The translations under genes and the position numbers were made by a program. A stretch of DNA of 64,000 bases from Procambarus clarkii (Eukaryota; Arthropoda; Malacostraca; Decapoda; Cambaridae). Positions 1-64,000 of this stretch are shown in pieces. The stretch spans positions 5,713,056 to 5,777,055 of the forward strand of contig NC_091188.1 in assembly GCF_040958095.1 (NCBI RefSeq), in the 5' to 3' direction. Under the pieces are notes generated by a model. The model searched no databases and was not told the DNA's origin. It was given only the letters and a program-made list of their open reading frames with translations. The stretch's first letter is position 1; each line of letters opens with the position of its first letter.

Positions 1-513
1 CACAAGGAGGCGAGGATACATATGGGTGATGCTACCAGGAACCCAACTGTTTATGCTGTATGGGTGTTCTCACCGACTGTTTATGCTGTATGGGTGTTCT
101 CACCGACTGTTTATGCTGTATGGGTGTTCTCACCGACTGTTTATGTTGTATGGGTGTTCTCACCGACTGTTTATGCTGTATGGGAGTTCTCACCAAACTG
201 TTTATGCTGTATGGGTGTTCTCACCGACTGTTTATGCTGTATTGGTGTTCTCACCGAGTATTTATGTTGTATGGGTGTTCTCACCGAGTATTTATGCTGT
301 ATGGGTATTATTACCGAGTATTTATACTGTACTGTTATTATCACCCAACTATTTTGGGAGTAAATAAATGGCAACCAACAGACAGACCAGATAAATAAGG
401 ACGAGGAGTAGGTAAAATAATTGCTGAAATGAAACCATTTTTTTTTTTTTTAGTTTTTTTATGAATTAACTTTCTAGAGTGACGAAATAAGACTTCCTTT
501 ACCCATTTTGCAG
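1..513 (+). repeat. Intron 2 of B1 with 30-bp minisatellite
   Basis: About ten copies of a 30-bp unit containing CTGTTTATGCTGTATGGG run from about 47 to 345. Because 30 is a multiple of 3 and the unit lacks stops, it leaves long but meaningless open frames in several phases. The same array sits at the same place in intron 2 of B2 (about 31729-32118) and B3 (about 54183-54463) with different copy numbers and variant order. Positions 346-513 are ordinary intron ending in a pyrimidine-rich stretch and the exon 3 acceptor. Confidence 0.85.
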
Positions 514-591
514 GGATCGTTGATAGCTGGGAACAGAAATAGGCCTCCACCGCCTGTGAGGTTTGGTAACAGATTCTGGCGAGGCAGATGA
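514..591 (+). CDS. B1: last coding exon of a family-B secreted cationic peptide (5' part outside window)
   Basis: Only exon 3 is in the window; exons 1 and 2 lie upstream of position 1. The acceptor is ATTTTGCAG ending at 513, the reading phase is 0, and 25 codons precede TGA at 589-591. The peptide opens [14 protein letters not shown] and ends [10 protein letters not shown]. It has six Arg and no acidic residue, so it is strongly basic. It is identical base for base to exon 3 of B3 (54632-54709), while B2 (32290-32367) differs at nine codons. The preceding sequence from position 1 is intron 2, which carries a 30-bp minisatellite. Candidate poly(A) signals AATAAA lie at 723 and 747. The antimicrobial role is inferred from composition and from the signal-peptide architecture of the complete paralogues. 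It could be a pseudogene if the missing exons are damaged. Confidence 0.72.
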   Translation, partial: GSLIAGNRNRPPPPVRFGNRFWRGR

Positions 592-985
592 AGCCTTGAT
601 CAACACTGTCGTCGATGTTAACACTCAGGAAGAGTTTCACCTCCAGATGTGAATTAACTTAGAGAAAGTTTTCTGTTAAGTTTATGTACAATTGCTAATG
701 AACGTTTTCATACTATATCAGGAATAAATTCGCCATATGTACTTGAAATAAATTAAATTATAAGGATTTTTCTGTATAATGTTTGTACCTCTCTACACTT
801 TATCCAGCAAACAATTAGTTTTTTTATCATTAATGTAAGCTGAAGTTCGCATGATCAACTGTGTTATTACAAAAGGTTGAGAATGTTCCGCTTATGCTCA
901 AGACTGACCACCCCTGCAGCTGTGGTCTTTAACTGAAACGAGAAGGTTGATTTGCATCACAAAATGTGCGTTTAATACAAGACTT
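592..985 (+). other. 3' UTR and downstream flank of B1
   Basis: AT-rich sequence after the B1 stop. AATAAA occurs at 723-728 and 747-752, about 130 to 160 nt after the stop, a normal distance for a short 3' UTR. No further coding signal is seen. It matches 32368-32765 and 54710-55090 with few differences. Diagnostic bases here group unit 1 with unit 3 rather than unit 2. Confidence 0.55.
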
Positions 986-1425
986 CATATGATTTTGGAA
1001 TCATCGGCAAACATTGAGAGCAATACGTCTATATCCATTGGAAGATAGTTTACATATATCAGAAACAAGATGGGTTCAAGTACAGAGCCCTGTGGGACTC
1101 CGCTGGTGACATCTTGACACTCTGAGGTCTTCCCCACTCACAGTAACTCTGTGTTTTTGTTGCTACGATACTCCCTTATCCACTGGAGCTCCTTACCTGT
1201 TATTCAAGTCTGTTTTTTTCCAACTTCTGTACCAGCCTCATATGGGTATTGTGTCAAAGGCTTTCTGGCAGCCTAAGAAAATGCAGTTTGCCCACATCTT
1301 TCTTTCTGGTCATATTTTTATCATAAAATTCTCTTAAACCTGTGAGGCATGATAATCCCTGAACCTATGCTGGTGGTGTGTTACAAAGTTCCTCTCTAGA
1401 TGTTCTACGAGCTTTTTCCTCACAA
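985..1425 (-). repeat. LINE reverse-transcriptase fragment (antisense)
   Basis: Read on the minus strand, pieces of a non-LTR reverse transcriptase are visible: [18 protein letters not shown] followed by a catalytic FADD-type box at about 1000-1010. The reading is interrupted and both ends are missing, so it is a dead 5'- and 3'-truncated copy, CR1/L2-like by motif style (clade inferred). Orthologous copies lie at 32765-33190 and 55090-55530, so it predates the unit duplication. Confidence 0.75.
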
Positions 1426-2370
1426 TCTTTCCTTTCACAATCTTTCAAATCTTTCCTACTTAACAGAACAACAACAATCTGGCCAGTTAGAACCCGGGGT
1501 GGGGAATATATAAGGGTTTTGCCCCGTGAAGATTCCCCAACAGGATGTACACATATAACAGTTGCCAGTCTCTTAAAATGAATATATAAGAACAGATCGG
1601 GTGACCCTATGCACTTGCCCACGTAACGCTGGTGAGTGCGTATACGCTCACGCAAGTAACGCGGTTGAGTGCATATACGCTCACGCAAACACTAAAGACT
1701 GCAGACGAACCAGAAAACTACTGCTTTAAACTCCAAAGAGGTAAAAGTAATATTTTTATGCAAATTTACTACATATTCTTTTTGCAAATATTAAGCATAA
1801 CTCTATTATATAATTTTGGTCTAATTTTGCCTTTGTCTTCATACCAAGATTTTCAATTTTGTAATTATTTTTAAGTTCTTCATAAGAATGTGACGGCCTA
1901 TGGGGAGGGGGGGAGATCCCTGACGTCACTATATTGTGGTGGCGTGTGTGGAGTGATCTCTCTGACGTCTATGTTGTAGAGACGTGTAAAATATATATTT
2001 ATATATAAAATTGCACATTGGAGTCGATTTACAAGTTTGGATATATCTTACTTTTGTAACAAAATATTATCAAATTCTTGTTGAAACCTGGTTCGTTCTT
2101 TTGAATCTTCTTTAGTGATTAACGGTATATATGATTACAATATAACTTTGTTTATTTTAGAAATTAAAAAATCGAAATAAACCACTGTAGGGTTAAAACA
2201 ACAGAATGAATTTTTCGGTTGTATTTTACGACTAAAATATATATACGTCCAACGAAAAAAAATTGCATTTGCAAGTATGTTCTTTACACTGTAAACACAT
2301 GACCTAATATTGATGTGTCTAAAATTCAGAACTAGCCATATCATTTTCAATATTATATAACGGCGAATCA
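1426..2370. other. Non-coding spacer, nothing recognised
   Basis: AT-rich spacer shared with units 2 (33190-34210) and 3 (55530-56490). The small open frames here (for example minus 1365-1688) overlap the LINE end and show no family resemblance. I see no gene. Confidence 0.5.
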
Positions 2371-2376
2371 AAAACC

Positions 2377-3193
<817 letters not shown>

Positions 3194-3236
3194 GACATTG
3201 TCACATTTTTAAATCACGTGTTTATTTTCGTGATAT

Positions 3237-3308
<72 letters not shown>

Positions 3309-3311
<3 letters not shown>

Positions 3312-3694
3312 GTACCTAGTAGCCAGAACGCACTTCTCAGCCTATTATGCAAGGCCCGATTTGCCTAATAAGCCAAGTTTTCCTGAATTAATATATTTTC
3401 TCTAATTTTTTTCTTATGAAATGATAAAGCTACCCATTTCATTATGTTTGAGGTCAATATTTTTTTATTGGAGTTGAAATTAACGTAGATATATGACCGA
3501 ACCTAACCAACCCTACCTAACCTAACCTAACCTATCTTTATAGGTTAGGTTAGGTTAGGTAGCCTAAAAAGTTAGGTTAGGTTAGGTTAGGTAGGTTAGG
3601 TAGTCGAAAAACAATTATTTCATGAAAACTTGGCTTAATAGGCAAATCGGGCCTTGCATAGTAGGCTGAGAAGTGCGTTCTGGCTACTAGGTAC

Positions 3695-3697
<3 letters not shown>
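3309..3697. mobile_element. Palindromic MITE with internal TTAGG runs, copy 1
   Basis: A 389-bp element with inverted ends GTCGTACCTAGTAGCCAGAA and its complement, the end similarity extending about 75 bp. It is flanked by TA on both sides, but a target-site duplication cannot be proved inside (TA)n. The centre holds (AGGTT)n, the TTAGG repeat, in both orientations, so the interior can fold on itself. No transposase is present, so it is non-autonomous. Confidence 0.8.
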
Positions 3698-3747
<50 letters not shown>

Positions 3748-3750
<3 letters not shown>

Positions 3751-4139
3751 GTACCTAGTAGCCAGAACGCCCTTGTCAGCCTACTATGCAAGGCCCGATT
3801 TGCCTAATAAGCCAAGTTTTCATGAATTAATTGTTTTTCGACTACCTAACCTACCTAACCTAACCTAACCTAACCTAACTTTTTCGGCTACCTAACCTAA
3901 CCTAACCTATAATGAAGGTTAGGTTAGGTTAGGTAGGGTTGGTTTGGTTCGGTCATATATCTACGTTAATTTTAACTCCAATAAAAAAAATCGACCTCAT
4001 ACATAATGAAATGGGTAGCTTTATCATTTCATAAGAAAAAAATTTGAGAAAATATATTACTTCAGGAAAACTTGGCTTATTAGGCAAATCGGGCCTTGCA
4101 TAGTAGGCCGAGAAGTGCGTTCTGGCTACTAGGTACGAC
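3748..4139. mobile_element. Same MITE family, copy 2, opposite orientation
   Basis: A 392-bp copy that aligns to copy 1 only when reverse-complemented, separated from it by about 50 bp of (TA)n. It carries the same GTCGTACC...GGTACGAC ends and internal TTAGG-type runs. A minus-strand open frame crosses from this MITE into the neighbouring PLE fragment and has no meaning. Confidence 0.8.
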
Positions 4140-4156
4140 ATATATATATTTATATA

Positions 4157-5029
<873 letters not shown>

Positions 5030-5295
5030 GTACTCCCTTCCCTATATATTTAAAAAAAAAAATATATATATATATATATCCTTTTTTGTAACAAAGTTCA
5101 AATAAAGTAAATATATATGTGTACATACAAAAGAATGGGGGTGGTAGGAGAAGATGATATTAGTGTTCAGTGAGAAACCACAAGGTCTCCTCTGAATACT
5201 TTTTATTTTCTTCTCCGAGGCTATGGGTCCCCACATTGGCACCAGAGGTGGTACCCTCACAAAAAAAAAAAAAAAATGGTGTTTGCATGGCAGTA

Positions 5296-5700
5296 AGAGG
5301 TCACACGCAGGTTGACCAGCGAACTCAACGTCTGGTTCTTGGACGATTGCACCGTGGCAGGGACACAGGAGTCCTTGCTAGAAGATCTACAGCTGGTAAA
5401 ATCTAAGGGAGAGAAGTTTGGACTCACCCTAAACCCATCAAAGTGTGAAATCATCTCATCTAGCCAACCAACCATAGATGCAGTACGAATCATATTGTCA
5501 TGAGCCCCAGTGATCGCTCCCACCGACAGTGTGCTGCTATGGGCACCTCTGGACTCGAGCGTCATTGAGGTAATCCTCGAGGAAAAGCTGAACGACCTGA
5601 GGAGGATGGAGGGAACAATAGGGGCTTTGGACGCCCACGATGCTTTGTACCTTCTTACAAGGTGCCTGGCTTTGCCCAGACTGACCTATTTCAAGAGTGG
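5296..5700 (+). repeat. Reverse-transcriptase fragment, non-LTR type
   Basis: Plus-strand pieces read LNVWFLDDCTVAG, then GLTLNPSKCEII, then LTRCLALPRLTYF further on, in more than one frame. FLDD is the catalytic box and LNPSKCE the usual following motif. The frame is interrupted and both ends are absent. It differs from the FADD-type LINE seen elsewhere in the window. Not found in units 2 or 3, so it is specific to unit 1. Confidence 0.65.
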
Positions 5701-7340
5701 TTGACAAATGGAATGCAATAGGAAGTGATGTGGTGGAGGCTGACTCCATACACAGTATCAAGTGTAGATATGATAGAACCCAATAGGCTCAGGAACCTGT
5801 ACACCTGTTGATTGACGGTTGAGAGGCGGGACCAAAGAGACAAAGCTCAACCCCGGCAAGCACAAATAGGTGAGTACACACACACACACTTATCAGAAAG
5901 GAAACACCTCCTGGGACACCCCTCGCGAAGGCACTAGAGCTATGTACTCACAACTAGGTGAGTACACAGCTGCAGTGTCTTTGCGAGGAGAATCCCAGCA
6001 GGTGTTTCCCTTCTGATAACGTCAACTTTTCTTCAATATACAAAACCTGAAGGCAGTCAGCATGGTGACGCAAGTGGACATGGTCAGAGGGGTAACGCAA
6101 GTGAACGCAGTCAGTCACGCCGAGTGAACAAACGTGAACAAGGTGACTATCATTTGTCTGGTGCATGAACCTCGCCGGGTCTAGGCAAAGACCCTATCAC
6201 TCCTAGCAGTATTTGCCTTGACATAAATGTGATAAAACCCCACACACACACACGCGCGCGCGCGCACTCTGTATATTGTTTGGTTTTAGACAACTTGGTT
6301 CCCGGCAAGGACAAGTTGTCCACTCACAGTTTACCTGTGGTCGATTTCGAGTGTGCTCCAATTTTGGGCAGCCTCCGTCGCTTCCTTTGTGATTGCGTGA
6401 TTTGTGAGGATGATTATCTTAGCATCCCGCAGGACCAAATAGCTATCACATCCTGGCTGATCTAGTAAATTTTAAATAAAGATATTAAAGTCCCTCTTAA
6501 TAAAAGCTTCCGTCTTTGTTACAGAAATATTTCTTGCGTTTGCTGGTTGGAGACGGGAGAGTCGAGGACCTCCTCACCAATCACACACTGTTCTCTAACA
6601 GCGCTCAATATGGCACCCAGACATCTTACTGGATTTATTTTATTATATCTTTATTATCACCCAATCCACCACGTTGTGATTTTATTGTGCAGAATAGGAG
6701 GCTGACCTGCAAATATTTAGGTGCAAATTACGAAACAAATCGTCTCGGTTCCAAAGAATACAGTGTGACAATGATCGCATCACTTCACGCACTTTATTAA
6801 TCCCATGCGAGCCCGTCTTCAAGTGTGGGTGTGAGGAACCTGTAATATTAACTACAAGATACAAGCAGTTCTCTGAAAAGTACCATCGTTTGAGTGGCAG
6901 CCTTTGTTCTGTGTCTCGGTATCCACTTTCCTGCCTCGTATTTATTGTGCTCCCTCGACGTTAGGTCGGTGCTCTTTATCATGCAAAGGCTTTGATTGGA
7001 TCGGTTGGTTCTTTGAAGCTATTTGACTGCGCCCGGAGATCTAACCGGAAATATATATATATAGAAACTTCCCTGCTACCGTTGGCGGTAAGTGCGCTAG
7101 GCGTCGTAGCAATTCGGACCGTTGGAAGGGAATGTCTGACGGCTATAACGCAATGCGTAATATCGCGTTATGTGTTCCGGTAGTCCCCAGGAGGAGTAGG
7201 TTCCCAGTCGTCCGCTCGTCGTCATGGATGGACCAGGAGTCCCCTTACCAGTAGGCGTAACTTCATACGGAAGTTCACGGAGCACGTGTGACGAAGTCAT
7301 CTAGTAACTGGTGAGATGCCACTCACACCACTCACCAGTG
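5700..7340. other. Unit-1-specific spacer with LINE tail; no gene seen
   Basis: 5700-5880 matches, in the opposite sense, the LINE tail found at about 7380-7520 (GAGAGGCGGGACCAAAGAG and flanks). 5890-6010 holds a short inverted repeat around AGGTGTTTCC. (CA/CG) dinucleotides lie at 6240-6265. The remaining 6270-7300 shows several short open frames without recognisable similarity or repeats. Units 2 and 3 carry a PLE copy (34385-35012, 56640-57285) in the corresponding interval. Confidence 0.5.
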
Positions 7341-7359
7341 AGTGGTGTCTGTGTGTGTG

Positions 7360-9075
7360 AGTACTCACCTAGTTGTACTCGCCTAGTTGTACACACCTAG
7401 TTGTACTCACCTAGTTGGGCTTACGGGGGAGGAGTTGAGCTTTTGCTCTTTGGTCTCGCCTCTCAATCGTCAATCAACTGATGTACAGATTCCTGAGACT
7501 ACTGGGCTCTATTATATCACCACATCACTTCTAAGTGCATTCCATTTACTAACTACTCTGACACTGAATAAGTTCTTTCTAATGTCTCTGTGGTTTATTT
7601 GGGTACTCAGTTTCCGTCTGTGTCCCCTTATTCGCGTACTACGCGTGTTAAATAATCAAGCCTTGTCTACCCTGTCAATTCCCTTGAAAATTTTGTATGT
7701 GGTGATCATGTCTCCAAGGCTCTTCTGGCCTTTCCTCGTAACTCATGCCTCTTAGTTCTGGGACTAGCCTAGTGGCATACCACTAAACTTTTTCCAGCTT
7801 CGTCTTGTGCTTGACAAGGTACGGACTCCATACTGAGACCGCATACTTTAGGATTGGTCTTACATATGTGGTTTACAAGGTTCTGAAAGATTCCTTACAC
7901 AGGTTTCTGAACGCAGTTCTGATGTTAGCAAGCCTCGCATTCGCCGCCGATGTTATTCTTTTGATGTAGGCTTTAGAAGACAGGTTTGGCGTAATATCAA
8001 CTCCTAGATTTTTCTCTCTGTCCGTTTCGTGAAGGACTTTCGCTCATATTCGGTATCCAGTGTCTGGCCTCTGATTTCCTCCACCCAGTTTCATCACCTT
8101 ACATTTACTTGGGTTGAACTTTAGTAACCATTTGTTGGATCATTCCTTCAGTTTCTCCAGGTCATCTTGTAGCCTTATACTATCTTCTTCTGGTTTAATC
8201 ATCCTCATAATTTTGGCATCATAAGCAAACATTGAGAGGAACTAGTCTAATCATTCTTGGAGATCATTTACATATATCAGAAACAGTATAGGTCTAAGGA
8301 CTGAACCCTGTGGGACTCCACGGGTGATGCCTCGTGACTCCGAGACCTCACCCTCACAGTGACTCGCTGTCTTCTGTTGCTTAGGTTCTCCCTTATCCAG
8401 TGGAGTACCTTCCCTTTCACGTCCAACCACTTTGGGTGGACAGTAGAGCGACGGTCTTGCTTCATGCAGGCCGGGGTTCAATCCCCGACCGTCCAAGTGG
8501 TTGGACACCATTCCTTACCCCGTCCCATCCCAAATTCTTATCCTGACCCCTTCCCAGTGCTATATGGTCATAATGGCTTGGCGCTTTCCCCTGATAATTC
8601 TCTCTCTCTCTCTCTCCCGCCTGCATCTCCAGCTTGTGCACTAGTCTCTTATGAGGTACTGTGTCAAAGGCTCTCTTGCAATCCAAAAATATGCAGTCTG
8701 ATCAGCCCTCTCTATCGTGCCTGATATGTTTTGCCTGGTCATAGAATTCAATTAATTCTGTGAGGCATGATTTGCCATTCCTGAACCGATGCTTCTGTTG
8801 TGCTACAAAGTTCTTTCGCTCCAGATGTTCCACTAGTTTTTTTCGCACAATCTTCTCCATCATCCTGCATGGTATGCAAGTTAGGGACACTTTCCTGTAG
8901 TACTGTGCCTCCTGACTATCACCCTTCATTTATAATCGGACTACATTGGCCGTCTTAAAAATTTTTGCCAGTTCACCTGTTACTAATGATTTGTTGTACA
9001 CCATTAATAGTGGCAGGTACAGAGCTTCTGCTCCTTCCTTTAGTATCCATTGTGAGATTCCATCCGGCGCCACAG
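7360..9075 (-). repeat. LINE reverse-transcriptase remnant, split by a SINE
   Basis: Minus strand, from high to low coordinates: TCIPCRMMEKIVRKKLVEHL near 8840-8890, MDCKRAFDTVPHKRLVHKL near 8630-8686, then a SINE insertion, then GVPQGSV near 8310, the FADD box region near 8225, LNPSKCKVMKLGGG near 8080 and DLGVDITP near 8010. The 3' tail reaches about 7380. It is an old CR1/L2-style non-LTR element with several frame breaks; in this unit the catalytic box reads FAYD instead of FADD. Orthologues: 35190-36730 (with an internal deletion) and 57460-59115. Confidence 0.82.
8425..8625 (+). repeat. tRNA-derived SINE inside the LINE
   Basis: The head carries GGGTTCAATCCCCGACCGTCC (B box plus acceptor-like arm), then a body with TGGCTTGGCGCTTTCCCC and a (CT)n tail. 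It interrupts the LINE reverse transcriptase at the same point in all three units (also about 36232-36418 and 58492-58690), so the nested insertion is older than the array. Confidence 0.75.
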
Positions 9076-9179
9076 GTCCTATGAGGTTGACGTGTTTTTG
9101 TTTTGCATCATAGGCGTTATGAGGTTGAGGTGCTCACATCTCACAATTGAGGGATCGCAGACTACATAGTGAACGTCTC

Positions 9180-9350
9180 ATTCCTTAGTCGGGGAATAAT
9201 TGAACGGACCAAGAGCTGGAACATGATGACGAAGTACCAACACCAGATGAACGGTACCAGCCCTCTTGCACCATTGGGGAATCGAACACCGATCTTACAA
9301 CAATCGAGGCAATGACTCTACTGACCATTGTGGCATCAGTGATAAATTAA
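9180..9350 (-). repeat. tRNA-derived SINE just upstream of A1
   Basis: On the minus strand there is an A-box-like TGGTCAGTAGAGTCATTGCC and a B-box GTTCGATTCCCC. The same SINE lies about 100 bp upstream of exon 1 of every complete A gene (19030-19215, 36835-37015, 45210-45395, 59225-59415), always oriented away from the gene. It was therefore present before the A genes were duplicated and may lie in or near their promoter or a 5' intron. Confidence 0.7.
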
Positions 9351-9454
9351 TGAATTTCACCTGATTATTACTCACACTACATAAGATCATTTTCTTAAAT
9401 ATCTCTGATTCTTTTATATTATCTGACTCATATAAATGTTTCCACAGGTGAAGG

Positions 9455-10298
9455 ATGATGACTGGCTGGGTGACCTTCCTGGCGTGGGTGGTTGTGTTGC
9501 TGCTCTGTGACGCTCCCTCACCGGCTCTGTCTGGTAGCTACCCTAATGCATCTGTCCTCTTATATGTTGCCTTAATATAGCAACAAAAGTTGTAACCATA
9601 CGATATGCATCTGTTTTCAAATCTTACAAAAATTTATATTGTAATATTTCTAAATGTAGATTTACATTAGCTTTTCACCTTAACACTGATGTCTCCTGCT
9701 CCCAGACGAGCCGCAGGAGACCACAGGTGATCGCACTTGTCATCTCTCTCTTCCTTACAGAGAGCGTCGGGCGGCCGGGTGTTCCTGGAGGCGGCGCCAG
9801 GCTGCCCCCGGGCTATGATATTGCTGCTGCTGAAGGTGGATTTGATGCCCGATATCCGGGCGCGGTAATATCGCAGTGTCTTTCTTGTAGACATATATTA
9901 TTGATTATGATACAAGGGGGGGGGGGGTTAGCCCAATGTTTCTAGCACGAATCTTTTCTATGCTTTTAATGTTCTTCACTCGAGAAGAAAGATCAAAAAT
10001 AAACTCGCCAAAGTTCCTTTTACAATCTTATACTGTTTGCCGCTATACAGGAGCGTGAATGATGGACTGTAATGGAAAACACAAATGATGCTAGGTTAAA
10101 AATTTATTGCAATATCGCCTATGAAATTGATATTATTATTGTTATCATCTCCATGCACTATTAGTATGTTTAAGGATTTGATCTTTTCATGTGTGTTTAT
10201 TTTCTTTCCAGGGAGCGTTATTTAGTAATTCCGCTTGGAGACCTCAAATCAGGTATCCGCTATCCAGGCCATTCTTTCGGCCCTGGAACAGGGGCTAA
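9455..10298 (+). CDS. A1: three-exon secreted proline/arginine-rich peptide (family A)
   Basis: Coding exons are 9455-9533, 9761-9864 and 10212-10298, with GT-AG introns. Exon 1 (26 codons plus one base) is a signal peptide: MMTGWVTFLAW, then a Val/Leu core, ending SPALS. Exon 2 opens ESVGRPGVPGGGARLPPGY and ends DARYPGA. Exon 3 opens GALFSN and ends RPFFRPWNRG before TAA. The precursor has 89 residues, the predicted mature part about 63, with eight Arg, four acidic residues and no Cys. ATG at 9455 is used because it is first, but ATG at 9458 is equally possible. An acceptor-like CCACAG seven bases upstream suggests a 5' UTR intron. The 3' UTR holds a 17-bp minisatellite, with AATAAA at 10543 and 10553. 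It is the tail-to-tail partner of A2. By composition it is an antimicrobial-type effector, secreted; function is inferred and I cannot name a known family. Confidence 0.72.
9865..10050 (-). mobile_element. PLE fossil inside intron 2 of A1
   Basis: On the minus strand the intron aligns to the PLE copies at 34385-34545 and 56640-56815 (shared GTAGACATATATTA, the TCTAGCACGAAT-type segment, and AAACTC(G/T)CCAAA). The alignment runs up to and includes the GGTA of the exon-2 donor. Equivalent fossils are in A2 (18310-18493), A1' (37627-37815), A2' (about 43330-43508) and A1'' (60028-60215). Shared presence dates the insertion before the A gene duplications. Confidence 0.65.
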
Positions 10299-10304
10299 CT
10301 TCAC

Positions 10305-10470
10305 TTCACCTGGCTGATGGCGTCACCTGGCTGATGACGTCACCTGGCTGATGGCGTCACCTGGCTGATGGCGTCACCTGGCTGATGGCGTCACCTGGCT
10401 GATGGCGTCACCTGGCTGAGGGCATCACCTGGCTGATGGCGTCACCTGGCTGAGGACATCACCTGGATAA
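10305..10470 (+). repeat. 17-bp minisatellite in 3' UTR of A1
   Basis: Tandem copies of CACCTGGCTGATGGCGT start almost directly after the stop codon. The same array follows A2 (16900-17105, minus), A1' (38079-38292), A2' (42598-42905, minus) and A1'' (60490-60655). It would be transcribed if the AATAAA signals beyond it are used. Confidence 0.85.
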
Positions 10471-10542
10471 TGACATATACTCAACACTTGCGGAGTTCAG
10501 AACAAGCAAAACTCCTCCAACATTGCATTTTCTATATATATA

Positions 10543-10558
10543 AATAAAACATAATAAA
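10543..10558 (+). terminator. Candidate poly(A) signals of A1
   Basis: Two AATAAA hexamers ten bases apart, 245 nt after the A1 stop. The same pair follows A1' (38365, 38375) and A1'' (60725, 60735), and on the minus strand A2 (16815-16830) and A2' (42517-42532). Confidence 0.5.
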
Positions 10559-10614
10559 ACGATACATTTCCCGTTTCTTTATTTGTGGTGAAGGTGGACC
10601 TGCCGGAGGGCGCC

Positions 10615-10865
10615 GCTGTTAGGCCAGTGTACTGTTGTTAGGCCAGAGTACTGTTGATAGGCCAGAGTACTGTTGATAGCCCAGAGTACTCTTGTTAGGC
10701 CAGAGTACTGTTGATAGGCCAGAGTACTGTTGTTAGGCCAGAGTACTGTTGATAGCCCAGAGTACTGTTGTTAGGCCAGAGTACTGTTGTTAGGCCAGAG
10801 TACTGTTGATAGGCAAGAGTACTGTTGTTAGGCCAGAGTACTGTTGTTAGGCCAGAGTACTGTAT
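10615..10865 (+). repeat. 19-bp minisatellite
   Basis: Units of the form GTTGATAGGCCAGAGTACT with T/A and C/G variants. A second block is at 12125-12478 and an inverted short block at 16680-16755. The array is about 1.9 kb long in unit 2 (38440-40325) plus an inverted 0.74-kb block (41716-42460). In unit 3 (60797-61028) it is almost the same as here. Confidence 0.9.
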
Positions 10866-13790
10866 CTAGTACACAAGGCAACTATGAATTGTCCCCACCG
10901 TCTCATAAGCGTCAAATTTTAAGTGGTTTTGTCTAACCAAAAGCTATAGACGACAGGGTCAAACGTCCACCACGGAGGATCAATATTATGGAACTTATAC
11001 TTTCATAAAGCACTGGGAATATGACGTTGTGATCTATAGCGTATATATTGACGTGCGTTAAGTGTGAGGACAGGAGTCTTTATCACACGACTCAGTATAG
11101 TGATGATGTTCATTAAGAACCTTGTGGTGTTCAGTGATGACCTGGTGGTGTTCAGTGTGTTCAGTGACCTGGAGGTGAAAAACATCTTTTTATTTTAGTT
11201 ACACTCAAAAACTTCTTGGGACATATAGACCCCTTAAAACATTACATCCAGTGCAAGGTGATGGGAAATTCCCTGAGAAACAAGATTGTAGAACATCCGG
11301 AGAGACGAACACTAGCTAAGGTTTAACAACAACTAATATTGCCTCACAAACTTTATATAATTCTATGACTGAGAGACAGAGATCAGATGAGACAAAATTC
11401 AGATCTAGACAAATGATCTCCCAGAAGGAATGTACTACTTTCTCTCCATGTTTGCTGATGATGCAACAATTGTAAAGAGGAAACATATAGTGGAGAAGTA
11501 TAATAAGCTACATGATGATTTGGAAAAAATTGAAAAACGCGGTCCCCAAAAAGTAGCTACTAGACTTTAACTCAGGTAAGTGCAAATTAATGTTGAGGCA
11601 ACATGAAAGCAGACGCAAAGTATCAAGAATCGAACATAGAAAAGTCCTGAAGAGTTGATATAACATCGAACCTGTCACTCGAGGACCACATCGAACCTGT
11701 CTCTCGAGGACCACATCAAACATGTCACTCGAGGCCCACATCAAACCTGTCACTCGAAGCCCACATCAAACCTGTCACTCGAGGCCCACATCAAACCTGT
11801 CACTCGAGGCCCACATCAAACCTGTCACTCGAAGCCCACATCAAACCTGTCACTCGAGGCCCACATCAAACCTGTCACTCGAGGCCCACATCAAACCTGT
11901 CACTCGAGGACCACATCAAACCTGTCACTCGAGGCCCACATCAAACGAATATCATTAGCTGCACATGCAAGACTGACCAACATAAAAACTTCCATCAGAA
12001 ACCAAAATACAGATTGATTTAGGACCCTGCATACCACATACCTGCATACCACATACCTGCATACCACATACCTGCATACCACATACCTGCATACCACATA
12101 CCTGCATTCTACATATAGATATCCAAGAGTACTGTTGATAGGCCAGAGTACTGTTGATAGCCCAGAGTACTGTTGATAGGCCAGAGTACTGTTGATAGCC
12201 CAGAGTACTGTTCATAGCCCAGAGTACTTTTGATAGGCCAGAGTACTGTTGTTAGGCCGAAGTACTGCTGATAGCCCAGAGTACTGTTGATAGCCCAGAG
12301 TACTTTTGATAGCCCAGAGTACTTTTGATAGGCCAGAGTACTGTTGTTAGGCCGAAGTACTGTTGATAGGTCAGAGTACTGTTGTTAGGCCGAAGTACTG
12401 TAGATAGGTCAGAGTACTGTTGTTAGGCCGAAGTACTGTTGACAGGCCAGAGTACTATTGTTACGCCAGATTACTGTATCTAGTACACAAGGCAACCATG
12501 AATTATCCCCACCGTCTCATAAGCGTCAAATTTGAAGTGGTTTTGTCTAACCAAAAGCTATAGACGACAGGGTCAAACGTCCACCACTGAGGATCAATAT
12601 TATGGAACTTATACTTTCATAAAGTACTTTGAATATGACGCTGTGATCTATAACGTATATATTGATGTGCGTTAAGTGTGAGGACAGGAGTCTTTATCAC
12701 ACGACTCAGTATAGTGATGATGTTCATTAAGAACCTTGTGGTGTTTAGTAATGACCTGGTGGTGTTCAGTGATGACCTGGTGGTGTTCAGTGATGACCTG
12801 GTGGTGTTCAGTGTGTTCAGTGACCTGGAGGTGAAAAACATCTTTTTTTTTTTTAGTTACACTCAAAAACTTCTTGGGACATATAGACCCCTTAAAACAT
12901 TACATCCAGTACAAGGTGATGGGAAATTCCCTGAGAAACAAGATTGTAGAACATCCGGAGAGACGAACACTAGCTAAGGTTTAACAACAACAAATATTGC
13001 CTCACAAACTTTATATAATTCTATGACTGAGAGACAGAGATCAGATGAGACAAAATTCAGATCTAGACAAATAATCTCCCAGAAGGAATGTACTATTTTC
13101 TCTCGATGTTTGCTGATGATGCAACAATTATAGAGAGGAAACATATAGTGGAGAAGTATAATAAGCTACAAGATGACCTGGAAAAATTTAAAAAACGCGG
13201 TCCCTAAAAAGTGGCTACTAGACTTTAACTAAGGCAAGTGTAAATTAATGTTGAGGCAACATGAAACCAGACGCAAAGTATCAAGAATCGAACATAGAAA
13301 AGTCCTGAAGAGTTGATATAACATCGAACCTGTCACTCGAGGACCACATCGAACCTGTCTCTCGAGGACCACATCAAACATGTCACTCGAGGCCCACATC
13401 AAACCTGTCACTCGAGGCCCACATCAAACCTGTCACTCGAGGCCCACATCAAACCTGTCACTCGAGGCCCACATCAAACCTGTCACTCGAGGCCCACATC
13501 AAACCTGTCACTCGAGGACCACATCAAACCTGTCACTCGAGGCCCACATCAAACCTGTCACTCGAGGCCCACATCAAACCTGTCACTCGAGGCCCACATC
13601 AAACCTGTCACTCGAGGCCCACATCAAACCTGTCACTCGAGGCCCACATCAAACGAATATCATTAGCAGCACATGCAAGACTGACCAACATAAAAACTTC
13701 CATCAGAAACCAAAATACAGATTGATTTAGGACCCTGCATACCACATACCTGCATACCACATACCTGCATTCTACATATACATCAAACCA
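10866..13790 (+). repeat. Tandem duplication of a LINE-bearing segment with nested minisatellites
   Basis: Segment 10866-12117 is repeated at 12478-13775 with the same order: a short leader (CTAGTACACAAGGCAAC), a 21-bp repeat around GATGACCTGGTGGTGTTCAGT (about 11110-11170 and 12740-12830), then plus-strand LINE reverse transcriptase with FADDATI, then a 25-bp minisatellite (11655-11950 and 13320-13655), then a 15-bp CTGCATACCACATAC repeat. Units 2 and 3 have only one copy (40330-41520, 61028-62330), so this duplication is specific to unit 1. Confidence 0.8.
11385..12015 (+). repeat. LINE reverse-transcriptase piece whose C-terminal part became a minisatellite
   Basis: Reads FADDATIVKRKH at about 11448-11485 and, after the array, IKRISLAAHARLTNI at about 11935-11985. 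Other LINEs here have DITPNLSSKASIKRI in the matching place. The 25-bp repeat (core TGTCACTCGAGGCCCACATC) is a multiplication of the LEAHIK codons. Since 25 is not a multiple of three, the array destroys the frame. Confidence 0.7.
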
Positions 13791-14260
13791 GTCAGGTTTG
13801 GAATATGTGGCGAGAGCATCTAGCGGTTATTTTGTTAAACACACATTAAAAAAAAAGAAACTCCAGAGGGATACCGATAGACAAGTCGAAGAGTTGAGAG
13901 AAATGAATTATGAGGACAAAATAGAAGACTTAATCTATGTCACTGGAAAGACAGAAAAGTTAGGTAAGATATTTTTACAATAAATGTCTCATTGACAGTG
14001 ACAAGGTGGAGACAAGGACATATACTTGGAATTGATGCTACACAAACACAGGGGACACAGCTCGAAACCAAGTACCCAAATATGAAAGACAAACAATTGA
14101 AAGAATTATTCATTGTCAGAAACATTAAACAAAAGGAATGGATTAGAAAGTAAAATAGTGAATGCGAACTCTATTCGCTGCTTCAAATGTATATACAACA
14201 TATGAGAGGTAAGACAAATTAGTTGAAACTTAATAAGGGAACACACAATTAGGTGAGTAC
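13790..14260 (+). repeat. LINE C-terminal and 3' tail fragment, left inverted arm
   Basis: Encodes LEYVARASSGYFVKH and, further on, DRQVEELREMNYEDKIEDL, matching the usual end of CR1/L2-type reverse transcriptases (a LEYASPVW... and LRxLxYEERL-type region). It ends in the tail ATTAGGTGAGTACACA. It is repeated inverted at about 15148-16040 (minus strand) and directly at 41520-41707 and 62330-62815. Confidence 0.65.
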
Positions 14261-14299
14261 ACATATACACTCACACAAACACACGGGGCCCTACGAGGC

Positions 14300-14480
14300 A
14301 GTGGGGGGTTTCGCGGCTGAGTGGATAGATCTAAGGGGGGTTGTAGTCCTAAGGGCCCGGGTTCGATCCCCGGTGGAGGCGGAAACAAATGGGCAAAGTT
14401 TCATTCACCCTGATGGCCTGTTCATCTATCAGTAAATAGGTACCTGGGAGTTAGACAGCTTATACGGGTCGCTTCCTGGG
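14300..14480 (+). repeat. tRNA-derived SINE
   Basis: The head carries GCGGCTGAGTGGATAGATC and the B box GGGTTCGATCCCC, the body AAATGGGCAAAGTTTC and AGGTACCTGGGAGTTAG, and the tail ends in GT-rich sequence. Other copies: 19395-19630 (minus), 45570-45812 (minus), 62845-63055 (plus), 63252-63445 (plus), and a fragment at 22428-22480. Confidence 0.8.
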
Positions 14481-14599
14481 GATATGTGTGCGTGTGTTTG
14501 AGAGAAAAATATATGTAGTAGATATAAATGAGAAAAAAAGATTGGTCAGAGAGGCGGGGGTCCAAGAGCTAATAGCTCGACACTGCAAGCACAAATAGT

Positions 14600-14753
<154 letters not shown>

Positions 14754-14754
14754 A

Positions 14755-15147
14755 AGAACTGTGAAGAATTCAACAAGAGATTCCAGGAGGTCCTTAAAAT
14801 AGAACATGGAGAAGCCCCTGCACTAAATGAGGAGGAGGCAAACCAAGCAACCTTGGAGGAATTTGACCTCACCAGTGATGAGGTCAAAAGGTGTCTGTTG
14901 GAGCTAGATGTGACAAAGGCTGTAGAGCCTGACAGAATCTCACCATGGATACTAAAGGAAAGTGCAGAAGCACTAAGTGTGCCACTCTCTATGGTGTATA
15001 ACAGGTCACTGGAAACAGGAGACCTACCAGAAAGTTAGAAGACAACTAACGTAATCCCACTTATGTCAGACCAATCCTGGAATATGCAGCTCCAGCCTAT
15101 AGTCCATACCTAGTTAAACAAAAGACAAAGTTAGAGAAGATTCACTG
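14755..15147 (+). repeat. LINE reverse-transcriptase N-terminal fragment
   Basis: Reads LTSDEVKRCLLELDVTKA, then PDRISPWILKESAEAL and MVYNRSLETGDLP, the standard start of a LINE reverse-transcriptase domain. A jump to RPILEYAAPAYSPYL follows, so the middle of the domain is deleted. The same fragment ends the window at 63672-64000. Confidence 0.82.
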
Positions 15148-16500
15148 CTCCGTGGGACCCCGTGTGTTTGTGTGTCTGTATATGTGTACTCACCTAATTG
15201 TGCGTTCCCTTATTAAGATTCAACTCACTCGTCTTGCCTCTCATATGATGTATATACATATGAAACAGCGAATAGAGTTCGCATACATTATTTTACTTTC
15301 TAATCCATTCCTTTTGTTTACTGTTTCTGACAAAGAACAATTCTTTCAATTGTTTGTCTTTCTTATTTCGGTACTTAGTTTCGAGCTGTGTTCCATGTGT
15401 TTGAGTAGCGCCCAATTCCAAGTATGTCCTTGTCTCTACCTTGTCACTATATTGTAAAAATATCTTACCTAACTTTTCTGTCTTTTCAGTGCAACCCGTT
15501 CTCGCACTTGCTTATAGTCAATATTGGCTAATTTAATAAGTGCACATGCGACATACTAATTGATTTTGAATATTTTAGTTTACCTTCAAAAGCTTCATAG
15601 AAAACACCGACCTCACCTAACCTTCTTAGTATGTTAAGATAAGCATCTTATTGCTTCTTATTTACAATTATTACTTAACATATCAACGGTATAGGTTAAG
15701 TAATAATTGTAATTAAGAAGCAATAAGATGCTTATCTTAACATACTAAGAAGGTTAGGTGAGGACGGTGTTTTCTATAAAGCTTTTCAAGGTAAACTAAA
15801 ATATTCACAATCAATTAGTATGTCACATATCCACTTATTGAATAAGCCAATATTGACTATAAGCAAGTGCGAGAACGGGTTGTCCAGTGACATAGATTAA
15901 GTCTGCTATTTTGTTCTCATAACTCATCTCTCTCAACTCTTCGACTTGTCTATCGGTATGCCTCTGGAGTTATTTTTTTTTAAGGCGTGTTTAACAAACT
16001 AACCGCTCCATGCTCTCGCCACATATTCCAAACCTGACTGGTTTGGTGTATATGTGGTATGCAGGTATGTGGTATGCAGGGTCCTAAATCAATCTGTATT
16101 TTTGGTTTCTGGTGGAAGTTCTTATGTTGGTCAATCTTACATGTGCAGCTAATGATATTCGTTTGATGTGGGCCTCGAGTGACAGGTTTGATGTCGGCCT
16201 CGAGTGACAGGTTTGATGTCGGCCTCGAGTGACAGGTTTAATGTTGGCCTCGAGTGACAGGTTCGATGTCATAATATAAACTCTCCAGGACTTTTCTATG
16301 TTCGATTCTTGATACTTTACGTAAATTTGTCCATTTCATTGTGTAGCTTATTATACTTCTCCACTAAATGTTTCCTCTTTATAATTGTTGCATCATCAGC
16401 AAACATCGAAAGGAAGTAGTACATTCCTTCTGGGAGATCATTTGTCTAGATCTGATCTTTGTCTCATCTGATCTCTGTCCCTCAGTCATAGAATTATATA
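15148..16500 (-). repeat. Right inverted arm: LINE pieces and minisatellite remnants
   Basis: Reverse-complement counterpart of 11400-14295. It contains the LINE tail (15148-15480), the C-terminal piece (15890-16040), five copies of the 25-bp repeat (16150-16275), and the FADD-region piece (about 16380-16430). It is interrupted by a MITE at 15492-15882. Confidence 0.7.
15492..15882. mobile_element. Hairpin MITE, 391 bp
   Basis: Ends CAACCCGTTCTCGCACTTGC and its exact complement, with similarity running about 190 bp from each end so that almost the whole element folds into a hairpin. The candidate 7-bp target-site duplication is TTCAGTG (15485-15491) versus TCCAGTG (15883-15889). The empty site is visible in the left arm as the complement of CACTGGAAAGACAG near 13940. 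Superfamily is not assignable. No coding capacity. Confidence 0.8.
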
Positions 16501-16899
16501 ACGTTTGTGAGGCAATATTTGTTGTTCATTAACCTGCGCTGGTATTTGTCTCACCGGATATTCTACTATCTTTTTTCTCAGGGAATTTCTCACCACCTTG
16601 TACTGGATGTAATGTTTTAAGGGGCCTATATGTCCCAAGAGGTTTTTAAGTGTACTCTGTACGTAAGTGTTTTTAAGTGAACAGTACTCTGGCCTATCAA
16701 CAGTACTCTGGCTTATCAACAGTACTCTGGCCTAACAACAGTACACTGGCCTAACAGCGGCGCCCTCCGGCAGGTCCACCTTCACCACAAATAAAGAAAC
16801 GGGAAATGTATCGTTTTATTATGTTTTATTTATATATATAGAAAATGCAATGTTGGAGGAGTTTTGCTTGTTCTGAACTCCGCAAGTGTTGAGTATATG

Positions 16900-17105
16900 T
16901 CATTAGCCAGGTGATGCCCTCAGCCAGGTGACGCCATTAGCCAGGTGACGCCATCAGCAAGGTGATGCCCTCAGCCAGGTGACGCTATTAGCCAGGTGAT
17001 GCCATCAGCCAGGTGACGTCATCAGTCAGGTGACTCCATCAGCCAGGTGACGCCATCAGCCAGGTGATGCCCTCAGCCATGTGACGCCATCAGCCAGGTG
17101 ACGTG
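16900..17105 (-). repeat. 17-bp minisatellite in 3' UTR of A2
   Basis: Reverse-complement units of the CACCTGGCTGATGGCGT repeat directly after the A2 stop. Poly(A) signals on the minus strand follow at 16830-16825 and 16820-16815. Confidence 0.85.
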
Positions 17106-17108
17106 AAG

Positions 17109-18919
17109 TTAGCGTCTGTCCCAGCCCGGAAACCGTGGCGGAAACCTGATCCCTTTTCTGATTATAGGTCTTCTATTGTTACTGATGTCTGGCGAAAAAT
17201 ATACCGCTGCCTGGAAAGAAAATAAATACACATGAAAAGATCAAATCCTTGAACATACTAACAGTGCATGGAGATGATAATAATAATATCAATTTAAGGT
17301 GGCTTATTACGGGTTTCGTAAAAATTGTTCAATTTGTTTATAAATTTATTTATGAAATGGTTATAGAAAGGGCTGCAACTGGTCCAAGTTTCAGCATCAC
17401 AGCCTAAACAGAAAAGGAGAAAAAAAATATACAACGTATTATGCAACGAATTTTCAACATTTTCAAATAGTTTCAGGGAACACATGTGTCAACTAAAATC
17501 ATTTCTATAACACTCAGATATTAAATGTAGCACATAATAAAGGATTGTAGTGACCAGTTTTATCAAAAAAGTGTTTAGTGCAATAATATAATTATTCAAA
17601 GTTACCCTTCCAAAAATATGCAATATATGATGTTTATAAATTTTAAAAAAATCAACAAATGGACTTTGGACTAAAATGTCTCAATAGGTTTGTAGAAGGA
17701 CAAACTCTACATATAGGGTGTAATTTGCATGTAAATTGATTAATAAATGAAAGCTCTGAAGTACTTTGAAGGTGTAAATTACTTTCCAGAGTAAAATAAA
17801 GACCAAGTTCGGCCACCTGTAGCTGAGCTTGACTTCGACAGATTTTGTTCATAATTGGCACCCTTGCAGATAGGCATCCATTGAGCAAGGTGTGCAAGTT
17901 TCATGCAAATCCCTTGATAACAAACGAGAAAAAAAATTGGCAAAAAAAAAAAAAAAAAAAAAAAATTACATATAAATATATTGTACATACATATTACAAT
18001 TATTACAAGAGTTTGTGCTTCTACAGCACATAGTAGACATTTTAGTTGACACATGTGTTCCCTGAGATTATTTGAGAATGTTGAACATTCGTTGCATAAT
18101 ACGTTGTGTATTTTTTTTCTCCTTTTCTGTTTAGGGTGTGATGGTGAAACTTGGACCAGTTGCAGCCCTTTCTATAACCATTTCATAAAAAATTTATAAG
18201 CAAATTGAACAACTTTTAATTTATACTGATATGCCCCCTTAATAGGCGATATTTCAACAAATTTTTAACCTAGCATCATTTGTGTTTTCCTTACAGTCCA
18301 TCATTCACTCTCCTGTATAGCGGCAAACAGTATAAGATTGTAAAAGGAACTTTGGAGAGTTTATTTTTAAACTTCCTTCTCGAGTGAAGAACATTAAAAG
18401 CATAGAAAAGATTCGTGCTAGAAACATTGGGCTAACCCCCCCATGTATCATAGTCAATAATATATGTCTACAAGAAAGACACTGCAATATTACCACGCTC
18501 GGTCTGACGGCATCAACTCCACCTAAAATTTCAAAACCAGAATCGCTAGGGACCTGTCTGGCCAGCCTGGTGCCGCCTCCAGGAACACCCGGCCGCCCTA
18601 CCGTCTCTGTAAGGAAGAGAGAGAGAGAGAGATGACACGTACGATCAGCTGTATCTCCTGCGGCTCGTCTGGGAGCAGGAGACATCAGTGTTACGGTGAA
18701 AAGCTAATATAAATCTACATTTACCAATATTACAATAGCAATTTTTGTAAGATTTGAAAACAGATGTATATCGTATGGGTATAACTTTTGTTGCTATATT
18801 ACGGCAACATATAAGAGGACAGATGCATTAGGGTAGCTACCAGACAGAGCCGGTGAAGGAGCGCCACAGAGCAGCAACACAACCACCCACGCCAGGAAGG
18901 TCACCCAGCCAGTCATCAT
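17109..18919 (-). CDS. A2: three-exon secreted Arg/Pro-rich peptide (family A)
   Basis: Minus-strand exons are 18919-18841, 18606-18494 and 17210-17109. Exon 1 is the same signal peptide as A1 (ending GAPSPALS). Exon 2 opens ETVGRPGVPGGGTRLARQ and ends GGVDAVRPSV. Exon 3 opens AAVYFSPDISNNRRP, continues IIRKGIRFPPRF and ends PGWDRR before TAA. The precursor is 97 residues with about twelve basic and six acidic residues in the mature part and no Cys. All splice sites are GT-AG and the phases equal those of A1. Intron 2 is enlarged by a 941-bp TTAA-flanked transposon. It faces A1 tail to tail. ATG at 18919 or 18916 may start. Secreted antimicrobial-type effector by inference; also possible is a non-immune secreted peptide. 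Confidence 0.7.
17298..18238. mobile_element. Non-autonomous DNA transposon with about 200-bp TIRs and TTAA target duplication
   Basis: Inverted ends are about 17298-17500 and 18039-18238 (shared blocks include GAAATGGTTATAGAAAGGG and GACACATGTGTTCCC). TTAA flanks both sides (17294-17297, 18239-18242). The orthologous intron of A2' (about 43083-43105) has a single TTAA and no element, which confirms the boundaries and shows the insertion came after the units separated or was lost by exchange. TTAA targeting points to piggyBac or Kolobok type. The inside has poly-A and no transposase. Confidence 0.85.
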
Positions 18920-19029
18920 CCTTCACCTGTGGAATCATTTATATGAGTCAGGTAATATAAAATAATCAGAGATATTTAAGAAAATGATCTTATGTAGTGT
19001 GAGTAATAATCAGGTGAAATGCATTTATT

Positions 19030-19310
19030 CATCGCAGATGCCACAATGGTCAAAAGAGCCATTGCCTCGATTGTAGCAAGTTCGGAGTTCGATTCCCCGA
19101 TAGTGCTAGAGGGTTGGCACCATTCCATTACTCCGTCATCATGTCCCAGCTCTTGGTCCGTCCAGGTATTACCCGACAAAGGAATGAGACGTTCACTATG
19201 TAGTCTGTGATCCTTTAATAGGGAGATGTGAGCACCTCAACCTCATAACACCTATGATGCAAGACAAAACCACGTCATCCTCACAGGACCTGTGGCGCGT
19301 CCGGCTGCAC
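19030..19310 (+). repeat. tRNA-derived SINE upstream of A2 and end of the right inverted arm
   Basis: The plus-strand SINE with B box GTTCGATTCCCC mirrors the one upstream of A1. Similarity to the left arm continues to about 19310 (CCTGTGGCGC-type sequence), where the inverted duplication stops. Confidence 0.65.
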
Positions 19311-19394
19311 CACAGGTCTAACTCATCACACCTGTAGTGTAGTATGAGAGTGCGTCTACCTCTTAACACACATGGTGCAGGTGGCTATCTTCAG

Positions 19395-19630
19395 GTTATC
19401 TTCCGATGATTTCGGGGCTTTAGTGTCCCCACGGCCCGGTCCTCGACCAGGCCTCCACCCCCAGGAAGCAGCCCGTGACAGCTGACTAACTCCCATATAC
19501 CTATTTACTGCTAGGTCACAGGGGCATCAGGGTTAAAGAAACTCTGTCCATTGTTTCTCACCGGCGCCCGGGAACGAACCTGGGAACACAGGATCACGGG
19601 ACCAGTGTTCTGTCCGCTCAGCCGCAAGCA
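19395..19630 (-). repeat. tRNA-derived SINE (minus)
   Basis: Reverse complement of the AGGTACCTGGGAGTTAG-type SINE. The B box lies in the complement of GGGAACGAACCTGGG. Its orthologue in unit 2 is 45570-45812. Confidence 0.75.
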
Positions 19631-19639
19631 CAATTACCA

Positions 19640-21180
19640 CATAACACATATGGTACAGGAGCCAAGCACCTTCATCTCTTAATACTTGTGGTGCAGGACA
19701 CAAGCTCGCTTACCACATAATACGTTTGGTGTGGGATGCAAGCACATTTACGACAAAATACATAAGGTACAGGACGCAAGCATGCTTACCTCGTATTACC
19801 TGTGGTGTACAACACGAGCACTTCTACTACATAGCACCTTTGGTGCAAGACGCAGGCGCGTCTACCTTATAACACCTGTGGTACTGGACGCAGGCACGTC
19901 TACCTCATAACACCTGTGGTACTGGACGCAGGCACGTCTACCTTATAACACCTGTGGTACAAGACGCAGGCACGTCTACCTCATAACACCCGTGGTACCG
20001 GACGCAGGCACGTCTACCTCATAACACCTGTGGTACTGGACGCAGGCACGCCTTCCTCATAACACCTGTGGTACAAGACGCAGGCACGTCTACCTCATAA
20101 CACCTGTGGTACAGGACGCAGGCACGTCTACCCTATAACACCTGTGGTACAGGACGCAGGCACGTCTACCTTATAACACCTGTGGTACTGGACGCAGACA
20201 CGTCTACCTTATAACACCTGTGGTACAGGACGCAGGCACGTCTACCTCATAACACCTGTGGTACTGGACGCAGGCACGCCTTCCTCATAACACCTGTGGT
20301 ACAAGACGCAGGCACGTCTACCTCATAACACCTGTGGTACAGGACGCAGGCACGTCTACCCTATAACACCTGTGGTACAGGACGCAGGCACGTCTACCTT
20401 ATAACACCTGTGGTACTGGACGCAGGCACGTCTACCTTATAACACCTGTGGTACAGGACGCAGGACACCTGTGGTACAGGACGCAGGCACGTCTACCTCA
20501 TAACACCTGTGGTACCGGACGCAGGCACGCCTACCTCATAACACCTGTGGTACAAGACGCAGGCACGTCTACCTCATAACACCTGTGGTACAGGACGCAG
20601 GCACGTCTACCTTATAACACCTGTGGTACAGGACGCAGGTACGTCTACCTCATAACACCTGTGGTACAGGACGCAGGCACGTCTACCTCATAACACCCGT
20701 GGTACCGGACGCAGGCACGCCTACCTCATAACACCTGTGGTACTGGACGCAGGCACGTCTACCTTATAACACCTGTGGTACAGGACGCAGGTACGTCTAC
20801 CTTATAACACCTGTGAGACTGGACGCAGGCACGTCTACCCTATAACACCTATGGTACTGGACGCAGGCACGTCTACCCTATAACACCTGTGGTACAGGAC
20901 GCAGGCACGTCTACCTCATAACACCCGTGGTACCGGACGCAGGAACGCCTACCTCATAACACCTGTGGTACAGGACGCAGGCACGTCTACCCTATAACAC
21001 CTGTGGTACTGGACGCAGGCACGTCTACCCTATAACACCTGTGGTGCAGGACGCTGGCACGTCTACCTCATAACACCTGTGGTACAGGACGCAGGCACGT
21101 CTACCCTATAACACCTGTGGTACAGGACGCAGGCACGTCTACCGCATACCATCTGTGGTTCAAGATGCTTGTACGTCTAC
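19640..21180. repeat. 38-bp minisatellite
   Basis: Roughly 35 tandem units of 38 bp with core GGACGCAGGCACGTCTACC and CATAACACCTGTGGTAC. Degenerate units extend left to about 19230. The two ends are more diverged than the middle, as expected of an array growing by internal exchange. Unit 2 has a shorter version at about 46020-46830. Confidence 0.93.
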
Positions 21181-22690
21181 CACATCAAGGCTGTGTTGCA
21201 GGATGCAAGCACCAATAACATTACAACCTCTCCTCTCAACTATTACTCATTCTCATTCCGTTCGTTATGGTCCTCAACGTACAAATTACAAAGTACTATG
21301 AAAAGTTGTTAGCACACAACTATCCCCATCTTCTATGCATCGGCAGGAGAGGTTAGGTGGGGGGCATGGGTGCATTCGTTACTGGTTAGGTTAACACTTT
21401 ATATATAAAACTTTGTGTTCAAGTAAGAGACCCGGGCAGACCACGAGCCACTTGCCCAGTGTCGTCCAACACCGCGAAAAGTTAATTTCTTAAGGTGAGG
21501 CCACGAGTGGTCGTGGCGGCCCCCGGAGCGTGGACGTCGTGCTCCAGGGAAGCCTAGCGAGGAGCATCCACTTTGTGGTATGCTCTTAACACTGGCACAC
21601 CGCCCTACTGACCAGCCACTAAAAAGGAAAAATAGTGCTACTAAAAAGGAAAATATGTATGCACGAAGGTTTTAAAAAGTTAAGTTTACCTTTTATCGTT
21701 GGTAGTCAAGTTTTGATGCCACACTTTGGTCTGTGTGTGTGGGGAGCGACCTGCCGGCTTCACTGGCGTCTCTAACTGTACTGTGCTCGCTGGTCTTGCG
21801 CTTAAATGTCTTACCGTGGACGTCAGTAGGTGGAAAAACTCGTTTCACTACTTGAGTCTCGAGCTTTCATTTGTTACTACCGGCAAGAATTTTCCTGTTT
21901 TCTAAGATCTTGTCTGGTGCTTATATTCACTCACCCGACTTTCTTTTGTTTTCTCTCCCGTAATGTAAGCAATATGGAGGTGCGCGATCATCGTTTCCTA
22001 TCAACGTTTATTTTTGTTTGTGGTTCACAGAGCCGCTCAGTTTTCTGGTGTTCCTTCATCCTCTGTTCGTTTGCTGGTTCACTCTCACCACCCGCGGGCA
22101 TTATTACCTCGTCCTACAGTGTGACTTACAGATTACCACAACTTCATTGAAATGAAACGATCTATGAATCTTTTTCTTACTATCTTCCATTTGTTTTCTT
22201 CCATCTCGTCTTCGTTTTACCCCGTACAAAAGGTTGAGTACAGATATTGGTACAAAATTGTACATTGTTACAATAAAAAAATATATTTTTGTAACAAGGC
22301 ATTTTAGAGCAGTGAACAGTGGAATAGGCCAACAATTTAATATTCGACCCGGCCAGGCCAGGACGGCATGTTTTGGTCCCTTTTCGTACCTCCTGATGCC
22401 CCCCCCCCCCATTCATGTAAGAGCAATAGGTACACCAGGGAGTTAGCCAGCTGTTGTGGGTTGCATCTTGGGGACTACCTGTCGCTGGGTTGGACGACTT
22501 CCAAGAGGCTAACAAGATTTCTGTCGCCGACTTTGCGATACTAATCCAATTATATGATGTAAATTCAGAACCGAAAACTGTCCCATAATATTCATGTGAG
22601 TTCATTCTTAAGTACATTTTAGACTATAAAAATTCGCGAAATTGTGCTTCTAACTAAAAGTCAAAGATTGTACTTTCAATGTGTCGTATG
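21180..22690. other. Conserved spacer, no gene recognised
   Basis: Nearly identical to 46830-48355 in unit 2. A plus-strand frame at 21830-22150 is not kept in unit 2 (an 8-bp change at about 47658 alters it), so I do not call it. A SINE fragment is at 22428-22480 and a poly-C run at about 22400. Confidence 0.5.
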
Positions 22691-22691
22691 G

Positions 22692-22838
22692 ATTGGTTAT
22701 CCTCTGGTTCTACCTGTAACGGTCTTGAAGACTAGTTATCCTCAGGTTCTACCTGTAACTGTCTTGAAGACTGGTTATCCTCGGGTTCTTCCTGTAACTG
22801 TCTTGAAGACTGGTTATCCTCGGGTTCTTCCTGTAACT
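22692..22838 (+). repeat. 39-bp minisatellite, four copies
   Basis: Units around GGTTATCCTCGGGTTCTTCC followed by TGTAACTGTCTTGAAGACT. Unit 2 lacks this whole stretch (see 22681-25745). Confidence 0.85.
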
Positions 22839-22954
22839 GGAGAAATGACATATTTCTCTTTATTTCTCTCTAGAAGCGAGGGCCGACTGTTATTTTTGGA
22901 TTGTCAGAAACCCTTCGACATAGACTTCTGCACCAGTTACACATGTGACTGGTG

Positions 22955-23535
22955 CCGTGTCTCCCCCACCAACACACACAGCTGTATCTCCCCCACCAAC
23001 ACACACAGCTGTGTCTCCCCCACCAACACACACAGCTGTGTCTCCCCCACCAACACACACAGCTGTGTCTCCTCCACCAACACACACACCTGTGTCTCCC
23101 CCACCAACACACACAGCTGTGTTTCCCCCACCAACACACACACCTGTGTCTCCCCCACCAACACACACACCTGTGTCTCCCCCACCAACACACACACCTG
23201 TGTCTCCCCCACCAACACACACAGCTGTGTCTCCCCCACCAACACACTCAGCTGTGTCTCCCCCACCAACACACACACCTGTGTCTCCCCCACCAACACA
23301 CACAGCTGTGTCTCCCCCACCTTCACACACAGCTGTGTCTCCCCCATCAACACACTCAGCTGTGTCTCCCCCACCAACACACACAGCTGTGTCTCCCCCA
23401 CCAACACACACAGCTGTGTCTCCCCCACCAACACACACAGCTGTGTCTCCCCCACCAACACACACACAGCTCTGTCTCCCCCACCAACACACACAGCTGT
23501 GTCTCCCCCACCAACACAAACAGCTGTGTCTCCCC
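22955..23535. repeat. 27-bp minisatellite
   Basis: About 21 copies of a 27-bp unit around AGCTGTGTCTCCCCCACCAA. Because 27 is divisible by three, frames of about 125 to 307 codons stay open on both strands, giving Ser-Pro-Pro-Pro-Thr-His type repeats. No signal peptide, splice context or preserved copy in unit 2 supports coding. Confidence 0.93.
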
Positions 23536-24649
23536 TCATCATCATCACCATAAAAGTCTATCTTTAATATTGTCATAAATACAAGTAATGTTTTGCACTT
23601 AAAGGATATGAAAATAAAACGACAATAGATGTTGTATAATGATATTGTTCATAATATTAATAATAACTAATTTTGGATCTTTGTCCACGTTGTATTTAAA
23701 ATCTGTTGGACAAAATGTAAGTTAGATCTACGCAACTTATGATGTGATGTGGAGTTAGGGCTTAGGCCTAAGCCAGGGGCCCAAAGTTGCTTGGGGGTCA
23801 TCCACTGCCTGGGGTCTTGAGTATTCCTCCCTGAAACATTAAGGGTAATCACACACACACACACAGTTTGTAATATTCGTACGACATGTCAAGAAATATT
23901 GTAGGTAAATATTGATTCCTCTTGCTATTCCCCCTCCCCCTTCTGTCAGCTGCCCTAAAGCTTCTGTCAGCCATGTCAGCTGACTCCTGCTGCCCCCAAG
24001 CTTCTGTCAGCTGATTCCTGCTGCTCCCAACCTTTTGTCAATCCGGTCAGCTGCCATAACCGGCTGGCACTCCTTGCATACCTCACTCGTCTCTCTATCA
24101 GATGTGTTCATCATCATCTTTTGCACTGAGGCGTCCGCGTCCAGGTTGTCCACCAAACTGGGCTTGTCTCGCCAGCCTGACGCCGCCTTCAAGAGCAGCC
24201 GGGCTCCCGAAGCTCTCGTAAGTGACGACAGAGGTGAGAAACACAACATGGGAGCTACTCATGTCAGTAGACATGAGTGATAATGGCTTGGTTATCTGCG
24301 AAAGAAGTAGTGAGAAGTTGTTAAACGAATCGAAAATGATAAATTCATTGAGTCCCCCCCCCCCCATGGACTCGCGAAATATTTATTGAGGGTCCTTAGA
24401 GAATGGAAAAATTAAACTTGTCAACTCTGGTTTTGGAGGATATGTAGTTTGAGAGCGAATAGAGTACAGTGTTCGTGGAGGACTGAGGATGTTTAACTTA
24501 TTTTAAGATGGATAGTTCATCTTGTTCGAACTATCGGACGATGACGTTAGTTTGACGTCAACTGTGGGAAATTGTTTAAATCAATAATAATAATAACAAA
24601 GTTTTTGGTATAAATCTTAAAAAATCAGAGATGCATAAAGTGTGGAAAG

Positions 24650-24975
24650 AAGCTCCATGCTGTATCAAGAACTCCATGCTCTGTCATGAGCTACATGCTG
24701 TGTCATGAGCTCCATGCTGTGTCATGAGCTACATGCTGTGTCATGAGCTCCATGCTGTGTCATGAGCTACATGCTGTGTCATGAGCTCCATGCTGTGTCA
24801 TGAGCTACATGCTGTGTCATGAGCTCCATGCTGTGTCATGAGCTCCATGCTGTGTCATGAGCTACATGCTGTGTCATGAGCTCCATGCTGTATCATGAGC
24901 TACATGCTGTGTCATGAGCTCCATGCTGTGTCAAGAACTCCATGCTGTGTCAAGAACTCCATGCTGTGTCAAGAG
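24650..24975 (+). repeat. 19-bp minisatellite (second kind)
   Basis: Alternating units GAGCTCCATGCTGTGTCAT and GAGCTACATGCTGTGTCAT, about 17 copies. It lies inside intron 1 of the A3 pseudogene on the opposite strand. No relation to the 19-bp array at 10615. Confidence 0.93.
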
Positions 24976-25065
24976 CTCACAGCGGCAGCTCAGGACGTTC
25001 ATGTGAATAAAGATATGGTTGCCAGAAGAGAGGTCTGCACTAACACCTGGCGAAAGGCACTTGAG

Positions 25066-25131
<66 letters not shown>

Positions 25132-25134
<3 letters not shown>

Positions 25135-25577
25135 TGAAAACTCACACCCCAGAAGTGACTCGAACCCATACTCCCAGAAGCAACGCAACTGGTATGTACA
25201 AGACGCCTTAATCCACTTGACCATCACGACCGGACATAATGAGGTGATAGCCGAGGCTATATGAACCACCCCACCGCCGGCACTCGGATAGTTATCTTGG
25301 GCATAGCATTTTACCAAATCACCTCATTCTTTGGGGCACACGTGAGGAACACAAATGCGAACAAGCCTGAATGGTCCCCAGGACATATGCAACTGAAAAC
25401 TCACACCCCAGAAGTGACTCGAACCCATACTCCCAGAAGCAACGCAACTGGTATGTACAAGACGCCTTAATCCACTTGACCATCACGACCGGACATAATG
25501 AGGTGATAGCCGAGGCTATATGAACCACCCCACCGCCGGCACTCGGATAGTTATCTTGGGCATAGCATTTTACCAAT
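25132..25577 (-). repeat. Two tandem tRNA-derived SINE copies
   Basis: Copies 25132-25376 and 25377-25577 are almost identical to those at 2490-2960, with the B box in the complement of GACTCGAACC. They are bounded by (TA)n on both sides. Confidence 0.75.
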
Positions 25578-25582
25578 GAATG

Positions 25583-25748
<166 letters not shown>

Positions 25749-25899
25749 CAGGAGTATAAAACAGATGTCGATATACTACGGCAACATATAAGAGGACAGA
25801 GGCATTAGGGTAGCTACCAGACAGAGCCGGTGAGGGAGCGCCACAGCACAGCAACACAACCACCCACGCCAGGAAGGTCACCCAGCCAGCCATCATCCT

Positions 25900-27228
<1,329 letters not shown>

Positions 27229-27289
27229 GAAGATAACACAAATGAGCATTATGCTCAACAATTTAATGTTATCACAAAGGTGGCGCTAA

Positions 27290-27860
27290 ACAATTTCCTT
27301 TGAAATCCATGAAGACGTTGAAGAAAACAGACTGTGTAACAACGAACGACACACTTAAATAGATCGAGAGACAAAAACCCATCAAATCTCCTGGTCCTGA
27401 TGAGATATTTGAGAGAGCCCTTAATGAAGGTAAGGTCGAACTCATTCTGTCCCTACTACCTGGAGGGTCACTTACGTGCTCAATCACTAAATTCAAGAAG
27501 TCGGGGGGATGTTGGTTAACTCTTGCTACGTAGGAAGGTCGAAGAACACGCTATCGGAAGAAACATGCTGAATTGGTTCGGAGAATGCCTCACGGACATA
27601 CAACAAATAGTTAATATGAATGAGTGAAGTGAGAGAGAATGGATGCTGCTAGCGGTGTTCCGCAGGACTCTAGATGCTGCAGTTGCCAGTAATATCAGCA
27701 AGTATGCGGACCACAAAGAGATAGAGCGTGTTGTAAACATGAAAGAAGACCGATGAACTCAAAGGAAACCCACGGCCAATCACTAACCCTTTCCAGGAAT
27801 AAACCGTCAACAGTTACCTTGTACTCAGGAACATATTTAGTGTTGGGTGAACAGGAGTCA
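27290..27860 (+). repeat. Degenerate LINE reverse-transcriptase fragment
   Basis: Plus-strand pieces read KSPGPDEIFERAL and LILSLLPGG, and later SGVPQ and SLTLSRNKPSTVT, a LINE reverse transcriptase with internal deletions and frame changes. Orthologue: 49755-50330. Clade not determined. Confidence 0.55.
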
Positions 27861-30113
27861 TTTTTTAAGTTGTCTCAGAGCTCAATAATGTTAATTCTTG
27901 TGTAGTGCCTTGTACCTTGAGGAGTGCCTGCATCTTCCCTGCTCCAGACCTGTGTTCCAGCCTTTGCTGAGCTCAAGCTTAAATATGCAGCATGTTCGTT
28001 GCCTGGTTGTTTATCCCTCCAAGCTGTTTACTCTCAGAGCTTCGCATCCAATAAGTTTTATTTAGTTAGTTCCATTTGTCTGGAACAGGAGAGTTCTTGA
28101 GTCACCTTAATCGAAGCAGCTCCACTGACAGCTAATAACAATATTTTGGTGTGAAGACACGGAGATATCGATGCTGCAGACGAGAGCCTCATGTACACAC
28201 TACGGGCTATTCATGCCCGTGCCACCTCTTGGGGAGGCTTAATCTTCATCAATCAGGCTCACAACACCGAGGGTCAAGGTTTGTCACGCTAAGTCTCAAC
28301 CATATATTCAGTCTTAGGTTGAGAACAGAAGTTTATAAAAAAACTAATTAAATTAATTAAACATTTCCAGAATCATTCTCAGTTAGTCTACAGGAAAAGA
28401 CCGCATAAAAAATAATTGCGTTAACGATAATCTTTACCTTGAGATTAGCAAATACATTTTTTTTGAAAAGAGATATGTCAATTTGTAGCTCATTCTCAAG
28501 ATCAAATTACTTCACCATTAGCTGAAATCTGAGAGAGAAAAGGCTTAGAAATTTTCGTTTGGGTCATGTTCTTGTCATTGTCAAAATAAAGGGTTATGAG
28601 GTAAACAACTTATAAGTCAAATATTGACTACAAAAACTCTACATAATAAATCAGTGTTTGGAGTTATAATCCACCTCACCATGTTCAAGGTTGTGCTTCG
28701 TTCGCCTTCAGCCTGTAGTGTAAACACTCCTTAAATCAACGTCACCACACCACCTAACCTAACCTAGACCTAACTATACATAAACCCACAAAGTATAATA
28801 ATATTAATTTACGCTTCAGAAAACAAATAGTTTGTTACTCTTATGTATAGAAGATACATACTGTCAGTTGGTTGGTTGCTGAATAAGTCAAACATTGCAC
28901 CAATTTGGTAGAAACAAAGCCAGTATTTAACTTTTTGCTTGGACTGGAGGATATGTTGCGCTCCCATCTGTGGCTGGGAATACATGGGGGTTTTCCCATG
29001 ATGATTATACTGCCAGTATGACCATATAAACATAGCGCCGCCCGGCAGAGTGAGTATTCTTCAAAAGGAGCAGCACGGAGTAACATCTCCTTGGTAGATG
29101 ATTCCAGTGTCTTCATGCACAGTCTACAGCAGTGTCGTTGACTCCAGTGACTTCACAGGCAGTCTACAGCAGTGTCGTTTTCTCCATTGACTTCACAGGC
29201 AATCTACAGCAGTGTCGTTGATTCCAGTGACTTCACAAAATCTTGAGACTGGTTTGACCCGAAAGCTGCAATCTCTACCCAGGTGATATACTTAACGCAA
29301 ATGCCTTTCGCTGTTCCTCAAGTAACTGTTCTGTAGAACTACACTATTCAAATATATTGTTGTATAAAAGGTTTTCAATAATTACGCTTGCCAGTACAGA
29401 AGCAGTAAAAAGTACATTCACAAGAACAAAAGAAACAGGAAAAATGCAGAAGGCCTGTTTGATGAGACGAGGTTGCTAGTATTTATACTTAACATTGTCA
29501 TTCAAGTACATATCTAACCTGGGGTTGAAACAATCCTGCGATCACGTGTTTTTTGTACAGCCATTAATTTGTTCCGTAAATTGGATAAGACCTGATCATG
29601 AGATACGTGAATCCCTTCATTACTAAAGTTTGACCTGATCTTAATAACAGTTTGTATCATGGAATCAAGACATAAGCTGTAATTTGTAAATAAGATGCGG
29701 AACTTATTTTACTAGTCGCTAAGATGTAAGTCTCGTCCTAATCCCACACTCAGACCTTGATAAAGCATTCAGGAGAGTGGGATAGACTTGGTGTAAATTC
29801 CTTACATAAATTTCACATGTGCGAAAGTATGGTTTTTTATCCAATGATAGAGAGTTATGAAGGAGTATTAGGAGAGGAATGCGAGTGCAGAAGATGTGAT
29901 TGCCGGTCCGGGACGCTGTTTGGGCTTACTGAGAGGAGGATACAAAGGTGAACCAATAGTTTATTACTCCCTGCAAGCACGACTGGTTGATTGTAATTGC
30001 CTCACTGCATGACTCTTGTTGCATTCTGTCAATCTCTTGCGTCCATATTGCGTCATTTATCCGTGTTCGACGCTCTGGAGGTTGCAGGGAAGTTCTCTTC
30101 TCCGTGCTGATGG

Positions 30114-30170
<57 letters not shown>

Positions 30171-30290
30171 ACCTTCAACTCCTCTTCCCTCCTCTTTGTT
30201 TTTCGTCTACATTGGTTTTGGTTCGTTTCCTTGCAACTGATGCCTCGGCTCATGTAGTAAAATGTTCGTAACTGGAAGGTAGCAACTGTT
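27860..30290. other. Spacer with a three-copy 40-bp repeat; no gene seen
   Basis: 29115-29235 holds three copies of a 40-bp unit around GTCTACAGCAGTGTCGTTG. 30115-30165 is (CT)n. A frame at 29757-29951 with four closely spaced Cys (CECRRCDC) is kept in unit 2 (52227-52421) but has three amino-acid differences and no recognisable family, so I leave it uncalled. All of this is repeated at 50330-52735. Confidence 0.45.
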
Positions 30291-30475
30291 GACTGTTGTC
30301 GCCAGAGGCTGCTAGTCTATTGTGCATCTCTTATTCATCCTGTGAGCGTAATGTATTGTTCATCCCTTATTCATCCTGTGAGCGATAATGTATTGTGCAT
30401 CCCTTACTCATCCTGTGAGTGGTAGTGTATTGTGCATCCCTTACTCATCCTGTGAGCGGTAGCGTCCTGGGGGAA
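30290..30475 (+). repeat. Short tandem repeat derived from a LINE 3' end
   Basis: Three to four copies of a unit of about 47 bp containing TCATCCTGTGAGCG. The same words occur in the tail of the LINE at 43699-43790, where CTCATCCTGTGAGCGGTAG follows the CCGCC hairpin. Counterpart in unit 3: 52740-52905. Confidence 0.6.
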
Positions 30476-30626
30476 AGTAAAGTCGTTGGCATAGGAGATA
30501 AAGAAAGAGGCATCTGGCACCTCACATGTTTAGTATGGCTTGCATAACCTTTTGTTCCTTCAAATATTTAATGTAAGTGTTAACAGTAACAGTAACCAAG
30601 CTGATGTTTCATCTCCACAGTGAGTG

Positions 30627-35012
<4,386 letters not shown>

Positions 35013-35189
35013 CTAGTCATCTAGTTACTGGCGAGATGCCACACACACCACTCACCAGTAAGTGAGTGGTGTTTGTTGTTGTTGTTAAAGATTCGCTACC
35101 TGGAACAAAAAGTTCCAAGTAGCACGGGCTATGGTGAGCCCGTCTGAGTGGTGTGTGTGTGTGTGAGTACTCACCTAGTTGTACTCGCC

Positions 35190-36730
35190 TAGTTGTACAC
35201 ACCTAGTTGTATTCACCTAGTTGGGCTTACGGGGGAGGGGGTGAGCTTTTGCTCTTTGGTCTCGCCTCTCAATCGTCAATCAACTGATGTACAGATTCCT
35301 GAGACTACTGGGCTCTATTATATCACCACATCACTTCTAAGTGCATTCCATTTACTATCTACTCTGACACTGAACAAGTTCTTTCTAATGTCTCTGTGGT
35401 TTATTTGGGTACTCAGTTTCCGTCTGTGTCCCCGTATTCGCGTACTACCCGTGTTAAATAATCAAGCCTTGCCTACCCTGTCAATTCCCTTGAAAATTTT
35501 GTATGTGGTGATCATGTCTCCAAGGCTCTTCTGCCCTTTCCTCGTAACTCATGCCTCTTAGTTCTGGGACTAGCCTAGTGGCATACCACTAAACTTTTTC
35601 CAGCTTCGTCTTGTGCTTGACAAAGTACGGGCTCCATACTGAGACCACATACTTTAGGATTGGTCTTACATATGTGGTTTACTAGGTTCTGAAAGATTCC
35701 TTACACAGGTTTCTGAACGCAGTTCTGATGTTAGCAAGCCTCGCATTCGCCGCCGATGTTATTCTTTTGATGGAGGCTTTAGACGACAGGTTTGGCGTGA
35801 TATCAACTCCTAGATCTTTCTCTCTGTCCGTTTCGTGAAGGACTTTCGCTCCTATTCGGTATCCAGTGTCTGGCCTCTGATTTCCTCCACCCAGTTTCAT
35901 CACCTTACATTTACTTGGGTTGAACTTTAGTAACCATTTGTTGGATCATTCCTTCAGTTTCTCTAGGTCATCTTGTAGCCTTATACTATCTTCTTCTGGT
36001 TTAATAATCCTCATAATTTTTGCATCATCAGCAAACATTGAGAGGAACTAGTCTAATCATTCTTGGAGATCATTTACATGTATCAGAAACAGTATAGGTC
36101 TAAGGACTGAACCCTGTGGGACTCCATGGGTGACGCCTCGTCACTCCGAGACCTCACCCTCACAGTGACTCGCTGTCTTCTGTTGCCTAGGTTCTCCCTT
36201 ATCCAGTGGAGTACCTTCCCTTTCACGTCCAACCACTTTGGGTGGACAGTAGAGCGACGGTCTTGCTTCATGCAGGCCAGGGTTCAATCCCCGACCGTCC
36301 AAGTGGTTGGACACCATTCCTTACCCCGTCCCATCCCAAATTCTTATCCTGACCCCTTCCCAGTGCTATATGGTCATAATGGCTTGGCGCTTTCCCCTGA
36401 TAATTCTCTCTCTCTCTCCCGCCTGCATCTCCAGCTTGTGCACTAGTCTCTTATGAGGTACTGTGTCAAAGGCTCTCTTGCAATCCAAAAATATGCAGTC
36501 TGATCAGCCCTCTCTATCGTGCCTGATTTGTTTTGCCTGGTCATAGAATTCAATTAATAATTCAATTAGTACTGTGCCTCCTGACTATCACCCTTCATTT
36601 ATAATCGGACTACATTGGCCGTCTTCCACATTTTTGGCAGTTCACCTGTTACTAATGATTTGTTGTACACCATTAATAGTGGCAGGTACAGAGCTTCTAC
36701 TCCTTTCTTTAGTATCCATGGTGAGATTCC
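35190..36730 (-). repeat. LINE reverse-transcriptase remnant, unit 2 copy
   Basis: Orthologue of 7360-9075 with the FADD box kept, MKLGGGNQRPDTGYRIG and ITSAANARLANIRTAFRN visible on the minus strand, and a deletion near 36560 that removes the MMEKIVRKKL region present in the other two units. It contains the nested SINE at 36232-36418. Confidence 0.8.
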
Positions 36731-37123
36731 ATCCGGCGCCACAGGTCCTATGAGGTTGACGTGATTTTGTTTTGCATCATAGGTGTTATAAGGTTGAGGT
36801 GCTCACATCTCACAATTGAGGGATCACAGACTACATAATGAACGTCTCATTCCTTAGTCGGGGAATACTTGAACAGACCAAGAGCTGGGACATGATGACG
36901 AAGTACCAACACCGGATGAACGGTACCAACCCTCTTGCACCATTGGGGAATCGAACACCGATCTTACAACAATCGAGGCAATGACTCTACTGACCATGGT
37001 GGCATCTGTGATAAATTAATGAATTTCACCTGATTATTACTCACACTACATAAGATCATTTTCTTAAATATCTCTGATTCTTTTATATTATCTGACTCAT
37101 ATAAATGATTCCACAGGTGAAGG

Positions 37124-38088
37124 ATGATGGCTGGCTGGGTGACCTTCCTGGCGTGGGTGGTTGTGTTGCTGCTCTGTGGCGCTCCCTCACCGGCTGTGTC
37201 TGGTAGCTACCCTAATGCCTCTGTCCTCTTATATGTTGCCGTAATATAGCAACAAAAGTTATAACCATACGATATGCATATGTTTTCAAATCTTACAAAA
37301 ATTGCTATTGTAATATTGGTAAATGTAGATTTATATTAGCTTTTCACCGTAACCTTTTCCGTAACACTGATGTTAACACTGATGTCTCCTGCTCCCAGAC
37401 GAGCCGCAGGAGACCACAGGTGATCGTACGTGTCATCTCTCTCTCTCTCTTCCTTACAGAGAGCGTCGGGCGGCCGGGTGTTCCTGGAGGCGGCGCCAGG
37501 CTGGCCAGACACGCCCAGATCAGTGGTGCACGCCGTCGTTTTGGTGATCCTCATCTTTTTGATCCACCAGATGATCCACCAGATGATTGTTATAGAGGTG
37601 GAGATGATGCCTGCAAACCGAGCGCGGTAATATCGCAGTGTCTTTCTTGTAGACATATATTACTGACTATGATACAAGGGGGGGGGGGTTAGCCCAATGT
37701 TTCTAGCACGAATCTTTTCTTTGCTTTTAATGTTATTCACTTGAGAAGGAAGTTTAAAAATAAACTCTCCAAAGTTCATTTTACAATCTTATACTGTTTG
37801 CCGCTATACAGGAGAGTGAATGATGGACTGTAATGGAAACACAAATGATGATAGGTAAAAAAAAATTTGAAATATCCCCTGTTAAACTGATATTATCATT
37901 ATCATCTCCATGCACTGTTAGTATGTATAAGGATTTGATCTTTTCATGTGTGTTTATTTTCTTTCCAGGGAGCGTTAATTAGTTTTTGGCCAGGCAGCAG
38001 TAACAATACAGGACCTCCAATCAGCTTTGGGCCCAGGTTTCCGCCATGGTTTACTTCCTGGTACAGGGACTACACGTCACCTGGCTGA
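37124..38088 (+). CDS. A1': three-exon secreted peptide with acidic insert and two Cys (family A)
   Basis: Exons are 37124-37202, 37460-37626 and 37969-38088. The signal exon reads MMAGWVTFLAW to SPAVS. Exon 2 opens ESVGRPGVPGGGARLARH, continues ISGARRRFGDPHLF, then a Pro-Asp stretch (DPPDDPPDD) made by a 12-bp direct repeat, then CYRGGDDACKPSA with two Cys. Exon 3 opens GALISFWPGSSNNTGPP, continues ISFGPRFPPW and ends WYRDYTSPG. A 4-bp deletion relative to A1 and A1'' removes the usual stop, so the last residues come from the start of the 17-bp minisatellite. The precursor is 121 residues and the mature part nearly charge-neutral, unlike its paralogues. The Asp-rich part might be a propeptide segment (inference). 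Poly(A) signals are at 38365 and 38375. Confidence 0.7.
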
Positions 38089-38439
38089 TGGCTTCACCTG
38101 GCTGATGGCGTCACCTGGCTGGTAACGTCACCTGGCTGGTGGCGTCACCTCGCTGGTAACGTCACCTGGCTGGTGGCGTCACCTGGCTGCTGGCGTCACC
38201 TCGCTGGTGACGTCACCTAGCTGGTGACGTCACCTGCCTGATGGCGTCACCTGGCTGATGGCGTCACCTGGCTGAGGGCATCACCTGGCTAATGACATAT
38301 ACTCAACACTTGCGGAGTTCAGAACAAACAAAACTCCTCCAACATTGCATTTTCTATAGATATAAATAAAACATAATAAAACGATACATTTCTCGTTTCT
38401 TTATTTGTTGTGAAGGTGGACCTGCCGGAGGGCGCCGCT

Positions 38440-40325
38440 GTTTGGCCAGTGTACTGTTGTTAGGCCAGAGTACTGTTGATTGGCCAGAGTACTGTTGATA
38501 GCCCAGAGTACTCTTGTTAGGCCAGAGTACTGTTGTTAGGCCAGAGTTCTATTGTTAGGCCAGAGTACTGTTGTTAGGCCAGAGTACTGTTGTTAGGCCG
38601 GAGTACTGTTGTTAGGCCAGAGTACTGTTGTTAGGCCAGAGTACTGTTGATAGGCCAGAGTACTGTTGTTAGGCCGGAGTACTATTGTTAGGCCAGAGTA
38701 CTGTTGTTAGGCCAGAGTACTGTTGTTAGGCCGGAGTACTGTTGTTAGGCCAGAGTACTGTTGTTAGGCCAGAGTACTGTTGATAGGCCAGAGAACTGTT
38801 GTTTGGGCCGAAGTATTGTTGATAGGCAAGAGTACTGTTGATAGCCCAGAGTACTGTTGATAGCCAAGAGTACTGTTGATAGGCCAGAGTACTGTTGTTA
38901 GGCCAGAGTACTGTTGATAGGCCAGAGTACTGTTGATAGCCCAGAGTACTTTTGATAGGCCAGAATACTGTTGTTAGGCTGAAGTACTGTTGATAGGCCA
39001 GAATACTGTTGATAGCCAAGAGTACTTGTGATAGGCCAGAGTACTGTTGTTAGGCCGAAGTACTGATGATAGCCCAGAGTACTGTTGATAGGCCAGAGTA
39101 CTGTTGTTAGGGCCGAAGTATTGTTGATAGGCCAGAGTACTGTTGTTAGGCCAGAGTACTGTTGATAGGCCAGAGTACTGTTGTTAGGCCAGAGTACTGT
39201 TGATAGGCAAGAGTACTGTTGTTAGGCCAGAGAACTGTTGATAGGCCAAAGTACTGTTGATAGCCCAGAGTACTGTTGATAGGCCAGAGTACTGTTGATA
39301 GCCCAGAGTACTGTTCATAGCCCAGAGTACTTTTGATAGGCCAGAGTACTGTTGTTAGGCCGAAGTACTGTTGATAGGCCATAGTACTGTTGTTAGGCCG
39401 AAGTACTGTTGATAGGCCAGAGTACTGTTGATAGCCCAGAGTACTGTTGATAGCCCAGAGTACTTTTGATAGGCCAGAGTACTGTTGTTAGGCCAGAGTA
39501 CTGTTGTTAGGCCAGAGTACTGTTGATAGGCCAGAGTACTGTTGTTAGGGCCGAAGTATTGTTGATAGGCAAGAGTACTGTTGATAGCCCAGAGTACTGT
39601 TGATAGCCAAGAGTACTGTTGATAGGCCAGAGTACTGTTGTTAGGCCAGAGTACTGTTGATAGGCCAGAGTACTGTTGATAGCCCAGAGTACTTTTGATA
39701 GGCCAGAATACTGTTGTTAGGCCGAAGTACTGTTGATAGGCCTGAGTACTGTTGATAGCCAAGAGTACTTTTGATAGGCCAGAGTACTGTTGTTAGGCCG
39801 AAGTACTGTTGATAGCCCAGAGTACTGTTGATAGGCCAGAGTACTGTTGTTAGGGCCGAAGTATTGTTGATAGGCCAGAGTACTGTTGTTAGGCCAGAGT
39901 ACTGTTGATAGGCCAGAGTACTGTTGTTAGGCCAGAGTACTGTTGATAGGCAAGAGTACTGTTGTTAGGCCAGAGTACTGTTGATAGGCCAGAGTACTGT
40001 TGATAGCCCAGAGTACTGTTGATAGGCCAGAGTACTGTTGATAGCCCAGAGTACTGTTCATAGCCCAGAGTACTTTTGATAGGCCAGAGTACTGTTGCTA
40101 GGCCGAAGTACTGTTGATAGGTCAGAGTACTGTTGTTAGGCCGAAGTACTGTTGATAGGCCAGAGTACTGTTGATAGCCCAGAGTACTGTTGATAGCCCA
40201 GAGTACTTTTGATAGGCCAGAGTACTGTTGCTAGGCCGAAGTACTGTTGATAGGCCAGAGTACTGTTGTTAGGCCGAAGTACTGTTGACAGGCCAGAGTA
40301 CTGTTGTTACGCCAGAGTACTGAAT
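38440..40325 (+). repeat. Expanded 19-bp minisatellite in unit 2
   Basis: About 100 units of GTTGATAGGCCAGAGTACT type with internal higher-order repetition (a block of about 0.74 kb is repeated). Units 1 and 3 have about 12 units at this position. Confidence 0.93.
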
Positions 40326-41707
40326 CTAGTACACAAGGCAACTATGAATTATCCCCACCGTCTCATAAGCGTCAAATTTGAAGTGGTTTTGTCTAACCAA
40401 AAGCTATAGACGACAGGGTCAAACGTCCACCACGGAGGATCAATATTATGGAACTTATACTTTCATAAAGTACTTTGAATATGACGCTGTGATCTATAGC
40501 GTATATATTGATGTGCGTTAAGTGTGAGGACAGGAGTCTTTATCACACGTCTCAGTATAGTGATGATGTTCATTAAGAACCTTGTGGTGTTTAGTGATGA
40601 CCTGGTGGTGTTCAGTGATGACCTGGTGGTGTTCAGTTATGACCTGGTAGTGTTCAGTGATAACCTGGTGGTGTTCAGTGTGTTCAGTGACCTGGAGGTG
40701 AAAAACATCTTTTTTTTTTTTAGTTACACTCAAAAACTTCTTGGGACATATAGACCCCTTAAAACATTACATCCAGTACAAGGTGATGGGAAATTCCCTG
40801 AGAAACAAGATTGTAGAACATCCGGAGAGACGAACACTAGCTAAGGTTTAACAACAACAAATATTGCCTCACAAACTTTATATAATTCTATGACTGAGAG
40901 ACAGAGATCAGATGAGACAAAATTCAGATCTAGACAAATGATCTCCCAGAAGGAATGTACTACTTCCTCTCGATGTTTGCTGATGATGCAACAATTATAG
41001 AGAGGAAACATATAGTGGAGAAGTATTATAAGCTACAAGATGATCTGGAAAAAATTGAAAAACGCGGTCCCCAAAAAGTGTAGCTTCTAGACTTTAACTC
41101 AGGCAAGTGCAAATTAATGTTGAGGCAACATGAATCCAGACGCAAAGTATCAAGAATCGAACATAGAAAAGTCCTGAAGAGTTGATATAACATCGAACCT
41201 GTCACTCGAGGACCACATCGAACCTGTCACTCGAGGACCACATCGAACCTGTCACTCGAGGACCACATCAAACCTGTCACTCGAGGCCCACATCAAACCT
41301 GTCACTCGAGGCCCACATCAAACCTGTCACTCGAGGCCCACATCAAACCTGTTACTCGAGGCCCACATCAAACCTGTCACTCGAGGCCCACATCAAACCT
41401 GTCACTCGACGCCCGCATCAAACGAATATCATTAGCTGCACATGCAAGACTGACCAACATAAAAACTTCCATCAGAAACCAAAATACAGATTGATTTAGG
41501 ACCCTGCATACCACATATACATCAAACCAGTCAGGTTTGGAATATGTTGCGAGAGCATGGAGCGGTTATTTTGTTAAACACGCATTAAAAAAAAAGAAAC
41601 TCCAGAGGCATACCGATAGACAAGTCGAAGAGTTGAGAGAAATGAATTATGAGGACAAAATAGAAGACTTAATCTATGTCACTGGAAAGACAGGAAAGTT
41701 AGGTAAG
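40326..41707 (+). repeat. LINE-bearing segment with 21-bp and 25-bp repeats, unit 2 left arm
   Basis: Single copy of the segment that is doubled in unit 1. The 21-bp repeat is at 40585-40700, the LINE FADD box near 40975, the 25-bp array at 41190-41425 and the LINE C-terminal piece at 41520-41707. The left arm stops abruptly at about 41707. Confidence 0.75.
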
Positions 41708-41715
41708 ATAAGGTA

Positions 41716-42460
41716 TAACAGTACTCTGGCCTAACAACAGTACTCTGGCCTAATAACAGTACTCTGGCCTAACAACAGTACACTGGCCTAGCAACAGTAC
41801 TCTGGCCTAACAACAGTACTCTGCCCTAACAACAGTACTCTGGCCTAACAACAGTACACTGGCCTAGCAACAGTACTCTGGCCTAGTAACAGTACTCTGC
41901 CCTAACAACAGTACACTGGCCTAACAACAGTACTCTGGCCAAACAACAGTATTCTGGCCTAACAAGAGTGCTCTGGCCTAACAACAGTACTCTGGCCTAT
42001 CAACAGTACTCTGGCCTAGCAACAGAAATCTGGCCTAGCAACAGTACTCTGGCCTAGCAACAGTACTCTAGCCTAACAACAGTACTCTGGCCTAGCAACA
42101 GTACTCTGGCCTATCAACAGTACTCTGGCCTAGCAACAGAAATCTGGCCTAGCAACAGTACTCTGGCCTAGCAACAGTACTTTGGCCTAGCAACAGTACT
42201 CTGGCCTATCAACAGTACTCTGGCCTAGCAACAGAAATCTGGCCAAACAACATTACACTGGTCAAACAACAGTACTATGGTCTAACAACAGTACTCTAGC
42301 CTAACAACAGAACTCTGGCCTAACAACAGTACTGTGGCCTATCAACAGTACTCTGGGCTATCAACAGTACTCTGGCCTATCAACAGTACTCTGGGCTATC
42401 AACAGTACTCTGGCCTATCAACAGTACTCTGGCCTAACAACAGTACACTGGCCTAACAGC
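41716..42460 (-). repeat. Inverted 19-bp minisatellite, unit 2 right arm
   Basis: Reverse-complement units (AACAGTACTCTGGCCTAAC). The arm junction at 41708-41715 joins left and right arms directly; the SINE, (CA)n and LINE fragment that lie between the arms in unit 1 are missing. Confidence 0.88.
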
Positions 42461-42905
42461 GGCGCCCTCCGGCAGGTCCACCTTCACAACAAATAAAGAA
42501 ACGGGAAATGTATCGTTTTATTATGTTTTATTTATATATATAGAAAATGCAATGTTGGAGGAGTTTTGCTTGTTCTGAACTCCGCAAGTGTTGAGCATAT
42601 GTCATTAGCCAGGTGACGTCAGGTGATGCCATCAGACAGGTGACGCCATCAGCCAGGTGACGCCATCAGCCTGGTGACGCCATTAGCCAGGTGACGCCAT
42701 CAGCCTGGTGACGCCATTAGCCAGGTGATGCCCTCAGCCAGGTGACGCCATTAGCCAGGTGATGCCATCAGCCAGGTGACGTCATCAGTCAGGTGACTCC
42801 ATCAGCCAGGTGACGCCATCAGCCAGGTGACGCCATCAGCCTGGTGACGCCATTAGCCAGGTGATGCCCTCAGCCATGTGACGCCATCAGCCAGGTGACG
42901 TGAAG

Positions 42906-45097
42906 TTAGCCTCTGTGCCGGGACGGTAACCGTGGCGGAAACCTGGGCCCTTTTCTGATTATAGGTCTTCTATTGTTACTGATGTCTGGCGAAAAATATA
43001 CCGCTCCCTGGAAAGAAAATAAACACACATGAAAAGATCAAATCCCCAAACATACTAACAGTGCATGGAGATGATAATAATAATAATATCAATTTAATAG
43101 GCGATATTTCAACAAATTTTTAACCTAGCATCATTTGTGTTTTCCTTACAGTCCATCATTCACTCTCTTGTATAGCGGCAAACAGTATAAGATTGTAAAA
43201 GGAACTTTGGAGAGTTTAATTTTGAACTTCCTTCTCGAGTGAAGAACATTAAAAGCATAGATATCACCTAGCAAAACCTAGCATCATTTGTGTTTTCCTT
43301 ACAGTCCATCATTCACTCTCTTGTATAGCGGCAAACAGTATAAGATTGTAAAAGGAACTTTGGAGAGTTTAATTTTGAACTTCCTTCTCGAGTGAAGAAC
43401 ATTAAAAGCATAGAAAAGATTCGTGCTAGAAACATTGGGCTAACCCCCCCCCCCCCCTTGTATCATAGTCAATAATATATGTCTACAAGAAAGACATTGC
43501 AATATTACCGTGCTCGGTTCGCAGGCTCTATGTCCACCAATAATTCCAGAAACACCTGGTGAACAATGTGGATCACGATGGCGTGGACCACCGATCGGGA
43601 CCCGTCTGGCCCGCCTGGCGCCGCCTCCAGGAACACCCGGCCGCCCTACCTTCTCTGTAAGGAAGAGAGAGAGAGAGAGATCACACGTACGATCACCTTT
43701 TGATTGTTGCCGCCGAAGGCGGCTAGTTTATTGTGCACCCCATACTCATCCTGTGAGCGGTAGCGCAAAAGCATTACAGAGGGCACAAAAGGTCTTTATC
43801 AGACCTCATCTTAGATTATTACATAAACAATTTCTTCAATCCTTCACACCTTATAGATACAATGTCAGCTAGTTACAGAGAAAGTGCTATTACAAGAGCT
43901 ACATATTTACAGTAAGTCATCATACATTAATGGTAGGTCTTGTCGTTAATACATAATAGTTTGGCCAATGGGGATATTACAGAGTCATAGGGAAGCTTCT
44001 GTTTATTATTAGTCCTCACAATACACTACTTGTTTCTGAATCTCATATGTCGTTCATCTACTGGAAGCAAAATGTGGGTACAGTGCAAGGATTTCAGGTA
44101 ATTTATCCATGGTAATAAGATAGGTTGCCATATCATACAGAGTGAGCTTAGATTTATCTCTAAAAGGCTCAATTTTACAACAATCCAAGATATAGTGTTC
44201 GAGTGTGTGTCCCTGCCTATGTCCACACACTTTACACTTTACTTCATCTAGATCCCTATACAAGCCGAACTGCCAGAGATACTTGTAGCCAAGTCTTATA
44301 CGAGCTGTGACAACATCTGTTAGTCTGCTGACTTTGTTACTTGCCCCATACACATGTTTTACTTCACACATTTCATTGTGATGAACAATGGACCTACTAG
44401 TTCCAGTTTGCACTGTTCTTCTTTCTTCAAATCCATCTAGGAGTTCTCGTCTAATGACACTTTTAAGGGACCTATTTGATAACTCAAGATTCCATTCAAT
44501 ACTGTCTTTATTTACTGCAGCCTTAGCAAGGGCGTCAACTTTGTCATGTTCCTGCATGCCAATGTGAGAAGGAATCCACAACATTTTTATATTTACCCTC
44601 TTGCTAAGTATTCTTACATATCTACGTCTACCTTCCAAGACAAGCACGTTATTACTTGATTGCAAACTGTTTATTGCTCGTAGTGAGGATAGGGAGTCAG
44701 AAATAATTAAGCTGTCTACTTCAGTGTTGTCAATAATTTCGAGTGCTACCAGTATCGCTACCAACTCGGCTTGCATTGTGGACGCCCAGTTACTAATTCG
44801 GATATTACGATCACCTGTATCTCCTGCGGCTCGTCTGGGAGCAGGAGACATCAGTGTTAACATCAGTGTTACGGTGAAAAGCTAATATAAATCTACATTT
44901 ACTAATATTACAATAGCAATTTTTGTAAGATTTGAAAACAGATGCATATCGTATGGTTATAACTTTTGTTGCTATATTACGGCAACATATAAGAGGACAG
45001 ATGCATTAGGGTAGCTACCAGACAGAGCCGGTGAGGGAGCGCCACAGAGCAGCAACACAACCACCCACGCCAGGAAGGTCACCCAGCCAGTCATCAT
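42906..45097 (-). CDS. A2': three-exon secreted, strongly cationic peptide (family A)
   Basis: Minus-strand exons are 45097-45019, 43654-43509 and 43007-42906. The signal exon is the same as in A2. Exon 2 opens EKVGRPGVPGGGARRARR, continues VPIGGPRHRDPHC and ends GGHRACEPST, with two Cys 14 residues apart. Exon 3 opens GAVYFSPDISNNRRP, continues IIRKGPRFPPRL and ends PSRHRG. The precursor is 108 residues, the mature part has about 17 basic and four acidic residues, the most basic of the family. Intron 1 is enlarged by a 1.1-kb LINE end with a 10-bp target duplication; intron 2 has a local duplication. Splice sites are GT-AG and phases match. Tail-to-tail with A1'. Antimicrobial-type effector by inference. 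Confidence 0.7.
43098..43430 (-). repeat. Local tandem duplication in intron 2 of A2'
   Basis: About 150 bp (ACCTAGCATCATTTGTG to TTAAAAGCATAGA) occurs twice, at about 43120-43262 and 43277-43418. The other A genes have it once. Confidence 0.8.
43699..44806 (-). mobile_element. 5'-truncated LINE end with RNase H, in intron 1 of A2'
   Basis: On the minus strand about 250 codons are open: an RNase H domain with AELVAILVALEIID, IISDSLSSLRAI and MLWIPSHIGMQEHDKVDALA (the D...D...H...D pattern), then a zinc-knuckle-like tail CKVCGHRQGHTLEHYILDCC. A 3' UTR follows with a short CCGCC/GGCGG hairpin. It is flanked by the direct repeat ACGATCACCT (43689-43698, 44807-44816). Absence from the A2 intron shows a recent insertion. 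Non-LTR element of a clade that carries RNase H. Confidence 0.85.
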
Positions 45098-45209
45098 CCT
45101 TCACCTGTGGAATCATTTATATGAGTCAGGTAATATAAAATAATCAGAGATATTTAAGAAATTGATCTTATGTAGTGTGAGTAATAATCAGGTGAAATGC
45201 ATTTATTCA

Positions 45210-45483
45210 TCACAGATGTCACAATGGTCAAAAGAGCCATTGCTTTGATTGTTGCAAGTTCGGAGTTCGATTCCCCGATAGTGCTAGAGGGTTGGCACCA
45301 TTCCATTACTCCGTCATCATGTCCCAGCTCTTGGTCCGTCCAGGTATTACTCGACAAAGGAATGAGATTCTCACTGTGTAGTCTGTGATCCCTCAATTGT
45401 GAGATGTGAGCACCTCAACCTCATAACACCTATGATGCAAGACAAAACCACGTCATCCTCACAGGACCTGTGGCGCGTCCGGC
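45210..45483 (+). repeat. SINE upstream of A2' and end of the right inverted arm
   Basis: Same tRNA-derived SINE as 19030-19215. The inverted similarity to 36727-37015 ends near 45483. Confidence 0.65.
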
Positions 45484-45569
45484 TGCACCACAGGTCTAAC
45501 TCATCACACCTGTAGTGTAGTATGAGAGTGCGTCTACCTCTTAACACACATGGTGCAGGTGGCTATCTT

Positions 45570-45812
45570 TAGGTTATCTTCCAATGATTTCGGGCTTTAG
45601 TGTCCCCACGGCCCGGTCCTCGACCAGGCCTCCACCCCCAGGAAGCAGCCCGTGACAGCTGACTAACTCCCATGTACCTATTTACTGCTAGGTCACAGGG
45701 GCATCAGGGTGAAAGAAACTCTGCCCATTGTTTCTCGCCGGCGCCCGGGAACGAACCTGGGAACACACTATCACGGGTCCAGTGTTCTGTCCGCTCAGCC
45801 GCCGGCTGTGCA
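45570..45812 (-). repeat. tRNA-derived SINE (minus), unit 2
   Basis: Orthologue of 19395-19630, with the AGGTACATGGGAGTTAG body and B-box region in reverse complement. Confidence 0.75.
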
Positions 45813-45814
45813 AG

Positions 45815-46830
45815 CACAATTACCACATAACACATATGGTACAGGAGCCAAGCACCGTCATCTCTTAACACTTGTGGTGCAGGACACAAGCTCGCTTACC
45901 ACATAATACGTTTGGTGTGGGATGCAAGCACATTTACCACAAAATACATAAGGTACAGGACGCAAGCATGCTTATCTCGTATTACCTGTGGTGTAGAATA
46001 CGAGCACTTCTACTACATAGCACTTTTGGTGCTTGACACAGGCACGTCTACCTTATAACACCTGTGGTACAAGACGCAGGCACGTCTAACTCATAACACC
46101 TGTGGTGCAGGACGCAGGCACGCCTACCTTATAACACCTGTGGTACAGGACGCAGGCACGTCTACCCTATAACACCTGGGGTACTGGACGCAGGCACGTC
46201 TACCCTATAACACCTGTGGTACAGGACGCAGGCACGTCTACCTTATAACACCTGTGGTACAGGACGCAGGCACGTCTACCCTATAACACCTGTGGTACTG
46301 GACGCAGGCACGTCTACCTCATAACACCTGTGGTGCAGGACGCAGGCACGTCTACCTTATAACACCTGTGGTACAGGACGCAGGCACGTCTACCCTATAA
46401 CACCTGGGGTACTGGACGCAGGCACGTCTACCTTATAACACCCGTGGTACAGGACGCAGGCACGTCTACCTTATAACACCTGTGGTACAGAACGCGGGCA
46501 CGTCTACCTCATAACACCTGTGGTACTGGACGCAGGCACGTCTACCTCATAACACCTGTGGTACAGAACGCGGGCACGTCTACCTCATAAAACCTGTGGT
46601 ACTGGACGCAGGCACGCCTACCTCATAACACCTGTGGTACAGAACGCGGGCACGTCTACCTCATAAAACCTGTGGTACTGGACGCAGGCACGCCTACCTC
46701 ATAACACCTGTGGTACAGAACGCGGGCACGTCTACCTCATAAAACCTGTGGTACTGGACGCAGGCACGTCTACCTTATAACATCTGTGGTACAGGACGCA
46801 GGCACGTCTACCGCATACCATCTGTGGTTC
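45815..46830. repeat. 38-bp minisatellite, unit 2
   Basis: About 20 regular units from 46020 plus degenerate ones before. Shorter than the unit 1 array and with its own variants (AGAACGCGGGCACGTC), so the arrays changed independently. Confidence 0.9.
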
Positions 46831-48355
46831 AAGATGCTTGTACGTCTACCACATCAAGGCTGTGTTGCAGGATGCAAGCACCAATAACATTACAACCTCT
46901 CCTCTCAACTATTACTCATTCTCATTCCGTTCGTTATGGTCCTCAACGTACAAATTACAAAGTACTATGAAAAGTTGTTAGCACACAACTATCCCCATCT
47001 TCTATGCATCGGCAGGAGAGGTTAGGTGGGGGGCATGGGTGCATTCGTTACTGGTTAGGTTAACACTTTATATATAAAACTTTGTGTTCAAGTAAGAGAC
47101 CCGGGCAGACCACGAGCCACTTGCCCAGTGTCGTCCAACACCGGGAAAAGTTAATTTCTTAAGGTGAGGCCACGAGTGGTCGTGGCGGCCCCCGGAGCGT
47201 GGACGTCGTGCTCCAGGGAAGCCTAGCGAGGAGCATCCACTTTGAGGTATGCTCTTACCACTGGCACACCGCCCTACTGACCAGCCACTGAAAAGGAAAA
47301 ATAGTGCTACTAAAAAGGAAAATATGTATGCACGAAGGTTTTAAAAAGTAAAGTTTACCGTTTATCGTTGGTAGTCAAGTTTTGATGCCACACTTTGGTC
47401 TGTGTGTGTGGGGGAGCGACCTGCCGGCTTCACTGGCGTCTCTACCTGTGCTGTGCTGGCTGGTCTTGCGCTTAAATGTCTTACCGTGGACGTCAGTAGG
47501 TGGAAAAACTCGTTTCACTACTTGAGTCTCGAGCTTTCATTTGTTATTACCGGCAAGAATTTTCCTGTTTTCTAAGATCTTGTCTGGTGCTAATATTCAC
47601 TCACCCGACTTTCTATTGTTTTCTCTCCCGTAATGTAAGCAATATGGAGGTGCGCGAGTGAGCGCGATCATCGTTTCCTATCAGCGTTTATTTTTGTTTG
47701 TGGTTCACAGGGCCGCTCAGTTTTCTGGTGTTCCTTCATCCTCTGTTCGTTTGCTGGGTCACTCTCACCACCCGCGGACATTATTACCCCGTCCTACAGT
47801 GTGACTTACAGATTACCACAACTTCATTGAGATGAAACAATCTATGAATCTTTTTCTTACTATCTTCCATTTGTTTTCTTCCATCTCGTCTTCGTTTTAC
47901 CCCGTACAAAAGGTTGAGTACAGATATTGGTACGAAATTGTACATTGTTACAATAAAAAAATATATTTTTGTAACATGGCATTTTGGAGCAGTGAACAGT
48001 GGAATCGGCCAACAATTTAATATTCGACCCGGCCAGGCCAGGACGGCATGTTTTGGTCCCTTTTCGTACCTCCTGATGCCCCCCCCCCCCCCATTCATGT
48101 AAGAGCAATAGGTACACCAGCTGTTGTGGGTTGCATCTTGGGGACTACCTGTCGCTGGGTTGGACGACTTCCAAGAGGCTAACAAGATTTCTGTCGCCGA
48201 CTTTGCGATACTAATCCAATTATATGATGTAAATTCAGACCCGAAAACTGTCCCATAATATTCATGTGAGTTCATTCTTAAGTACATTTTAGACTATAAA
48301 AATTCGCGAAATTGTGCTTCTAACTAAAAGTCAAAGATTGTACTTTCAATCGTAC
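46830..48355. other. Conserved spacer, unit 2; no gene
   Basis: Counterpart of 21180-22690. Single-base and small length differences only. At about 48350 it joins directly to sequence matching 25746 of unit 1. Confidence 0.5.
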
Positions 48356-48423
48356 AGGAGTATAAAACAGATGTCGATATACTACGGCAACATATAAGAG
48401 AACAGATGCATTAGGGTAGCTAC

Positions 48424-48502
48424 CAGACAGAGCCGGTGAGGGAGCGCCACAGAGCAGCAACACAGCCACCCACGCCAGGAAGGTCACCCAGCCAGTCATC
48501 AT
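48424..48502 (-). pseudogene. A3': isolated signal-peptide exon of a family-A gene
   Basis: MMTGWVTFLAWVAVLLLC to SPALS with an intact donor. No exon 2 or 3 follows on this strand: the sequence downstream jumps at about 48350 to the spacer, so the interval holding the exon relics in unit 1 (22681-25745) is missing. It is therefore a gene fragment. Confidence 0.7.
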
Positions 48503-48509
48503 CCTTCAC

Positions 48510-49750
48510 CTGTGATGAAGGTGAACATTCCCGTAGAGCCTCTTGTTGGGAAGCTTAGTGCTCTCCCTTTCCACAGCTCGTATTGAATGTGGGCACAGAG
48601 CGCTCCCTTCCCACAGCTCACCTTACGCTTGACTCTAATATGTAAAGAGCTTAGTCATGTTTAGTTCAGGGCTTTAACTACAGAATTCAAGTATGTTAAA
48701 AATAACTGCAGCTCTTACTTTTACTCATAACTCTTTTAACGAAGGATACACATAGACAGAAAATTATAAACATACAAATCTCGCCGTTTGGCCACATTTT
48801 TCAGTGATGTGTGCTTAGAAAAGAACTTGTTCTTCATTAGTTAAGTTGCAAACCTGATAAGTTACGCATCTCTGAGTCTCTAGCGATGACAACACATTCG
48901 CTTCTGTTCTGTAATTCACTAAGATGGCTGATATATTCAACTTTGTCACATAGAAGCATCATTAAGCAGACAGCTGAACTGACCGGCGAGTACTGCACTA
49001 CCGTGGCTACAAAATATGAGACTAGAACTCATTATCTAATATGCAGAATGAATAAAATATCAGCAAATTTTGACAACATATTAGTTAGTCCTAGTTTCCC
49101 CAGGAGCCGAGAGTATGAGGCTCATGCGCACTGGAAACTATTCTTACCACAGAAAACGATATCTGTGTTGAGTCTAGGGGCGTCAATCTTATCAGAACGA
49201 TATCTGTTTTCATGTTAAATATTCAGTTTATGGACGCCTCACTGACTCCATTTGTCCTAATTATGTCCCAGATTTTTGGACGGCAAATTACGAATAACTG
49301 CGGCAGGAGCTGAAACAGACCACAACGGAATACTCCGTGGAAGGTAATACAAGCCCGATTGGGGACCAGAATTTTGTGGTCTTTAGAACATGGAAACTTT
49401 GTTGAACTTATATATATATATTTAAAAAAAAATATCACTAGCAAACAAAATAGATCATTTAACAATGATTTTTAATGAATGATAAGCAAAGTTAATAATT
49501 TAATTCGACAAGTAAGAGTACAGAAAAAAAATAAACTCAGAGCTACACTTGCTAGATCATTAAAAATTAAAATAACAGATCAAGCAGGAAATATGACAAG
49601 TCAAAAGAGCTTACGAAGCTAAGATAGCCGGAGATGCAAACTTGACAAATAAATGTTTTTTCCAATATATATATATATATAAAACGAAAATAACACAAAT
49701 GAGCATTATGCTCAACAATTTAATGTTATCACAACGGTGGCGCTAAACAA
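48510..49750. other. Spacer, unit 2; nothing recognised
   Basis: Counterpart of 25900-27290, with much shorter (TA)n tracts (49408-49422, 49664-49680). Confidence 0.45.
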
Positions 49751-49754
49751 TTTC

Positions 49755-50330
49755 CTTTGAAATCCATGAAGACGTTGAAGAAAACAGACTGTGTAACAAC
49801 GAACGACACACTTAAATAGATCGAGAGACAAAAACCCATCAAATCTCCTGGTCCTGATGAGATATTCGAGAGAGCCCTTAAAGAAGGTAAGGTCGAACTG
49901 ATTCTGTCCCTACTACCTGGAGGGTCACTTACGTGGTCGATCACTAAATTCAAGAAGTCGGGGGGATGTTGGTTAACTCTTGCTACTTAGGAAGGTCGAA
50001 GAGCACGCCATCGGAAGAAACTTGGTGAATTGGTTCGGAGAATGCCTCACGGACATAAAACAAAGGGTAAATATAAATGAGTGAAGTGAGAGAGAATAGA
50101 TGCTACTAGCGGTGTTCCGCAGGACTCTAGATGCTGCAGTTGCCAGTAATATCAGCAAGTATGCGGACCACAAAGAGATAGAGCGTGTTGTAAACATGAA
50201 AGAAGACCGATGAACTCAGAGGAAACCCACGGCCAATCACTAACCCTTTCCAGGAATAAACCGTCAACAGTTACCTTGTACTCAGGAACATGTTTATTGC
50301 TGGGTGAACAGGAGTCATTTTTTAAGTTTT
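49755..50330 (+). repeat. Degenerate LINE reverse-transcriptase fragment, unit 2
   Basis: Orthologue of 27290-27860 with the KSPGPDEIFERAL and SGVPQ pieces. Confidence 0.55.
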
Positions 50331-52905
50331 CTCAGAGCTCATTAATGCTTAATTCTTGTGCAGTGCCTTGTAACTTGATGAGTGCTTGCATCTTCCCTGC
50401 TCCAGACCTGTGTTCCAGTCTTTGCTGAGCTCAAGATTAAATATGCAGCATGTTCGTTGCCTGGTTGTTTATCCCTCCAAGCTGTTTACTCTCAGAGCTT
50501 CGCATCCAATAAGTTTTATTTATTTAGTTCCATTTGTCTGGAACAGGAGAGTTCTTGAGTCACCTTAATCGAAGCAGCTCCACTGACAGTTATTAACAAT
50601 ATTTTGGTGTGAAGACTCGGAGATATCGATGCTGCAGACGAGAGCCTCAGGTTCACACTACGGGTTATTCATGCCCGTGCCACCTCTTGGGGAGGCTTAA
50701 TCTTCATCAATCAGGCTCACAACACCGAGGGTCAAGGTCAGTCACGCTAAGTCTCAACCATATATTCAGTCTTAGGTTGAGAACAGAAGTATATAAAAAA
50801 ACTAATTAAATTAATTAAACATTTCCAGAATCATGCTCAGTTTGTCTACAGGAAAAGACCGAATAAAAATAATTGCGTTAACGATAATCTTTACCTTGAG
50901 ATTAGCAAATACATTTTTTTTGAAACGAGATATGGCAATTTGTAGCTCATTCTCAAGATCAAATTACTTCACCATTAGCTGAAATCTGAGAGAGAAAAGG
51001 CTTAGAAATTTTCGTTTGGGTCATGTTCTTGTCATTGTCAAAATAAAGGGATATGAGGTTCACAACTTATAAGTCAAATATTGACTACAAAAACTCAACA
51101 TAATAAGTCAGTGTTTGGAGTTATAATCCACCTCACCATGTTCAAGGCTGTGACTCGATACGTGCTTCGTTCGCCTTCAGCCTGTAGAGTAAACACTCCC
51201 TAAATCAACGTCATCACACCACCTAACCTAACCTAGACCTAACTATACATAAACCCACAAAGTATAATAATATTAATTTACGCTTCAGAAAACAAATAGT
51301 TTGTTACTCTAATGTATAGAAGATACATCCTATCAGTTGGTTGGTTGCTGAATAAGTCAAACATTGCACCAATTTGGTAGAAACAAAGCCAGTATTTAAC
51401 TTTTTGCTTGGACTGGAGGATATGTTGCGCTCCCGTCTGTGGCTAGGAATACATGGGGGTTTTCCCATGATGATTACACTGCCAGTATGACCATATAAAC
51501 ATAGCGCCGCCCGGCAGAGTGAGTATTCTTCAAAAGGAGCAGCACGGAGTAACATCTCCTTGGTAGATGATTCCAGTGTCTTCATACACAGTCTTCAGCA
51601 GTGTCGTTGACTCCAGTGACTTCACAGACAGTCTACAGCAGTGTCGTTTTCTCCATTGACTTCACAGGCAATCTACAGCAGTGTCGTCGATTCCAGTGAC
51701 TTCACAAAATCTTGAGACTGGTTTGACCCGAAAGCTGCAATCTCTACCCAGGTGATATACTCAACACAAATGCCTTTCGCTGTTCCTCAAGTAATTGTTC
51801 TGTAGAACTACACTATTCAAATATATTGTTGTATAAAAAGGTTTTCAATAATCACGCTTGCCAGTACAGAAGCAGTAAAAAGTACATTCACAAGAACAAA
51901 AGAAACAGGAAAAATGCAGAAGGCCTGTTTGATGAAACGAGGTTGCTAGTATTTATACTTAACATTGTCATTCAAGTACATATCTAACCTGTGGTTGAAA
52001 CAATCCTGCGATCACGTGTTTTTTGTACAGCCATTAATTTGTTCCGTAAATTGGATAAGACCTGATCATGAGATACGTGAATCCCTTCATTACTAAAGTT
52101 TGACCTGATCTTAATAACAGTTTGTATCATGGAATCAAGACATAAGCTGTAATTTGTAAATAAGATGCGGAACTTATTTTACTAGTCGCTAAGATGTAAG
52201 TCTCGTCCTAATCCCACACTCAGACCTTGATAAAGCATTCAGGAGAGTGGGAAAGACTTGGTGTAAATTCCTTACATAAATTTCACATGTATGAAAGTAT
52301 GGTTTTTTATCCAATGATAGAGAGTTATGAAGGAGTATTAGGAGAGGGATGCGAGTGCAGAAGATGTGATTGCCGGTCCGGGACGCTGTTTGGGCTTACT
52401 GAGAGGAGGATACAAAGGTGAACCAATAGTTTATTACTCCCTGCAAGCACGACTGGTTGATTGTAACTGCCTCACTGCATGACTGCTCTTGTTGCATTCT
52501 GTCAATCTCTTGCGTCCATATTGCGTCATTTATCCGTGTTCGACGCTCTGGAGGCTGCAGGGAAGTTCTCTTCTCCGTGCTGATGGCTTCTCTCTCTCTC
52601 TCTCTTTCTCTACCTTCAACTCCTCTTCCCTCCTCTTTGTTTTTCGTCTACATTGGTTTTGGTTCGTTTCCTTGCAACTGATGCCTCGGCTCATGTAGCA
52701 AAATGTTCGTAACTGGAAGGTAGCAACTGTTGACTGTTGTCGCCAGAGGCTGCTAGTCTATTGTGCATCTCTTATTCATCCTGTGAGCGTAATGTATTGT
52801 TCATCCCTTATTCATCCTGTGAGCGTAATGTATTGTGCATCTCTTTCTCATCCTGTGAGTGGTAGTGTATTGTGCATCCCTTACTCATCCTGTGAGCGGT
52901 AGCGT
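50330..52905. other. Spacer before B3; no gene seen
   Basis: Counterpart of 27860-30475 with a shorter (CT)n (52590-52610), the 40-bp three-copy repeat at about 51580-51705, and the 47-bp repeat at 52740-52905. Confidence 0.45.
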
Positions 52906-53066
52906 CCTGGGGGAAAGTAAAATCGTTGGCATAGGAGATAAAGAAAGAGGCATCCGGCACCTCACATGTTTAATATGGCTTGCATAACCTTTAGTTCCTT
53001 CAAATATTTAATGTAAGTGTTAACAGTAACAGTAACCAAGATAATGTTTCATCTCCACAGTGAGTG

Positions 53067-53865
53067 ATGGCTGGCACCAAGACCTGCCTAATGCTGGTGG
53101 TGCTGGTGCTCTCTCTCTGCTGGACGCCCTCGCTCCTTGAAGCGAGTGAGTATATGTGATCAATATTTCATCTCATTTTAAGCTCTGTGTTAGTGTGCAT
53201 TTTTTTCTGTCTCTCAGTCACATTAAATGATCCAGTGTGTCTGTGCTTGCGTGAGCACATGCTCAAGAAAGTACAGACAGTGTGTGTGTGAGCTGTTTAC
53301 ACACACTGTGTGAGCAAGCTCAGTGTGTTTTTATTATAGTTAATCAACACCCCCCCCCTCTCTATTAAGTTAACAATGAAAATTTAACAAATCAGTTCTT
53401 TACCATCTTTACATGTATCTGTGTATAAATTTGATTATAACTTTAAGTTTTTTCTATATAGAAAAACAGCAGATTTTCCTTCTTAAGAACCCTTTTACTC
53501 ATCCCATCATGATAGAGTAAAACGAGCTGCATTTTCTTCAATGTTTTTGCGAGCTGTAAAGGATAAGTTGTTCTGAATATGTAGATCAAGAAATTAGTGT
53601 CATATATCGTATAGGCTCTATTACAAAACTCCCTTAAATAAAATTGGTTCACTTCACCATTCAACTGACTGGGCTAATTCATGTACATCTGTTATTTCAA
53701 TAAATTTCTTTAAATCGTTGAATAAAAATTAAAAATTTAATTTAATAATATAAATTTAATTCCAGAAATGTATATATTAGACAGCTTCATATTGATCAGA
53801 ATTGCTATATGTATAAAATTATGGAAATATGAACATAAGAATAGATGAAACTGCAGAAAATCTAG

Positions 53866-53962
<97 letters not shown>

Positions 53963-54709
53963 GAATGTCTTCACGAACAGGAAGCTTGGCCTCATTCAGG
54001 AACGTGTACAGGGTCAGAGGAGGACATAACGCCAACAGACCCCTCACGGTAATGTAGACAGCATACGTTGTCATATATTTGTTCTTATATGTCACATATA
54101 AACATAAATACACATCAGGAAACATGTGAGAACATTAGATCCACAAGGAAGCGAGGATACTTATGGGTGATGCTAGCAGGAACCCAACTGTTTATGCTGT
54201 ATGGGTGTTCTCACCGACTGTTTATGCTGTATGGGTGTTCTCACCGACTGTTTATGCTGTATGGGTGTTCTCACCGACTGTTTATGCTGTATGGGTGTTC
54301 TCACCGACTGTTAATGTTGTATGGGTGTTCTCACCGACTGTTTATGCTGTATGGGTGTTCTCATCGACTGTTTATGTTGTATGGGTGTTCTCACCCAACT
54401 GTTTATGCTGTATGAGTGTTCTCACTGAGTATTTATACTGTACTGTTATTATCACCCAACTATTTTGGGAGTAAATAAACGGCAACCAACAGACAGGCCA
54501 GATAAACAAGGACGAGGAGTAGGTAAAATAATTGCTGAACTGAAACCATTTTTTTCTTATTTTTTTATTTACTTTTTTATGAATTTACTGTTTAGAGTGA
54601 CGAAATAAGACTTCCTTTACCCATTTTGCAGGGATCGTTGATAGCTGGGAACAGAAATAGGCCTCCACCGCCTGTGAGGTTTGGTAACAGATTCTGGCGA
54701 GGCAGATGA
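53067..54709 (+). CDS. B3: three-exon secreted cationic peptide (family B)
   Basis: Exons are 53067-53145, 53981-54048 and 54632-54709, GT-AG. The signal exon reads [16 protein letters not shown] to PSLLEA; the split codon gives Arg. Exon 2 opens [16 protein letters not shown] and ends ANRPLT; exon 3 opens [14 protein letters not shown] and ends [10 protein letters not shown]. The precursor is 74 residues; the mature part has 11 Arg and no acidic residue or Cys. Against B2, exon 2 differs by three residues with no silent change, and exon 3 by nine. Exon 3 is identical to B1. A candidate 5' UTR acceptor CTCCACAG precedes the ATG. The first AATAAA of the paralogues is mutated here; the next is at 54865. 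Antimicrobial-type secreted effector by inference. Confidence 0.78.
54183..54463 (+). repeat. 30-bp minisatellite in intron 2 of B3
   Basis: About nine copies of the unit seen in B1 and B2. Confidence 0.9.
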
Positions 54710-56534
54710 AGCCTTGATCAACACTGTCGTCGATGTTAACACTCAGGAAGAGTTTCACCTCCAGATGTGAATTAACTTAGAGAAAGTTTTCTGTTAAGTT
54801 TATGTACAATTGCTAATGAACGTTTTCATACTATATCAGGAAAAAATTCGCCATATGTACTTGAAATAAATTAAATTATAAGGATTTTTCTGTATAATGT
54901 TTGTACCTCTCTACACTTTATCCAGCAAACAATTAGTTTTTTTATCATTAATGTAAGCTGAAGTTCGCATGATCAACTGTGTTATTACTAAAGGTTGAGA
55001 ATGTTCCGCTTATGCTCAAGACTGACCACCCCTGCAGCTGTGGTCTTTAACTGAAACGAGAAGGTTGATTTGCATCACAAAATGTGCGTTTAATACAAGA
55101 CTTCATATAATTTTGGCATCATCGGCAAACATTGAGAGCAATACGTCTATATCCTTTGGAAGATCGTTTACATATATCAGAAACAAGATGGGTTCAAGTA
55201 CAGAGCCCTGTGCGACTCCGCTGGTGACATCTTGACACTCTGAGGTCTTCCCCACTCACAGTAACTCTGTGTTTTTGTTGCTACGATACTCCCTTATCCA
55301 CTGGAGCTCCTGACCTGTTATTCAAGTCTGTTTTTTTCCAACTTCTGTACCAGCCTCATATGGGTATTGTGTCAAAGGCTTTCTGGCAGCCTAAGAAAAT
55401 GCAGTTTGCCCACATCTTTCTTTCTGGTCATATTTTTATCATAAAATTTTCTTAAACCTGTGAGGCATGATAATCCCTGAACCTATGCTGGTGGTGTGTT
55501 ACAAAGTTCCTCTCTAGATGTTCTACGAGCTTTTTCCTCACGATTTTTCTTTTCACAATCTTTCAAATCTTTCCTACTTAACAGAACAACAACAATCTGG
55601 CCAGTTAGAACCCGGGGTGGGGAATATATAAGGGTTTTGCCCCGTGAAGATTCCCCAACAGGATGTACACATATAACAGTTGCCAGTCTCTTAAAATGAA
55701 TATATAAGAACAGATCGGGAGACCCTATGCACTTGCCCACGTAACGCTGGTGAGTGCGTATACGCTCACGCAAGTAACGCGGTTGAGTGCATATACGCTC
55801 ACGCAAACACTAAAGACTGCAGACGAACCAGAAAACTACTGCTTTAAACTCCAAAGAGGTAAAAATAATAATTTTATGCAAATTTACTACATATTCTTTT
55901 TGCAAATATTAAGCATAACTCTATTAAATAATTTTGGTCTAATTTTGCCTTTGTCTTCATACCAAGATTTTCAATTTTGTAATTATTTTTAAGTTCTTCA
56001 TAAGAATGTGACGGCCTATGGGGAGGGGGGGGGTAGATCCCTGACGTCACTATATTCTGGTGGCATGTGTGGAGTGATCTCTCTGACGTCTATGTTGTAG
56101 AGACGTGTAAAATATACATTTATATATAAAATTGTACATTGGAGTCGATTTACAAGTTTGGATTTAGCTTACTTTTGTATCAAAATATCAAATTCTTGTT
56201 GAAACCTGGTTCGTTCTTAGGAACCTTCTGTATTGATTAACGGTATATAAGATTACACTATAACTGTTTTTTTAGAAATTATAAAATCGAAATAAACCAC
56301 TGTAGGGTTAAAACAACAGAATGAATTTTTCGGTTGTATTTTACGACTAAAATATATATATACGTCCAACGAAAAAAAATTGCATTTGCAAGTATGTTCT
56401 TTACACTGTAAACACATGACCTGATATTGATGTGTCTGAAATTCAGAACTAGCCATATTATTTTTAATATTATATAATGGCGAATCAAAAACCTGTGTGT
56501 GTATATATATGTAATATATATATATACATATATA

Positions 56535-56540
<6 letters not shown>
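54710..56540. other. 3' UTR of B3 and spacer with LINE fragment
   Basis: Minus-strand LINE fragment at 55090-55530. The rest matches 33190-34262 closely and 1426-2370 less closely. No gene. Confidence 0.6.
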
Positions 56541-56630
<90 letters not shown>

Positions 56631-56639
56631 AACTTTCAG

Positions 56640-57285
56640 GCTTGTTCGCATATATATATTATTATATTTTGGTAGCAGTCTTTCCTGTAGACATATATTA
56701 TTAAATATGACCGAAAAAGTAAGATTAATAATTCTAACACGAATTTTCTCAATCTTTCGTACATTTCTTTTCACTGTTGGTGGTAATTCAAAAATCAATT
56801 CTCCAAAATTCATTTTTATTTCTAGTCTGACGCGACACTTGAGCGCATTTCGTAAAACTTATTACATTTTTAAAGACTTTAGCTACACATACACAACTGA
56901 ATAGAACTTACACATCTCCGATTTGTTTATATCTACATTTGAGTGAGGTGGATGGGGTGAGATGGTATTTAATAGGGTATTAATTTCATCAACACAAGAC
57001 AGAACACGAAACAATGGGTATTGAATAGAAGTGATTGTAGAACGCCTATTGGTCCATATATCTTGATGCTTCTATATTGGAGCGGAGTCTTGAGGTGGGT
57101 AGAATATAGTTGTGCATTAATTGGCTGTTGATTGCTGGTGTTGACTTTTTAATGTGTAGTGCCTCGCAAACGTCAAGCCGTCTGCTATCGCTGTATCTAT
57201 CGATGATTTCTGTGTTGTTTACTAGGATTTCTCTGGCGATGGTTTGGTTGTGGGAAGAGATTTCTACTAGGATTTCTCTCTTCAT
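56640..57285 (-). mobile_element. Penelope-like element fragment, unit 3
   Basis: Same structure as 34385-35012: end of a GIY-YIG-like part (SDSRRLDVCEALHIKKSTPA), non-coding segment, then [20 protein letters not shown]. Shared position with unit 2 but not unit 1. Confidence 0.6.
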
Positions 57286-57459
57286 CTAGTCATCTAGTTA
57301 CTGGCGAGATGCCACACACACCACTCACCAGTAAGTGAGTGGTGTTTGTTGTTGTTGTTAAAGATTCGCTACCTGGAACAAAAAGTTCCAAGTAGCACGG
57401 GCTATGGTGAGCCCGTCTGAGTGGTGTGTGTGTGTGTGAGTACTCACGTAGTTGTACTC

Positions 57460-59115
57460 GCCTAGTTGTACACACCTAGTTGTATTCACCTAGTTGGGCT
57501 TACGGGGGAGGGGGGTGAGCTTTTGCTCTTTGGTCTCGCCTCTCAATCGTCAATCAACTGATGTACAGATTCCTGAGGCTACTGGGCTCTATTATATCAC
57601 CACATCACTTCTAAGTGCATTCCCTTTACTATCTACTCTGACACTGAACAAGTTCATTCTAATGTCTCTGTGGTTTATTTGGGTACTCAGTTTCCGTCTG
57701 TGTACCCTTATTCGCGTACTACCCATGTTAAATAATCAAGCCTTGCCTACCCTGTCAATTCCCTTAAAAATTTTGTATGTGGTGATCATGTCTCCAAGGC
57801 TCTTCTGCCCTTTCCTCGTAACTCATGCCTCTTAGTTCTGGGACTAGCCTAGTGGCATACCACTAAACTTTTTCCAGCTTCGTCTTGTGCTTGACAAAGT
57901 ACGGGCTCCATACTGAGACCACATACTTTAGGATTGGTCTTACATATGTGGTTTACTAGGTTCTGAAAGATTCCTTACACAGGTTTCTGAACGCAGTTCT
58001 GATGTTAGCAAGCCTCGCATTCGCCGCCGATGTTATTCTTTTGATGGAGGCTTTAGACGACAGGTTTGGCGTGATATCAACTCCTAGATCTTTCTCTCTG
58101 TCCGTTTCGTGAAGGACTTTCGCTCCTATTCGGTATCCAGTGTCTGGCCTCTGATTTCCTCCACCCAGTTTCATCACCTTACATTTACTTGGGTTGAACT
58201 TTAGTAACCATTTGTTGGATCATTCCTTCAGTTTCTCTAGGTCATCTTGTAGCCTTATACTATCTTCTTCTGGTTTAATCATCCTCATAATTTTTGCATC
58301 ATCAGCAAACATTGAGAGGAACTAGTCTAATCATTCTTGGAGATCATTTACATGTATCAGAAACAGTATATATCTAAGGACTGAACCCTGTGGGACTCCA
58401 CGGGTGACGCCTCGTCACTCCGAGACCTCACCCTCACAGTGACTCGCTGTCTTCTGTTGCCTAGGTTCTCCCTTATCCAGTGGAGTACCTTCCCTTTCAC
58501 GTCCAACCACTTTGGGTGGACAGTAGAGCGACGGTCTTGCTTCATGCAGGCCAGGGTTCAATCCCCGACCGTCCAAGTGGTTGGACACCATTCCTTACCC
58601 CGTCCCATCCCAAATTCTTATCCTGACCCCTTCCCAGGGCCATATGGTCATAATGGCTTGGCGCTTTCCCCTGATAATTCTCTCTCTCTCTCCCGCCTGC
58701 ATCTCCAGCTTGTGCACTAGTCTCTTATGAGGTACTGTGTCAAAGGCTCTCTTGCAATCCAAAAATATGCAGTCTGATCAGCCCTCTCTATCGTGCCTGA
58801 TTTGTTTTGCCTGGTCATAGAATTCAATTAATCCTGTGAGGCATGATTTACCATTCCTGAACCGATGCTTCTGTTGTGTTACAAAGTTCTTTCGCTCCAA
58901 ATGTTCCACTAATTTTTTTTCGCACAATCTTCTCCATCATCCTGCATGGTATGCAAGTTAGGGACACTTCCCTGTAGTACTGTGCCTCCTGACTATCACC
59001 CTTCATTTATAATCGGACTACATTGGCCGTCTTCCACATTTTTGGCAGTTCACCTGTTACTAATGATTTGTTGTACACCATTAATAATGGCAGGTACAGA
59101 GCTTCTACTCCTTTC
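57460..59115 (-). repeat. LINE reverse-transcriptase remnant, unit 3 copy
   Basis: Orthologue of 7360-9075 with the N-terminal part kept and the nested SINE at 58492-58690. Motifs MKLGGGNQRPDTGYRIG and ITSAANARLANIRTAFRN are visible. Confidence 0.8.
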
Positions 59116-59224
59116 TTTAGTATCCATGGTGAGATTCCATCCGGCGCCACAGGTCCTATGAGGTTGACGTGATTTTGTTTTGCATCATAGGTGTTATAAG
59201 GTTGAGGTGCTCACATCTCACAAT

Positions 59225-59415
59225 TGAGGGATCACAGACTACATAATGAACGTCTCATTCCTTAGTCGGGGAATACTTGAACAGACCAAGAGCTGGGACA
59301 TGATGACGAAGTACCAACACCGGATGAACGGTACCAACCCTTTTGCACCATTGGGGAATCGAACACCGATCTTACAACAATCGAGGCAATGACTCTACTG
59401 ACCATGGTGGCATCA
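59225..59415 (-). repeat. SINE upstream of A1''
   Basis: Same tRNA-derived SINE as upstream of every other complete A gene, with the complement of GTTCGATTCCCC. Confidence 0.65.
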
Positions 59416-59531
59416 GTGATAAATTAATGAATTTCACCTGATTATTACTCACACTACATAAGATCATTTTCTTAAATATCTCTGATTCTATTATATTACC
59501 TGACTCATATAAATGATTCCACAGGTGAAGG

Positions 59532-60481
59532 ATGATGACTGGCTGGGTGACCTTCCTGGCGTGGGTGGTTGTGTTGCTGCTCTGTGGCGCTCCCTCACCG
59601 GCTCTGTCTGGTAGCTACCCTAATGCATCTGTCCTCTTATATGTTGCCGTAATATAGCAACAAAAGTTATAACCATACGATATGCATCTGTTTTCAAATC
59701 TTACAAAAAGTGCTAATGTAATATTAGTAAATGTAGATTTATATTAGCTTTCACCGTAACCTTCTCTATAACACCGATGTTAACACTGATGTCTCCTGCT
59801 CCCAGACGAGCCGCAGGAGATACAGGTGATCGTACGTGTCATCTCTCTCTCTCTCTCTCTTCCTTACAGAGAAGGTAGGGCGGCCAGGAATTCCTGGAGG
59901 CGGCGCCAGGCGGGCCAGACACGCCCAGATCAGTGGTGCACGCCGTCGTTCTGATGATCCTCATCTTTTGTATAAAAATAGTATTAGTTGTATTAGAGGT
60001 GGAGATGATGCCTGCGAACCGATCGCGGTAATATTGCAGTGTCTTTCTTGTAGACATATATTATTGACTATAATACAAGGAGGGGGGTTGTCCCAATGTT
60101 TCTAGCACGAATCTTTTCTATGCTTTTAATGTTCTTCACTAGAGAAGGAAGTTAAAAAATAAACTCTCCAAAGTTCCTTTTACAATCTTATACTGTTTGC
60201 CGCTATACAAGAGAGTGAATGATGGACTGTAAGGAAAACACAAATGATGCTAGGTTAAAAATTTGTTGAAATATCGCCTACTAAATTGATATTATTATTA
60301 TTATCATCTCCATGCACTGTTAGTATGTTTGGGGATTTGATCTTTTCATGTGTGTTTATTTTCTTTCCAGGGAGCGGCATTTACTTTGAAGTTAGACAAT
60401 GAGCCTGTTCGGATACCTCCAATCAGGTTTGGGCCCAGTACTCCATCCAGGCCAAGGTTTCCGTTGTGGCACTGGGACTAA
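59532..60481 (+). CDS. A1'': three-exon secreted peptide with two Cys (family A)
   Basis: Exons are 59532-59610, 59870-60027 and 60371-60481, GT-AG. The signal exon equals A1 except GAP for DAP. Exon 2 opens EKVGRPGIPGGGARRARH, continues ISGARRRSDDPHLL and ends SCIRGGDDACEPIA with two Cys eight residues apart. Exon 3 opens GAAFTLKLDNEPVRIPP, continues IRFGPSTPSRPRF and ends PLWHWD before TAA. The precursor is 115 residues, with about 14 basic and nine acidic residues after the signal. Exon 2 resembles A1' of unit 2, while intron 2 and the 3' UTR resemble A1 of unit 1, so the gene lies on an exchange boundary. Poly(A) signals are at 60725 and 60735. Role inferred as for A1. Confidence 0.72.
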
Positions 60482-60796
60482 CTTCACGTCATCTGGCTGA
60501 GGCGTCACCTGGCTGATGGCGTTACCTGGCTGAGGGCATCACCTGGCTGATGGCGTCACCTGGCTGAGGGCATCACCTGGCTGATGGCGTCACCTGGCTG
60601 AGGGCATCACCTGGCTGATGGCGTCACCTGGCTGAGGGCATCACCTGGCTAATGACATATACTCAACACTTGCGGAGTTCAGAACAAGCAAAACTCCTCC
60701 AACATTGCATTTTCTATATATATAAATAAAACATAATAAAACGATACATTTCCCGTTTCTTTATTTGTGGTGAAGGTGGACCTGCCGGAGGGCGCC

Positions 60797-61028
60797 GCTG
60801 TTAGGCCAGTGTACTGTTGTTAGGCCAGAGTACTGTTGATAGGCCAGAGTACTGTTGATAGCCCAGAGTACTCTTGTTAGGCCAGAGTACTGTTGATAGG
60901 CCAGAGTACTGTTGATAGCCCAGAGTACTGTTGTTAGGCCAGAGTACTGTTGTTAGGCCAGAGTACTGTTGATAGGCAAGAGTACTGTTGTTAGGCCAGA
61001 GTACTGTTGTTAGGCCAGAGTACTGTAT
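60797..61028 (+). repeat. 19-bp minisatellite, unit 3
   Basis: About 12 units, nearly the same variant order as 10615-10865 of unit 1. Confidence 0.9.
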
Positions 61029-62815
61029 CTAGTACACAAGGCAACTATGAATTGTCCCCACCGTCTCATAAGCGTCAAATTTTAAGTGGTTTTGTCTAAC
61101 CAAAAGCTATAGACGACAGGGTCAAACGTCCACCACGGAGGATCAATATTATGGAACTTATACTTTCATAAAGCACTGGGAATATGACGCTGTGATCTAT
61201 AGCGTATATATTGACGTGCGTTAAGTGTGAGGACAGGAGTCTTTATCACACTTGTCAGTATAGTGATGATGTTCATTAAGAACCTTGTGGTGTTTAGTGA
61301 TGACCTGGTGGTGTTCAGTGATGACCTGGTGGTGTTCAGTGTGTTCAGTGACCTGGTGGTGTTCAGTGATGACCTGGTGGTGTTCAGTGTGTTCAGTGAC
61401 CTGGTGGTGTTCAGTGATGACCTGGTGGTGTTCAGTGTGTTCAGTGACCTGGAGGTGAAAAACATCTTTTTTTTTTAGTTACACTCAAAATCTTCTTGGG
61501 ACATATAGACCCCTTAAAACATTACATCCAGTACAAGGTGATGGGAAATTCCCTGAGAAACAAGATTGTAGAAAATCCGGAGAGACGAACACTAGCTAAG
61601 GTTTAACAACAACTAATATTGCCTCACAAACTTTATATAATTCTATGACTGAGAGACAGAGATCAGATGAGACAAAATTCAGATCTAGACAAATAATCTC
61701 CCAGAAGGAATGTACTACTTTCTCTCGATGTTTGCTGATGATGCAACAATTGTAAAGAGGAAACATATGGTGGAGAAGTATAATAAGCTACAAGATGATC
61801 TGGAAAAAATTGAAAAACGCGGTCCCCAAAAAGTGTAGCTTCTAGACTTTAACACAGGCAAGTGCAAATTAATGTTGAGGCAACATGAATCCAGACGCAA
61901 AGTATCAAGAATCGAACATAGAAAAGTCCTGAAGAGTTGATATAACATCGAACCTGTCACTCGAGGACCACATCGAACCTGTCACTCGAGGACCACATCA
62001 AACCTGTCACTCGAGGCCCACATCAAACCTGTCACTCGAGGCCCACATCAAACCTGTCACTCGAGGCCCACATCAAACCTGTCACTCGAGGCCCACATCA
62101 AACCTGTCACTCGAGGCCCACATCAAACCTGTCACTCGAGGCCCACATCAAACCTGTCACTCGAGGCCCACATCAAACCTGTCACTCGAGGCCCACATCA
62201 AACGAATATCATTAGCTGCACATACAAGACTGACCAACATAAAAACTTCCATCAGAAACCAAAATACAGATTGATTTAGGACCCTGCATACCACATACCT
62301 GCATACCACATACCTGCATACTACATATACATCAAACCAGTCAGGTTTGGAATATGTGGCGAGAGCATCTAGCGGTTATTTTGTTAAACACGCATTAAAA
62401 AAAAAGAAACTCCAGAGGCATACCGATAGACAAGTCGAAGAGTTGAGAGAAATGAATTATGAGGACAAAATAGAAGACTTAATCTATGTCACTGGAAAGA
62501 CAGAAAAGTTAGGAAAGATATTTTTACAATAAATGTCTCATTGACAGTGACGAGGTAGAGACAAGGACATATACTTGGAATTGATGCTACACAAACACAG
62601 GGGACACAGCTCGAAACCAAGTACCCAAATATGAAAGACAAACAATTGAAAGAATTGTTCATTGTCAGAAACAGTAAACAAAAGGAATGGATTAGAAAGT
62701 AAAATAATGTATGCGAACTCTATTCGCTGCTTCAAATGTATATACAACATATGAGAGGCAAGACAAATTAGTTGAAACTTAATAAGGGAACACACAATTA
62801 GGTGAGTACACATAT
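61028..62815 (+). repeat. LINE-bearing segment with nested minisatellites, unit 3
   Basis: Single copy: a 21-bp repeat with extra internal rearrangement (61290-61460), the LINE FADD box near 61735, the 25-bp array at 61948-62203, and the C-terminal piece and tail at 62330-62815. Confidence 0.75.
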
Positions 62816-62844
62816 ACACTCGCACAAACACACGGGGCCCCACG

Positions 62845-63055
62845 AGGCAGTGGGGGGTTTCGCGGCTGAGTGGATAGATCTAGGGGGGGGGGGGTTGTAG
62901 TCCTAAGGGCCCGGGTTCGATCCCCGGTGGAGGCGGAAACAAATGGGCAAAGTTTCTTTCACCCTGATGGCCTGTTCATCTATCAGTAAATAGGTACCTG
63001 GGAGTTAGACAGCTTATACGGGTCGCTTCCTGGGGATATGTGTGCGTGTGTTTGA
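62845..63055 (+). repeat. tRNA-derived SINE, unit 3
   Basis: Orthologue of 14300-14480, with a longer G run. Confidence 0.8.
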
Positions 63056-63153
63056 GAGAAAAATATATGTAGTAGATATAAAAGAGAAAACAAGGTTGGT
63101 TAGAGAGGCGGGGGTCCAAGAGCTAATAGCTCGACATTGCAGGCACAAATAGT

Positions 63154-63251
<98 letters not shown>

Positions 63252-63252
<1 letters not shown>

Positions 63253-63445
63253 TGGGGCCTCGTAGCCTGGTGGATAGCGCGCAGGACTCGTAATTCTGTG
63301 GCGCGGGTTCGATTCCCGCACGAGGCAGAAACAAATGGGCAAAGTTTCTTTCACCCTAAGTGCCCCTGTTACCTAGCAGTAAATAGGTACCTGGGAGTTA
63401 GTCAGCTGTCACGGGCTGCTTCCTGGGGTGTGTGTGTGTGTGGTG
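63252..63445 (+). repeat. Additional SINE with well-preserved tRNA-Thr-like head
   Basis: 63257-63326 folds as a cloverleaf: 7-bp acceptor stem GCCTCGT/ACGAGGC, anticodon arm CAGGA-CTCGTAA-TTCTG (anticodon CGT), T arm GCGGGTTCGATTCCCGC. The SINE body with AAATGGGCAAAGTTTC and AGGTACCTGGGAGTTAG follows, so it is a SINE, not a free tRNA gene. Unit 1 has no SINE at the matching place. Confidence 0.82.
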
Positions 63446-63553
63446 TGTGGGAAAAAAAAAAGTAGTTAGTAAACAGTTGATTGACAGTTGAGAGGCGGGC
63501 CGAAAGAGCAAAGCTCAACCATCGTAAAAACACAACTAGTAAACACAACTAGT

Positions 63554-64000
<447 letters not shown>

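What the first reader, a model, noticed from the sequence alone, without database searches (positions are those of the whole stretch)
9455..60481. Cluster of cryptic three-exon secreted peptide genes resembling antimicrobial peptides
Ten loci in 64 kb: six complete or apparently complete A/B genes besides B1 exon 3, A3 and A3' relics, plus B3. Each gene has coding exons of 68 to 167 bp, too short for ordinary ORF calling. The signal-peptide exon, precise GT-AG sites, shared phases and Arg/Pro/Gly-rich mature parts recur in every copy. The profile fits linear crustacean antimicrobial peptides such as arasin- or astacidin-type peptides, but I recognise no named family.
Basis: partly seen in the sequence, partly recalled or inferred. 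Interest (0 to 1): 0.92.

Follow-up and report, generated by a model that had tools for sequence, protein, structure and literature searches.

The report
Fast-evolving secreted peptide gene cluster
A stretch of what looks like crayfish or lobster DNA holds a repeated array of small split genes whose export tag is nearly identical from copy to copy while the peptide they would release has been rewritten fast, the pattern of an immune weapon in an arms race.

Summary
The window holds ten loci of one gene family: seven with a full precursor (A1, A2, A4, A5, A7, B2, B3), two relics (A3, A6) and one cut by the window edge (B1). All seven have a 79-nt signal exon, a phase-1 and a phase-0 intron, GT-AG sites, a downstream polyadenylation signal, and a GGxxAxxP motif at one fixed distance before exon 3. 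A and B are homologous. The loci form a repeating module (B+, A+, A-, A-relic-) of roughly 22-32 kb that probably continues past the window.

Between A copies, signal exon, introns and upstream flank are about 89-100% identical, but mature-peptide exons only 58-91%; these change length in whole codons and show dN > dS in 10 of 10 pairs (three tested, p < 0.01). This is the mark of diversifying selection on a secreted peptide, as in conotoxins, and argues strongly against inert repeats.

Antimicrobial function is the best guess but inferred. Membership in arasins or astacidins fails (no PRP motif, no four-cysteine domain, no significant alignment). Pfam, and protein searches in a database that does hold Cherax proteins, gave no relative. 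Expression, cleavage and activity are untested.

The parts
514..591 (+). B1 exon 3 (stop included); rest of the gene would lie beyond the left window edge
   Evidence: same exon-3 peptide as B3
9455..9533 (+). A1 exon 1 (signal peptide)
9761..9864 (+). A1 exon 2
10212..10298 (+). A1 exon 3 with stop
   Evidence: poly(A) signal 244 nt after the stop
18841..18919 (-). A2 exon 1
18494..18606 (-). A2 exon 2
17109..17210 (-). A2 exon 3 with stop; intron 2 is 1283 nt, about 0.9 kb longer than in A1, A4 and A7
25818..25896 (-). A3 exon 1 of a relic gene; a decayed exon-2-like stretch lies at 24173-24216
30627..30705 (+). B2 exon 1 (signal peptide)
31524..31591 (+). B2 exon 2
32290..32367 (+). B2 exon 3 with stop
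37124..37202 (+). A4 exon 1
37460..37626 (+). A4 exon 2
37969..38088 (+). A4 exon 3; reads into the 17-bp minisatellite, which supplies the stop
   Evidence: minisatellite from 38075
45019..45097 (-). A5 exon 1
43509..43654 (-). A5 exon 2
42906..43007 (-). A5 exon 3 with stop
48424..48502 (-). A6 exon 1 only (relic; the match to A1 ends at 48372)
53067..53145 (+). B3 exon 1
53981..54048 (+). B3 exon 2
54632..54709 (+). B3 exon 3 with stop
59532..59610 (+). A7 exon 1
59870..60027 (+). A7 exon 2
60371..60481 (+). A7 exon 3 with stop

Best explanation
A tandem array of paralogous genes for small secreted host-defence peptides of a decapod crustacean. Each gene would be spliced from three coding exons, probably with an upstream non-coding exon, since an acceptor-like CCACAG lies 6-7 nt before the ATG of A1 and B2. 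Exon 1 supplies a conserved signal peptide, removed near the exon 1/2 junction. Exons 2 and 3 supply a 48-95 residue product. The end of exon 2 carries a fixed GGxxAxxP motif, and exon 3, Arg/Pro/aromatic-rich in most copies, is the variable business end. It most likely binds and disables microbes by charge, possibly acting inside the cell as proline-rich peptides do. The module keeps duplicating, introns and leader stay alike, and the mature exons are driven apart by diversifying selection, so each copy presents a different effector. Shown from sequence: gene structure, homology of A and B, module duplication, exon-confined divergence, dN > dS. Inferred: expression, secretion, cleavage, antimicrobial action.
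For: Same 79-nt signal exon, phases 1/0, GT-AG sites and a poly(A) signal in 7 of 7 full genes. GG..A..P at the same distance before the exon 2/3 junction in 7 of 7. A-B homology: 0-4 of 1000 shuffles reach the full-precursor score in 10 of 10 A-B pairs; on mature parts 0-3 in 7 of 10 pairs and 16, 23 and 32 in the other three. Mature exons 58-91% identical, against exon 1 at 96-100%, measured introns at 92-97% and the 206 nt upstream at 89-98%. Exon-3 divergence exceeds every 80-column upstream or intron window in 3 of 3 plus-strand pairs. Mature dN > dS in 10 of 10 pairs; A2-A5 omega 4.9; Fisher p 0.004-0.008 in the three of ten pairs tested. Net charge +4 to +13 in 6 of 7 mature parts. Relic copies beside intact ones.
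Against: No transcript, peptide or activity data. A4 has net charge 0 and a DDPPDD stretch; whole-mature Pro is only 6-16%. Seven of the ten omega values are only 1.2-1.9, were not tested, and rest on alignments with long gaps; dS in those seven pairs (0.19-0.46) is well above intron divergence, so selection on point changes is not the whole story. In B2-B3 exon 2 is no more diverged than the introns. No relative was found that would tie the family to immunity.
Confidence: 0.6

Rival explanations
1. Rapidly evolving secreted peptides with a non-immune role: seminal or egg-coat peptides, pheromones or glandular secretions driven by sexual conflict or signalling. The same leader-conserved, mature-hypervariable pattern would follow.
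For: Diversifying selection and tandem duplication do not by themselves identify immunity. A4 is not cationic. No known antimicrobial family matches.
Against: Six of seven mature parts are clearly cationic, and exon 3 is Arg/Pro/aromatic-rich in most copies, as in many defence peptides.
Confidence: 0.22
2. Processed regulatory peptides (neuropeptide-like precursors) cut at the RR/RRR sites of exon 2.
For: Runs of Arg occur in exon 2 of A4, A5 and A7.
Against: The sites and intervening peptides are not conserved between copies, and neuropeptides are normally the conserved part of their precursors (recalled), the reverse of what is seen.
Confidence: 0.06
3. Non-functional repeats: the open frames are chance by-products of a duplicating repeat-rich segment.
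For: The segment is full of minisatellites and retroelement pieces; 142 of 2007 non-coding window-frames are also open in three copies and 392 of 669 windows also keep length mod 3; two copies are relics.
Against: Divergence is concentrated in the exons (p below 1e-17 in 3 of 3 pairs), with nonsynonymous excess; leader, splice sites and the GG..A..P motif are kept in 7 of 7 full copies.
Confidence: 0.04
4. The mature exons differ because introns and leader are homogenised by gene conversion while old, divergent exon lineages are kept or exchanged between cassettes, with selection secondary.
For: A5 and A7 have identical exon 1 (79 of 79) and identical last 85 nt of intron 2, yet differ at 37 of 102 aligned exon-3 sites; A5 and A2 differ at 4 of 69 anchored intron sites and 9 of 102 exon-3 sites (Fisher p 0.003). 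Synonymous sites are more diverged than introns in seven pairs.
Against: In the pair aligned without gaps in exon 3 (A2-A5) mature dS is 0.05 and dN 0.27, with intron parts about 0.02 diverged. The 5' part of intron 2 does not show the A5-A7 affinity (A2-A5 0.978, A5-A7 0.964). This rival concerns the route of diversification and can be true together with the best explanation.
Confidence: 0.3

Closest known systems
Conotoxin gene superfamilies (PMC3862624, passages seen, parts of the abstract among them)
   Same: Three exons (roughly signal, pro, mature) and two introns in most superfamilies, introns conserved within a superfamily, many more point changes and trinucleotide indels in the mature-peptide exon.
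   Different: Conotoxins are venom peptides of cone snails, cysteine-framework in type (recalled); here 0 or 2 cysteines, a crustacean-like genome, introns of about 0.2-1.4 kb instead of over 3 kb.
Myticalins of mussels (PMC5577615, passages seen)
   Same: Linear cationic, multigenic, conserved signal peptide, hypervariable mature region, pseudogenes; an intron directly before the ATG, as the acceptor-like site here suggests.
   Different: Myticalins carry a conserved anionic C-terminal extension after a dibasic site, and signal and mature parts share one exon; here the C-terminus is the variable part and lies on its own exon.
Astacidins of crayfish (PMC11678341 and PMC11767717, passages seen)
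   Same: Short linear Arg/Pro-containing peptides of crayfish.
   Different: No PRP motif, longer mature part, no significant alignment to astacidin 2.
Arasins (PMC11678341 and PMC11767717, passages seen)
   Same: Cationic, secreted, decapod, an Arg/Pro-rich segment.
   Different: Arasins have an N-terminal Pro/Arg-rich region and a C-terminal four-cysteine region; here the Arg/Pro-rich part is C-terminal and there are 0 or 2 cysteines.

Membership tests
[quoted passage not shown]
   0 cysteines in A1, A2, B2, B3 and 2 in A4, A5, A7; definition from PMC11767717 passage
Arasin | Sequence similarity to arasin 1 | tested here: not met
   236-495 of 500 shuffles reach the score, 7 of 7 mature parts
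Astacidin | Short Arg/Pro peptide with PRP motifs as in astacidin 2 | tested here: not met
   PRP absent from 7 of 7; 29 of 500 shuffles reach the score for A1, 108-402 for the other six. The P. clarkii PcAst sequences could not be read
Proline-rich AMP (Box 1 of PMC7736402) | At least 25% proline | tested here: inconclusive
   Whole mature part 6-16% in 7 of 7; a 14-40 residue stretch with at least 25% Pro and charge of at least +1 exists in 6 of 7 (all but B2), but the processed form is unknown. Of six known peptides tried, bovine Bac5 gives the lowest shuffle counts: 10-356 of 500 (A7 10, A1 and A2 20)
Proline-rich AMP (Box 1 of PMC7736402) | Net charge of at least +1 | tested here: met
   6 of 7 mature parts; A4 is 0
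Proline-rich AMP (Box 1 of PMC7736402) | Antimicrobial activity and intracellular target (DnaK and/or 70S ribosome) | not testable with these tools
   needs peptide assays
Crustins, penaeidins and other Pfam-covered families | Recognisable domain | tested here: not met
   0 Pfam families at E up to 10 for 7 of 7 precursors (HMMER filters drop most matches above about 0.1); penaeidin-1 alignment 106-461 of 500 shuffles
Leader-conserved, mature-hypervariable secreted peptide arrays (the kind) | Conserved signal exon, conserved introns, mature exons with dN > dS and in-frame indels, multiple copies | tested here: met
Leader-conserved, mature-hypervariable secreted peptide arrays (the kind) | Expressed and secreted | not testable with these tools
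   no transcript or peptide data available here

The most novel reading that the evidence does not exclude
A previously undescribed crustacean effector system in which a multi-gene module is amplified as a unit and the mature-peptide exons are diversified by a process that spares the flanking introns, such as exon exchange between cassettes combined with conversion of introns and leader, giving each individual or population its own peptide repertoire.
Probability: 0.2. Interest if true: 0.8.

Novelty: new member of a known kind. Interest (0 to 1): 0.52.

Why it matters
Exons of 68-167 nt with no recognisable relative are easily missed by gene prediction, so such arrays may be under-counted in decapod genomes. 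If confirmed, this is a new family of crayfish or lobster host-defence peptides and a compact natural experiment. Several near-identical cassettes side by side, differing mostly in the exons that encode the product, make the question of how venom- and defence-peptide genes diversify exons faster than introns directly testable within one species.

Tried and rejected
Rejected: arasin or astacidin membership; a known Pfam family; a solved-structure relative (B3 only; 6 chains at E up to 10, best E 0.8 to an unrelated enzyme); chance open frames.

Considered and set aside: inclusion of a conserved 20-21 nt stretch upstream of exon 2 (A1: 9706-9726). By my reading of the sequence it would keep frame in A1 and A4 only and would leave an intron of just 34 nt in A1; reading through from that site gives different frames in A1 and A2.

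Led nowhere: the own-genome search, which would have shown how far the array runs, did not complete (9 tries, listed below). The protein searches with A5 and B3 found nothing at E up to 1 (14 and 3 candidates); they reach only relatives sharing 5-residue words and only these two of seven precursors were sent, so the null is soft, though the database holds Cherax proteins. Literature: six peptide words anywhere in the text, 0 papers; all of six terms for crayfish AMP gene clusters, 0 papers; all of four terms for crayfish genome AMP expansions, 0 papers. The other listings (18 papers, 11, 5, 13, 12 of 23) were seen as titles and abstract starts only, except the seven papers whose passages I looked at. 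PMC9774249 and PMC8155518 passages added nothing that I used. Library coverage excludes most subscription journals, so absence from print is not established.

Corrected on the way: a first comparison of the last 85 nt of intron 2 gave A5-A2 10 differences because of an unaligned 3-nt shift; anchored it is 4 of 69. In one search a '13' coding gap is the edge of A4's 15-nt extension past the other stops. A '13' gap between A1 and A2 is two abutting gaps with a net difference of 9. B mature counts include the last signal residue (49 instead of 48).
Full report
What is there. Blast of A1 pieces against the window finds seven copies of a 79-nt exon coding MM(T/A)GWVTFLAWV(V/A)VLL(L/C)C(D/G)APSPA(L/V)S. 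A hydrophobic-start scan and exon-3 searches add a second type, [23 protein letters not shown], at 30627 and 53067, and a B exon 3 at 514. Motif-anchored splicing gives full precursors of 89, 97, 121, 108 and 115 residues for A1, A2, A4, A5 and A7 and 74 residues for B2 and B3. In all seven, exon 1 is 79 nt, intron 1 is phase 1, intron 2 is phase 0, the sites are GT-AG, and AATAAA or ATTAAA lies 133-383 nt after the stop. A3 keeps exon 1 and a degraded exon-2-like stretch; A6 keeps exon 1 only.

Array. Self-comparison shows large direct repeats at about 90-98% identity (for example 33835-36558 with 56112-58832, 98.3%; 7339-8756 with 35145-36558, 97.6%; 36567-38666 with 58975-61026, 89.7%) and inverted pieces. 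In order the loci read B1+, A1+, A2-, A3-; B2+, A4+, A5-, A6-; B3+, A7+, window end. So the unit of duplication looks like a four-gene module, with corresponding genes 22-32 kb apart. It probably continues past both ends, since B1 is cut on the left and the window stops soon after A7. The extent outside the window could not be checked (own-genome search unanswered in 9 tries).

A and B are one family. Local alignment of full precursors beats nearly all shuffles (0-4 of 1000 in 10 of 10 pairs; on mature parts 0-3 in seven pairs, and 16, 32 and 23 for A1-B3, A2-B2 and A2-B3). The end of exon 2 reads GG..A..P plus two residues before the junction in 7 of 7, a fixed island in an otherwise fluid product. 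Exon 3 starts with GAL or a close variant, and a PP.(S/R)FG core is present in A4, A7 and B3, but not strictly in the other four. A genes carry an extra N-terminal E.VGRPG(V/I)PGGG segment.

Selection. Between A copies exon 1 is 96-100% identical, the upstream 206 nt 89-98%, and the introns that could be aligned 92-97%; exon 2 is 67-84% and exon 3 58-91% (intron 1 of A5 and intron 2 of A2 were left out there because of insertions, and partial values for all five genes are). In the plus-strand trio (A1, A4, A7) exon-3 divergence is 0.29-0.36 against a maximum of 0.10-0.175 in any 80-column window of upstream or intron sequence; exon 2 exceeds that maximum in two of three pairs (0.231 and 0.308; A4-A7 is 0.165 against 0.175). 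The 3' region, which holds the minisatellite, was not among those windows; it diverges 0.03-0.09 overall, with single 40-column windows up to 0.20. In B2-B3 only exon 3 is raised (12 of 78, against 4 of 68 in exon 2 and 4-6% in introns). Nei-Gojobori counts from my own script give mature dN > dS in 10 of 10 A pairs; pooled pN is 0.32 and pS 0.21, against 0.02 and 0.02 in the leader. Clear omega values are A2-A5 4.9, A2-A4 3.3 and A4-A5 2.8; Fisher tests, run on these three of ten pairs because their alignments are the least ambiguous, give p 0.0039, 0.0038 and 0.0075. The other seven pairs have omega 1.2-1.9 and were not tested. Pairs are not independent. Length differences in exons are whole codons; introns show 1, 2, 4, 8 and 10-nt gaps as well as multiples of three (3, 6, 24, 153).

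A further twist. The last 85 nt of intron 2 and the whole of exon 1 are identical between A5 and A7, yet 37 of 102 aligned exon-3 sites differ; for A5-A2 the counts are 4 of 69 and 9 of 102. Across 10 of 10 pairs the anchored 69 nt before exon 3 differ at 0-4 sites. Together with synonymous divergence above intron divergence in seven pairs, this suggests that introns are being homogenised, or that exon cassettes move, in addition to selection. It is suggestive only: the 5' part of intron 2 puts A5 slightly nearer A2 than A7.

What organism. A retroelement fragment in A5 intron 1 (frame 44054-44881, minus; its first residues are still A5 intron) has RNase H similarity (E 2e-5, 25.1 bits, just under Pfam's 25.8). 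This fits a crayfish- or lobster-like decapod other than Cherax; the species is not established.

What it does. Secretion rests on the hydrophobic start and leader conservation; I had no SignalP. Charge is +4 to +13 in six of seven mature parts, 0 in A4; cysteines 0 or 2; PRP absent in 7 of 7. Pfam has no family. Protein searches with A5 and B3 gave no hit. Of six known peptides compared, only bovine Bac5 comes near for several copies (10-356 of 500 shuffles), which may reflect composition alone. Antimicrobial action is therefore inferred from composition and mode of evolution. Conotoxins show the same genomic pattern (PMC3862624) and myticalins the same hypervariable design (PMC5577615). I file it as a new family of a known kind: confidence about 0.9 that these are real genes under diversifying selection, and 0.6 that the products are antimicrobial.

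Noticed in passing
44054-44881 (minus), inside intron 1 of A5: Retroelement fragment with RNase H similarity; its four best named relatives are Cherax quadricarinatus proteins. It sits between A5 exon 1 and exon 2, so the gene may still splice across it.
   Followed up: partly
9879-10021, 18342-18479, 37641-37782, 43350-43494, 60042-60181 (antisense in A intron 2); related copies at 34378-34542, 56652-56816, 4154-4318: Intron 2 of the A genes contains, antisense, an eroded copy of an [18 protein letters not shown] coding piece that also occurs elsewhere in each module, probably from a dispersed element.
   Followed up: partly
10306-10466, 16901-17103, 38075-38294, 42620-42900, 60487-60654: A 17-bp minisatellite (TCACCTGGCTGATGGCG) starts within a few bases of the stop codon in 5 of 5 full A genes; in A4 the frame runs into it and takes its stop from it.
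   Followed up: partly
9706-9726 and the same place in A2, A4, A5, A7: Conserved stretch with an acceptor-like and, except in A2, a donor-like edge (cagACGAGCCGCAGGAG...ACAG), 21 nt in A1 and A4 but 20 nt in A2, A5 and A7; a possible micro-exon or splice decoy (read by eye).
   Followed up: partly
43122-43414: 153-bp perfect tandem duplication inside intron 2 of A5.
   Followed up: no
63257-63327 (plus): tRNA-like gene, called tRNA-Thr (CGT) by ARAGORN and tRNA by Rfam.
   Followed up: no
25176-25540 (minus): Repeated unit with tRNA-like A and B boxes (GTCAAGTGGATTAAGG, GGGTTCGAGTC), probably a tRNA-derived SINE beside relic A3 (sequence; box motifs recalled).
   Followed up: no
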